Part shown: positions 1 to 64,000 of the stretch, piece after piece
Position numbering within the stretch: the stretch's first letter is position 1
Layout: each line of letters starts with the position of its first letter
Source: Tricholoma matsutake
Taxonomy: Eukaryota > Basidiomycota > Agaricomycetes > Agaricales > Tricholomataceae
Assembly (NCBI GenBank): GCA_026075535.2
Contig: AP026540.1
Location: 13,082,001 to 13,146,000, forward strand
Length of the DNA: 64,000 bases
Direction of reading: 5' to 3'
The notes under the pieces: model-generated
Database searches by the model: none
Told to the model about the DNA's origin: nothing
What the model saw: the letters and a program-made list of their open reading frames with translations, nothing else
Position numbers and translations under genes: made by a program

Positions 1-345
1 TTTCCTGTTTTCTCGTTGGTATGAAATTTCATTAGTCAAAAATAAGTGGCAAACGCCGAGCTGACAAAGCGACCAGCGCTCAATTGACGGAAACGGGCGC
101 ACACGGATCGTACTCCAAAGTTTATCACACGTCACGTTGTTCTACAAGACTCGGACGGCGTCAGCTTGAGCGTTAATCTCGAAATGTTTGAAAATTTCTA
201 CCAGAGTTGCTCAGGCTAAGTATGTGTATCTTGAAAATTGACTCAATGAACGGCAAGATTTCATTGTTTGTGCGAATCATAATGCTACCCGGCAGAAGCT
301 ATCAGAAAATAACCAAACGAGGTCCTCGTCCTGTGCAAAGCTTCA
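1..345. other. 3' flank of the first gene, no feature seen
   Basis: No convincing reading frame, repeat or RNA gene is visible. The stretch follows the stop codon of the minus-strand gene at 346-924 and would hold its 3' untranslated region and terminator. It looks like single-copy DNA and lacks the simple-repeat character of most of the window. Confidence 0.4.
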
Positions 346-924
346 TCAGGTCCTTCCCCTTCTCCCTTTCTGAAACCACGTAGAAAGTGGCGTCCAAAAT
401 CGCTTCTTCGGCTCATATTCATCGCGTTGGCGACTGGGCCTGTGAGATTCCAGATTCAGAACTTGAATCCCCTGGGTCGAAGTAACTACGGGTAGCTTGT
501 CGTGTTGGACATGCTCGAGAATTTTCGGCTCATCCCCCCCTTCCTCAACATCCGTTGGCAGCTCATCATCAGCATCATCAACGTCGTGTGGCAGAGGTTC
601 AACACTACGAAGAGCTAGAGGGGCGTTAAATTGACCTACAAGTCAGTTTCGGATGAACAAACCTCTGGATTCAACTGCAGCACTAGCATTCTCTGCATGT
701 GAATTTCCTCAATAGATAGAATTGAAACCAGTGGTTGCGACTTGCGACTTACGACTGGCTTTGTTTAAGGACGAATCGTTGTACGAGCCTGTGGTACTCG
801 TGTTCTCTAGATTATGCGAGTTTACGTGCTGATGGGTGTCGCCAGCGTAAGTGTACATATCATGACCGACATCGTTGTACACCCCTTCGATGCGGACAGT
901 ACCGCCAGCAGTGTAGATCGGCAT
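346..924 (-). CDS. Small hypothetical gene with at least one intron
   Basis: Proposed exons are 924-753 and 635-346, giving about 153 residues. Exon 1 starts at ATG 924-922 and ends in AGTC|GTAAGT, a near-consensus donor. The acceptor TTGTAG lies at 636-641, with CTGAC just upstream as a possible branch point. The phases match: one base from exon 1 completes a CGT codon with GT from exon 2. The stop is TGA at 348-346. The N-terminus is polar, rich in G, T, N, H and Y (starts MPIYTAGGTVRIEG). The C-terminal half has an acidic patch (DVDDADDELPTDVEE) and a basic tail. I do not recognise the family; Asn/Gly-rich hypothetical proteins with similar starts are common in mushroom genomes. The 117-nt intron is long for a basidiomycete and may hide a small exon (an AG acceptor lies near 693). 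The neighbouring gypsy element is inserted about 190 bp upstream of the start. Confidence 0.5.
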
Positions 925-984
925 ATTCAGTTATCGAGGTGATGATGGACCAGAGATACGAGGGTGGGTAAAGCGCTCGGAAGG

Positions 985-998
985 CATATATATATATA
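985..998 (-). promoter_or_regulatory. TATA box of the gene at 346-924
   Basis: An alternating TA run lies about 60-75 bp upstream of the ATG at 924 on the minus strand, a usual distance for a fungal TATA element. Only about 115 bp separate it from the left LTR at 1118, so the gypsy element sits in the upstream regulatory region. Confidence 0.45.
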
Positions 999-1117
999 CC
1001 TTGACGCCTAACGAAGTTCAAGATTCAGTCGTCTATCACCTCATGGCGGACACGAGTGTGACGAACGAAGTTATAGCTTGCCTCATTACTTATGGTAGTT
1101 TTTTACTGGCGTCCCTG

Positions 1118-1390
1118 TGTGACAGACTCAACCCTAACCAACTGTAAAACGGACAGTGTTTCTTATTTATTTCATCACCCCCCTTACCCACCATTTCTTT
1201 GGCTACGGTACTGCCTTCACCTCTGAGCTCCTGTGTTATATTTATCCTATGAACCCCTATTTATCCTACAGTATAAATATTCTACGTACTTGTAGTTTAC
1301 AATTCAGAATTCAGTTTCATTTTATCACGTCCCTCCTGTCCGAATTGAACGTGTGACGAAACCGTAACTACCGGTCACGCTTTCGCCACA
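1118..1390 (+). repeat. 5' LTR of the first gypsy element
   Basis: It matches 8992-9264 over 273 bp with eight differences, all transitions, seven of them at CpG sites. TG...CA ends are present, and a TATA-like CAGTATAAATA near 1270 may be the promoter. I could not identify a tRNA-primed primer-binding site just after the LTR. Confidence 0.93.
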
Positions 1391-1553
1391 TATTTTGACG
1401 AGTACAGAAACTATCTGAAAACCCTCTCTGCTTTTATCCTTACGCTCCGATACTCTGTGGCTGATCACCCCGGACTTCACTGCTTATCGACGAAAGCCCC
1501 TTGTTATTTCCTTTGTCAACAAACTCTTTACAACTTTTTACCAAATCAAGAAA

Positions 1554-2617
1554 ATGTCCTACAAGCTGTGCAGCACGACAAGACGTGTTCAAGGTGAGTC
1601 GATCCGTCCTCCTGCAGACGCTGGTTCATCTGTCAGGGATGCCTCGATGCACCCTTTACCTTCCACCTTAGCAGCCAGATCCTTTGTGGATGTGGTTGTG
1701 GCGAGATCCCCGTCGCCGTTTCTTGACGGTGCTAGGAAATCTTCGGATGACTTAGCCGCACGGGAGGGAGCAAGTGATGCTTCTATAACCCCCAGAGCTG
1801 GCGAGATGCCCTCTGATGATGATGATGAAGGCCGTAGTGCTGTCGCATCACCCCTCTTTGGTAAAGAAGAGGAAGTCGGAGAACTGTGGGTTACAGTTAA
1901 ACCTCGACAGTCCCGTAGTTTAGATTCTTTAAGGAAGAATAAAGTAAAGGTCAAATTCCTCTCCAAACATGCTAAAGCTAAGCAAAGTCGTAATGACTCG
2001 GTATTGGATGAGGCAGAGAAAAGTTTGACTCCAGACCAGCGTGAACGTATCCGGAAACGAAACGCTGCAGTAAGAACCCGTGAAGGAACTGCTTCCTCAC
2101 GTGGAGAAGGTACCTCTGAAATGAAAGGGAAAGGACCAGACCCTCGAAACTGGGGCAATGCTGGCATTGACCCCAACGAATTAGATACTGATAAGCAGAA
2201 ACATCAGTATGAATACTACAACCTGAAAAGGAAACATGACTTGGAGGAAACGAAGTCTGTTGCCTTTAAAGAAAAGAAATACAAGAAAGCACACAATGGT
2301 CCAGTGCCAATGGAAGATTTGGCACCATCTGGGGACGAAAACAGAAAGTCCCAAAAGAGACAGACAGGCTCGCAGAAAGCTAAGTCTAGAAAAGAAAAAG
2401 AGAAAGCTCGCAAGAAGGATTCTAAGTCTAGTGACTGGGGTCCCATGGCCAATCTTGGAGCAGATCGGCTTGCTGGATTAAGCAAGAAATCCAAGTCCAG
2501 TAAAGCTAAGAAGGGTTGAGGCGATGCACTGCGACCTTTGGACCAGGTAGAATCTAAGAGCTATCTTGGTCGAGTCTTGGATGAAGTTCGGGAAGATAGC
2601 CGATCTGTTGATGGTGA
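1554..2617 (+). pseudogene. gag N-terminal part, first gypsy element
   Basis: The reading frame starts at ATG 1554 (AAAATG context, A at -3) and runs to a TGA at 2517-2519, beyond which the same frame stays protein-like to about 2617. The product is hydrophilic. It has acidic and Ser/Pro-rich blocks, then a GPDPRNWGNAGID-type segment followed by a Lys/Glu-rich coiled-coil-like stretch. Segments like this are familiar from Agaricomycete gypsy gag proteins. The tail is very basic (KKSKSSKAKKG). GGT-TGA-GGC at 2517 reads most simply as an old CGA. Between 2618 and about 2640 the frame changes inside a serine-rich run, which indicates a one-base indel or programmed slippage. Confidence 0.75.
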
Positions 2618-3790
2618 TGGGTCTTCACCCTCGTCGTCTTGTCGAGCTCGTCAGATTCCTCTGACTCCAGTTCCAGTCATAGTGATTCCTCGGACTCTAG
2701 TAGTTCGTCGAATCCCAGCAGCTCAGACTCGGGTTCAGACTCTGGTGATGACTCAACAGCATCCTCCGAACAGTCCAGATCCTGTTCGAGAAGTCATAGA
2801 AGTGGGTGCTCGAAAAAGCACTCGAAGCATCATAAATCACATTCTAGTTCCACTAGAATCAAACCACGACCGCCCAAAGAGTATAACGGTCAAGCGGACC
2901 CCCAATTATTCCATCAATTCATGAAAGAAAGCATGGATTATCTGGTAGACGGGCAGGTGCCTTCAAATTGGAGAATACACATTCTGTCATATTATCCGAG
3001 AGGAAAGGCAAAAAATTATTACACACAGAAAGCGGCTCAAAAAGAGCGTAAAATGACGCTAGTAAAATTCTTTAGCAGAATTTTCGATTACTGCTTCCCC
3101 ATAAGTTTTAGCTCAGATCTTTGGGACAAGCTCAACAGCTGTACCCAGGGTAACCGATCCGTTGACAACTATGTCTATGAGCTTGAGGAGTTGCATATGA
3201 TGATAGGTGTGAGTGACAAGCGGCAATGAGTTCTAAACTTATGGAAAGGACTCAACCAAGATATCCGGCAGGCTTTGTGGTGGGAAAAGTTGAACCCTGA
3301 AGTCTTGTCCTGGAAAAGGGTTGTCGAAGCTGCTGAACGCTTCGAAGTGTCCAAAAGAGAAGGAACATCCAAAAGGGGACGGTCTGATGGTGACAATAAT
3401 AATAATTCCCAAAGGTTTTCTTCAGAAAATGGAGGGCACTGCCAAAATAAAATGTGAAACTTCAAACGTGAGAGAAGGCCATTCAACAATGGGAACAGCC
3501 ATGAAAATTTGCCCCCTCAGCAGAAGGGCTTTTGTCCAAGCAATTGGCGAGCTAACCAGTCAAGATTATCGAATACAGCCAATAATAGACCATCTGGGTC
3601 CATTTCTCAAAGTTCTAAGCCTTTGAAACCCCAAATGAGTGAGAAGGAGAGAAATGAGCTGTTAGCCGCCGGGAAGTGCTTCAAATGTAAGGAACTGGGT
3701 CACCTAGCATGCCATTGTCCGCAGGGTGCCTTCATGAAGTCCGACAAATTGGGTAAAGCCCCAGGTTTACCCTCGTATAAAATCGGGATT
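2618..3790 (+). pseudogene. gag capsid and zinc-knuckle part, first gypsy element
   Basis: A Ser/Asp-rich linker precedes a retrotransposon-gag-like capsid segment (about 2870-3330: motifs PKEYNGQADPQLF, LDYL-like helices, WDKLNSCTQGNRSVDNYV, LWKGLNQDIRQALWW). TGA codons at 3227-3229 and 3455-3457 interrupt this frame, and the protein continues unchanged in sense after each. A CCHC zinc knuckle (CFKCKELGHLACHC, spacing C-x2-C-x4-H-x4-C) lies near 3678-3720 and would bind RNA during particle assembly. Both stops fit a CGA-to-TGA change. The frame is shared with everything downstream to 8959. Confidence 0.8.
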
Positions 3791-5205
3791 AACCTAGCTG
3801 AAGTAGATGAGTTGCGAGAGCTAGCAGATACCACAAAAGAGTTGCATGACCTACCATGTGGAGCAGTCTCGTTTGATTTCGACAGGGATCCATATCTTGA
3901 GAATTCTGAGGAATGTTTTCCTATTATGGGTGATGCGCCTGCACTTATAGCTGAGGCGCAGCTCCAACGCGCGCAGCCTTACCCGGGGGATGATCTGAAA
4001 AAACCTGTAATGGAAGATCATCGTTTTGAACTAGTTCGGATACCAGAAAAGGAAAATGTTTACCTTATTAATGACCTGCAACATGATTCCTTTGATGACC
4101 CAGCAGGATACAGCATTGAAATAAATAAAGAACAGTTGCTTGATCCCAAATTCAATTGCCCCGAGTGGTATGTGGATCAACTTGTCCAAAAGCTATTCCC
4201 ACACATACCCCAGTCGGTTGCTCGAAATCATCACCCCAGAATATATGACTACTATATGGGTGACGTCTATCTTGACATGTTAGCACATCGACTGAAACTC
4301 GGAGTGCATATATTCCCTGCTCCAATAAATCAGCCTGATGACGAGCAAGAGGTGTTAAGCTGCTTCCATTTTGAGAGGCGAGAACATACTTGCTTCGTCA
4401 TTGACTATGGCGAGCATATGCTGACTGAGATCAGCATAGACCTTCTGGCTAGACCGCAGTTCAGAATACTGCAGTGGTATAATAAGCGCATTAGTGAGAA
4501 GCGTAAAGCATGGAAAATTGTGCAGCCCACTTACTTCTTGAGTAAAAACAAGCGAGACCACACACCAATTGGGGACGTGCTCGCAGTTTCAGCTGCCGAA
4601 ATACTTGCATTAGCTGAACCGTATCCTGGAGATACTGCCGCTTACAATTGTAACCAAAGACGGTGATTGAAAGAATGCCGTTTCCAGCTGAAGCGGGTCT
4701 CTAAAAGTCATTACATGATTAAGGATTCATTACGATGAACCGAGTCATTTATTTTGACTGAACATCTACGTACACCAGGGTTTACATTGTCGAAGTGGTA
4801 TGCTGAAGAGTGTGAGACCCAAGACGTGTCTCCACCCTCAGTTTTGCATGAAAGGTTCCACTATCTGGTAAATGGAGATACACTAGCAAATGCTGCGGCT
4901 TCATTGCTACAGGAAGGAGGCCCCTACCCGGGGGATGAATATCATTTTGTTATTGAAAAATGGTTCGAGGTCTTACCAGATCCAAAAAGCCGGAAACAAT
5001 ATCTCATTCTGGATTATATGCGAAACCTCGAGACTCGATTACCTAGATACCTCCTTGAGGATAGCGACTTTGATATCTTCAGGTGGTATGACAAGCAATT
5101 GAATAAACCGCATGTGGTAGAGCCACACGAAGAAAACCACTCGCTTCCAGATGAAGATGACTTCTTCTTTGTGCTTGAGGAACCCCTCGAAGATCCGGAA
5201 TGGGC
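3791..5205 (+). pseudogene. Repeated W-Y / PYPGD domain region of gag-pol
   Basis: This stretch between the zinc knuckle and the reverse-transcriptase remnant has four diverged copies of a domain of about 70-100 residues. Each runs roughly F-x(n)-Y-x-I-x-D, then L-L-x-x-P-x-F, and ends in W-Y (PEWY, LQWY, SKWY, FRWY). Three copies are preceded by PYPGD or a close form. Two TGA codons (4664-4666, 4736-4738) interrupt it. The aspartic protease expected here is not visible. Similar PYPGD domains occur, as far as I recall, in mushroom gypsy polyproteins, but I know of no assigned function. Confidence 0.65.
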
Positions 5206-7525
5206 CTATGTTGTAAACCAAGTCTATCACAATGTGTCTGCAGTAATATCCTCACGCTTGACACTTTGTAAGAGGTTGAAGGTCCTTGGCCATGTAATAG
5301 ATGCTGATGGAATCCACATGGATCCTGCTAAAATCAGCAGTGTGTTGGCATGGAAAGTACCCACGAACAGGGACTTACTTCGTGGGTTTCTGGGATCAGT
5401 TGGTTATCTTGCGGATGATCTCGCGAATGTTCAGGTGCCTATGGGAGTGCTGACAGCATTAACGGGTGACACGGTACCGTTTTGCTGGGAGTTTACTCAC
5501 CAACGTGCCTTCGAGCAGATAAAAGAAATAGTTGCAGCGAGCAGAAGTCATTCCCGCGTTCCACTAAATTACAGTGCTGAGGCTGATCCAATCTACATGG
5601 TGACGGATGGTTGTGCCACAGGCATATCCAGGCTGGTCAGCCAAGGAAAGGACTGGCGCGGTGCTAGAGTCACGGCCTTCTACTTGGCAAAGCTAAATTC
5701 TGCCCAGCAGAATTACGCGGTCCACGAAATCGAAATGTTTGCTGGCGTCAAAATGATGCTACGGCATCGAGATATCCTACACTTCAAGTGGATAACTGAT
5801 CATAAAGGATTAATTCACCTTTTAAATCAGAAAGACCTAACTGGATGTCAGGCATGTTGGCTGGACAAGATATCCGAGTTTGATTTTGAAGTTATCTATG
5901 TGCCAGGGGTAGAAAATGTTTTAGCGGATGCACTAAGCCGCATCTACTCAAATGATGCACCTGGGACTGTTCGTTCCGAGGCAGAGTACACCCAACACGA
6001 TGATAGTCGGGTAAATATTGAATTCCATGGAATTTCTGTGCCATTGCTGGCTGGGGTCGAGGCTGTGGCAGAAAGGTGGTCTTGGATGCGTAAACTCCCT
6101 AGTCCAGCTGAGATGGGTCGTCCAGAAACTGGGGCAGAATTCGCGCGACGTGTAAAAGACCATTTCGTCCTCTTGGGTCCACGAGTACAAAAGGAGGGCG
6201 AAGGTAGCACACCTAAACCACAACAACATGATGAGCATAGTGCAGAGAGTGAGCACACACATGCCCAGAAACCTTCAAGTGAAGATACAACTCATAAACC
6301 ACATCAACGCAATGAGAATGGTGTAGAGAGTGGAGGCGACGTAACAGATACACAAAGTCCCTCAAACTCCACGTTAGGTGCTCAGATATCTTTGTCCACG
6401 CAAAATGCCGCTTCTGATCAAAGGGTGCCCACCCTGACCACACATAACCAAATAAACTTTCTGGGTGATGAGTTCGCTGAATTTGACACCTCAATCCCAG
6501 AAATCTCACTTATTAAGGCAGTGTCTGGAGGGCGGGATGGCATAGACTTGCTAGAAGCAATAAAAAATAAATATATTGAAGATCCATTCTTTAAGAATGT
6601 GGCAGAACACCCAAGAGAGTTCAAAAACTTTGAAGTAACTAAGGACGGGCTAGTGTACTTGAAAACTCAGGGACACAAACTTGTGTGTATACCGAAAGTG
6701 ACAGTCAACAGACGGAATGTCTGGGAAATTGTAATATCAGAAGCACACTCCTTACTAGCTCACTTAGGCACCCACAAAACCGTTGATTATCTTTGGGACC
6801 ACATGTGGTGGAAAGAAATGGTAAATGATATGAGAATCTATTGCGAAACTTGCCAAACCTGTAAGTGGAGCAAGCCGGCCAATCAAAAACCATATGGCTT
6901 ACTGAATCCACTTCCAATCCCGGCGCAACCCTGGGAATCAATTGGAGTCAACTTTATCGGTCCTTTGCCCGAGTCTAAAAATAGAGATGGAACATTTGAT
7001 TCAATTACTGTTGTAATTGACTTATTGACTGCAATGGTACATCTTATACCAAGTAGAACAGATTATGTTGCTCAGCAAATTGCTGAACTCATGTTTGAAC
7101 ATATATATAAGCTACATGGTTTACCCAAACACATTATAAGTGATAGAGATGTGCTGTTTACTAGTGAATTCTGGCAGCACCTACACAAATTAATCAGCAC
7201 TAAGTTAAAAATGTCGAGCGCCTATCACCCGCAGACGGATGGCTCCACTGAGCGTGCGAACAGGACAGTAATGCAAATGTTGCGCCAATGTATCGGTCTG
7301 GATCAGAGGGACTGGGTCGCAAAATTACCTGCAGTGGAATTTGCCATCAATTCCGCCCAATCTGAAAGTACGGGATTTGTGCCTTTCTTCCTAAATGCTG
7401 GACGCATGCCGAGAACAATGATATGGGAATATTCGGGCCCTAATGAGTATCCTGGTGTCCAGAATTTTGCCCTGCAATGCAAACTGGCTTTGATACAGGT
7501 GCACGACAGCATATTAGCTGCATGA
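5206..7525 (+). pseudogene. pol: RT remnant, RNase H and integrase
   Basis: Coding sense resumes at the thumb and connection of the reverse transcriptase (KRLKVLGHVIDADGI, NRDLLRGFLGSVGYLADD). The palm with its Y/F-x-DD site is absent, so an internal deletion joins the W-Y domains to the RT end near 5200-5260. RNase H keeps its acidic residues (VTDGC, HEIEM, TDHKGL, ADALSR). Integrase follows, with an HHCC finger (the last pair in CETCQTC) and a catalytic core. The first catalytic Asp is Asn (GVNFIGPLP), while the second Asp (ISDRD) and the Glu (HPQTDGSTERANR) are kept. The Asn codon AAC follows GTC, so the change fits G-to-A at a CpG. The frame stops at TGA 7523-7525 inside the usual ...AA-R-VKQTRDANK segment. 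Confidence 0.85.
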
Positions 7526-8959
7526 GTAAAACAGACCCGTGATGCCAACAAATGGCGCCGTATGAGCCCCTTTGTAACTGGAGATTTGTGTTATATTTCA
7601 ACTAGGAATATCTCTTTCCCAAAAGGGTATGCATGCAAGCTTGTACCTAAATACATTGGTCCCTACAAAATTCTAGAGGACTTTGGCAATTATTCCTATA
7701 GGATTGAGCTACCTACTCACCTAAAGCAAAGAGGTGTTCATGATGTATACCATGCATCCTTGTTAAGAATCCATGTGCCGAATGATGATCGGTTATTTCT
7801 GGGGCGCTTAGATACCCAATTAGGAAACCAGGATACCCCTGACGGAGAATGGGCCATTGAGCGCATTGAAGAGCATGTTGGTGCTAGGACTGATGCCATC
7901 TTCAAAATGAGGTGGAAGTCTGGAGACATCACCTGGATGCCATATTATCAAATTGAGCATCTTGATGCACTTAGGGCATACTTTGAGTTATTGGGAATTG
8001 AAAAAATCCATGAGCTACCAAGGAGCATCCCGTCTCTACCAGGGGCTACTATGGGTGCTAATGGACCAGATAAAACAAATGTTCCCCCTCCTACACTTCA
8101 ATCCACTGACCCCAGACTTGCTTCGACATCCTCCCTCATGTCTCTCATCATTGACCGTTCTGCCATGTCCCATCTCAACCTCCAACATTCACCTGATGGG
8201 ATCTTCACCCTCACTAATCCCGATGACACCAACCATCTGATTACCGCTACTGATAGCGATGTACGCAGCTTCATCGACTATGATTGGAAAATCTGCAACA
8301 GGAACGTTACCACTGCCGAGCCTGCAGGGTATGAAATATTTGCCCGATTCTTCAACAGTCCAGCCGGTAGCTGCCAAATACAGTTTAGTACAATCAATCA
8401 GAAAACTATGGAATGTGTGGCAACAGGAATAGCACCCACTTACAAATCTTTCCAAATCGGGAAACAAAGTACTCAGCGCTCGGCACACATGTCGACAGGT
8501 GGGTGGATCCCACGGAACACCCCTCCCGATTCCACCGATGCTACTAGCTACATGCCTTCCATCGAGTTCCACTCCGATGGCAGAACCACATACTCTAGCC
8601 ATGAACAGGCTACCATCACTCATTTGTCGTTGCATGCAGCCACCCAGTTTCTTAAAGGGAAAGATGCAGCCATAGCTCGACATGTGAAACAGGGCTCGCC
8701 ATATCCTCCTGAGGTCTCTCAGATTCGCCCCAGTGACAAACGACAACAGGCACGTGCTGTGAAACGCACTGGTGCTGCTGAAAGCAGTGTGCGCAACGGG
8801 CCTAGCGCGATGGAGATTGACAATGAGCAATTGATTTTGGACACTGAATCCCCAGAGATTCTCGAGGCTATCAAAGCTACGAAGGGTGCTTCCAAGAAAA
8901 AGAAAGAAGCCATGGGTAATCAGAAGTCTTCTGCCCCAGCCACTGCTAGGGCAAACTAA
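7526..8959 (+). pseudogene. pol C-terminus with chromodomain-like module
   Basis: Continuous with pol after the TGA at 7523. It begins with VKQTRDANKWRR and an integrase C-terminal barrel (GDLCYISTRNISFPKG, PYKILEDFGNYSYRIELP, HDVYHASLLRIHVP). A chromodomain-like module follows (EWAIERIEEHVG, FKMRWKSGDITWMPY, about 7850-8000), which in chromoviruses directs integration to modified chromatin. About 300 further residues of polar sequence run to the natural-looking stop TAA 8957-8959. A short purine-rich stretch (CTGGAGGGCG) just before the 3' LTR is the best candidate polypurine tract. Confidence 0.8.
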
Positions 8960-8991
8960 GCGGTTTGCTGCGTCAACCGCTGGAGGGCGTA

Positions 8992-9264
8992 TGTGACAGA
9001 CTCAACCCTAACCAACTGTAAAACAGACAGTGTTTCTTATTTATTTCATCACCCCCCTTACCCACCATTTCTTTGGCTATGGTACTGCCTTCACCCCTGA
9101 GCTCCTGTGTTATATTTATCCTATGAACCCCTATTTATCCTACAGTATAAATATTCTACGTACTTGTAGTTTACAATTCAGAATTCAGTTTCATTTTATC
9201 GCATCCCTCCTGTCCGAATTGAACATGTGACGAAACTGTAACTACCGGTCACGCTTTTGCCACA
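8992..9264 (+). repeat. 3' LTR of the first gypsy element
   Basis: Same length as the 5' LTR. The target duplication CCCTG follows directly at 9265-9269. Confidence 0.93.
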
Positions 9265-9269
9265 CCCTG

Positions 9270-9529
9270 TCTGTTACAGACTTACAGTGATGCTTTCATC
9301 TTCTATTGCATGCAATCTTTGGCCGTAGAGCAATAGGATCGATTTAACAGATCACTGGGGTATGATGGCGCGACTCTAGTCATTTGTCATTACATCGTTT
9401 CGTAAAATGCTGGTTGATTAGGGATGGCTTGGCAGATAACAGTGATGTGTGGCTCAGCCTAAAGCAGTAAGCTGGCCGATGCCGAGCATAGAAAAGCTGA
9501 GCCTTCCTGGGCCATCCATCAGCAAAATC
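9270..9529. other. Intergenic stretch, nothing recognised
   Basis: This is the pre-insertion continuation of the DNA left of the gypsy element. AGCTGAGCC-like words near 9450-9510 recur around 11,210-11,300 and may be outer inverted repeats of the structured repeat between them. No coding sense was seen. Confidence 0.3.
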
Positions 9530-11060
9530 AAGGATCGACTTATTTGGCTTATTTGGCTTAAACCCCAATTAAGGGAATTAAGGGGAATTAAGGAAAATAA
9601 GTTCATTTTTTCCCTTAAAACTGACAACCGTTAAGCAGATATAATCAACCAAGCAGTATAAGCAACATGTAAGCAAATTAAGGCCGTAAGGAGCGTGTAA
9701 TCCCTTAAGGCCTTAAGGACTTTTTCGAATTTTCTTCCAAGTCCCTCTCGGCATTTCCCAAAAATGGAAATTCAAACTCAGCATCACCAACATCACACAT
9801 TGTTTGTGTTCAATCCACCGCTTCCGCTCCACACCTCTACACCACCATATCCATGCCAGCCAGAGCCACTAGTGACTGCAAGCAAGATTCACATTCTATG
9901 TATGTTGTAACAATGAGACAGCGCCAAGACACCCATGCCTAGGACAACGACCCAGGACGGGACCAGGAGAACCCACCGCTGCGAGCCCCTGCTCGCAGGG
10001 TGGATGGAGGGACAAATGACAAAGATGAAGATGAACCACGAGGGGGAGAGGATGATGACGATGAACAACGAACCACTACCACAGCACCTCTAACCACTGT
10101 GGTGAACAACTGCTCATGGGGTACAAACAGGGAGCAATGAGACAGGACGACAATGCCAGGGGACCGGGATGGAGAGGGGTACGAACGACGCATGCAGCAA
10201 GGAGGAAGAGAACAGTGATGGGGCCAAAAAAAAAATCAAAAGGCGAGTTTTTTTTCTTTCCCCTTTTCTAATTTCATTTCCTTGTGGCTAACAACAAAAA
10301 TTTTAGGTAGTGATTTTACTATTGACAACGACAACGGGTGCCCCCCAATCGACCCCCACTACTGCTACAAGCCCCTGTTTGTGGGGTGGTTAGGTGGTAG
10401 CACGACCATATGCCCACAAGGAAGGCCACAAGGATGATGGGGTGACATGACAGCAGCACCTGCTGTAGCAGGTACCACAATGCAAGGAACACTGCCACCC
10501 CTCACCCCCCATCATCTCCCTCACAGCGAGATGGGGTTTTTCACTTTGTAGCATTGAGATGGCATGATGCCCAACCAGGACACCATAATGACAAACAGCG
10601 TGCCACCAGCCACCAGCCTCGCGAGCAACCACTCGGGTGGATCGCGGGTGGAATGATGACGATGACAAGGCCGCCATGATGATGGGGGGAGCAGCAATGA
10701 TTGGGGGTGAAGGGGAACATTTAGGACAGTGAAAAGGGGTGTCGAGTGGGGGTTGGGTAAACACATGGGAATGACGGGAGCAGGGATGAAACCATAGTCA
10801 GCGATGTGCTTATATATATATATTATTCTTATTTTTTTGCTTAAACTGCTGCTTAAGTTTCCTTATTGACATGACTAGGCAGCCCCCTAAGAGCCCAAAA
10901 GCGGTTTAAGAAGTGATATAAGCGTGAATAAGGGGAATTTTGCTTAATTCAGGAAACGAGCCTACTTATTCTAAGCAGAATTTCCTTAACAGCCATTTGC
11001 TTTCAAGTCTTCCTTAATTTCCACTTTAAGTGCAATAAGGAGACATTAAGCATAATAAGT
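9530..11060 (+). repeat. Structured intron-bearing repeat, copy D (TTAAGG ends)
   Basis: Both ends (9530-9720 and 10,830-11,060) carry clustered TTAAGG/CCTTAA words in opposite orientation, like subterminal repeats of a DNA transposon. The middle has at least four GAGC-type hairpins (near 9981, 10101, 10374, 10617). It also has an intron-like segment ending CTAACAACAAAAATTTTAG at about 10,309, whose following exon (GTAGTGATTTTACTATTGAC) matches 19,994 onward in copy E. No protein-coding sense beyond low-complexity frames. Confidence 0.55.
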
Positions 11061-11564
11061 TAGTGTTGGATTTTCCTGATGTCGAGGCGGCTTTGGTCTG
11101 TACCTCTGCATGTGGTAGGGTAACGAGCCCTACTTGTCAACCCCACCCTTTCCCTATTTCCTCTCCAGCCTCGACATCTAGCCTCAATTAGTGTTGCCAA
11201 CGGCATCTGTGAGCCATCAAGCTGAGCTGTGCCAGTAAATTGGCTCAGGGCTATACCCAGCCCAGCTTTCACATTGGGCAACTCTGAGCGGCTAAGCCAT
11301 TCTAAAATGGCAGGCTGTGATGGCTGTGTGGTGCATGTGTTCCTATCGCATCTAGAGATTGGCACGGGTAACCCCCAGATGTTTTTTTGCTACCCATACC
11401 CATACCTGTTGAAACCATTACCCTTAGTCAAGGGTATGGGTTTTTGGTGGTTGTGGGTAGGGGTACCTGGGGGTTGCAAGGGTACACATACCCTTGTGGG
11501 TAATGCACACAGGTATGCCATACTTTGTTTGTCCATCACTGTTCCTTGAGCACCCCCTATCCAC
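11061..11564. other. Repeat-rich intergenic stretch
   Basis: It holds inverted clusters of ACCCATACC/GGTATGGGT words near 11,360-11,520. They resemble the subterminal clusters at 11,925-12,020, 24,520-24,600 and 27,780-27,905. No gene seen. Confidence 0.35.
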
Positions 11565-11790
11565 TAGTGTTTGAACTTTGGTCCAGTTTGGTCCAGTTTT
11601 TTTTTCCATTTTAGAGTGCAACTGCAACTGCAACCAGTTCTATTACATTGACAAACTAAGTAAAACTGGACTGGACTGCACAAAACCAGTTCAGTGCAGT
11701 TTAGTCATGTCAAAAAACCAGTTGTAGCTGGTTCGACTACAACCAGTCACCATCAGACTTAGGTTGGTTGAAACTGACCCAAGCAACTAA
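11565..11790 (+). repeat. Isolated hAT-type end (TAGTGTTTGA...)
   Basis: It begins TAGTGTTTGAACTTTGGTCC and continues with the ACTGG/CCAGT-rich subterminal sequence seen in the complete hAT-type elements at 26,705, 28,671 and 60,237. I found no partner end with a matching 8-bp duplication, so it is probably a truncated or rearranged copy. Confidence 0.5.
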
Positions 11791-11799
11791 TCTCGAAGA

Positions 11800-11920
11800 C
11801 TACTAGAACTACTTGAAATGTATTTCATAGACTGCTGAAGCTATACTAATGAATTTTGTAGACTACTAAAGCTATACTAATGAATTTCGTAGGCTACTAA
11901 GGCTGCACTAATTAGGGTGT
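11800..11920 (+). repeat. Tandem repeat of about 38 bp (TACTAATGAATTTYGTAG)
   Basis: About three units built on GACTACTAAAGCTATACTAATGAATTTTGTA. Related units lie beside the hAT-type end at 35,470-35,525 and around the palindrome at 21,114-21,448, so the block is a recurring part of one repeat family. Confidence 0.55.
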
Positions 11921-12025
11921 AGCATGGGTATGGGTAAACCCACAGTAAGCAGCCCACAGGTTTGACAGGTATGGGTACGGTTGCCAAAATGCTGGACCTG
12001 TGACATACCGTACCTGTTTTGGCAG

Positions 12026-12256
12026 TGTAGCCATGGCAGCAGAGGCCCCAGCAGAGTCCATAGCAGAGTCCGCAGCCAGAGTCCAGCATTTCCCTTAGCA
12101 GTCACGTGACCTCATAGATAGACACATGTGTGAGTAGATAAGAAGCATCTTGGCTTGTCCACATCCTTTCCGACTTGCGTCTAGTAGTAGATGCAAGCCC
12201 TGTCCGAACTGTCTCACCTAGTAGTAGACGAGACCCTGAGAGACCGCACAACTCCA
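12026..12256 (+). repeat. 5' LTR (or its 3' part), second gypsy element
   Basis: It begins TGTAGCC and ends CAACTCCA, followed by TCTGGTGACAAC, where a primer-binding site starting TGG is expected. It differs from the right copy at 13 positions, all at CpG sites. At one site the left copy has TG and the right copy CA, both derivable from CG. Confidence 0.85.
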
Positions 12257-12514
12257 TCTGGTGACAACAAAAAGATTCGCACTTTTTGCATACTGTAACC
12301 TGTTTAACCTGTTCTCGACCTGTTCAGCTTACCCGTCTAACCTGTGTCCTTGTCTTGTTCTCGGTACTCTGCTAATTCTGTCTACCTGTCAACCTGGTTC
12401 CTATCTACTGTGTCTCAACACCTGGCCCACCTGTCAGAAGTTAGACACCTGTCAACGCAGCTCTGTTCATCTCGGCTCCCCCATCAGCCTCACCTTGTGC
12501 TACCTCACACCATA

Positions 12515-14005
12515 ATGCAAGCAAGAAACATGCAACGAGACCACCTGGGCAGGTTCATACCAGACACCACATCCACGGAACCCACACCAACACCATCAAC
12601 GACATCCTCCTTCATCCTACCATCCACACCTGACGACTCAGAAAGTATCTTCCTCATCAGCCCCTGGCCATCACCGATTGCACCACCATCTACACCACAA
12701 CTCTCCACAACCCCAACCTCTCCCGATGATGATGACAATAGCATGACCGAAACCAGCACTAGACTGTTCTGGGGCGACGATGAACGTGAGGACAAAAACC
12801 CACAGGACTTCCTAAACTCAATCGAGCAACTCTTCATTCAGAAATCCAACGCCACAGATGTGCAGAGACTCTGGGCATTCCAGCTGTATCTCAAGTCAGG
12901 ATCCGTTGCCAAGCAATGGTGGAACGATCTCCCCACCAGTGATAAAGATACCTGGGAGCACCTCATACAGGCGTTCAAGAAGAGGTGGCCGGATAAAGCC
13001 ACCACAATAAAAACAGTAGAGGAGAAGCAGGCAGCCCTCGAGTGAACAAAGATCACAGAGGAGGAGGTAGGGAAGCGAGTGAAGAACAACGGAGTAGAGG
13101 AGTTTGCCCACGTCGTATGGGCGGACAAGATAGAATGGTTAGCAGCGGCGATCCCAGACACGAACAGCCTCTTGATAGGGAACATACAGAAAACCATGCC
13201 AAAGGTACTGCAGAAGGTAACAGGCTTAGGACACACCGACTGGATGACATTTTGCAAAGCAATCCGCATGGCAACATTATCCCAGATCAACGAAGCGAAG
13301 GAGGAGGAGAGGGAGGCACGACACATTCGAGAGGAGCTGAAGAAATTACAAGGGCTACAAAACACATCGACGAGGAATCTCACCACTGCATTCCAACAAC
13401 TCAATGTTAACACGTCAACCAACCCAGCACCACGGTTCCCCATCCTCCGAAACCAACCCGCACACACCCTAAACCAAGCCCAATCACAGACGTACAGAAC
13501 CAACAATACATTCCCCACAAACACAGCACAACCTGCAGGTGACCAAACCTCATACTGAGCCAACCGACCCCCTGAAGTCCGGTTAGCCGACATCACACGG
13601 TTAGCTCTGCCAATCCAGCTGAATACTCCAGTGGGGTGGGCAGCATACAACAGACAGATCATAGACTGGAATAGTGCCAACCTGGGACAGACCGTAAGCG
13701 AGTTTAGACCATACCCCCTCATCCCAGGAACCAACCCAGTTGCGTCTGGTGAGTGTTGGAAATGCGGGATGGTGGGACACATGGGCTGCAACTGTGACAG
13801 CCCTGTGCAGGTTCTTGCACTCAAACAGCATTGGCGGTCAATCACTATGACCATCAAGCACAGCTGCAGGACAACCACATCTGACAATATCAACATCAAC
13901 TTCGTTGGCTCTGATCAACCATGGCTCACTAAGGAAGAGTACGACCAGCAAGTCATTGCGAATTTCCTAGCAGACCAGGGAAAAGGCCAAGGGTCGTCAG
14001 CGTAG
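12515..14005 (+). pseudogene. gag, second gypsy element
   Basis: ATG 12515 starts a frame with a Pro/Thr/Ser-rich N-terminus. A capsid-like domain follows (FWGDDEREDKNPQDFLNSIE, WAFQLYLKSGSVAKQWWNDL, LIQAFKKRWP). After TGA 13043-13045 the same frame continues (TKITEEEVGKRVKNNGVEEF, AHVVWADKIEWLA). A further TGA lies at 13,556-13,558, and then GWAAYNRQI and a CCHC knuckle (CWKCGMVGHMGCNC, near 13,756-13,797). The frame closes at TAG 14003-14005, which may be the true gag end because pol lies in another frame. Both internal TGAs fit CGA. Gag would coat and package the element RNA. Confidence 0.8.
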
Positions 14006-14079
14006 AACAGGAGGTTCCACTGATGACCCAATGACTTGTCAATCAGGGTGAAAGGAGAGTCCTTGGGTGTGACAAGGCA

Positions 14080-14703
14080 TCACTCAAGGACGAAGTAAAG
14101 CTGTCCGATATCAGGTGCACTTTAGACACCGATGTGTACCTAGAGCATCCAGAATCAATTGTCATTGACCTGTACTGCCTGGACAGCGAGGATGAGCAAC
14201 AGAACAGCGTGCCATTTCTGCACACCATTGAACTAAATGGCCCAAAAGGGGAGGTTGTACGACTGATGAGCACATTTGATGATGGTGCAATGGCAAGTGC
14301 AGTGGACCTAAAGACATTCCAAAAGGTTAAACATTGGCTTGACCCTCTTAGGAGGTCAAATCACATACTGCGGATGGCAGATGGACAACTGGTACCATCA
14401 ATGGGGGTCTGGAGTGGAAGAATCACTGTTGGCGAAGTCTCCCACATGGGAACTTTCGAGATCTTTGATAGCAATGGAGCATGGTCAGTGCTGTTTGGGA
14501 AACCCTTATTGAAGACATTCAAGGCGGTCCATAACTATGACTCGGACATCGTGAAAATGCCCAAGGGCAATAGTTGGGCTGAACTGAGAAACCAGTATCA
14601 GGGTGAAGGGGGGACAAAGCCACAGCTCCTAGCAGATCTTGACCCCAATATGAACCAGCACATTAACTTCAAGGGGGATCGTTGTGTGTCCCCCTCGAGG
14701 TGA
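14080..14703 (+). pseudogene. Retropepsin region of pol, second gypsy element
   Basis: The frame is shifted relative to gag. The aspartic protease has its catalytic motif as FDDGAM (Asp-Asp-Gly-Ala instead of Asp-Ser/Thr-Gly), then LRMADGQLVPSMGVWSG, GTFEIFDSNGAWSVLFGKPL and FKAVHNYDSDIVKM, the usual order in this mushroom gypsy lineage. Acidic residues precede it. TGA 14701-14703 interrupts the frame, which resumes immediately. The enzyme would cut the gag-pol precursor. Confidence 0.75.
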
Positions 14704-15384
14704 GTCCCACATAATAAAAATGATAGTGAACCAGTTGATGTAGCAGGAAGTGAAACAGCACTGCTACCCCCATCTGGTCAGGACCCAGACACTGAAAAGC
14801 ACACAAACTTGAAGGGGGATCACTGCGCACCCCCCTCAAGGCAAGTCTTACAATCCAATAAAAGTACCAATGAGCTGGTTGATGAAGCAGTAATTGAGCA
14901 AGCAGAACATAGGAACCATCCCCTGGACAGTAGAGGACAGGAAGAGGAAAATTCAGGAAGCCAAGTAGCACCTAAAATCCAGCATCTGCTCACCCAGGAA
15001 GGAAACAAGAGACGTACACAGGAGGAATGCATCAAGTGGCAAGAAGCTAATGGCTTAGAAGGGAAAAAGTCTCAAACGGACCGAACCATAGCAAAGCACA
15101 CAAGGCTAGGGAAGCCACCGCCAAAGGGAGTACAATCGACTTCCCAATCATCCCCACCTACCACAATACCATCTGCTGACAAGTCTAACAACCCAGATCC
15201 CGCACCAGACCACAAAAGTAACATATGGAATATTGACACAAAGACACAGAACATTGACCATGGCACTGAGCAGAAGATAATCCCTGGCAATCTCAATAAG
15301 GAAGTGTTCACCCGGCGATCAGACCCATTTAAGGTCGAACACGTGAAGGCAGTGCTGGCAGAGCTCACAATAGGTGACGATCTA
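14704..15384 (+). pseudogene. Hydrophilic linker of pol with a duplicated unit
   Basis: A polar, low-complexity linker joins protease to reverse transcriptase. A unit of about 144 bp is tandemly duplicated (from about 14,655 and from about 14,800; both give N-x-KGD-x-C-x-x-PSR-x-V). No catalytic motif seen. Confidence 0.6.
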
Positions 15385-16488
15385 ACTCAAGAGCAATATG
15401 TAAGCATTGAAAACACACTTTGCGAGTTTGCTGACTGCTTTGCGCTATCTATGAGTGAGGTAACAGTAGTAGCAGGAGCCAAACACAAGCTGAATGTGCC
15501 CAAGGGTACAAAATTCAAGACAAAGGTGAATCAGCAGCCACTCAGCGGACCTCAAAAGGAATATTTCAATGGTGTACTCAACAAAATGCTGGAGGCCAGT
15601 ATCATCGCCCCAATCGACCATAACAATGTTAAATGCTGCGGAGCAACCACCTTAGCAAAGAAAGCACATGAAGGTAATGGACTAACCATCAAGGAATTGC
15701 AGCACAGACTCAATGATGAGTGTGTCATGGCTGGGATTCCATCAGCATTTAAGGACCTTCCACCCTGGGACTCCAAGCAGCATGATACGGTACAGGTGGA
15801 AACACAAACTAAGTGGTGAGTGTGTCAAGACTTTACGGAACTAAACAAGGTGACAAAGGTACCCCCCATGCCTCAAGGAGATATACGGGCCAAGCAACAG
15901 CACCTGAGTGGACACCGATGGATAAACACATTTGACTTTGCAGCAGGACTCTATGCCTGTGAAATTGGGCCTGAGGACCAGCCATATGTATGCTTCTATG
16001 TGGAAGGACAAGGATACTTCTGTTACAAGTGTATGCCCTTTGGGTTAACAGGTGCGCCCTCCACTTTTGCAGAAATGACAGCCCAAGCTCTGGGTGACTT
16101 GGTGGGAATCCTATTTGAACTGTTTGTTGATGATGGCAGAATGGCAGGAGATGACTTCACAGAAACATTGGCTAACATTCGAACATTGCTAACCAGAGTA
16201 AGGGAGAAAGGACTCTCGCTATCAGCAGCCAAGTCAAGCTTCTTCATGACTGAAGCTGTCTTTGCTGGAGCAAGAGTGGGACCAACAGGTATAAAACCAG
16301 ACCTCACAAAACTAACAGCCATTGTAGATTGGAAACAACCAACAGATCTGCAAAACCTAGCAGCATTCACAGGACTAACAGGATATTTCAGGTCACTGAT
16401 CAAAGGATATGCAGCACTAGCCCAACCTCTCACAGACTTGGCCAGAAGTCTTGACCTTCCCAAGGGAAAGGGGAAGGCTGCTTACTGA
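15385..16488 (+). pseudogene. Reverse transcriptase domain, second gypsy element
   Basis: Palm and fingers are recognisable: VCQDFTELNKVTKVPPMPQG, GHRWINTFDFAAGLYACE, FCYKCMPFGLTGAPSTFAEM and the catalytic FVDDGRMAG, which keeps both Asp residues. The thumb follows (GLSLSAAKSSFFMTEAVFAG, LTAIVDWKQPTDLQNL). TGA 15817-15819 falls where close relatives have K-W-R-V-C, so CGA is the likely ancestor. TGA 16486-16488 likewise separates AAY from CAMKGHSL. Apart from the stops the domain looks complete. Confidence 0.85.
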
Positions 16489-17340
16489 TGTGCCATGAAA
16501 GGACACTCACTGATTGGTCTATGGAAAGAGGAACATGAGAAGGCCTTCCTGGGATTAAAAATTGCCTTAACCAACGAACCAGTATTGAAAGGACCAAAGT
16601 TCGATGGCACTCCTTTTGTCATCACCACAGATGGTTGTAAGTATGGTTTTGCAGGCATGCTTTCACAACGACACACTGTAGTCTTGCCCAATGGTAAAGA
16701 GGTCACACACATACACCCAGTTGCATTTAGCAGCAAACGAACATCTGAATCTGAGGAGAAGTACAAGCCATATTTACTAGAATTTGCTGCACTGAAATTC
16801 TCCTTAGACAAATTCTCTGATCTTATATGGGGATATCCCGTTGAGTTGGAGACTGACTGCCAAGCACTCAGAGACCACTTACTGAATGACAAGCTCAACT
16901 CTACCCATGCACGATGGAGGGACAGAGTACTAGCTCACCAGATTACAGATGTATGGCATAGACCAGGACACCTGAATCCTGTTGCAGATGGTATCAGCAG
17001 GAAATATGTGAACCTACCCGCAGAAAAGAACGATGGACATGAATGGACAGTAAGTGAAGACTGGGAAGCACAAACAGGCATCCAAAATGACATATTCCAA
17101 ATTGAGTCATTGCCTACTTACGATGCCCTCAAACACCACTTTGCTAACGAGAAAATATTCCTCAATGTCATAGAGGCATTGGTGGAACTAGAACATGGGA
17201 AAAGTATTAGAGCAAGGAAGAAAGCCAAGCAGCGAGCAGCAGGATACATGATCCAAGATGGCAAATTATGGAAAATAGGTGACACCAAGTCCACACAAGC
17301 GAAACCACAGGTAGAGTGTGTACCACAATCAGAGGCAGTC
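16489..17340 (+). pseudogene. RNase H and connection domain, second gypsy element
   Basis: In frame with the reverse transcriptase. RT-connection motif EEHEKAFLGLKIALTNEPVL, then RNase H with all four acidic positions (TTDGCKYGF, LEFAALKF, ETDCQALRD, VADGISRKY). A spacer continues (WTVSEDWEAQTGIQNDIFQI) toward the integrase finger. No break is visible here. Confidence 0.82.
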
Positions 17341-18344
17341 ACACTAGCATGGGATGAAGGGCATTTTCACAGGGACAATGTAAAAATTGTGCTGATGGAC
17401 AGAATAGCAAGTCCACATCTTGACCAATCAATCACCAAGGCAATCATGGACTGTGGTAAGTGCAAAGGGCATGGCCCAAAACACTTACATTCATTGATAG
17501 AACCCATAACGCGACAGCACCCATTCAAACTGACAATGATGCTGTCTGCAAAGCATGTGCCATACGCAATGTGGAACTACGGGTAGTTCCAGGATATTCC
17601 CCCTGGATCAATGGTCTGATAGAGGGGATGAATGCAAAGCTATTGGGAAGGCTAAAGCGATTGTGCTCACCAGATCTAGGGGAGGATGAATACAATAAAA
17701 TGGATGTACCAGCCTCATGGCCTGACCACCTGGAGGAAGCCATCGAATGCCTCAACAATTGCATTCTTCCAAACCTTAAGTTCTCACCCAATGAACTCCT
17801 CCTAGGCATCGTGATCAACACAAAGCACACACCGGAAGAGCAAACAGAGGAGGAAGTAACATCAGATGAGGTTGAGGTCCAGATGGCATATGTAGAGCAA
17901 CAGTGATTAGATGGGTACGCACACATATCTTCTCATGCTCACAGACGGAAGCTGGCATTTGACAGGAAGGTCTTAGCCCAAGCACCAAGAGAGGTCATAT
18001 TCAAAGTGGGACAGCTGGTACAAGTCTACAGAAGCGACCTGGACTTCACATTCAAGGCAGAACGGAAAATGGAACCAAAATGGTCAGCACCACACTGGGT
18101 AACAAGCAGAGACCGCAACTCCTATAAATTGGAAATACTGGAAGGATTACTCATTGGCAACAGATTCTCTTCACAACAACTCCGCAGGTTCATTCCTCAC
18201 AATGGCACAGCACTGCATGAGGCCCAGGTAGCCATCAAGAAGCTATGGAGCAATCAGGAAACCAAAGAAGACATTGTGCAGGAGGAAGTAGAAAGAATAG
18301 TGATTGATGAAGATGGTGACAGAGTGGGAAGATGTGGAACATGA
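17341..18344 (+). pseudogene. Integrase, catalytic core deleted, second gypsy element
   Basis: The zinc-finger half is present (EGHFHRDNVKIV, H...H, then CGKCKGHGPKHLH). At about 17,525-17,540 the sequence jumps from HPFKL to DAVCKACAIRNVELRVVPGY and changes frame. The segment with the first two catalytic Asp residues is missing, probably a deletion of a few hundred bases. YSPWINGLIEGMN (catalytic Glu) and SPDLGEDEYNKM follow, then TGA 17904-17906 in QQ-x-LDGYAH. A C-terminal barrel (VGQLVQVYRSDLDFTFKAER, LRRFIPHNG) follows. The tail probably ends in another frame at about 18,378 (VTEWEDVEHEADKELIPSDP). Confidence 0.8.
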
Positions 18345-18378
18345 GGCAGACAAAGAACTAATCCCATCAGACCCCTGA

Positions 18379-19036
18379 GTCAAGACCGCAATCAACCCTT
18401 GCTGTTGACAGACATCGGCTATATTCAGGCCCCGACTCATGTATATATACCAGAGCTGAGTCCTGATTTTATTTTATTTCCACATCGATCATCCCACACT
18501 CCCATGATCACTGACATACCTGACACAAACACCTCTTCTTGAAGATGGTTTTGGGGAGGGTTTGTGCTCTTCCTTTTTCTGTGGGTTATAGTGGCCATCA
18601 GCACTGTAACCACATGGACTTTACAGGCCCATCAATTATCATTGACAGCCGTTCATGACACCAAACGTGATGGACTACCTAGCCTCATTGACCCGGAGCT
18701 GGTCAGAGCTGTTGCCGAGCATCTCCAACACCAACCATCCAGTATTGCCTGATGCCTATTTGAGACCAAGTGTTACATTCCCCGACCTCAACAACTCTCG
18801 ACCACCACCACTCGAAATTGAACCACCACACCAAACAAGGTTTTAGAACGATACCGGTGACCCTAAACGACGTTTCCATGTTGGGCCTTAGGGGGAGCGA
18901 TTGTCATGGACATGCCTCCTGAGGTATATGGGCCAAGGTGAGGGTAAGGCATTGGTGCCTTGTACATACATAATTTCCTCTTCCTTCTCTGAGTTGAGAT
19001 CGCAACGAGGGCGTTGCTACTTGGAAGGGGGGCACA
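18379..19036 (+). other. 3' non-coding part of the second gypsy element
   Basis: It holds TATATATACC near 18,444, a short frame at 18,564-18,752 with a hydrophobic N-terminus, and two purine tracts that could prime plus-strand DNA: TTAGGGGGAGCGA (18,889-18,901) and GGAAGGGGGGCACA (19,023-19,036). If the first is the real tract, the 3' LTR starts at 18,904. There is not enough evidence to call the short frame an envelope-like gene. Confidence 0.45.
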
Positions 19037-19267
19037 TGTAGCCGTGGCAGCAGAGGCCCCAGCGGAGTCCATAGCAGAGTCCACAGCCAGAGTCCGGCAT
19101 TTCCCTTAGCAGTCATGTGACCTCATAGATAGACACATGTGTGAGTAGATAAGAAGCATCTTGGCTTGTCCGCGTCCTTTCCGACTTGCATCTAGTAGTA
19201 GACGCGAGCCCTGTCCGAACCATCTCGCCTAGTAGTAGACGAGACCCTGAGAGACCGCACAACTCCA
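19037..19267 (+). repeat. 3' LTR (matched segment), second gypsy element
   Basis: It aligns without gaps to 12,026-12,256. A GGAAGGGGGGCACA tract lies just before it. Confidence 0.85.
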
Positions 19268-20800
19268 GCGGTGTCATGGGTATCCATGGTTATTTGAGTC
19301 ACCGGCTGTGGAAGATGCCGGATATTGATCATCGCGAGAAACGATGACAAAATCATCATCTGTAAGTATTTTTACTTTCTTTTTTCACAACTAATAATTT
19401 TTTAGGTCCTACTCCAGCAACACAAAGTGCATGAAACTGGCCCAAACAACTTTTATCGTTGTTTGGGCCCCAGGTAAGTTGTTCTTTTGTTTTCCTTTAC
19501 TCATCTAACTTCATTTCCATTGTTTACAGGTTTTAACTTACAATGACCCGACTACCACAACAATGATGATGATGACAGCCACCACCACCCCTACCACAGC
19601 ACCACAGCACCCCCAACCGCCGCTGTGAGCAACTGCTCACGGGGTGGAAACGGGGAGCAACAAGATGGGATAGGAGGATGAGGACAAGGCATGAGCTCTG
19701 ATGATGTGTAGATACATGTTGTTTAGGGGCACACCATGCCAAATGAACAAACAGCACATGGGGATAGGACAGGATGGGATATGAGGATAAGGCACAGGCC
19801 CAAATGACACATAGATATGTGTCGTTTGGGCCACAGGTATTTTTTCTTTCTGTTCCTTTCTTGTTTTCTTCATAAAAGTTACTTCTATTCTTATTATTTA
19901 CAGGTTTTATCTCACAACGATATGACCACCCCAACGAATACATGGTAAGTTTTTTTCCTTTCATTTCCCTGTTACTAACCAAAATGACTTTAGGTAGTGA
20001 TTTTACCATTGACAATGACGACTGGTGCCCCCTGACCCACCCCCACTACTGCCATGAGCCCCTGCTCATGGAGTGGTTAGGTGGTAGCAAGACCATACAC
20101 CCACAATACACCCACGACAGCAGCACCCCCAACTACAGCCACGAGCAACTGCTCATGGGGTGGAAACAGGGAGCAACAACGGGACAAGGATGGGGACGGG
20201 GACAGGGAAGATGAGCCAGCCACCACCAGCTGCAATGGGAGCAGCGGCAACAGCAGCAGCAATGAGGAGCTGCACCACCACCACCACCACTACAGGCCAA
20301 CAAGGGGAGGCCGACGATGGGGAGTGGGACAACAACATCAAGACAGTGGGACAGGCAGATGAGAATGGGGAGGGCCAGATGACAGGCACAAGGACGAGGA
20401 CAGAGAGGCACAAGGACGAGGACAGAGAGGCACAAGGACGAGGACAGAGAGGCACAAGGACGAGGACAGAGAGGCACAAGGACGAGGACAGAGAGGCACA
20501 AGGACGAGGACAGAGAGGCACCCACCACAACAGTGGGAAGGGGAGGGGAATGACAATGACAACAATGCACCAGTGGGGAGGGTGGGGCCAACAGGACGGC
20601 AGGGAGGATGGGGAGGACATAACGGGACTACAACAACAATAGGGTGACGACACCCCCCTCCCCTGCATTTTGCATGGGGGTGGGGTTTTCTCTTTTTGGT
20701 ATTCTATACAATTATTAAATAAATAAATCCCTCTGTCTCTCATCTCGAGTGGGGGTGTCTTTTGTTTTGCATGTGAATAAGTAACATAAGGCTTGGTATT
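19268..20800 (+). repeat. Structured intron-bearing repeat, copy E
   Basis: Four intron-like segments follow in order: 19,362-19,405, 19,474-19,529, 19,837-19,903 and 19,945-19,993. All start GT(A/G) and end AG, and at least three have CTAAY branch-like words. Two are preceded within 6 bp by palindromes: GGCCCAAACAAC/GTTGTTTGGGCC, and GGCCCAAATGACACAT paired with ATGTGTCGTTTGGGCC. GAGC-type hairpins lie near 19,622, 20,052 and 20,140. A GC-rich stem (CCCCTGCATTTTGCATGGGG, about 20,661-20,682) followed by T-rich sequence marks the 3' part. Reading frames through it are low-complexity and differ between copies, so I regard it as non-coding. Confidence 0.6.
20393..20525 (+). repeat. 22-bp tandem repeat, about six units
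   Basis: Nearly identical units of GCACAAGGACGAGGACAGAGAG. The period is not a multiple of three, so any translation cycles through all frames; the apparent His/Asp/Arg-rich proteins here are artefacts. Confidence 0.9.
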
Positions 20801-20998
20801 ATTCAAATTGTAGCTTAGGTATGTATATGGGGTGTTAGTCTGACTTAGTCAATACAAATACATGATATTTAACAACATAGAACATCAAATACAAGGGGAA
20901 AATATTGTCAAAACCGTGGTGTATATTACATGGTATCACACCTGCAGTGTTTCACAACAGACCATGGAAAAACCTGTCACCACGGTTGCGGTGTTAGG

Positions 20999-21080
20999 AT
21001 GGGTGCAGTGTTGGCAGGTGTGGGTGCAGTGTTGGCAGGTGTGGGTGCAGTGTTGGCAGGTGCGGGTGCAGTGTGTGAAA
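20999..21080 (+). repeat. 19-20-bp tandem repeat, about four units
   Basis: Units of GGGTGCAGTGTTGGCAGGTG in the stretch between structured repeat copy E and the palindrome at 21,114. Confidence 0.85.
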
Positions 21081-21113
21081 GTTTACCCATGGTGTGACCC
21101 GTGCTACACCCTA

Positions 21114-21448
21114 GTACTAATGAATTTTGGTCACTGATAATGCTATACTAGTAATAAAACACTCAAAAATTGAATGTGGAAAGATGGGGGGCAAGCCCAA
21201 GGAAAGTTGATGGAATGTGGGAGCCTTTATATACCCAAAAATGCGCACAGACCATGTAGTCATATGTGTGAATAAACAATAATACTACATGTGTGTGTGA
21301 CTACATGGTCTGTGTGCATTTTTGGGTATATAAAGGCTCCCACATTCCATCAACTTTCCTTGGGCTTGCCCCCCCCATCTTTCCACATTTGATTTTTGAG
21401 TGTTTTATTACTAGTATAGCATTATCAGTGACTGAAATTCATTAGTAC
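21114..21448. repeat. Large palindrome with two outward TATA leaders
   Basis: Two arms of about 150 bp are nearly perfect inverted copies around a centre near 21,281. Each arm has TATATAAAGGCTCCC-like or mirror sequence and a GGGCAAGCCCAAGGAAAG block. Similar single-arm leaders occur at about 24,650-24,720, 27,985-28,050 and 28,970-29,050, the latter just upstream of intron-bearing repeat copies. The arms therefore look like promoter/leader segments that became inverted. Confidence 0.7.
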
Positions 21449-21733
21449 AGCCTTAGTAGCCTACAAAATTCATTAGTATGGAAAGAAGCCAGAGCTTCCA
21501 ACACTCAGGGAGAATGAGACATGTTGAGGTCTTCATCCTCCCCCATGTATTCCTGGAGGAATCCTGGAGGATTATTGGGAACCAATGTTCCAGCCATTTG
21601 TGACTCAAGTATATATTCCTGGCTCTTCCCATTCCAGGGGGATTCCTGGTTGATTCCTGGTAAATTACACTCTTCCAGGAGGAATTCCTGGAATTCCCCA
21701 GGACTCTGGTACCAGGAATCCACCAGGACTCTC

Positions 21734-22454
21734 ACACAACAGGCAGGGAAAAGATTTCTTTGAGAGAAAATATGGATAAAATGTGGAGAAAATTACACCT
21801 TTTCATGCAGCAAACAAGTAGGGAAAATTTGGTGAAAATAGGTTGTTTTCTCTTTATTTTCTCTTCAATCTTCCTTAGAGAAAATATATCATTTTTGTAA
21901 AGAGAAAAAATGGGAATTAGAAGTGAAAAGAACTTATTTCCTCTTGATTTCCCTTTGATTTTGCCTGGGACAAAAAAGTTATATTTCCTGCAAGAGTAAA
22001 TTAGAAATCTCTGGAGAACATAACTTATTTCTTCCAAATTTTTGCTTTGAGAATTGCATGGGAAAAAGTGTAATTTTCTCCTGGTGAAAATCTGGCAAAC
22101 ATGAGGAGAAAATTACACTTTTTCCCATGCAATTCTCAAAGCAAAAATTTGGAAGAAATAAGTTATGTTCTCCAGAGATTTCTAATTTACTCTTGCAGGA
22201 AATATAGCTTTTTTGTCCCAGGCAAAAATCAAAGGGAAATCAAGAGAAAATGAAGTCTTTTCACTTCTAATTCCCCTTTTTTTCTCTCCACAAAAATGAT
22301 ATATTTTCCCTAAGGAAGATGGCAGAGAAAATAAAGAGGAAACAACTTATTTTCACCAGTTTTTCCCTACTTGGGTGCTGCATGAAAAAGTGTAATTTTC
22401 TTCACATTTTCTCCATATTTTCTCTCAGGGAATGTTTTGCCCTGTCTGTTGTGT
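21734..22454. mobile_element. Foldback element 1, about 330-bp arms
   Basis: Long inverted arms (about 21,740-22,090 and 22,100-22,454) with ends ACACAACAGGCAGGG / CCCTGTCTGTTGTGT surround a tiny centre. The inverted sister copy of the host repeat lacks it: there GACTCTC runs directly into AGGACTCTACC near 39,805, which gives an empty site. No reading frame of note. Ends resemble those of the foldback at 29,238-29,770. Confidence 0.85.
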
Positions 22455-22575
22455 CAGGCATCTACCAGGACTCTAACAGGAATCCAGTGGGACTCACCAG
22501 GAATCCACCAGGACTCTACCAGGACTCTACCAGGACTCTACCAGGAATCCACTGGGACTCCACTGGGATTTAACC
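22455..22575 (+). repeat. CCAGGACTCTA minisatellite
   Basis: Repeated units of ACCAGGACTCTA and ACCAGGAATCC, about 12 bp each. The mirrored array lies at 39,700-39,850 in the inverted copy. Confidence 0.8.
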
Positions 22576-22613
22576 AGGAGTCTTTATTACTACTAAGTAA
22601 TAAAATAAATGTC

Positions 22614-22690
22614 ATGAGCCAGAATTGAACCCTCAGCATTAGATGACAACATCATAGCACAGCCAATATAACCACTATACCACATAGATT
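22614..22690 (-). other. tRNA-like promoter boxes (minus strand)
   Basis: Read on the minus strand, an A-box-like GGTATAGTGGTTAT is followed at about tRNA spacing by a B-box-like GGGTTCAATTCTGG. The T-arm does not pair well and no cloverleaf forms, so this is not a functional tRNA gene; it looks like a tRNA-derived internal pol III promoter, as in SINEs. Its copy is at 39,585-39,657. Confidence 0.5.
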
Positions 22691-22924
22691 TACAATGTAT
22701 ATCCACTAACTGCTCTAGGTACCATTGGGGTGGCTGTGCATGACAAAGCACACAGCCGCGTCATCAACACTGCCAGCTCATCAACCATCACCACCGCTCT
22801 CGATGACACCACTGCCTCTCCCTCCTCTCCACTCTACCACCACCACTGCGTGGACACCCACTGCCACCACTCCCATGCCCATGCCACCATCACCACCACC
22901 TGCAAATGAGCTGACTAGATGGAA

Positions 22925-23425
22925 TGCAGGCCCAAACGATGCAGATTGCATTGTTTGGGGCCTAAGTATGTTTTTTTTTGTTTGCTTTTTGTTTTTTTAT
23001 AGGTTCTACTCTGCTGACAGACAGAACATTGGCCCAAATGATGTCATTGGACAGAACACAGGCCCAAACAATGCAGATCACATCGTTTGGGCCCTAAGTA
23101 AGTTTTTTGTTTGCTTTTTGTTTTTATATACTAACTAACTTTTTTCTGTTGTTTTATAGGTTCCCAGATGGAACAGGGGCGCAAATGACATGATTGGATG
23201 GAATGCAGGCCCAAACAATGCAGATTGCATCATTTGGGCCCTAAGTAAGTTTTTTTGTTTGCTTTTTGTTTTTATAAACTAACTAACTCATTTCTTTTGT
23301 TTTATAGGTTCTACTCTACTGGTAACGACGGCAAATGAGCTGACTGGATGGGCCCTACATAATTTTTTTTTGTTGGCTTTTTGTTTTTATAAACTAAGTA
23401 ACTCGTTTCTTTTGTTTTATAGGTT
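22925..23425 (+). repeat. Tandem palindrome-plus-intron array (copy A)
   Basis: About four units of roughly 110-130 bp. Each has a GGCCCAAAYRATG...CATYRTTTGGGCC palindrome, then CTAAGTAAG, a T-rich tract, CTAACTAAC and TTATAG, and then GTTCTACTMTACTGG. Intron-like segments are 23,098-23,159 (62 nt) and 23,245-23,307 (63 nt), normal basidiomycete sizes. The first (22,966-23,002) is shortened, and the last has lost its GT donor. Splicing is inferred from sequence only. Confidence 0.6.
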
Positions 23426-23859
23426 CTACTATACTGGCAACAACTGCTGGACATGAGACAACCCAACACACCCACCCCATGCCTGTGAGCCTCTGCTCGT
23501 AGGGTGGATTGTGAGTGTGTGCAGTCAACGACAACAATGACGCCACTGCCTACCAGCACCAGAACCCCCTACCAGCACCAGAACCCTGAGAATGCAAAGC
23601 ACAGCCGCCAACCACAACAGACAACAACAACAGGGCCAACGACACACCACCCGCCTCCAGCCCCATGAGCCACTGCTCATGGGGTGGATTGCAGGTGGAA
23701 TGGTGATGACGGCCATCACCACACAGCAGGAGACGGCCAGGAAGGGCACAGCGACCAGGAGCAGCATGGAAACAATGCCCAGGATGGCAATAATGAGGAC
23801 AGCGACAATGAAGGCCCGGCACCCAGGACAACGGGGACAGGACGACAGGCACGACTCAC

Positions 23860-24005
23860 CAGGCTGCCCCTGCATTTTGCATGGGGCAGTTTTTTTCATT
23901 TTTAATTTATGGTAATACCTTCCCCCTCGCCCGCGTTTTATGTGGGTGAGGGTTTTTTTATGTAATTATTGGTGTATCCCTCGCATCCAACGTGAGGGAT
24001 GTAGT
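23860..24005 (+). terminator. Three GC-rich stem-loops with T-tracts
   Basis: CCCCTGCATTTTGCATGGGG then TTTTTT; CCCTCGCCCGCG...GTGGGTGAGGG then TTTTTTT; and ATCCCTCGCATCC...GTGAGGGAT, followed by AATAAA near 24,008. Equivalent stems end the other copies. They could be RNA 3'-end or pol III termination signals; the role is inference. Confidence 0.4.
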
Positions 24006-24103
24006 TAATAAATTTTATTTGATCTTAATTGTGAGCTTCAAGAGAGAAATACCTAAGTTTGAGTTTGAGAGTATAAATACACTTTTATATTGGTAGCTAA
24101 TAA

Positions 24104-24190
24104 TTCTCCTGTGGCTCAACTGGTTAAGCACTTGTTTGGTTTGTCATGTGATTCTTGATCACGAGTTCTAGAGTTCAATCCCTGCTTTGA
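24104..24190 (+). other. tRNA-like promoter boxes (plus strand)
   Basis: A-box-like GTGGCTCAACTGGTTAAG and B-box-like AGAGTTCAATCCC at tRNA-like spacing. The T-stem does not pair, so it is a tRNA relic rather than a gene. The inverted copy is at 38,062-38,150. Confidence 0.5.
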
Positions 24191-24344
24191 ACAAGTTTAT
24201 TTTGTAGGTACTTTGTGAAATTCATGAAGTCCAAAGCACTTGAAACTCGTAAGATATCTCAAATTGACTTTCCATTATGGTATGACTTTAGGGTACTGAG
24301 TCCCACTGGATTCCTGGAGGATTCCTCCAGGACTCTGTGGGGGA

Positions 24345-24600
24345 GTGTAAAGTTCAGAAGGGAACCCGACACACTAAATATAGCATCCACATCAAAGATG
24401 ATTGTGCCAGTGTCCATAAATGGTAATACGGCATTTATAGACTCTCACAGTGTATTTCTCAACAGGTGCTACCACAGCAAGTGCTCAGAAGAAGACCAGG
24501 CCAATGAACTGACACTAGCCAACAGCATGGGTATTGGTATGGGTTATCAAACCACAATTCGTAACCCATGCCAACCTGCCACCAAACAGTGTGGTGCACC
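24345..24600 (+). pseudogene. Possible retropepsin fragment
   Basis: The frame holds MIVPVSINGNTAFIDSHSVF, which resembles the start of a gypsy-type aspartic protease (PVSING, then hydrophobic-I-D-S), but without Gly after the active-site Ser and without flanking pol sequence. It runs into CATGGGTA repeats. A short relic at best. Confidence 0.3.
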
Positions 24601-24649
24601 AAGTGTAGTACTTAATAATATATTCAAATCATTTAACTACCTATGAAAA

Positions 24650-25640
24650 AGTGGGGTGAGCCCCGGGAAAATGTTGGACAAGGGAGGTTTATATATATGC
24701 AACTATTTGGCCCTGTGTGCACACATGATGCATGACCAATGATCAACATTTCAACGATCAACAATAATGCAGACACATCATTTGTACATGTTTGTACAGC
24801 TGTGATGACAAGTCCTCTGAGTCCCCGCCCACAACAAGGATGACCAGAACAACTGAACGAGGAGGGCCCCAACACCCCAGAAGACCAAAACAAGGGCCTA
24901 AGAAATGTTGATGACATTTCTTGGGCCATATGTAAGTCTCTTTCTTTTCCTTTTATTGTTTACTAACTAATGTTACTAGATCTAGCTATTGCCAATGATG
25001 CCTGCCACTGCCACAAGCCCCTGCTCATGGGGTGGCTGGGTAGAATGATGATGGATGACAGGAAGATGACGAGGACAGGATGACATGACAATGACAATGA
25101 AAGCAAAAAAGGCCCAAGAGACGTTGTCGATGTCTCTTGGGCCATTGGTAAGTTTTTTCTTCTTCTCATTTCTTTACTAACAATCTTTTTAGGTACTAAC
25201 TAGAACTACTGACAACAACAACAACGAGAACAACAGGACAACAAAGCTGACCCAGCACTTGCCACACTGCTGCGAGCCCCTGCTCACAGAGTGTATCGCG
25301 GGTGTCAATGACAGACCAGGGGGGTAGGAGGAGGACAACGATGACACAGAATGCTGACAACATGGAATGACGAGAGGGGGGAGGGGGTCACCACCACTGC
25401 AGCCCCCGGTGAGCAGGGTGAGGGCAGATGATGATGACAAGGGGGGGATGACGAAGACGATGAGGGGGACCATGATGAATAATGGGTGCTACCAGCTGAT
25501 GACAAAGTGCAATGGAAGGGGACAGGACAATGGGGATGATGGCAGCCCCAAACTCACAACCACCCCCCTCTCGCTCGCAAATGTGAGGTGGGGGTGGTTC
25601 TTAGTGTAATTAAATAGTTTAGATAGAATAATTTATTTAC
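24650..25640 (+). repeat. Structured intron-bearing repeat, copy B
   Basis: A TATA leader (GGTTTATATATATGC near 24,690) is followed by two palindrome-intron units: GGGCCTAAGAAATGT/ACATTTCTTGGGCC before intron 24,932-24,979, and GGCCCAAGAGAC/GTCTCTTGGGCC before intron 25,148-25,189. The arms differ from the GGCCCAAACRATG form yet stay complementary. GAGC hairpins lie near 25,011 and 25,270, and a GC-rich stem at about 25,560-25,605. CATGGGT clusters on both sides may be its termini. Confidence 0.55.
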
Positions 25641-26704
25641 TCTGTGAAACCCATGCATGGGCACCCATGGGAGTACCCATGCTATTGTTTAACTGACACA
25701 ACCATGACCACCAAATGGGGACCCACCAGCAGCAGCTGGATAACCTGGACCCAAGAGCCATCCCCATTGATATCAGCAGCAGCAGCCACAAGGGCCACCA
25801 CTCTGCCTATGTGACAACACCAGGATACAACCAATATAATGACAGAACAACCCCAGCACCAATAGCCACTACTTGCAGGGTAGATGGAGGGTGCTAATAG
25901 CTCCAACAAGCAACAGAGACAACAACAATGAGCTGGGGCCAATTTCCCTTGAGCTCAGGTTTTTTTCCCTTAGTATGAATTTTCTTTTTCTTCTTCTTTT
26001 CTTGTACTCACTCTATTGGCTGCATACAGTGCAAGCCCCAGGGAGCCATAGCAGTGGATGAACTGTTTACAACACCCACTGATGACACCCCTCCTCAACA
26101 ACAACAAACAAAATGATGATAATAACTGTTAATGACAACTCAGGGACATCAGCAACAGCAAGCAATGACAAGAGGGCAGCAGGGTATGAGGGTGATGCAT
26201 AAGGTATGTGACAACCCCACAGCCTCCCTTCTTCCTACTAACTGCAAGCTGCAATGACACAGAGCCTGACAACCAGACACCCTACCTCATCCACTGACAA
26301 CACACCAATGTGAGGGACAAGATGATGTGGGACTCCCACCAGGGAGGGACTTTCATTTTAGACTTCGCCCCTCCCTCCCTCAGATGATGAGCTGGAGGGG
26401 TTTCTTATATATTATTTTGTAGAATACTACAACAATACATTATTTATTTTACTGCCATGCCTGAAATGAGCCCATAACTGGCTCCTAAGTGAGGAATGCT
26501 CATATTAAGCTATGATAGCTCTCAAGATATTGCTTGCACACACATATTTGGCTGGATTCAAGCTAACTTTTCAAGATTTCAACCAAAAAATAAGTGGATT
26601 ATGAGGCACTCTAGAGCTCAATGAGTGGTTCAAAACTAACTACAGTATCATGCTAAAATGTAGCCTAGTTGTTGAGATACAGCTTGCAGAATATTTGTCA
26701 CTCA
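25641..26704. other. Non-coding stretch between repeats
   Basis: Low-complexity CAACA/ACAAC-rich DNA, one degenerate GAGC-type motif near 25,864 and a CCCCTCC...GGAGGGG stem near 26,366-26,402. No gene recognised. Confidence 0.35.
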
Positions 26705-27521
26705 TAGTGTTTGCAGGTCCAGTCCATAGGACCAGAAAAAAGACTGAAACTGGACTGAATTGGACCAGAAAAGACCAGACCAAAGGCCTATTTATGGACC
26801 AGTCTTTTGCAGTCCAGTTGCTGGTCTTTCATTTTAAAAAATATAGTAGGACTGATGAAAAACCAGTTTCAACTGGTTGAAACTGGTCTTTTGTCCAAAA
26901 GTGTGCTTGACCTTACTCCCACACATATTTACTTCGTTTTCAGTCCCTGGATCATCAAAAACGGTTAAGAATTGGTTGAGATATGACCAAAAACATTTTT
27001 GTATGAGTATTTTGTTGTATCAGAGCATTGCTTATTACCTGAGCTATAATTTTTTTGTACAGCTATATGACATCATAAATATTACAACAACACACCTAAC
27101 CATCTGTACCATGTGATTTTACTGATTCAACAAGTTGTGACTATAAAATACAAATTACAAACTACAAACCACAACTTGAATGCATGTCCTTTCAGTTTTG
27201 GCCATATCTCAGTCAAATCTGGGCGGAATTCCTTAAAAGTTGGACCAATCTATGGGGAATTACAATATCTATCCTTGAATTTAATATATGTTAGGTAATA
27301 ATTATAATTATTGAGATAAATATGGGTTATTTCCTATGAAAAACTTTATGACAAAAGACCAGTCCAAACCAGTCTTTTTTTGGTCCATGTACCAATTAGG
27401 ACTGGTCCTAAATGGTCCTGTTGTGGTCCCCCAATGTCTGGGTCAGTCCTAGACTGGTTGTGGTGGCCAGTTGCCCCATTTGGAGCCCAAAAACTGGACC
27501 ACACTGGACCTTTAAACACTA
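26705..27521. mobile_element. hAT-type MITE 1 (817 bp)
   Basis: Ends TAGTGTTTGCAGGTCCAG and CTGGACCTTTAAACACTA, flanked by 8-bp duplications GTCACTCA (26,697-26,704) and GTCACTTA (27,522-27,529), seven of eight matching. Subterminal DNA is full of ACTGGTC/GACCAGT words. No transposase, so it depends on one supplied in trans. Homologous along its length to the element at 60,237-61,449. Confidence 0.85.
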
Positions 27522-27529
27522 GTCACTTA

Positions 27530-28244
27530 TACTCATGTGCAAACTTAATACATCAAAATCATGCACCCACCAACTTTGATGCAAATGGAGCAAGGAAAGA
27601 ATATCACTTATCTTGTCCCCTAGCACTGCAACAGTTAAGGTAAGGACACAAAAACATACTTACCTTATGTATCAGGGCCCTCACAGACAAGAAAGTAGTA
27701 GAAAATAAAGAGAGATGTCATAGAATAGTGTGGATAAAGAGGGCAAAGGCAAGGCAGCACAGGAGAAGTGGCCAGATGCAATTAGTGATTGTCAAGGGTT
27801 TTGAAACCCATGCAGGTATTGGCAAGTGTAAGCCATGGGTGCAGGTGCAGGTACAAAATTTGTGACCTTTGAGAAACCCATACCCACAGCATGGGTTGGT
27901 GGGTTTTGTCGAGACTTATTTTAATGTTTAAAACTACATTTAATATTCTAATTGTACTAATTATGAGGCAGGGGCATGCCTGGTAGTACACAGAAGATGG
28001 GCAGGGTTTATATACTTATCCTAATTGTGTATATTTGTTCATTATAGTAAACAGAACATGCACATGTTTGTTGAATAAATGCATCAACATAAACAGTCAC
28101 ATGATTCCATTTATTGCACACAAACATGTGCAACTTGTAAGAACTATATAACTATGGCACATATGGACACATCTCCCCATGTGGTTAAAAGTCATATAGC
28201 ATAAATAGTAGAAGACCTATAATAGAGTAACAACACACCTCCCT
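27530..28244. other. Repeat fragments left of the copia element
   Basis: CATGGGT/ACCCATG cluster at 27,780-27,905 and a TATA leader-like segment (GGGTTTATATACTTATCC near 28,000). No coding sense. Confidence 0.35.
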
Positions 28245-28429
28245 TATTGGAATAATAATTGTTCAAGGAGGGAGGGGACTTACTATTGAGCATGGTGAGA
28301 GTCAAAGAGAGACCTAGACATCTCATATACTCCTATTGCAAGTAGTGAGCATACGATGTTCTATATATAGCATGTACTATTAATAGAATTATTTACTCAG
28401 ACCAGGCATGGCTTGCCTGTATCCCAACA
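28245..28429 (-). repeat. 3' LTR of the copia element
   Basis: 185 bp against 169 bp for the other LTR. The difference is one insertion of about 16 bp (AAGTAGTGAGCATACG region, near 28,351). TATATATAGC near 28,365 is the likely promoter element. Confidence 0.88.
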
Positions 28430-29237
28430 CTCCCCCTCAAGCCTACCATGGTTTGAGTACAGGGGAATGGTTACTTCATCCAGGTGCATCAAAACCTCTG
28501 TGTGGTGGAAAACCCTGTGGGAAAAACCTATCCACACGTGAGAAAAGCTACTGAGTTTCTAGTGCGTTGACTGGATGCCCATCTCTTCTCTATGTTGAGT
28601 AAATTTTAGCTTTGGTAGAGCTTTGGTTAATGCATCTGCAGTTTGCTCTGGATCACAACAGTTTTGTATATAGTGTTTAAGGGTCCAGTCCATAAGACCA
28701 GAAAAAGACCAGACCCTTAACCGAACTTAACCACAAGAGACCAAACCATTGGTTGCAGTTGACCCCACATGGGAGTCAGTTCGGTTGTTGGTTGATCAGT
28801 TTTGAGAAAGTCACAAAACCAACAGAAACCTGGTTGAAACCAGTCTTAACTGGTCTTTCACGCATGTTTATACTAGTAGATATATAGTATTAATCGAGTA
28901 CAAGATACAGAAATAAGTATATAAAAGAACAAAATATAAATGTTATTTATAGTATATGTACATAAAGTAGGACAAGCTCGGGGAAAGTAAATGTTTGGGT
29001 GGGTGCTTATATACCCTGTGGCAGTGCAGGGACCATGTGGTCACATTTGTGTTCCCAAAAACAAAAGTGGCACCATTTGCCTGACGACTTCCCATGACCA
29101 CAACAACAACATCAACAATGCTGTGTCATCACTCTGTCTGCAATAACAACCATGCAAACCAACAAACACAATGCAGGCAGCCCAAACAATGCCAGTCCAT
29201 CGTTTGGGCAGGGTACATTCTTTTTATTCATTTATTA

Positions 29238-29770
29238 CACAAGAGGCAGAGCAATATATTACCCTGGAGAAAATGTTGGGAATAATGGGGGAAAAAGACA
29301 TTTTTTCACCGGGGAAAAATAAAAGGAACCATCAGTAAAGATATGTTATTTTCCCACACTTTGTCCTTTTGGTTGCTACAGGAAAGCAACTAATCTGTTT
29401 CCAGGAGAAAAACTTGTGAACATTAGGGGAAAAAAGGTCATTTTCCCACATATTCCCAGTTTTTTCTCTGTGGAAAAATAACTAATCTGTTTCTAGGTGA
29501 AAAAATTGTGAAAGTCAGGAGAAAAAATGTTATTTTCACCAGATATAGAGAAAATGTGGGAAAAAAGATATATTTCCTCTCCATTTTCACCTGATTTTCT
29601 CCTGGGAATGGATGAGTTATTATTGCTGAGCAAGAGCAAAGAGAAAAGTGTGGGAAAAACAACATGTTTTTACTGATGGTTCCTTTTATGTTTCCCCAGT
29701 GAAAAAGTGTCTTTTTTCCCTATTATTCCCAACATATTCTCCAGGGTAATATATTGCTCTGTCTCTTGTG
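29238..29770. mobile_element. Foldback element 2 inside an intron-like segment
   Basis: Inverted ends CACAAGAGGCAGAGCAATAT / ATATTGCTCTGTCTCTTGTG with long internal arms. TTATTA on both sides (29,232-29,237 and 29,771-29,776) looks like a 6-bp duplication. It interrupts an intron-like segment that begins GTACATTC at about 29,210 and ends TTTTAG at about 29,806. Confidence 0.82.
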
Positions 29771-30003
29771 TTATTACTTATACTAAATGTTTTTTACTTT
29801 CTTTTAGGTTCTATTCTTTTGTTAATGACACATAAACAATGCCAATGGGAATGATGCTGCCAACACCAATGGGGGCGACACACTGCCCTCTCTGTGCCCC
29901 ACCCCTCCATTGACACACATGCTGCCCAGCTTGGAACCTCTCGCCACCACAAACAAATGAACACAAAGTGCCCAAACAATGACTAGCATCATTTGGGCCC
30001 CCA

Positions 30004-30059
30004 GTATGTCTTTTACTATTGATTATTATTATTTTTACTAACCAACTTGATTTTTTCAG
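30004..30059 (+). other. Intron-like segment after a palindrome (hAT cargo)
   Basis: GTATGTCTTTT...ACTAACCAAC...TTTTTTCAG, 56 nt, preceded by GCCCAAACAATG/CATCATTTGGGC four bases upstream. A good match to a fungal spliceosomal intron. Confidence 0.55.
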
Positions 30060-33000
30060 GTTTGATAACAACGACAACACCACCATCCCTACGTCACTCC
30101 TGCGAGCCGCCACCCACCCTATGCTGCCGCTGCAAGCCTCTGCTTGCAGGGTGGCAACAGGTCCCCCATGCCACATCACACAGCACTACCACCCCACCTG
30201 TGAGCCACTGCTCTAGGGGGCAATGGAGGTGCTGACGATGAATGGTGCCATGTCAACCTGGCCCAGTGGGATGACAAATGACAATGCACACAGGGAGGCC
30301 AACAAATGACAGGGAGAAGATAATGAATGACAATGAAAACAGGGAGGGTGGCAACAAACAACAGGGAGGGAATGACAAACAACAATGCAGGGAAGATGAC
30401 AAACAACAATGCAGGGATGATGCAAATGGGGGATACAATGAATGATGAGGCCGACAGCAACATGTACCAGGGAATGACGTACAATGCCCCACTCTCACTA
30501 CAAATGCAAGACCGTGGGGTGTTTTTTTGTTTTTTTTGTTATTCTTTTTCTATTAGCAACATCCCACCGCTGCGAGCACCTGCTCACAGGGTGATGTAAT
30601 TAGTTTTATTAAGTATATAATTTAATTTAATTAGACAGTAAAAAATGGTAGTAAAACCAGTCCAAACCAGTCTTTTGGGGTTGTGGTCTATCTAATCTGG
30701 ACATCAATGTGGACTGGTTTTGGTCTCCAGTTGACCCCCTTGGGGGTCAAAAAACTGGACCAAACTGGACCCTTAAACACTATTTGTATATCAAGAACTT
30801 TTTCATTCACAAGTCCCCTGACCCAGTGATGGCAAAGAGCGATGTGCTTTGACCATTGATGGAATTGTGGGTTGTATGTTAATACTACAGACCCCTCATT
30901 GTCCCCAGAAATAATTTTTGGGTCATTTTGAATAAATCCAAGTTCACCATATAGATTTCTGAACCACGTTGCTTCGTGTCCAGCCTCTGAGAGCCACATA
31001 TTCTGCCTCCATGAAGGACAAGGCTATGATCATTTGTTTCTTTAATTTCCAGGTCACTGCTCCTCCTGCTGTGAGGAAAATGTATCCTGTTGTGGACTTG
31101 TGGCTGTCCATATTTGAAAAGGCAGTGTCTGCATACCCATAGAAGAGGTTATTTGTTCCAGTCACATCCTGAAGTGTGTGGTAAGTTATGCCAAGAGTTT
31201 TCATACCTGCAAGGTACCTGAGTATCCACTTTAATACACAATGATGTTGGAGACCTGGGTTAGCAGTGTAGGCAGCCAATTTATTCACAGCATATGAGAT
31301 ATCCAGTCTTGTGGAGCTAGCAATAAACTGTAGACTTCCCAATAATTTCACATACAAATTACTTCAGTTGGGTTCATTGTGATCCAGATTTGGTCCTAGC
31401 TTAATATTTGGATTCATAGGTATACTGACAGGGTTTGCATTCCTTGAGGAGGATATTCCTGTTGAGAAATAATGATGGAATTGCTGGTATGATTTATTTC
31501 TATACCAACAATCTTGCTTGGTTCCCCAAGGTCCATAACTTGCCATTCTGGGCATGACACATTTTTCATATGTTCCATCATCATGTCAGACGATGCAAAA
31601 AAAAGTGAGTTGTCAACCCAGATGGCCATAATTCCAATGTTGTCTCCATCCCATTGAATGTAAATGCAAGAATCTGTGAGTAAGCATTTGTAGCCATGAG
31701 ACTTCAGTTTTTCATCAAGCTGCTTATTCCACTCTCTCCCAGCTTGTTTTAGGCCATAGAGAGTCTTGACCAGCCAACATACTCAGTCCATTTAATCCTT
31801 GCATCCCTCAGGTTGTCATGTGTAAATTTCTTCTTGTAAAATGCTGTTCAGGTAAGCCCCCTTGACATCCATCTGTTGTAGTTGGAGTTTCTTTATTGGT
31901 ACAAGGGTGAGAATTGCGCACAACATATCCATCCTAACAACAGGTGAATATGTTTCCATATAATTGTAATTTGGCTGCTGTGCACATCCTTTTACTACCA
32001 GTCTTGCTTGTTTCCTAATTTCATCCCCTTGTTTATTTCTTTTCTTTATAAAGATCCATTTATTGGAAATCAGGACTGTGTTTGAAGGTTTCTGCACAAG
32101 TTCCCAAGTACCCATCTTCTTCAGCAAATCCAACTCTTCCTCCATGGCTATTTGCCATTCTGGCCACTCTGGGGAGTTCCTGGCATCCTTTAGGCTGGTT
32201 AGTTTATCTCCAGTATCGATAGTTGGTATGAATTCCATGCATCTTTCACAGTTCATTTATATCCACATCCTCCTCTATCTCATTCCGTTTATGCTTGCAC
32301 CTTTTGGGTTCAAGGTCCAGAGTTATCAGAACCTGTTACACCCTTAGGCAGCAGCATGCTTCCATCAGACTTCCTCTCAAGTGGTGCATCAGTCAGGTGT
32401 AATAGTGATTTGCTCCAGAGGTGAAGGCAGTTCTGGTGGGTTAATATTTTGGAGGTTTCTAGAGGTAAGTACCTTTCACATTTCCGCATTATAATATTTA
32501 ATTACTCCAGCACCATCATCAAATCCAACATAGGCTCAGCACTTGGATTTTGGTAGCATTTTCCTCTCTTCTTTTTGTCCTTGTAATAAAACCCAAATGG
32601 GGGCCCTGAATTCACATAAGCTAGATACATTCAGTTTTTTATTGTGCCAGCCCTCATAAGGTGTTGATTTCTGAATGTGCTTATTATACAATCAGTTCCT
32701 GAGATAAGCCACATGTAAAACTGTGTACTGCCAGAGAAATTCAGGTTGTTGGCAGTGAGCATAGCGCATGATAATTTGACAAGTGAGTGGTTCATACTTT
32801 CCATGATGCCATTCTGTGAAGGTGAGTACAGCGCAGTTAAACAAATTTCTATACCATGTTCCTTGCACCATTTCTCCAGTTCCTTGTTTACAAATTCTTT
32901 TCCCCAATCAATTTGAATCCCCTTCAGTTTTTGGTTTTGAGTTATCAGGTGAGCCAAATAATTGATTACACCTTGTGCTGCCCCTGATTTTTTCTTCGGA

Positions 33001-34988
33001 CATTCTACAATAATATATCTCTTTGTGTCATCCATAAATAGCAGGTAATATTGATGTCCATTAATGGATTTGATTGCATATTTTCCCCACAAGTCAATCT
33101 CTGGGTTTGGTGTTTTGTTTGGATATTTTGGGAAAGGTTTCAATGTGTTGCTTTGCCTCAGTACATGCTATACAATCTGGCTTTGGTGACTGAATGTCAA
33201 CATTGAATCTGTCCACTAATTTGTTGTCCAATAATTTTCGAAGTCCAGTATACCTGATATGTCCAAAATGTCAGTGTCAAGTTTCCCAATTTGGAGGTGC
33301 ATCATTCCTGACAAATGTTTGATGAACATGTGGCCCATCAACATTTGGATAGTTATAATGTGATTGTCGAATAACCATCTTCATCTTGTATAAATGATTA
33401 TTGATTTTGGTGCTGTGAGCTACTGGGTTACCATCTTTTGTAATAAGAGTAATTTGTCCCTCTCCACCTGCATATCTTCCTCCTGTGTTGTCCCATTGCC
33501 CCAACAAAATCAAGTTATTTTGCATTCCAGGCACATGTAGAACATTTTCCAATTGCAGAATATAACTTTGACCTTTACATGTTGAAACTAATTCAACAGT
33601 TCCGTGGCCTGCAATTTTCATTTCTTTACCTCCTACATCTGTTATGGAAATATTTCCCAAAGGTGTGTAATCAGTAAAGGCTTCTCACTGATGTATTACA
33701 TGTGAGGTTGTTGCTGAATCCACTAACCAATCATAAAAGATCAAGTGCTCATCATTGCCATCAGTGTTACAAGCATTGAATGTATCAAAATTATAAAGTT
33801 CTTCATCAACTGGGAATGCAATATGCTCCTCCCCCACATTCAACTGATCATTCCTTCTACTGGTCCCCTTGCCTTTCTTCCCCTTGTCTTGGTTCTTGTC
33901 CCTCTTCTTCTTTTGGTAATCCTTTGCATGGTGTCCATATTTTCCACAATTATAACATTTATTTCCTGGCAATTTGCAGCATTTACTTGTCCAGTGTCCA
34001 GGTTTCTTGCAGTGTTCACAATATGGTTTTGCGCTTTCTTTGTGATCCTTTATGCAAGCTTCCAGAGATTTACTAGTAGCCGACTGGGTATTAACCAGGT
34101 TAGTGCTACTGTTTCCATTATTCCCGTTATTACTTCAATTAGCCCATATCTTGAATTCCTCCCTTATGATACTAATAAATTGATCAGAGGACATATGGTA
34201 TTTAGGATCTGGATCATTGGGGTCATTGGCACTCCTATTATAAGTGTCCACAAAGGTCTTCCACAACTGGGGATAAGGACACTGAAATGGTGGACTTAAA
34301 TTGCATATCCAAAACATGGAATTCCAGCTTTGGGAATCGGTTATTGCGGTCACAGAGGGACTTCATTGTATTGAGGTATTTCAAGAGATCTCCTCCATCA
34401 TATACTTTGGTCTCATATAATTGAGTTAATATGTATGTAACTGTTTGATGCACCATATTTTCATGAGTTGCCAAAAGTGCACAGTACATTTCATTTGCAG
34501 TATCCTTTGAGCCAACATGCTTCATCTGAGTGGAGGTTATGTTCTGAATTATAACCTGTTGGGCCCAAGTGTCATTCTTATCCCAGTTACATGTGGCAAC
34601 AGGATTATTAGGTCATTCTACATCTCCAGTAATATTTTTGGTGATGTCACAATTGATAAAAACTCTTTGCACCAGTTCATGTCTGTTAAATGATTGCGGT
34701 AAGACAACTTACTGACATTTGAATATTCCTTGGTTCAGATCAGTGCAATATATTTATGGGGTTCTGCTGTGGGTTCATCACCATGAGCAGGTGTACTGCA
34801 TGGAGCATCAGCTGTGTTTCCTGGCTCTTTTGCCCTCGAACCTGAAGGATATGCTCTAGCACTTTGTATAGGGGCTGCAAAGTGTATGTGTGATACTGGT
34901 TGTTTAGGAGCTTCACCATCCAAGTGTTGTGACATGGTAGGTCCAGATAATTAACTTGTTAAACTAGATAGGGCCAGGGCCCATAACC

Positions 34989-35157
34989 TATTGGAATAAT
35001 AATTGTTCAAGGAGGGAGGGGACTTATTATTGAGCATGGTGAGAGTCAAAGAGAGACCTAGATGTCTCATATACTCCTATTGCATGTTCTATATATAGCA
35101 TGTACTATTAATAGCATTATTTACTTGGACTGAGCATGGCTTGCCTGTATCCCAACA
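34989..35157 (-). repeat. 5' LTR of the copia element
   Basis: 169 bp, TG...TA ends on the minus strand, duplication TCCCT directly outside. Confidence 0.88.
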
Positions 35158-35274
35158 TCCCTCACCACCGCTGTGAGCATCTGCTCATGGGGTGTGTAAT
35201 ACTAACATTACAACAATCCAGCACCCCTCACTGCCATTGCTGAGCCACTGCTTGCTGAGTTGCAGGGTGGATAG

Positions 35275-35465
35275 TAGTGTTTGAAGGTCTGGTTTACACA
35301 ACCGGAAAAAAACTGAAACCAAACTGAACTGAACCTCAGTCCAGTTTTTTTTTTGGTTGCGGTTGCCTTGGATTTTGCTGATGGTCAGTTGCAGTTCTAC
35401 AGATTGAACATTTATTTAAAACCAATGAAAACCAACTGTAGTTGGTTGCAACCGATCTCTATACA
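35275..35465 (+). repeat. Isolated hAT-type end
   Basis: TAGTGTTTGAAGGTCTGG followed by AACCAAC/GTTGG-rich subterminal sequence like that at 11,565. It is followed by TTTGTAGACTACTAAAG tandem units, the same neighbour arrangement. No matching right end located. Confidence 0.45.
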
Positions 35466-35543
35466 TACCACCTTGAACTTTTGTAGACTACTAAAGGTAT
35501 CCCAATGAATTTTGTAGGCTATTAAAGCTATACTATATAAGAG

Positions 35544-37890
35544 TGTCCTCTTACATCAGCAAGCCATTATCACATGCGTCCAGTATCACATGTTATTCCA
35601 CTGGTATATAGTCTATACTTCGAGTACTTGTACTGTATCGTAGTTCTTCCCTCTGAATATACTAAGTTCCTAACATGTCTCATTCTCCCTGAGTATTGGA
35701 AGCTCCGGCTTCCTTCCACTTTTTTTTTGTTATGAACTTACTATTGACACTCTATTCTCTCACACTCATTCTTTTCCCTGAAACCACACCAACCCTGAAA
35801 TAACCACAATGGTCAAATTTTTCACACTCTGTCTCTCTACAACAATGCACCATCGAGACAGCCTCCCAAACCACTCCTGCTGCCACTGATGACACCGTGA
35901 TGCAAACAGCACCCATCAATGAGCCAACCTTCCATCACCACTGCAATGTGCCACTGCTGACAATGCCCGCACAGCCCCCATCAATGCTGCCAACACTGTT
36001 GACAGGGGCCCCCACCACTTTGTCCCCTGCTTCAAAACAGCCACCAGCACCTTGCAAATGGCAGCATTCACTTCCAAGCCAACCCACAGCACTTGAGCAG
36101 ACTCACCAGCCCCTTGTATCGTGTCCAGAACCACCTACTGGCACTACCATGTCACAGCCAACAACAGCAAAAAAAAAAAAAACTGTTGCAACAATCTGAA
36201 TAACATTCTACCCCTTTATCCAGTGCTCCCCATCTTTTGCCACCACCTCCCCTCGTCCCTTGCACACCCATATGTCCCATCCGTTCCCAAAAATACCCCA
36301 TGCTTCCCTGGAATGACATGAAACAATTTTCGATGATTTTTGAATAATGATGCAACAACAACATTTGAGCGCCCCCTATCTATCTATCAACCCCAATCCT
36401 TTCCCCAGCCCTTCCCCTTGTCATTGGACCCCCCCGCATCGCACCCCCTTCCCAAAATGCACCACAGTTTCCCCAGGTGCTCATGCTCAACCATTTTCTA
36501 TAATTTTTCTGATAACAGGGGACCTGAAATGCTTCCCCCTCATTTCACAAATGCCACCTGTGCCTCACGTCGCTGCCTTGTCATCAACAATGACGTCTAC
36601 AGCTGGGGACACCCCCCATTCACTGCCAACCCCATCCCAGCCACCCAGCTCACCCCAGACCCCCCGTAAATGCACCATTCTGGCGTCATCTGTGTGGTAC
36701 ACCCCTGCTGCATCACTGATGATGCCGTTGACAACTATTGACACCCCCTGTTCATCGCCTGTGCCCCGTTCACTGCCCATGCATCCCAGCCAACCCCAGT
36801 GTACCTGCCAACATGCTGTTTCACTACCTACAGCAGCCCTCAACAATGAATACAAACGACTACAAAAAAATGGCATGGCATTAACTACACCACCCCCTAG
36901 ATTTCCTCATTTTCCTCCCTGGCCCAGGAAAGGGTCTACGCTGCCTGTCTCCCCTCAGCTCGACCATAAACAAGCCGTTTTGCTGCTCCCTGCATCTTTG
37001 ACAGCTGACAACTGGTTTCCAATCCGTTTCACAGCTGCTGTCTCCTGTCACACCCCCTGTGAGCTCTGTACCCCTGTGTTCAGCCCTGTCACCTCCACGT
37101 TTCAACTGGGCTGAAGATGCTGCATCAATGCCCAATCACCCCTTGCACCCAGCAATGAGATCTCTCCTGTCTGAAGACAGACTGTATATGGCTGTTTGGG
37201 ACTCTGCGATGATGAACAAGGTGACGACGAGGTCCACCTTATTTTCTTTTACCCCACAACAATTCTTTTGTCAAAATTCATCATCTTATGTTTGCCCACC
37301 ATATTCCCAACCTGCTCATCTTGAGCCCACTCATTCCACCCTCCACCACCACCACCACCATGTCACCATCCAGCCCATATAACTATCCCTGTCCCCAGCA
37401 CCATGTCACTGCCCACCATCACTGTCATCGCCCATCTAGCACTGTCAACACTGACCATCATCGTAATGCCCACTGTCATCATCATTGCCACTGCCACTGT
37501 CATTGTAACACCCACTGTCATCGTCAACGCTAGTCCTTGCCTGTCCTCGTCAAATGCCTGCCCTTGTCAACACCAGTCCTCACCCATCCTCATCAATGCC
37601 TGTCACTGTCAATGCCCACTGTCATCATCAGTCCACTACCAGGCAACTCAATGTTTTCACCAACATGTAAAGTGTGCCTGCCACTTGTTAACTCAAGTTG
37701 TGGTTCAATTCAACACCCCCCCCTATCAAATTTTTGGAAGTATGAGAGTGCGTAAGAGTGTCCTCTTACATCAGCAAGCCATTATCACATGCATCCAGTA
37801 TCACATGTTATTCCACTGGTATATAGTCTATACTTCGAGTACTTGTACTGTATCTTAGTTCTTCCCTCCAAATATACTAAGTTTCTAACA
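35544..37890 (+). mobile_element. LTR-like element without coding capacity
   Basis: Two direct repeats of 132 bp (35,544-35,675 and 37,759-37,890), TGTCCTC...CTAACA, differ at five positions. The 2.1-kb interior is C-rich and has no domain I recognise; a 255-codon frame at 36,347-37,114 is Pro/Ser/Thr-rich and probably chance. A tandem CACTGTCATCATYGCC-like array lies at about 37,400-37,640. TAAGAG precedes both repeats, so the exact boundaries and the target duplication are unresolved. A fragment (repeat end plus interior start) recurs inverted at about 21,480-21,522. Confidence 0.6.
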
Positions 37891-37899
37891 TGTCCTGAA

Positions 37900-40025
37900 C
37901 TTTACACTCCCCCACAGAGTCCTGGAGGAATCCTCCAGGAATCCAGTGGGACTCAGTACCCTAAAGTCATACCATAATGGAAAGTCAATTTGAGATATCT
38001 TATGAGTTTCAAGTGCTTTGGACTTCATGAATTTCACAAAGTACCTACAAAATAAACTTGTTCAAAGCAGGGATTGAACTCTAGAACTCATGATCAAGAA
38101 TCACATGACAAACCAAACAAGTGCTTAACCAGTTGAGCTACAGGAGAATTATTAGCTACCAATATAAAAGTGTATTTATACCCTCAAACTCAAACTTAGG
38201 TATTTCTCTCTCGAAGCTCACAATTAAGATCAAATAAAATTTATTAACTACATCCCTCGCGTTGGATGCGAGGGATACACCATTAATTACATAAAAAAAA
38301 CCTCCCCCACACAAGGTGTGAGGGGGAGTCCTACAAATATATACATATAAACCTAATCTCGCGAGGGGAGCACTACAATTATAAAGAAAAAGAAAGAAAA
38401 ACCCCTCACCCACGTAAAACACGGGCAAGGGGGAAGGTATTACCATAAATTAAAAATGAAAAAAACCGCCCCACGCAAAATGCGGGGGCAGCCTGGTGAG
38501 TCGTGCCTGTCATCCTGTCCCCATCGTCCTGGGTGCTGGGCCTTCATTGTCGCTGTCCTCATTATCGCCATCCTGGGTGTTGTTTCTGTGCTGCTCCTGG
38601 TCGCCGTGCCCTTCTTGGCCGTCTCCTGCTGTGTGGTGATGGCCGTCATTGCCATTCCACCCACAATCCACCCCATGAGAAGTGGCTCATGGGGCTGGAG
38701 GTGGGTGGTGTGTCATTGGCCCTGTTGTTGTCGTCCATTGTGGTTGGCGGCTGTGCTTCGCATTCTCGGGGTTCTGGTGCTGGTAGGGGGTTCTGGTGCT
38801 GGTAGGTGGTGGCATTGTTGTTGTTGTCGACTGCACACACTCATGATCCACCCTATGAGCAGAGGCTTGCAGGCATGGGGTGGGTGTGTTGGGTTGTCTC
38901 ATGTCTGGCAGTCATTGCCAGTAGATAGAGTAGAACCTATAAAACAAAAGAAATGAGTTACTTAGTTTATAAAAACAAAAAGCAAACAAAAAAAAAATTA
39001 TATAGGGCCCAAACGATGTGATCTGTGTCTTTTGGGCCCATGTTCCATCCAGTCGGCTTGTTTGCCATTGTTACCAGTAGAGTAGAACCTATAAAGTAAA
39101 AGAAATGAGTTAGTTAGTTTATAAAAACAAAAAGCAAACAAAAAAAAACTTACTTAGGGCCCAAACAACGCAATCTGCATTGTTTGGGCCTGCATTCCAT
39201 CCAATCACGTCGTTTGTGCCCCTGTTCCATCTGGGAACCTATAAAACAAACAAAACAAGTTAGTTAGTATAAAAAAACAAGAAGCAAATGAAAAAAAACA
39301 TACTTAGGCCCCAAATGACGCAATCTGCATCGTTTGGGCCCGCATTCTGTCCAGTCAGCTCGTTTGTGGGTGGTGGTGATGGCGGCATGGGCATGGGAGT
39401 GGTGGCAGTGGGTGTCCACACAGTGGTGGTGGTGGTAGAGTGGAGAGGAGGGAGAGGCAGCGGCATTGTCGAGAGTGGTGGTGATGGTTGATGAGCTGGC
39501 AGTGTTGATGATGCGGCTGTGTGCTTTGTCATGCACAGCCACCCCAATGGTACCTAGAGCAGTTAGTGGATATACATTGTAAATCTATGTGGTGTAGTGG
39601 TTATATTGGCTGTGCTATGATGTTGTCATCTAATGCTGAGGGTTCAATTCTGGCTCATGACATTTATTTTATTACTTAGTAGTAATAAAGACTCCTGGTT
39701 AAATCCCAGTGGAGTCCCGGTGGATTTCTGGTAGAGTCCTGGTAGAGTCCTGGTAGAGTCCTGGTAGAGTCCTGGTGGATTCCTGGTGAGTCCCACTGGA
39801 TTCCTGTTAGAGTCCTGGTAGAGTCCTGAGAGTCCTGGTGGATTCCTAATACCAGAGTCCTGGGGAATTCCAGGAATTCCTCCTGGAAGAGTGTAATTTA
39901 CCACGAATCAACCAGGAATCCCCCTGGAATGGGAAGAGTTAGGAATATATACTTGAGTCACAAATGGCTGGAACATTGGTTCCCAATAATCCTCCAGGAT
40001 TCCTCCAGGAATAGTGGGGGAGGAC
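37900..40025 (-). mobile_element. Structured repeat copy A', inverted sister of copy A
   Basis: It matches 21,535-24,365 in reverse, including ends, tRNA-like boxes (38,062-38,150 and 39,585-39,657), GC-rich stems (38,250-38,490), GAGC hairpins (38,667 and 38,843), the palindrome-intron array (38,930-39,330) and the minisatellite (39,700-39,850). It lacks foldback element 1. The frames through it in both copies are not conserved as protein. Confidence 0.7.
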
Positions 40026-41614
40026 AAAGACCTCTCTTTTCCCTAGCAAGTCCATGAATACATTTTAACTCAATTGAGACAAGGTTGAGTCTCACCTTTC
40101 TCGCTTCAATACACAGCTGGTCCCTGTTTACAGCTAGCTTCAAAACAATAGGCCCCTTCTGAAAAAATACATGCATTGCCCAGGGAACTGAATATTGATC
40201 ATATTCTAGCCCATTTGGGACATCCACAAGTTCGCAAGAGCTCCAGCAGTACTAAGCAGCCAGCATGATTTTGGTCGAAACACTGTCCAGGGATCAAAAA
40301 TGTAACTCCCGCAATGCATGTAATGTTTTGGAAGGGCCTATCATTTTGAATCTACTATTAGCTGTAACTCGCCATACGTGCTATCATTTTGAATTTACTA
40401 TTAGCTGTAACTTGCCATACAGCAGATATTTCCCATGTGTGATCCTTCTTCACCTCCTGTTTGCCAGGTGTTTCTGACAATTGCAATTTCATTTGTCTGT
40501 GTAGTTTGGAGTCAGCGGGAAGAACTCATACAAACAGCGGTTGAATCTCACTGGTAGTTTCTCGCTTCAATGCACAACTGCTCCCTGTTTGACTTGTGAT
40601 ATCGTGCAGAAGCTTCACGCATGCAATCCTTCTTCACCTCCTGTTTGTCAGGTGTTTCTAACAATTGCAATTTAATTTTTCTGTGTGGTTTGGAGTCAGC
40701 AGTGGGAAGAGCTCTCAGCTCACTGGCTATTGCATACAAACAGTCATTGAATACATACTGGCTTCTTTCATGGGCCTTCTTTTGTAATAGTGTTTTATTA
40801 CTAGTAAAGGACAGTCAGCTTCATGAGTTATGAGAAGGTGTTATGAGAAGAAACGGCACAAGTACAACTTACTTTGAATAATACTTAACACAATATTTCT
40901 TGCCTGGCGATGGGCAACAACTCACCAGAATTCCTCATCAGAAAGATGAGCAAGATTGGAGAATTTGAAGATCACCATATCATACTACAGATACTGGAGT
41001 ATGATGCTTATATATGAAGGGTTACCGGTTAGTATTGAGACAAGACCATGACTGTATTTGTTTGGTTGTGCATGCTCTACTAAGTATATACACTAAAGGG
41101 CAATAACTTGAATGGACAAAAACAAGGAATCCATAGTTGAAATGGATCTTTGGGCATGGATAGAAGGATAGGTATTGAACTCAGATAGATGATAACACAG
41201 GAGTATAACCACATTTTGCAAGTAGGACAGTACTTACTAGAAATATTATCATGAAATCACCATGCCATCATATATGAAAGGCAACAACTTGACATGCATG
41301 GCTGGAAGGATGGGTATTGAACTTGGATAGTTGATAACACAGGAGTATAACTGCATTTTGCAAGTAGGGCAGTACTTACTAGAAATATTACATATCACAA
41401 AATCACCACTGGCATGCCTTCAACAAGTGATGTCATCCATCCAGATATATTCAATACATGGAAACACAGATTTCATTTGATACTAGGTATAGATGACAAA
41501 ATGATCTTAAGCTAACAGTTCATCCTTGGTAGAAAACAGTCCCATTCCCGTAGATGCACGTCCTTCCATCTGGCCAGTTTCTTCTGCACGTCCCTCATCC
41601 ATCAAAGATTCCCA
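40026..41614. other. Intergenic stretch with local duplications
   Basis: Two diverged direct copies of about 110-190 bp lie at 40,441-40,560 and 40,626-40,750 (ATCCTTCTTCACCTCCTGTT...). Another pair is at 41,149-41,258 and 41,296-41,400 (GGGTATTGAACT...GAAATATTA). No gene. It may contain the left end of the KDZ-type transposon, which I could not define. Confidence 0.4.
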
Positions 41615-43099
41615 TTATGACTCATCGCTCTGAAAGCCATGGTCTACCCACTGGAAGAGACCCCCTGCAGTGTACTGGGTAATGGAGTAGCAGGTGGAGC
41701 CCTTGGGAATGGGGACGTTTGAATGTGTGATAACTGCGGAGGGGATGAGGATTGTTGAGCCAGGAGGGAATTTGATTACCAGCCCCACTTCCCAGAGAAC
41801 AATGTGGCCGCCTTCTTTTGAGTTGTACTTGCCTGCTGCATAGATGGAGCAGATTCTGAAAGGAAGGTTGTTGAAGTCCATGTGTTGTTTACAGCACATC
41901 CTAGGGCCCAAGTTGATGGTCGTAGATGACCAAACACTATTGTGGAAGTTTCGATGAAGTTTGCAGCCATGTTGTAACAGGGTGTCAAGATGATCCACAT
42001 AGTATCCATGTAGCTTCGGCATCCATGTAGCAAAGGCAGTTTAGGTTTAGTTGTGATAGTGACAGTTGTAAAAGAATGGAGGGCTTACCCAAAGTGAAGC
42101 CTGCAACTTTTTGGACAGCATCATGGGTTATGAGTTTTGATAAGGCAGCGGCGTTGGCGTCGTTGTGACAAAGGTTCCCAGGTTGCTGCTGGGGGTTAGA
42201 TAGGTATGCAATTGTATGCAAAGACGTACCGTCTGGCCTTCACCATAAGAGATCCCAATTGCCATTGCTGGGAAGTTTCCCCAACGATGCTTCTTCACCT
42301 TCTTTGGAAAGTTGCATTTGGAGCATGCCTGCTCAATCGCCTGCATAACTTTATTGTTGACACTGTCCCATGAATTGTGGCTTGACTGGCCCACTAAAAC
42401 AGAGATGATGCAGGCTTGTTGGTCCAGGATGGGTGTGGATGTTCTGATTCAACTGTGAGCTGGGGGTGACCAGGGATATAAGGTGACTTACATGCCATCC
42501 CACTCCATCAAGCAGAGGCCTAACTTAGAGTTTGTGCCCACCAGCTCCTCCAATGTATAATCCTTCTTTAACTTCTGCTCCCTGAGGCCGATATACCCAG
42601 TGGATGCCATGTTGGTTTTCTTGATGGAGAGGTTGGTTTTAATGGGGTTGGAGGGCATGATGTGTTTATGAAGTGCCCTCTTGACAGACTCCCTGTGTGG
42701 TGCATAGCCCATCTTGTGTACTTCCGCTTGCCAGCACTTTGTCCAATTCTTGTAGTGTTTAAGGGTCTGGTTGAGTCCAGTCTTTTGATCTTAGACAAGA
42801 AAGACCAAGACCGTAATTGGTCCAGACCACAGCCACATTCTCACACAACTAGACCGAACTGACAGGGACTGGTCTCCATCAGTTCAGTCTTGGTCCACCA
42901 ACCAGTGTAGACCAGTCCTGTCAGTAACTGGTTCAGACTGGTCTGGACCAGTCTTACTATCAGTCCAGACTGGTTTTTGTATACTACTTGTACTGCGGCA
43001 GTCATGTATGATAGCAAGAGCAGCAAAACATCTACTACTCAACAAAGGTATTAAGTAAACCACTGAAACACACAAGCAACATGATATATAAATGATAGT

Positions 43100-44930
43100 A
43101 TATCTAAACTGGCACTAATTTGATGTTATTATGGGACTTGTGCACAAACTTGTAGATACACATACCATGGTACAATATCAGCCCACTCCTTCCTTGGAAA
43201 TAAAAGATGCAGCAGGCACAGGAGACTTCAGCAGGGGCATAATGTTGAATTGCTAACTTTGCGAGGAGAGGGAATTCTTGTGAATGATTCTGCAGCATGA
43301 ATGGCATCAGGATAAATAGACGGTCATCAGGAAAAATAGACGGTAACTTGAACATGGCAGCATGTACATGCCACCATTCCTGGGCCAGTACACCTGCATG
43401 AATATCCTTTTGAGAGCCCTGAGCACCATTAAGCAGATATAGAGATAGTTCATCCATGAAAGTAGAATAAGTTGTGGATAGAGATGAAGAAAAGAATGGT
43501 GGGTGAAGTCAGGAGAGAGGTGATGGAAATTGGAGTCAACAGAAAAAAGCCACACAAACACTGTTCTTGTGGCTCTGCTTGAAAACCTTATCTGATCTTA
43601 TCAGATGCACTGGTGCCAGTGATAGGTGTACTATGAGTGCAAGAATTGGTCTGGAAAAACATACCAGAGCTGGAGAATAGATTGTACCATTGCATTACAG
43701 TCAATGAGACTAACTATCATAATGTGGGCATGGATTGATGCCACAAGTCGGGGGCAGTCATACTAGTATCAAAATGTGTTTCTCACATTACTGTGGCAGA
43801 CTCATGGACAAGAATGTTGAACAAGTGTTTGCTCAACAGGGAAGTATAGTAAGTCTGAAGCAATAGATGTGTCACCATGGCTGACAACTTGAAGATTGCA
43901 TGGCCACAATCAATGTCAATTATGAGTGAAATGAAATACAGGTCTTCAACTTGATTCAACGGACTTGCATGTGTGCATGAACAAATAGGCATTAATTTCA
44001 AAGGTAAGTATGCTAAGACAAGTGTAAAGTAAGGTAGACAAAACCCATCCCCATCTTATGTCACATGATCAAGTGTGATAAATCATGACAAAACCTTCAA
44101 AATCAAAGATGCCACAACACAGAGATGTGCTTTAAAAAATGTGTTTGCGACAAAAGTTTCATTTAGTGAATTCAAAATTTTTGTCGTGGGCACATTTTTT
44201 CTTTAGTGTCGTGATGAGCTGGCATCTTATTATTGTTAGTATTTCTAGAAATAAATTCATTTGACATGTGATTCAAAATGATTAGTGCTCGACGTGAGCG
44301 AATGCACTGTCAAAATGGCTGGCCAAACCAAGTGTAAACTTGGACATATCCTCAACCTCAGAGGTTGGGCTGGTAAAAAGAAAGCTAGACTTTCTCCTAA
44401 GGGGGATGTTGAAAAGGAGAATGTCTGCATCTAAAAGAAGCCAATCTGGAAGCAAACCTTGTGTCTGCACTGGAATCCATCTCTGTGGAGACAATGCATC
44501 AGTAAGATCATTTTGAATTTGTTTGTTTCCATAAATTGACAAAATCCTGAGATATGCAAGATGTTCTCACAAGTTTATGGATGCATACTATCATGGTTTG
44601 GATGGTAAGCAGGCTGCATGGGCTGCACACAAATATAGAGGCCATCGAGTACTGCCAGAATGCCTTATGAATGACCTTGAGAAAGCAAAATTGAAATAAT
44701 TCTATCACTTTATTAATATTCATATACTACTCACTCTATTCTGTATATAGCACATATAGTTTTAGTACATAGTCCCCTTTGTAGATACTTACTCAACATT
44801 TGTTGCGATGTTGCATCTATGAATTACTTAGATTGTGTTCTGCTAGCTACCAAGGTCACTGCTGAGTCACATCACCTGACATTGGATGAGTATGGGTTTC
44901 ATCTACCTTAATCTAGTATAATAAAGTGCT
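43100..44930. other. hAT interior without clear coding exons
   Basis: Between the left end and the transposase C-terminus. Scattered short frames only; a GTGTTTG-CGACAAAAGTTTCATT...TTTTGTCGTGGGCACA inverted segment lies near 44,140-44,200. I see no further gene. Confidence 0.35.
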
Positions 44931-44933
44931 ACT

Positions 44934-47900
44934 CTAATTGCACATAACCATCTCATCCTCCATCTTGTCCCACTCATCTTGTTCCAGGTCTGCAACCAGT
45001 AAGTCCTGATACTCCTTCATCTCATCAATCTCCTCTACCTGAACTGAATTCCATGTAGCAAGATCACCAATGTTGTTCCTCCAAGCAAATTTCAAAACTT
45101 GCAGCTCCTCAAACTGTGCTGCCCCCAGTTGTGCACACTGCTTTGTCGCAACTTTGCCACCACTGGAAAAGAGCTGCTCACAGGGGATGGATGAGGCTTG
45201 GCATGCAAGGTAGTCGATGGCGATGCGGCACAGGGTAGGGAACAAGGAACCATTGTCCTATTAGTGGTCAATATCAAAATGCGGCCCAAGGGTGAAGCGA
45301 GTACTCATACCTGCCACCATTCCACAATGTCAGTATCCTTCATGACATTGGAAGGAACATCCTTAAGATATTGGCGTAGCTCCATCTGCCACCCTTTGTT
45401 ATCTGCCTGACTAGCGAGAAGGGCCAAACAATGTCAGTCAAAATCAGATAGGACTGAGGTTTCGTCGGCTTGAGCTGTGTTGGGTGTGGATTGCATCGCA
45501 ACTAGGTTTTGTGCAGCTGGTCTGGCCTTCCAGTACTTCTCCATCTATGCAAAAGTGTCAAAACTAATCAAATGAGTCAAATAAAGCAGACGTACCATAT
45601 GTTCAAGGATCTGTCGAGCCTCATCTTGCCAATTCTTTGCATAATGATTTCCTGCCTCTTGTTCCTCTTCTTGTTCCTTTGCCCCACCCCATGCCAGTTC
45701 AATGTACTCTAGTTTGAAGTATGGATGCAGGGCTAGAGCATTGTAGTTAGAACAGCTACTTGAATGTTTTACGATACTTACCTAGTGCCAAGATATAGGC
45801 TGGTTTTTCATCAAACCATGAGTAATACTTATTGAGCTTGGCAAGCCCATTGTTGATCACTGTTCACTACTTGGCAAATCATGGATTGTCGTGTTTAGCT
45901 TCCCAAGCCATTTGAAGCTCTTCAATCGCAGGAAGGGCACACCACAAGGTTGGGTGTTTCTCAGCTGAGAAATACTGTTGTATTCTGTTAGAGTCCTGGC
46001 ACCATATTAGCCTCGTTGTTTGCAACTAGTTCATTCATGTACTGCTAAAATTTCAAATGCCTCTTTTACCCATTCCCAGTCGTCATCAGAAAATGTGAAG
46101 GCTGACCATGATATATGTTTCTCAACTTCACCATTGTGACGAATTATAGTGATTGGACCATAGCGATGATCGGCGCTTGCGACGAACAACTTAATAGGCT
46201 ACTCACTTATCAGCAATCATACATCAAATGGAATTGGAACAAAATGACATACCTGAAGGACTTTGTACGACACACTAAGCATACAATATGCCATTCCCCA
46301 TCTAACATTGCTGTGAAGTGGAATTTTGAGGGGATCAACGATGCCGCATTCAATCTGTAGTTTCTTGAATGCTTCAATCCATTGCCCAGAGGACTGAATA
46401 TGTTCAAAAGGAAAAAAAATCAGATGATCATCGATGACACAAGAAAAGAAAGACAAACCTTGATAGCAAGCGTTTGGATAGTCACAATAACGTCCAATGA
46501 ACCGTTTAGCACACGGTTATCGGGGAGGGATGGGTCATACTCCCAAATGGCAGTGGTTGTTTTCATGGCAGCGATCTTGGTGATGTGATCCATCACGTCA
46601 ATGTTTGCAAGATTAATGACATGACTTAGACAGTTAGAATGATATTAGCAAGTGTTTGGAATAACTAGAAAGAAAACTCTAGTTACGGGAGTTGATTATC
46701 TTCCGCAGACCATGCAGGTAGCTTGCGGCATTCATGTATACTTTGAATAGTTTCACACTTGGTTGTATTACTTGATGCATTGTTGAGGGTGGCTGTGAGG
46801 AGCTGTGAGGACTTTCGATCAGATAACACTGCATATTGACCTGCATCTGGCCTTACCTTTGATCTTTCCATATTTATTATCCCAATCCGATCACAGACAC
46901 CCATGAAGTATCTCCCTAGGCTCTTCCCACTATGCTTGCCTGAGATTGCTTGAAATCTGATGACTTCTGAATGCATCGCCCATTTATCTTTCTTCACTTG
47001 AATCCAATGTGCTGTCATGCCAAGGAATCCTGCCTTCATTGTATCAACTGTCCAGCCATCTGCTGTTGTGGATATCATGCCAGGAGCTGCCTGCAACATA
47101 ACAACGATAAGTACATGCAGCTTTTTGAATGAAGACTACATACCTCAATGTCTTGTTTCAGTTGATCTATCCATCTAATGAACTCATTGTGCAGGTGTTT
47201 GACGACATCGTATGTTGTTGGCAGGTTGAGCAATATTGACTTTGGTCTCATGGCAACCAAGCAATTTCAAAATGTTGTTTTTCCCACAATGGTGAGCAAC
47301 TGGCAAGGATCAGATAATTCGGACTTGTGTCAACTGTAAGTCTTACCTGATCATCCACTGCGATACACTGAGTCACTGCATGAAGTAGGTCCTCGCAGTC
47401 AAAGACCAGCCATCCAGCCATCTTACTGACCAACATGTCTAGTGTACCCTGTTTCACCACTTTACCCTTTTTCGCTGCTTCCCTCTCATTCCAGATAGGA
47501 CGTGGGACCGCCCAGTGGTGCTCAGGGTTGTTCTCTTGTTTGCACAGTTCTTGGTATTGTGTATAGTGCTGGCAAATGTGTAGACAACACGAGGAATTAC
47601 CGCCGGTGTGAAATGCCTTTCTCTGGCCATTCTTTTCAACAAACTCTTTGTCATTCCTATTTGATATCTTTGTGAGTGCCTTGACCTCTCACAATTCATT
47701 GATGCATCACTTACCTGCATGTATTACACCACTGTCCTCGCTTTGTCTCCAGAGTGTCATTCTTCCTCAGAAACTTGACTGTGACTAAGTCTGTGAAGAT
47801 AAGCTGCAAGTCCTTGGCCTTCTCTTTCTTCGTAGGGGATTTGGCCTCGATGGGAATATGGTGACGTTCGCCAAGCCCATCTCCCTTTAGCGCTATATTA

Positions 47901-48302
47901 ACATATGTGTTATTTAGATCATGTGGAAGACTCATACCTCGCCATCACTGCCTTCATCAAATTCATGTACCACATGTTTAGCTGCGTGTTCAGGCTCATC
48001 ATCAACTTCCTCGTCTTCATTATCCTTGGCTACCCTCGCCTTTTTCTTGTGTGGCTTGCGAACTTGTTCTTCATCAGATGTATCATCAGATGTATCATCA
48101 GTTGTTGAAGCTTCAGCTATCATTTGCTTCTTGGCTGTGGCTTTGTGTCCCTTGTTTTGAGCTGATTTTGTGGCTGCTTTTGTGGATCTTTTGCAGGCGC
48201 CTTTGTGGATGTCTTTGTGGATGCTTTTGTCTTCGCAGTTATAGAGGATTTTTGTGCTCCTTTCACCATTGTAACGACATTGTGACCAACCACATTTTGC
48301 AT
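44934..48302 (-). pseudogene. hAT transposase, multi-exon, decayed
   Basis: A Lys-rich start region (48,302-48,120, frameshifted) leads to an acidic exon (DDTSDEEQVRKPHKKKARV). A BED-type zinc finger follows, split by an intron: GQWCNTC at about 47,720, then KAFHTGGNSSCCLHICQHY at about 47,610. Next are PRPIWNEREAAKKGKVVKQG, PKSILLNLPTTYDVVKHLHN and an RNase H-like core with TTADGWTVDTMKAGFLGMTA (first Asp) and LNNASSNTT. Relatives have Asp-Asn-Ala-Ser in the latter; AAC after CTC fits another CpG transition. The C-terminal dimerisation domain is clear at 45,245-44,934 (PTLCRIAIDYLACQASSIPC, EQLFSSGG). The enzyme would cut and paste elements sharing the TAGTGTTT ends. Confidence 0.85.
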
Positions 48303-48779
48303 TTAAATATCCACATTTGTTTGGTACTTTGTTTGGGCTATGAACATTTTGATATACCTCAACGGCTAGTTTTCAAGGTCTACAACATAGTCAACAGTAT
48401 TGTAATATAGTCGGTCATCTTGCTCTTGGTTTAGATAGGATAGAACCGGTTTCAACCAGTCTCAACTGGTTTTTATCGGTCTTTGAGAGTGTTCAAAGCC
48501 CTGGAGACCGGAACTGAACTGGTCACCAAAACTGATGAACCTTAACCGATGGTTTGGTCTCTACCGGTCCAGTTTGGCTCAGTTTCAGTCTTTTTTCCAG
48601 TTTGATCAACTGGACCCTCAAACACTAGATTCTTGTGTGACTTTGCCTTCTTCCTGAATGAAGCTTTGGAGATGTCATCTGACACTGAGTTGGTGGGCAC
48701 TGCTTGACTCATAGTGGAGATGTGAGTAGGGACACTGGCAACTGAGGGCGGAGGAGGTGAGGGGCCACATGGTGGAGTC

Positions 48780-48866
48780 AGGATTGGGGACGGAGGTGGG
48801 GAGGACAAAGGGGAGGACAAAGGGGAGGACAAAGGGGAGGACAAAGGGGACAAAGGGGAGGCCATG
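48780..48866 (-). repeat. 12-bp tandem repeat in the dioxygenase N-terminus
   Basis: About six units of GGGGAGGACAAA on the plus strand; read on the minus strand they encode PLSS repeats. The period keeps the frame. Confidence 0.8.
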
Positions 48867-49373
48867 TTGTTGTCAGGGATACACAGTTCATCAGCTTCAG
48901 CAGCAACGGCAGCATCCATGAGCATTTTAAAATCAAAAGTGGGGTTGGCAGGGGTTGTCCAGGAGGAAAACATGACTCCTGAGTGCATCTGAATGTAAAT
49001 CATGAAGGATATTAGTTTAATATAGAGGTGGTAGTTGAAGACTCACCCAACCACTCAAATCAGCTACAACAGGCTCTGCAGATAAGGTCATCAGTATCAG
49101 TTGTAATTTAAGCAGACACGCTCAGACTCCCATGCCACAAGGATCCACAATGTGTCTTTTGGAGGGATTAACATGAGGCCAAAAGAAAACAAACTTACCA
49201 TGATGAATCTCAGCCATAAGTAACAAATTAGTCTGTGTGGTTGTAATTGATATTAGATGTGTTCACCAAAAACCTACATAGTTGTTGATCAATGTTGTCC
49301 GAGTCAATCAACATGTGACATTTCTTGTTGATCACTTGATTCCTACTTTGTCTCTGTCAAATTTCAATTCGCA

Positions 49374-52300
49374 ATGTCTGATGCACAATTCTCCAAGCAC
49401 CAATGCATCGATAAAGGCTCCCACCACAATTGGGTAGACCTTTCAGATGACTTCAAAGTTGTTCATACTCGTGAGGTTCGAGTTGTCAAAAATGGGCGAC
49501 TGCCTCATGAAACTCCCTGCTCTCCTCAGAAAGGACATACTACCTGGACAACGTGTGTCTCTTGGGCTCCTGAGGACAACCCTGAATTTGCCCTCAATCC
49601 TGATGGCAACTGGTATGATGTCGAACTGAATGCCCCAATTACCGACACTACTGCCTTCCAAGATGCTCCTTCAGCTGGGAAAATAAAGAAGAAGAAAACC
49701 ATGTGTTCAGTGAGCTTCATCTCAATTGATGTCATACTTCCCATTTACTAATCCATTTATCAGAAAAGGCCTCATGCATTTTGGAAGGAGAACTATCACA
49801 GCCTCTACCTGGACGAGATGCTGAGATGGGAGGGTCGAGGTGACCTTCACAGAGAAACAAAGTGTTGTGATTGCATGGGTCGGAAAGTACAGGCTGTGGG
49901 ATCATCGGAATACAGGTGTTAAGATTGCTTCCTCCCCAACTTGGTGTGCCAGTTGTGTTGTATATGACTCCACAAAATGCACCCTTTCCATGTTATCGAG
50001 GTGTGTATCTCGAATTATTAGTTCATTCATTTCTCATTGTTGGGTAGATGTGGAACAGAAGTTATTTTAACAAGGTCTCCCTAAAATCCCTTGGCCTTCG
50101 AATTCAACTACAGCATGTTAGCATGCACTGCTCCAATCCTATTGCATCACATGAGAAATTTCAAGTTTTACACACAAATGGTATTCATGATGTTGCTGTC
50201 AACTTCTGTGGATGTGAGCGAGCCCTGCCCCATCACATTCAAGTCCTGCACTGCAAGCTCTACCCTTCCAGCCAGGCCATTGTCAAGACCTGTACCATGC
50301 CCTTGAAAAGTCTACGAACAACAACAGTGTTGTGCCCCCCTCACGGTATTGCGCTCTATTGCATATGGTTCTACAATGGAGACACATCAAGATGCTAAAA
50401 AGAGGGGGGCGGGGTCATGATCCAATGGGAATAGGGGGTACACAGAGTGGGGAGCTCGCTGTACTTTGTCCCTCGTGCCTGCATCCAGGTATCAACCTGC
50501 CAGAAGGATGGGAGGATGTTCCAATTGAGAAGAGGTCAGTCTACTCACCTGCTATGTACTTCTTGAACTTAATATGTTCACAGATTCCTCTACCAACTCA
50601 TCATTTGGATGGACGCCAACTTCCGCCTGAAGAACCAGCTTGTCTCCTCTTACTCGAGTGATCCTGGTCTGGGTATTGGCATGGCATCTATGGTGGATAG
50701 AATTCTGTATGAGTGTTATGTCTTGAGTCAGGCAAGTAATGCTGATGTACATGTTTCTCCCTTTGGTTGCCTGCTACCAGCATATCTGACTGCTGCTATA
50801 GATCAGTACCTGCATTGGCTTTGCAGCACTTGCCAAGGCGAACACAAAGTTTTCGAAAGGTCTCTGATACATGGGCATGGGTGCAGTCTCTTGCAGACAG
50901 GGGGAGATGATCTTACCAAGGGCAGTGGGGAATCTTCAAAAGGGGGAGCGGTATGTGACGAATGTCATTCTTGGGTTCACTAGCTAATTTTCAATAGATA
51001 TGCTAATATGGACTATATTTTTGCATCCACCATCTTTAACATGATGCTTCTCTTGATCATCATCACGATATTGCCTGCCAGTGGTTTGTCAACCTTGACA
51101 AGTGCATGGAAGATCACTGGCCAGAAGGGCTACAAGTTGGCTCCACAGTTACCCTGTGCCCCCAAATTCCTAAGCTTCATGAACCAGGTCACCACAAGGT
51201 TGGCCATGAGCAGTATTCATTCAACTATGCACCGGGGCTGGGGATGACAGATGGGGAATGCCCTGAATGTATTTGGGCTGGCTACAACACGTTGGGGAAT
51301 GCAACAAAAACTCAAGGTCCTGGGTCATGGCATGATGTACTGGATGACCACTTTGGGCACTAGAATTGGATGAAGTATACCGGCATGGGTGAGTAAAGTA
51401 TTTTTGCAACTACGGCAGCTGACTTACTTTCTTTTGTAGGTACAACATTGATGTGGAAATACAAGGCTGGTCTCCGTGAATGCAATGTTCAAACTGAAGG
51501 CCATCATGGCTTTACTGCATCCTTGCCGGAGGAGTTAGTGAGTGAGTGGGAGCAGATGTGCAAGGAATGGGATGAAGATGGATATCCAAAGCAGTCGAAG
51601 AGTCCCTACCACACTGATGGCATCTGTACGTGATTTTGCCACCTAGTGGGTTTGATACTGACTTCTTTACTAGGTTTGAGTGAAGCTCAGGTGTGGAAAG
51701 AACTTGCAGAAGAGGAGGGCACAAAGCTGGAGCAAGGGGGCATCACAATCCACTCTACAAGTGCATCTGCCTTCCTGGTGATGGGGTTGAAATTGGAGGA
51801 TAACCAGTACATATACATATACTCCATATTGTTCTCTCTACTGGCTAACGAGTACACTCCAGAAGTCAACTGCATATATTGGTCAAGTCCGGCTCCACCA
51901 CCTATCAGGAAGCCTCACTAGCTGAGCAGCGAAACATCTTATGTACCAGGCTGCGACATTGGGAACAGCTTTGATCAATCTACATCCCTGGGATCCTCCA
52001 GCTACAGGCTGACCTCACTGAGGCTCTCCACAGGCAATTGCCTCAAATATCCAACCTGAAGATGTAGAGCTCTGGCTACCCTTGAATCTACCTCCAGAGA
52101 GGTGATGTGCAACATGCATTGAAGGGCTTCCATAGATGGAGAGCAAACTGTGGACAGCCCAATGTTACAATGGGCTCGAAGGTGTTTGACATCTCCTACA
52201 CATCAAGGCACGCATGGTGCATTTCAAGAATAAGAACATCCAAGGACAGAGGGATGGATTATGCTTGCGGGGTGTTTATTGATCATGTCCAGGCGCACGT

Positions 52301-53051
52301 GTGCCTCTTTGCAGAAAAATACTGTGCCACGCAAGTTGCAAAGCTTGCACTTGTAGGGAGTGGTGACTGGGAGGCTATCCTGCAGCCGCTCAAGGATAGT
52401 GACATATGTGCATACACTGATCCCAGCCAGATGAAAAAGGGGAGTGGAAGGCAGGGAACACAGGAGGATGAAGAAATGGAGGCTGTGGTGGTGGTTGACA
52501 CGAAGGGTCAGGGAGAAGGGAGCATTGACCTTCTTCCCTATGTCCATGTGCAGAGGGATGGCACAGGGGAGACACACTGCACCCTCTCTTGGATCTGGAC
52601 AACAATGCCTGTCAACCTGGCGGATGGGCAAAATGACAATATCCTGCGATTGGAATGGGCAAAGAGCCGCACGCGTGCTGCATGGGCAATGGAGGAAGTT
52701 ATCCTTCTCCATGAGGAGATGTGTCATGTATTGGTATTCCTTCCTTGGAAGGCAGACTGGTGGCTGCAACAAGTGGAGTGTAGGTCGGTATTGGATTTGT
52801 TGCTTTTGGAAGGCCTGCAGGCTTATGCCATGCAACAGTCATATGTCCAGACCCTCCTAGCCACCCACTCTTGTTGCATCTGGAAATCACCACTGGAAGA
52901 TGTGATGGAGTCCACCCAGGAGGATGATGAGCATGACAATGATGATGACTCAGAGGGCAATGACAAAGATGACAGCAGCAATAACAATGGCGACAATGAC
53001 AGTGGTGGGGCTGGCATGGGAGGAGAGGATGACAGTGGCGATGAGCAGTGA
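49374..53051 (+). pseudogene. KDZ (Kyakuja-Dileera-Zisupton) transposase, multi-exon, decayed
   Basis: Starts at ATG 49374. Exon 1 ends ...AAGAAGAAAACCATGTGTTCA|GTGAGC-like at about 49,708, and exon 2 opens KRPHAFWKENYHSLYLDEML. A Cys-rich segment (CCDCMGRK) and a CxC2-type associated domain follow (KSLGLRIQLQHVSMHCSNPI, FQVLHTNGIHDVAVNFCGCE). Next are WRHIKMLKRGGRGHDPMGI, MDANFRLKNQLVSSYSSDPG and LGIGM. The catalytic segment HDIACQWF (about 51,063-51,090) stands where relatives have YDIACQW, in a frame shifted from the preceding MDYIFAS. Then come YAPGLGMTDGECPEC and GNATKTQGPGSWHDVLDDHF. The C-terminal helical part is one frame (52,107-53,051) with TLSWIWTTM and LRLEWAKSRTRAAWAMEEV and an acidic tail. 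KDZ elements are known to occur beside TET/JBP genes in mushrooms, which supports both calls. The terminal repeats were not found. Confidence 0.85.
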
Positions 53052-53429
53052 AGGTGGAGGACAACAATGGTGGCAATGGCAGACACAACGGTGGCAATGG
53101 TGGCGATGATGGGTGGTGATATGGGAGGGGTAGTTGTGGGAGGGGAGGTTGTGGGGCCCAGTGGATGACGAGCAGCAAAGGAAATGGAGATTTAGTGGAA
53201 GGAGGCAGGAATTACCATTTCGAGATGTGTCGCCCAACGTTGATGGGCGCTGGTAGTGCCCATTGATGAGCAGGGTTAGTTGCTGGGCTATTTGAGTAAC
53301 TGTGAGATGCACTGGCATAGCTCTAACAGCCTGCTGGTGATTACTTCCTGATTAGGAAGTTGGTAAACTAAGCTCTATGATGCATAGGTATAGTTAGTCA
53401 ATTGACTATATATGATACATAGTATAAGC
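53052..53429. other. Spacer after the KDZ gene
   Basis: GGTGGCAATGG-type short repeats to about 53,110, then unremarkable AT-richer DNA. It may contain the right end of the KDZ element; no inverted partner was identified. Confidence 0.35.
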
Positions 53430-53736
53430 TGTATCAGGTGGCAAAACCACTGCTGCCCCCCAAGATTGTAGGAGGAGAGGAGAGGTACGAGGTGCTGGAC
53501 AGCAGGATAAAGGGTAGGAAGTTGCAGTATCTGGTCAGATGGAGAGGTTATGGGCACGAAGAGAATTCATGGATTCCAGAGGAGAATCTCGATGCCGCAA
53601 AACTAATTGCGAACTTCTACAGGGCTCATCTGAGTGCCCCAAAACATGTTAATGCACTTACCTTTGGACAGATGGGATTCCGACCATGATATCCACACCA
53701 ATGGAACTTTGTGCATCAGGATGCTGCGCCTTAAGG
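53430..53736 (+). pseudogene. Chromodomain fragment of a truncated gypsy pol
   Basis: Only the C-terminus of pol remains: PPKIVGGEERYEVLDSRIKG, LQYLVRWRGYGHEENSWIPE and ENLDAAKLI form a canonical chromodomain with its aromatic cage residues (Y, W, W). The frame meets TGA 53687-53689 (again CGA-like), continues YPHQWNFVHQDAAP and ends at TAA 53732-53734, just before a polypurine tract and LTR. Everything upstream in the element is lost. Confidence 0.8.
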
Positions 53737-53743
53737 GGGGGAA

Positions 53744-54308
53744 TGTTTCCGCACACCCACAAATGTTTGCACAACAAAGTGTGTTTTGCGCAATGAGGCG
53801 CGTTTTGCGCCAACCATCTACAAACATTCCAATATGTCGATCCATCAGCCCCTATTGTACTCTCACCATTCTCGCAGTCAATACTCCTGTGCAAACTGTT
53901 GTCGCAGTTTGCACCTTTGCGCAAACCAGTTGCCCAATCGTTGTGCCTGCAGAAATGATCAAGGATGTCTTCACACACCCATTACCAATCATGGCCTGAT
54001 GTGGACACCACTTACCAAGCATGGCCTGATGCGGACACTATCGCTGATTGATGGCCGTCTCCCCAAATGGGAACACAACCCTGGATCTGAATTAGTGCTA
54101 GGATGGAAGGGGCTCCAAGTATTTTAGAACATCACATGCCTTCCATATATATACTTCGGCCTTGCACCAGACTCCTTAGAGTTTTCTCTTTGGTTTTCCC
54201 TTGCAAGGTATGGGTCTTTTCCTTGTTCAATAGTTATTGAATCTAATCTTTGGTTTTCCCTTGCAAGTATCGAGTTCTTAGGACTCTGATCGTAAGGTTG
54301 CCCTTACA
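53744..54308 (+). repeat. 3' LTR of the truncated gypsy element
   Basis: It starts TGTTTCCGC directly after TTAAGGGGGGGAA (polypurine tract, 53,731-53,743) and ends CTTACA, 565 bp. It contains TATATATACTTCGG near 54,145 and a doubled TCTTTGGTTTTCCCTTGCAAG (54,189 and 54,247). The right border is set by where the neighbouring protease frame begins. Confidence 0.7.
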
Positions 54309-55112
54309 GTAACCCATTGTTTGCCCTGGGGCCAGGATATTTGAGAGGGTGGATTTAGGAGGTCAAAACCAGAGTGTTTGTCAATGGTGGTTCGCTCATG
54401 GGTATCAATCATGATCTGTTCTGATGAAAGAAATGGCATTCCTAATATAATGGGGAATGATAATCCCTTATTTACTTTCATCTTGTGGACTCCTGATTTC
54501 CACATCCCCTGGTCTGATTGCAGCTCTAATTTGACATACTCCTCACAGTTGATTTTCTGCTGTGTCAACAACAACATGTTATTTTCCTTTGTAGGGAGAG
54601 GATAACGTTGGAGGCCGAGATGCTCGCAGAGTTCAAGGCTAATCACTGTGCAGGGGCAACCAATGTCCATCAGTGGATAGATTTTAACAGGGAATTTGGT
54701 GATGAGGGGGCCAGTGGCATAGAAGGTAGGAAATAGGTGTGATACAGTAAAGGGGACATCAGCAGGGGGAGGGACGTACAAGTCAGTTTTGTTGTCCTCC
54801 ACCACCACCTTTGTTGCTGCTGCTAGCACCGTGAGTGTGACGTATGTCTCGGTGTTGGGCCAGGTGTTGTCTGCCTTCATGGGATAGTCAGGGTTCTTGT
54901 GGCCAGTGTACAATTTCTGGCATCATGTGCAGCCAGCGTGTTTTTTGAGGATTGCCTGTTCTTTGAGTGTGAGGGCAGGAAGGCGCTTCTTCTCAACCTG
55001 TTTTGTTTTGCTGGGGCCGGCGGTGGGAGAGTTTCTCTTTGCTGGCAGGTCAGGGATTCAAGAAAGTAGGTCTTTCTTCTTGCAGCGGCGTGTGGCACAT
55101 GCAGTGGCAGAG
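54309..55112 (-). pseudogene. gag C-terminus and protease of a third gypsy element
   Basis: On the minus strand: basic linker (KKRLPALTLKEQAILKKHAG), a knuckle-like CT*CQKLYTGHKNPDYP whose internal TGA fits CGA, then a retropepsin with PLMDIGCPCTVISLELCEHL (active site DIG where D-S/T-G is expected) and FPIILGMPFL (the conserved ILG). Another TGA interrupts LLS-x-IPDLP. The frame is cut at 54,308 by the LTR to its left, so RT and the rest are missing. Confidence 0.7.
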
Positions 55113-55116
55113 GCGT

Positions 55117-56571
55117 TGATGATACTCAACCTGGGAAAACCACCAAAACAGCTGATGAGGCAACCGATGATATTTGCACAAGTCAGAGGAAGGGTGTGAG
55201 ATGTTCTGAATGTTTGTGTTCCAACCTATGGGAGGATAACTAGTTGGTACTAGTCGCGAAGGTAGTGCTATAGGAGATGAAGGTGCTTGGCATGGTCCAA
55301 TCGAGTATTGATCGATATTGTGAGATCGACGGTGAACGATGTTTATCGTTGATGGTCGATGTGTGAATTCTGGGGACCTTTTGATAGGTTGATGGTATAT
55401 GAAGGCTATAGCCGATGGCTATGAAGTGCTGGGGTGGTTACTAGTGCTAACAATGACGGAGTCGAAAGAGGATCGAGGACGAGGATGATCGCAGAGGTTT
55501 CTCATTGATTGAGAAAACTCGTAGAAGCCTCGATTGTTTAGAGGATAGATCTGATTCTTAGAACTTTTAATATGAGACAATAGGTGAAGATGATTTCTTG
55601 TTATTTCCAAGTAGATACTACAGAGTTTTATATGTTTTAAAAGAAACTTCCTAAAATGGTATAAGAAACATGTGTAGAACATGAGGCAAAAGATATGAGT
55701 TAAGGTACAAGGCCAAAAAGGAGACTGGAATCCAAACAAGAAAGAGATATATCATATGATGAAGGAGTAATAAAGGGAAAGAACTAAAAGAGACTGTCCT
55801 TTGTATATAAACCACGCTAAGTCTCACAATAATCTGTCCAGTGGGTTCTGTATGCGATAGGGAGTTGGAATGAGGTTGACCTACTATCAGCAGGTTTGAG
55901 CACGAGTTGGAATACTTCCTGGTGCATGGTCTTCCACATTATAGATAACAAATGCGGTGCCCAATGTCACTTGTAGTCTCTCGATATTGATCAATAATGC
56001 TCGATGATGGTCGACAATGTTCGAAGTTGATCAGGGATGTTCAATGGTCATTTAGAGGGATCTGAGGGGCTTTTTGACATAGTCCTAAGGTTGTGCAATG
56101 TGGTTTCTCGGTACGATCAATGTTGCTGGTGATGTTTCGACACAGTTGATATGATATCGCAATCAATAGACTGGGTCGCGCTGCATCTGGGACATTGTAG
56201 GAGTTAGCCAATGCAATTAGAATGTGGTTAAAATGGTGAATTGGCCTTTGAGCCGAGGAGACAACCTATCATCCTCCCCCTTACTGAAATTCTGACCATC
56301 CTGGTCAGTCAAGCCGAGATAACCAGGTCATGTGACATTGTTGATTGTTGATTTAAGGCATGTCATGGTTCAAACTTTTCTCTTTCCATTCGATCTCTTC
56401 CATCAACTTCCTCAACAATATGTCCATCCTTGCTGAGCTTGCTGTTCCCATCCTTGATCATGCGAAATCGATGCCTGAGGCTGGCAAGGCCAAAGAGTTA
56501 GACTTTGAAATCTGGGGTCAAAGTTTTTGTGAGAAAATGGTGTGTTTTTGAGCCAAGGAGACAACCTATCA
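55117..56571 (+). mobile_element. Nested LTR remnant inside the third gypsy gag
   Basis: A long LTR (55,117-56,271) starting TGATGATACTC and ending GACAACCTATCA contains TATATAAACC near 55,805. It is followed by about 270 bp of interior and a second copy of the LTR tail (GAGCCAAGGAGACAACCTATCA, ending 56,571). GCGT flanks both sides (55,113-55,116 and 56,572-56,575). Removing it reconnects the gag frame (LIDA to SATACATRR). It is related to the LTR at 57,193-58,440 but opposite in orientation. Confidence 0.6.
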
Positions 56572-56575
56572 GCGT

Positions 56576-57161
56576 CAATGAGTTTTTGGGTGCGTGCATC
56601 TTCTGCACGCATGCAGTCATCATGTACCTTTACCTCGAGGGCCCAGGGGGCAAGTTTGGTGGCCAGGACAAGCTCAAGAGTGATGTTGAGTCTCAAGTCA
56701 GGGTGGAGGTTGGATTGGAGCTGGTTTTTGAGTTTGGCCTTGGTCAGGGCCTTGGCTGGTGCAGAGGTGGCAAGGATGGCATTCAGGTTCTCAATCTCAA
56801 TTTTCCAGTCAATGAAGACCTGGTTGCCTTGCAATGAGGAGAGGATGGCTTCAAGGATGTTGTGGGCCCAGTTCTTATACAGGATGAGTTGGGAGAGCTC
56901 ACCAAGGTATCCATCCAGGGAGAGGGCATCAATCTGAGTTTAATCAGCTTGGTACCATGCCACAAGGCGAGGTTCAAATATGCCCTCAGCAACATAGCTG
57001 ACAATTTCATCATCTGTCTTCCCACTGTGCTTCTTGTAGCATTTGCATGTGAGGGTCCACAGTTGCATGATGAGAGGGGTGATTTTTCTGGCAGTGAGCA
57101 TTGGGCATTCCTTCATCTTTGTGACCTTCACTTCAGCGAGGGGTTGTGTGGAGGGTGACAT
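56576..57161 (-). pseudogene. gag N-terminus of the third gypsy element
   Basis: ATG 57161 opens MSPSTQPLAEVKVTKMKECP, then TPLIMQLWTLTCKCYKKHSG and FEPRLVAWYQAD. A TAA at 56,942-56,940 interrupts; the frame resumes with IDALS and the helical caps of a gag capsid (LQGNQVFIDWKIEIENLNAI, LTKAKLKNQLQSNLHPDL, KVHDDCMRAEDARTQKLIDA). The nested LTR remnant splits it from the C-terminal part at 55,112. Confidence 0.7.
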
Positions 57162-57192
57162 TTTGGTTTGAGCAGCAGGTGGTGCAGCCCAG

Positions 57193-58440
57193 TGATAGGT
57201 CCATCTTGTTGTTCAAGCTCAGAAAACACATCTACAATTGTTGTCGAAGCTCTATGAGTCTCTACAGACCTCTACAAAGCTCTACAAACCCATACGAACC
57301 CCTCCAAAGTTCTATGAACCTCTACAAAGTCACAAAAATTGCTTTGAAATTCTTTGCAATACTTCAAAATTCTTTGTATGCCTTCGGCCACCATAATACA
57401 ACTCCCCTGACCTTCATACAGCTCAGGATATACACTTGGAACATCATCAATGAGTTCCAAACCAGTTTCGAGCAATATCGCACCAATTTCGGGCCATGAA
57501 CACAGTCCAAAGAAACTTTGAAAATTTTCAAAAAACCTTGAACCTCGAAAAACATCTTTGGACACAGTATTTCCTATTCAAACAATCTTCGGACACATGC
57601 TGGACACATGGGACATTATCTCGAGTATATCGAACACATTTCAACCACATGTGCATGCATACAATCTGGTCAAAGCAGTTTCCGATGTTTTATTCAATTT
57701 ATAACAAGGACAGTTCGCTTTTAGCTATTCTTTCTTATTATTTCTTCATCATGTGTTATATTCACCCTTTCTAGTCTCGCTTTATTGTTCTGATATACTT
57801 CTATTGTCTTTTGCCTCATGTTCTCTAGCCTTTTTAGGTAGTTTCTTTATTTTATATAAAAAGATGTACTAGATACAAAGAAAAACAAGAAAGTCGTCGT
57901 CTTCCTCCCAGATTGCAGTGATTTGAGAGTTCAGTTTAGTCTTATTCAGTCTGAAGTTTGATGTTTTATGCTAAATTTCCTTGAAATTCCTTGAAAACCC
58001 TCGCATTACACTATTTTTGCTCTTGTTTCCCTCGATTCGCCTTTGCTTTGCTTCTACTACTCGTCTAGTCCCCCCATCTTGCATTTGAACATATTTGCAC
58101 ACTCCAAATTCATCAATCTATCCATGAAATTAGTCTGAAAATTCATCGGATTTCATCGAAACTCGTTCATCCTCATTGTGCCTCTTGATATTATCATCAT
58201 CCTCTTGTATTCATCGTTGCTCACCTCTCACATTGTTTATCAACCTTTCCACCACTCACCAATATCTTTGCAGTCTATTTCGCAATCCCAAAAAATATCG
58301 TGACATCTTGAAAAATATTGCAATGTCTCAAAATATTGCAACTCCTCAAAAATCCTCAAAAATCCTCAAAACACATTCTTTTGGCTTCAAATTGCTTTGA
58401 CAAGCAGTCCTTTTATGACTATTTGATGGTCGATCTGACA
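57193..58440 (-). repeat. 5' LTR of the third gypsy element (approximate)
   Basis: On the minus strand it would start TGTCAGATCGACC at 58,440 and end GGACCTATCA at 57,193, 31 bp before the gag ATG. It shares GAACATGAGGCAAAAGA and ACTGTCCTT blocks with 55,117-56,271. CTCTACAAA-type short tandem repeats lie at 57,255-57,330. The outer border is a guess from TG/CA ends; no duplication was found. Confidence 0.5.
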
Positions 58441-59190
58441 GGTGACATCTAGAGGGCCTCGCATCCTTCCTCTGACTTGTGTTATACCATCTGAAGCCAT
58501 TTAGTAGGTTTTGTTTGGGTTTCTGGGTTGAGCATCATCACTGGTTGTTGGGATGGTTAATTGTGATGGTTGGTGTACTTTTGTCGGTGGACGAGTCAGT
58601 ATCAGTGTTTGGTGGTGATGGTGGCAGTGATCAGTGGATGTGCTGGCGCTTTCGTCGTGTGGTTGGTAGTGTCTCAAATTTGGCTGGTTGGCCAGAATCC
58701 TGTAAACTTCTTCTTGTGCCCCTGGTGAGGAGTGGGATGAGGGTGGAAGGTTGCCGAGACAGGGTTGGTTCAATAGGTGAAGAAAGTTGTCGGTGTCAAA
58801 AAAAAGTGGAAGGATGCCAAGTTTGGCAACCTACACTAGACTTAGGTTTACTAAAAGACAGGATCAAATTATCTTTGTTGCATGGAAGTAGGAATGATAA
58901 GTTACTACAATTAACAGAATAGGAAGTTACTATACCTTCATTGCATGGAAGTAGGAACAAAGGTTAAGGAATAAAAAATAAGTAATATATAAGAAAAAGA
59001 TTGACCGTGTAAGTAAAAGGCTGCATCAAGCATAGTGTGTGATTTGGGAAGGCTGCATTGGGCATAGTCACATAATAGGAAGGTACCACATCAATAGGAT
59101 AATGTCAGCACTGCTGAATGTGGATAGAAGGGTAATAAGGATGTATGGTGCCATTGCCAGGATGCATGTTGCCGGTTGTTGTTGTTGTAT
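58441..59190. other. Intergenic stretch, no gene recognised
   Basis: Frames of 147 and 90 codons overlap on opposite strands (58,479-58,922 and 58,501-58,773) with no motif; neither is convincing. The words AGGAAGTTACTA and TTGCATGGAAGTAGGAA repeat near 58,880-58,960. Confidence 0.3.
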
Positions 59191-59194
59191 TCAC

Positions 59195-59590
59195 CGGTGG
59201 CTGTGCCAGCAGCAAGGGTGATTGTGTCGATGATGTGTGTGGCTGTGTTGGTGCCGTGGGAGTGTGTTGGTGGCAAAGGGTGGCCATAACTCACTGTAAT
59301 ACAGACATTGGTATATCTGGTGTTGGTGAGTTGTTTATGCACCATAGGTGGCTATGCTATTGCCAGTGGCTGTGCCTGCAGCAAGGGTGGTTGTGTCGGC
59401 GATGTGTGTGGCTGTGCCGGCACCATGGAAGTGTGTAATGGTGGTGTAGTAATGTAACACAGACATTGGTATGTCTGGTGTTGGTGAGTTGTTTATGCAC
59501 CATAGGTGGCTGTGTTGGTGGTGAGGGTGGTTGTGTCAGCAATGTGTGTGGTGTGCCGGCACCATGGAAGTGTGTAATGGCAGCATAGGT
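59195..59590 (+). repeat. Tandem repeat of about 140-160 bp, three units
   Basis: Units contain CAGACATTGGTATRTCTGG, GTTTATGCACCATAGG and GGCTGTGCCRGCACCATGG. Copies begin near 59,199, 59,340 and 59,498 and differ by short internal deletions. Confidence 0.75.
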
Positions 59591-60132
59591 AAACTAACTT
59601 GTCGTAATGTCATGAGTCTGTGGGGCCAGACTTACATCATCTCATGCAATGATCTCATCTTTGTAGTGGTCACACAAGTCATCGACATCTGCATCACAGG
59701 AAAATCAGTTCATAGGATTTCTACCATGTGTCTTCATGAGCCTAATGTACATCTATGGGGTCAGATCATGAAACTGAAAACCATTGATTCCACTCACCAA
59801 CCCCTTGAACCAGATTCATCAGTAAAATCACAGGTCCTTTTTTTGATGCTTATTCTGCTTTCCAAATTGATAAAAGTGAAAGCACTCAACACTTTTTTAA
59901 TCCCAGTCTGTTTGATTTTAAAAGTGCTTTTTCAGCTTTCAAAAGTGGAAAAGCATAAATAAGTTTTGTAGAAATATGATGAAAAGTAGCCACTTTTCAT
60001 TTATTCCCTGACAGATTTAGAAATAATAGTCCTCATGTATAACATTAGTTATTGAACAATAAAGGGCATACAGCGTCTGGTATAAATCAAAACAATGGCC
60101 ATGAAAAAACTACTGGCAGCACTGTACCAAAA
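59591..60132. other. Intergenic stretch, nothing recognised
   Basis: AT-rich DNA with short frames only. It would include the 3' flank of the minus-strand gene ending at 60,133. Confidence 0.3.
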
Positions 60133-60236
60133 TCATGGTATAACCATATCCATCATTGGTGGTGCTCCTGGAAACTCGTCTTCCTTCTCACCATCATCTG
60201 ACAGATCCTCATCCCCATCAATAACTCCATCACCTC

Positions 60237-61449
60237 TAGTGTTTAAAGGTCCGGTCCTATGAACTGGAAAAAGACCAAAATCAAACCAAACTGAACCGAA
60301 GTCTGGTTCGTCAGGTGGCTATTTATAGGACCGGTCTTTTGCAGTCCAGTTGCCAGTCTTTTGCTTTGAAGAATATCATCAAACCAATGAAAACCAGTTT
60401 TAACCAGTTACAACCAGTTCATATGTCATGTAAGTTATTTCCCCCAATTCCCCCACATAATGCCTTCAATTTCGCTCCCTGGATCATCAAAAACAGTTGA
60501 GAACTGAGAGAGATATGACCAAATACATTTTGCATGAGTATTAGGGTTGTTCATGGTTGGCATTTTTGGTTCATTTTTCACTCATTTTTCAATCATTTTC
60601 TATTTCATTTTGATTCCATTTTTCTCAAGAATGGAACTGAGAATGAATGTAAAAGGAATGTAAAATGGAACCCCACCCTTGCTTTTGTAAAAAGGGAACC
60701 AAAAAATGATCATTTTTCATCTTTTTGGCACTGTGCCTGGCAAGAAAAATACATGTTTGCTCCATTTTTCTAAAATTTCCTTCCCAGGGTGTTCACAGTA
60801 ACCATTTTTCATGTCATTTTCCATTTCATTTTTCATTCCCTTTTGTTTGTTCCTCTGCCAAATACATGAAAATGAGCCAAAAATGAGTTTGAAAATGAGC
60901 TGAAAATGGCCCAAGAATGGCTACCATGAACAACCCTAATTTGTTGTGATTAAAATAACTTTGATTGTACTGCTTATACCTTGTGTTACAAAAATGTTAG
61001 GTACAATTGGACACCATCCAAGACATAAAAATAACACACATAAACATCTGTACCATGTATCTTTGATTACTTTAACACCCCTCACAAGCTGCAACTACAT
61101 ACTACAACTACAACTACAAACTACAAACTACAACATGTAATACAATGTACTTTTGTTTTGGTCATATCTCAGTCAAATCTTGATGATATCTCTTAAAAGT
61201 TGGACCAGTCACCGGGGGAATTACGATATCCAACTGCTGGTGTAACCACTAAATGGTCTGGGTAATAGTTGCTGAGAAACATATGGGATATATTGGTACA
61301 ACAGATTTTACAACAAAAAGTTGGTTTGGACTGGTCCTATGTGGTCCAGTTGCGGTCCATCAATATCTGGGTCAGTCCTGGACCAGTTGCAGTTGCGGTT
61401 GCCCCATTTTGATGTCAAAAACCAGACTTAACCGGACCTGAAAATGCTA
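60237..61449. mobile_element. hAT-type MITE 2 with a nested MITE
   Basis: Ends TAGTGTTTAAAGGTCCGG and CCGGACCTGAAAATGCTA with a perfect 8-bp duplication ATCACCTC (60,229-60,236 and 61,450-61,457). Without the 399-bp insert at 60,541 it is about 814 bp, matching MITE 1 (817 bp) along its length. It lies in the 3' part of the hypothetical gene. Confidence 0.9.
60541..60939. mobile_element. MITE with TTAGGGTTGTTCATGGT inverted ends
   Basis: Left end TTAGGGTTGTTCATGGT, right end ACCATGAACAACCCTAA. The interior is TTTTTCATT/AATGAAAAA-rich and also largely self-complementary. hAT MITE 1 has the empty site at about 27,009 (GAGTATTTTGTTG). The duplication is too short to define. Confidence 0.8.
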
Positions 61450-62343
61450 ATCACCTCTGGAACATCTTCAACAACATGGGCAACATCACCTATGTCCTCT
61501 GAGGATGTTGATGCCACAGCCACCCAAGCCTTTGATAGAATCTTCTCCCATTGTTTCTTCTTCAGCAAATTCACCAGGTCAACAAGATTTGATGTGGACT
61601 GGACTTGATAAACTTGGCCTTCACATGTTTCTTGATGATCACCCCAGTTGGTCTTGGAAAAGTCACTGCGAGGTCGAGGGGGTGTGACTTCTTCACCAGT
61701 ATGCCACGTCAGCAAAGCATGCTTAACCTTGATGAGATAAACATTACCATTACTATCATATACACCTTAGATGATGATGTTCAATATGCACCACTTGGAT
61801 GGAATATATAAGTGCACCAACTGGCAGTTCCTGTTGATGATCTGAAGGGGGTACAAGAGATATGCTGGCGAGATGAGTGGCAAACATGTGGATTATGAGA
61901 CTTGATTGGAATACTCCCTTGAACAGTCTGAGGTGAGCACTGGTGGCAGCATCCAACAGGCACTTACAATTGGTTTCTTTCCCACTCCAACATCCTCGTA
62001 GATCTCATAGTAAAATGGTCGCTGTTTGTCATTGTCCCCAAGAGTGAGGTCTTTACACTGCCCCATATGTTCTGTGCGGATCCATGCGGAATTGCATGGA
62101 CTCCACACAGATCTGCATGGACTCCGTATAGATTTACATCCCATCTAATGAACAGTTTTAGTTATGCAACAGGGGCAGACAGTCTGCACAGATCTGCACA
62201 GACTAGCTCAGATTCCACACTTTTTACTCGGATTCCATGGATCCGCATCCGAGATCAGACAGCAAGTATGAGCAAGGACCAGCAAGGACAGTCTGCATGC
62301 ATCCGAGCAGACCATTTGAGCTTAGCAAAATAATATCATGAAT

Positions 62344-62415
62344 GGTGTTTGAACTCGGAGCCTCATGGTTAACTAATAAAGTACAGATGCACATTACCGT
62401 TACACTATGCAGCCA
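62344..62415 (-). other. tRNA-like promoter boxes (copy C)
   Basis: Minus strand: CATAGTGTAACGG as a weak A box and CCGAGTTCAAACACC as a B box, at tRNA spacing. It occupies the same place relative to the shared block as in copy A, but the sequence differs. Not a functional tRNA. Confidence 0.4.
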
Positions 62416-62667
62416 TTATTGTTTGTAGCCATTGATGCAACTACATATGACTGTTTGGCTTTGTATGACAAAGCACACAGCTGCGTCATCAACATTGCCA
62501 GCTCATCACTCACCACCACCACCATCGACAATGACCATGCCGCCACCTCACTCCCTCCCTCCTTCCCTCTCTACCACCACCATCTCCACTCTACCCACAT
62601 CACCTCCACCCACTCCCAGCCCCATTCCACGGCCACGAAGAGCTGCCAACAAGCTGACCAGAAGCAA

Positions 62668-63085
62668 CGCGGGCCCAAACAACGCAATTGCATCATTTGG
62701 GCCGTAGGTAATTTTTTTTATTTGTTTCTTCTTTTTATCAACTAACTAATTGCTGTCTTTGTTTTTTAGGTTCTAATCTACAGGTAACGACAGATGACAA
62801 CACAGGCCCAAACAATGCAATTGCATCGTTTGGGCCATAGGTAATTTTTATTTATTTGTTTCTTCTTTTTATCAATTAACTAATTGTTTTCTTTGTTTTT
62901 TAGGTTCTAATCTACAGGTAACAACTCCACGGCCACAAAGAGCTGCAAACAAGCTGACCAGAAGCAACACAGGCCCAAATGACGCAATTGCATTGTTTGG
63001 GCTGTAGGTAATTTTTTTTTATTCATTTCTTCTTTTTCTCAACTAACTAATTGTTTTCTTTGTTTTTTAGGTTCTAATCTACAGG
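62668..63085 (+). repeat. Tandem palindrome-plus-intron array (copy C)
   Basis: Intron-like segments 62,708-62,769, 62,841-62,903 and 63,008-63,070 are 62-63 nt, all GTAATT...CTAACTAAT...TTTTTTAG. Each is preceded by GGCCCAAAYRAYGCAATTGC-type palindromes ending 4-5 bases before the GT, and each is followed by GTTCTAATCTACAGGTAACRAC. The middle palindrome is 32 bp with a single C/A mismatch. Confidence 0.65.
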
Positions 63086-64000
63086 TAACGATGGACGACA
63101 ATGCAGGACAATGCAAACCCCCCCAAAACAGACAAAAACGAGCACCAGGGCCCCACCACGACCACCCACGGCAACAGATGACACACCACCCACCCCCAGC
63201 CCCACAACACCGATGAAACCGATGCCAACCACAGAATAACACACCACCCACCATCCACCCCACAAGGACACACCACCCACCTCCAGCCTCGCGAGCCACT
63301 GCTCGTGGGGTGGATGGTGGGTGGAATGATGATGAGGGGGATGGGAGACAAGAGGAAAGGGAGACGAAGGGGGAGGGGGAGGGAGACGACGAGGGAGATG
63401 GGACAGGAGACAACAGCACACCACCTGCCCCCAGCCTCACAAGCAACTGCTCGTGGGGTGGATCATGGGTGGAACAACGACGAGGAAGGGGGGTGCATAC
63501 AGACCAATGGGGAATGGTGAGGGGGGACAAGAGGGGGCCACAAGGGAGGGCCAACGATGAATGCACCCACCCCTGCCATCTTGCATGCTAGCGAGACGGT
63601 GGGTTATTTATTTTATTCTATAGTCTACTGCCCCCCTCTTCAGCAGGGCAACTTTTTTGTATTTAATACTACCAATAAAATGTCCCCCGTCGTGGGGCAT
63701 CCTTGTTTTTTTTGCCATCAACCCATGCCTCAATTCTTCATTTGGGTCACCCCATGGTTGGAATCTGTGTGGACTTATGTGGACTTATGTGGACTCTGCG
63801 CAGACTTATGTGGACTCTGCATGGACTGGGGCAGAGTCTGCAGTGAAAGGGGTGTAATTTTTTATTTTGGTCACCAGATGGTTGGACTCCGCACAGATCT
63901 GTGCAGAACATATGCAGTGTAAATTACTGCCAAGAGCCCATACTACATACTCAGCATGTTTCTCAGTGGAGTCGAGGCCCAAGGCTTTGAAGAGTTTCTT

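Follow-up and report, generated by a model that had tools for sequence, protein, structure and literature searches.

A palindrome–intron module in the interior of non-autonomous DNA transposons of Tricholoma matsutake

Repeats present in a 64,000-nucleotide stretch of Tricholoma matsutake DNA (hereafter, the window) are non-autonomous DNA transposons that form part of a very large superfamily, most of them approximately 2 kb in length and flanked by 8-bp target duplications. These elements carry a module wherein a palindrome of 12–14 bp is followed, after a few nucleotides, by an intron of approximately 41–68 nt with U2-type spliceosomal features (GTAAGT donor, CTAAC branch site and TAG acceptor), and each unit includes one to several such modules in tandem. 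The donor-linked palindrome pattern is unusual and occurs far more often than chance would allow. We tentatively favour the view, to which we give slightly less than an even chance, that these units are transposon-borne, spliced, apparently non-coding RNA genes in which a hairpin ending 3–4 nt before the donor assists splicing. The anatomy of the module is directly observed (Table 1); its transcription, its splicing and the function of its hairpin are what we infer from that anatomy.

Table 1. Transposons, palindromes, predicted introns and tRNA-like units in the window
Feature	Position	Strand	Remarks
Element F, complete non-autonomous hAT element carrying the module	28,671–30,782	+	TIRs TAGTGTTTAAGGGTCCAGT at both ends; perfect 8-bp duplication
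F target duplication TTTGTATA	28,663–28,670 and 30,783–30,790		Both flanks
F palindrome GCCCAAACAATGACTAGCATCATTTGGGC	29,970–29,998	+	
F intron	30,004–30,059	+	Donor GTATGT; 56 nt
hAT element	42,753–48,627	-	TIRs TAGTGTTTAAGGGTC / TAGTGTTTGAGGGTC; 8-bp duplication AATTCTTG/GATTCTTG
hAT C-terminal domain in the preceding element	44,937–45,257	-	PF05699, E 1.1e-8
Copy A, TIR group I	21,526–24,357	+	3' end is CTTTACACTCCCCCACA on the opposite strand
Fold-back interrupting copy A	21,731–22,457		727 nt
A palindrome 1	22,929–22,962	+	
A palindrome 2	23,061–23,093	+	
A intron 3' of palindrome 2	23,098–23,159	+	62 nt
A palindrome 3	23,208–23,240	+	
A intron 3' of palindrome 3	23,245–23,307	+	63 nt
A 5' outward tRNA-like Pol III-type unit	22,617–22,687	-	B box and TTTT; approximate limits, by eye
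A 3' outward tRNA-like Pol III-type unit	24,111–24,208	+	Approximate limits
Copy A', TIR group I	37,895–40,034	-	TIR; identity to A 97.6% (3' end), 95.7% (5' end)
A' palindrome 1	39,307–39,341	-	Then intron 39,239–39,303
A' palindrome 2	39,157–39,191	-	Then intron 39,089–39,153
A' palindrome 3	39,005–39,039	-	ATAATT at donor position
Copy C, TIR group I GAGGTCTTTACACTGCCCC	62,047–63,929	+	Duplication CCAAGAGT/CCAAGAGC (7/8); limits read from sequence
C palindrome 1	62,672–62,703	+	Then intron 62,708–62,769
C palindrome 2	62,805–62,836	+	Then intron 62,841–62,903
C palindrome 3	62,973–63,004	+	Then intron 63,008–63,070
C 5' outward tRNA-like unit	62,356–62,416	-	Approximate limits
Copy D palindrome 1	19,439–19,469	+	Then intron 19,474–19,529
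D palindrome 2	19,797–19,832	+	Then intron-like stretch 19,837–19,903 (donor GTATTT), which escaped the intron patterns and was identified by eye
Copy B palindrome, alternative stem AAGAAATG/CATTTCTT	24,895–24,927	+	Then intron 24,932–24,979
B palindrome, alternative stem AAGAGAC/GTCTCTT	25,111–25,143	+	Then intron 25,148–25,192

Transposons that carry the module

At least two kinds of element end enclose the module, namely hAT-type ends and the ends of group I (GAGGTCTTTACACTCCCCC). The hAT-type ends (group II) read TAGTGTTT(T)AAGG... and are accompanied by an 8-bp duplication. Terminal inverted repeats (TIRs) of hAT elements start with YAGNG, and element F conforms to this superfamily in having an 8-bp duplication (TTTGTATA) and TIR TAGTGTTTAAGGGTC at 28,671 and 30,782, which is of the same type as that of the neighbouring element (42,753–48,627) bearing hAT domain PF05699. 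The ends of group I (GAGGTCTTTAC / CAGTACTTTAC) are not canonical for hAT. Taking the best score among the candidate ends found by pattern, 13 of 17 group I elements have target duplications with at most one mismatch in the 8 bases (7/8 or 8/8); the flanks agree at 6/8 in locus L041 and at 2/8 in copy A', and copy A and locus L013 were missed by the pattern. As candidate sources of an autonomous partner for group I, KDZ and hAT transposases are both abundant in the genome (at least 165 and at least 151 matches, respectively), and the group I TIR is absent from eight fetched KDZ or hAT loci, which are 3.2–4.0 kb in length and may stop short of the element ends.

The longest ORFs in 11 spliced group I cores range from 60 to 237 aa. 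Judged by these ORFs, the elements encode no transposase and are non-autonomous members at most. Eight of the 11 values fall within the 95% limit of shuffled sequences, and the three above it (L032, 237 aa; L028, 170 aa; L021, 144 aa) are all related and represent one family. In copies A, A' and C, a T/P-rich ORF that starts at a common ATG is a possible reading of exon 1. A protein-coding unit was considered and rejected because the longest ORF is unexceptional in most cores, and the unit is apparently non-coding. A search of Pfam with ten larger ORFs of the window returned nothing at E 0.001.

The initial annotation described a dispersed, non-coding repeat family. Its dispersed and apparently non-coding character, the palindrome beside most donors and the presence of one copy in a hAT-type element all hold, but the family does not stand alone: wherever ends were found, the repeat is the interior of a non-autonomous transposon, with at least two kinds of ends. 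The TAGTG-type TIR, the 8-bp duplication and the transposase-bearing relative in the window are all reminiscent of known non-autonomous hAT transposons (MITE-like or larger deletion derivatives). However, in place of a deleted transposase gene the matsutake elements have an interior that is conserved, apparently non-coding, spliced-looking and common to a second TIR group.

The co-occurrence of TIRs and introns in one repeat could also reflect introners, which are transposons that make introns by insertion into genes. In the available portion of one survey, 59.2% of 130 introner families have target duplications, TIRs or both (PMC9860276). However, the matsutake introns are internal and lie several hundred bases from the TIRs, their ends do not coincide with those of the element, and the exons are the transposon's own sequence. 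We consider this explanation extremely unlikely.

Most of the 17 group I copies examined also carry tRNA-like units that face outward close to the ends. Pol III-type features (A box, B box and T-run terminator) were found at the 5' end of 11 and the 3' end of 12 of the 17 elements, compared with 48 of 400 random pieces, although these counts are not independent because many copies are related. TTTT is located within 40 nt 3' of the B box in 27 of 28 cases, versus 24% at random. A search for such units revealed none at the 3' end of copy C. Given that 11 of 12 loci yielded no ARAGORN tRNA prediction, and that the Rfam matches for locus L017 included no tRNA family even at E 10, the units are taken to be promoter-like rather than cloverleaf-forming. 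An A box, a B box and a short T-run likewise constitute the Pol III-type units of tRNA-derived SINEs, but those of the matsutake elements face outward near both ends of a TIR element.

Association of palindromes with predicted introns

In the genome of T. matsutake (161,040,721 bp), the palindrome GGCCCAAA...TTTGGGCC was found at 4,106 places (pattern GGCCCAAAN{4,34}TTTGGGCC; control, 0). Palindromes with GTAAGT located 2–8 nt 3' number 1,460 (728+732; pattern GGCCCAAAN{8,22}TTTGGGCCN{2,8}GTAAGT; control, 0), and an alternative stem class, AAGAGAC/GTCTCTT, has 268+227 matches. A pattern scan yielded three matches in prokaryote contigs, which is approximately the chance number by our own arithmetic, and none in viral contigs. 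Our literature search, which was of limited depth, did not uncover an element of this design.

To judge linkage from the intron side, we rely on a strict pattern for T-rich introns that is blind to palindromes and was applied to fetched DNA with nine overlapping loci excluded. A stem ends within 12 nt of the donor in 44 of 60 such introns, compared with 131 of 3,000 random places, and in 31 of these 44 it ends 3 or 4 nt 5' of the donor. One of the 44 (L031, position 1,770) has a stem unrelated to the palindrome. When gaps of 2–5 nt were admitted, 35 of 38 GT-donor units had a distance of 4 nt between the fixed GGCC and the donor, and the other three had one of 5 nt. With a permissive pattern, an intron-like stretch was present on at least one strand at 59 of 70 palindromic places, in a sample that comprised the window and loci fetched by the palindrome itself; 12 of the 63 oriented matches begin with GTTTTT, which probably represents decayed donors. 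GC-rich hairpins are present 3' of the modules, often with T-runs after them.

The palindromes noted by the initial annotation were recovered no more than nine bases from their given positions (both palindromes of copies D and B and the second of copy C), and the junctions it quoted are those of the introns that follow D palindrome 1, A palindrome 2 and C palindrome 1. Its statement that a palindrome precedes nearly every donor is correct for most but slightly too strong, since 16 of the 60 strict introns have no stem. By our own reading, five of these have a decayed palindrome, four have lost it through deletion (L004, L020, L032 and L033) and seven have none, copy D contributing two of these seven (19,362 and 19,945).

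Thousands of short, stable hairpins might be expected of small-RNA precursors that silence or protect the elements, and RNAi (quelling) genes are reported for T. matsutake in the accessible part of PMC6980582. However, such a role would leave the link to the donor unexplained, and Rfam returned no match at gathering score within the window. Stems of 12–14 bp are also short for Dicer, and we judge this role very unlikely. Rfam matches under the gathering score were taken as noise.

Variation of the palindrome arms

Paired changes in the arms had been taken as a sign that structure, rather than sequence, is kept. This view was not borne out, as the quoted changes are mostly at CpG sites (CG/TG/CA) where the two arms change independently. 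Among 717 oriented copies, the CpG pair states are TG-CA (162), CA-TG (169), TG-TG (223) and CA-CA (163), and thus compensated states do not outnumber uncompensated ones (odds ratio 0.75). At the second CpG site, mispairs are as frequent as after shuffling (63 v 67; 69 v 67). For 100 oriented copies, mispairs number 32 v 38.8 at the first CpG pair (P 0.03) and 45 v 45.8 at the second (P 0.46), and we attribute the slightly low value of the first to copies that are intact in both arms. Some mispairs are common to several copies: in L017, L021 and L028, one arm of a single unit reads GGACCC. Position 11 is paired in 300 of 300 listed copies and is A-T in 292, with eight double changes that represent few events. 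Covariation of the arms, assessed with the 100 oriented copies, genome-wide counts and the 300 listed copies, is therefore rejected for CpG pairs; true compensation outside CpG is rare (position 11 and the AAGAGAC/GTCTCTT class), and the sequence of the arms is itself conserved.

Among the 300 listed copies, ten R/Y loop classes are represented in either orientation (for example, 67 v 11 and 20 v 5), although some classes may pair by chance, and such inverted loops point to DNA-level processes. The palindrome might accordingly be an ancient component of the module that has no RNA function, its arms being kept complementary by template switching or by processing of replication hairpins, either of which would copy one arm to the other, and its nearness to the donor would reflect joint duplication with the intron. 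Template switching predicts both loop inversion and perfect stems, as described for RNA hairpins in the available text of PMC8794818, which presents a mutational mechanism and in that text is silent on a donor-linked position. It is also consistent with the absence of visible selection at CpG pairs and with loss of palindromes that leaves a single GGGCCC. However, if arms were often corrected, TG-CA and CA-TG should be more abundant than TG-TG and CA-CA, which is contrary to the odds ratio given above, and neither the near-constant donor distance nor the low divergence of the adjoining exon is explained. We regard this account as somewhat unlikely.

Divergence at non-CpG positions averages 6.5% in a family of seven copies and 11.9% in one of eight. 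In the latter, windows across the exon just 5' of the palindrome, which lay outside the search pattern, and across the 3' tRNA-like region diverge by only 0–2.5%, compared with 13.4% for the family's median window. Other stretches are equally conserved in the seven-copy family, partly in columns to which few copies contribute. Perfect conservation of the palindrome itself is biased, since loci were fetched by the palindrome pattern.

Conservation of the arms beyond the needs of pairing, evident from genome counts of GGCCCAAA (7,985/8,045 v 689/684 for the reversed pattern) and from the prevalence of A-T at position 11, might instead indicate that a dimeric protein, such as a transposase or a host factor, binds the DNA at the palindrome and regulates the unit's transcription. 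The closeness to the donor would then be incidental, and loop inversion would be harmless to such a site. However, the AAGAGAC/GTCTCTT class alters the sequence, keeps the palindrome and precedes a donor in all four copies read, and transposase sites are expected at element ends rather than hundreds of bases internal. A DNA site is therefore quite unlikely in our judgement.

A possible role for the hairpin in splicing

If these units are indeed spliced RNA genes, Pol II would transcribe the unit, and the hairpin (predicted at about -20 kcal/mol) would end where U1 snRNA starts pairing with the last exon bases. The hairpin could thereby aid recognition of a weakly defined non-coding exon, and splicing might in turn increase RNA output, as introns raise mRNA levels in another basidiomycete, Cryptococcus, according to the accessible part of PMC3744415. 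Transposases of the hAT type would act in trans to mobilize the elements, the borders of group I elements may be marked or insulated by their outward tRNA-like units, and inserted copies would then decay chiefly at CpG.

Folding of 38 units revealed no clear gain in U1-site accessibility from the hairpin, with predicted values of 0.418 for native sequences, 0.380 with the palindrome shuffled and 0.417 with it deleted (p 0.053 and 0.98, respectively). Thus two tests, CpG-pair compensation and U1-site accessibility, lend no support to an RNA role. In one subfamily (L034, L036, L038 and L041), ATAAGT replaces GTAAGT at the donor, and its presence at several places suggests that canonical splicing there is not needed for spread.

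A broader proposal, which we consider unlikely, is that spliced non-coding RNA genes are cargo common to at least two transposon groups, with Pol III units serving as borders in one of them. A hairpin docked at the U1 site would secure splicing of a non-coding RNA whose exons have few other signals, and then export or escape from the RNAi that stalled splicing sets off, and the RNA would drive the success of thousands of copies.

Fungal introner-like elements and the stwintrons of Hypoxylaceae also combine repeated introns with inverted-repeat symmetry (PMC8469720). In the available part of that report, however, it is the ends of the intron itself that form the inverted repeats, the introns reside in genes and short target duplications are lacking, whereas the matsutake palindrome is exonic and the introns remain within the transposon.

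Non-autonomous DNA transposons are usually regarded as empty shells defined by their ends. A conserved, gene-like interior that bears introns with hairpins at their donors, and in one group Pol III-type units, and that is common to elements with different ends suggests that some carry an RNA program of their own. If the hairpin does help splicing, these elements would constitute a natural, thousand-fold replicated system for studying exonic structure near the U1 site and intron recognition, and would raise the question of whether transposons evade RNA surveillance through clean splicing. The superfamily may also help to assign some of the repeats that are listed as unclassified, and that account for 25.4% of the matsutake genome, in the available portion of PMC10211490.

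Association of the palindrome with intron donors

In the genome of 161,040,721 bases (13 contigs), the arm pattern GGCCCAAA has 7,985 matches on one strand and 8,045 on the other, and the reversed pattern has 689 and 684. The two-armed palindrome GGCCCAAAN{4,34}TTTGGGCC has 4,106 matches genome-wide and its control has none. If the arms decay independently, arithmetic from the single-arm and two-arm counts suggests, very roughly, a total of 13,000 palindromes. A palindrome with GTAAGT located 2-8 nt behind it occurs in 728 + 732 cases genome-wide, with none for the control and a chance expectation of approximately 14 when calculated from the palindrome number.

Under a permissive pattern, 59 of 70 palindromic places have an intron-like stretch behind them on one or both strands, four of them on both, as counted with overlaps included in approximately 280 kb comprising the window and loci that had themselves been fetched by the palindrome. 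Twelve of the 63 oriented hits begin with GTTTTT, and these more likely represent decayed donors. The reverse search, in which palindromes were disregarded and nine overlapping loci were left out, considered 60 strict T-rich introns. A stem ends within 12 nt of the donor in 44 of these, compared with 131 of 3,000 random positions, which bears out the proposal in the initial annotation that most of the intron-like segments have a palindrome before the donor. Exact GGCCCAAA and TTTGGGCC are absent from eight of the 44 stem-bearing introns, seven of which have palindrome variants and one an unrelated stem. Among the 16 stemless introns, when read by eye, five exhibit a decayed palindrome, four have lost it by deletion, and seven have no palindrome. 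Modules, each consisting of a palindrome, a few nucleotides and an intron of the spliceosomal type, recur in tandem with periods of 115-152 nt.

Variation in the palindrome arms and loops

The arms had also been described as changing in pairs, as if structure were being kept. These changes are mostly C/T and G/A differences at CpG sites, where compensation is not supported. Such sites decay in T. matsutake, for which CpG hypermutation has been described (PMC6980582). Among copies oriented by their donor and followed by GTAAG, the first CpG pair is TG-CA in 162 and CA-TG in 169, both of which pair perfectly, TG-TG in 223, which forms two wobbles, and CA-CA in 163, which leaves two mispairs. No compensation is seen at this pair (odds ratio 0.75, z about -1.9). 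TG-TG outnumbers CA-CA, which could reflect tolerance of wobble pairs in RNA, although strand-biased deamination explains it equally well. At the second CpG pair, mispairs match those of shuffled arms in sets of 100 and 300 copies among those listed.

Position 11, which is not a CpG site, departs from this pattern: all 300 pairs in the 300 copies listed are Watson-Crick, with seven C-G and one T-A double changes, and inspection by eye of another list of 100 copies added five C-G cases and one T-T mispair. The C-G cases have related loops and probably go back to a single event or to two. For a second stem class, GGCCCAAGAGAC...TCTTGGGCC, there are 268 + 227 matches, with fully symmetrical places counted on both strands; because the pattern fixed both arms at the two changed pairs, these matches establish a class and not a rate. 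Among the 300 copies listed, ten R/Y loop classes are present in either orientation with respect to the donor, which suggests inversion through a hairpin or through template switching. This corresponds to the template-switching footprint reported in PMC8794818, although some of the R/Y classes may pair by chance.

Transposons that carry the module

The dispersed repeats are transposons with a recognizable anatomy, and the type of mobile element is an already known kind. Full-length copies, limited by inverted ends, form two alignable families. In group I, one of at least two classes of terminal inverted repeat (TIR), one end reads GAGGTCTTTACACTCCCCC or GAGTACTTTACACTCCCCC, the opposite end reads CAGTACTTTACAGTCCCCC or a similar sequence, and the GAGGTCTTTACACTCCCCC form has 464 + 477 exact matches genome-wide. 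When the best-matching candidate ends are chosen, 8-bp target duplications match at seven or eight positions in 13 of 17 group I elements examined. The exceptions are locus L041 (six of eight) and window copy A' (two of eight), and copy A and locus L013 were not found by the end pattern. Copies A and A' each have only one flank inside a related repeat, and an 8-bp duplication fits the overlap at 35,672-35,679. For locus L035, the best full-length relatives show approximately 86-91% identity to it. Group II elements have hAT ends. Given that the module lies within both group I and hAT ends, at least two kinds of transposon carry it. For window copies D and B, no ends were found. KDZ transposase matches are abundant genome-wide (at least 165, with 831 candidates at first look).

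Mean non-CpG divergence is 6.5% for the family of seven aligned copies and 11.9% for that of eight. In the latter, divergence falls to 0-2.5% in two places, the exon that directly precedes the palindrome and the tRNA-like region on the 3' side, compared with 13.4% for the median window. Conservation of the palindrome is biased because the loci were found by it, and the upstream exon is free of that bias. In the seven-copy family, other windows are equally conserved, some of them with few copies.

Inward from the TIRs, group I elements carry subterminal repeats, usually an outward tRNA-like stretch, a 5' exon rich in C, the modules (one to several), and then hairpins of the forms GAGC..GCTC and C-rich/G-rich with T-runs behind. 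A loose pattern for the latter matches 15 of 16 elements, with some matches being spurious. Outward A and B boxes are found on the 5' side of 11 and the 3' side of 12 of 17 group I elements, which are related rather than independent copies, versus 48 of 400 random pieces; inward boxes are found in one of 17 at each side. A looser A box, applied to 16 elements, yields a unit at 28 of their 32 ends, and TTTT lies within 40 nt behind the B box in 27 of these 28 (mostly 14-18 nt), compared with 24% of random positions. The Pol III reading of these putative units rests on consensus sequences of the two boxes. Given that the 5' stretches differ among families, it is the feature that recurs and not the sequence. 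No tRNA family is among the Rfam matches listed, and no B box was found in L007, the single group II copy scanned.

Among the matches listed from open-licence literature, titles and the beginnings of abstracts contain no description of the interior of these elements, its sharing between two end types, the donor-linked hairpin or the outward Pol III-type units. Within the window, fold-back elements of 335-727 nt interrupt copy A in one case and separate the first palindrome of element F from its acceptor in another. Part of one ORF in the window shares 91% identity, across 23% of the query, with a T. matsutake protein.

Features of the window and a related locus
Feature	Position	Ends, flanks or remarks
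Putative outward tRNA-like units of Pol III type (A and B boxes, TTTT)	22,617-22,687; 24,111-24,208; 62,356-62,416	such units lie close to the ends in most of the group I elements examined
Copy C (group I)	62,047-63,929	flanking duplication CCAAGAGT/CCAAGAGC
Element F (complete non-autonomous hAT element with module)	28,671-30,782	both ends TAGTGTTTAAGGGTCCAGT; both flanks TTTGTATA
hAT element	42,753-48,627	TIR type as in element F; 8-bp duplication AATTCTTG/GATTCTTG; reading frames broken into pieces
hAT dimerisation (C-terminal) domain encoded by this element	44,937-45,257, minus strand	PF05699, E 1.1e-8
L007 (further group II copy, elsewhere in genome)		TIRs TAGTGTTTTAAGGTC; flanks TGTTCATC/TGTTCGTC
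Fold-back elements	21,731-22,457; 29,234-29,774
Fold-back element	21,114-21,448	TATA-like motifs on both arms
Tandem repeat in copy D	20,384-20,521	perfect 22-bp unit, 6.3 copies
Probable retrotransposon LTRs	12,026-12,266; 19,037-19,276	240-nt stretches, 93% identical, on both sides of gag/pol-like ORFs

Donor geometry and a possible mechanism

The stem ends 3 or 4 nt before the GT in 31 of 44 introns. Measured from the fixed GGCC, with gaps of 2-5 nt admitted, 35 of 38 units have a gap of 4 nt and the other three have one of 5 nt. The mean hairpin energy obtained by folding is -20.4 kcal/mol. Base pairing of U1 covers the final three bases of the exon and the initial six of the intron. Given this span and the observed gap, the stem ends approximately where U1 would start. 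The stem might thereby aid donor choice in exons that are otherwise poor in signals, and splicing might raise RNA output. In Cryptococcus, removal of introns greatly lowers mRNA for most tested genes, according to one study (PMC3744415). The anatomy of the repeats and their nature as transposons are demonstrated, and we infer that the unit may be transcribed and spliced, and that it may have a function.

Two results count against the proposed mechanism. Folding of the 38 units predicted no gain in accessibility from the hairpin, and one subfamily, present at several places (loci L034, L036, L038 and L041), has ATAAGT where GTAAGT would stand, with the branch site and acceptor retained. Donors are also lost by change of CTACGTAAG to CTACATAAG, which resembles CpG decay.
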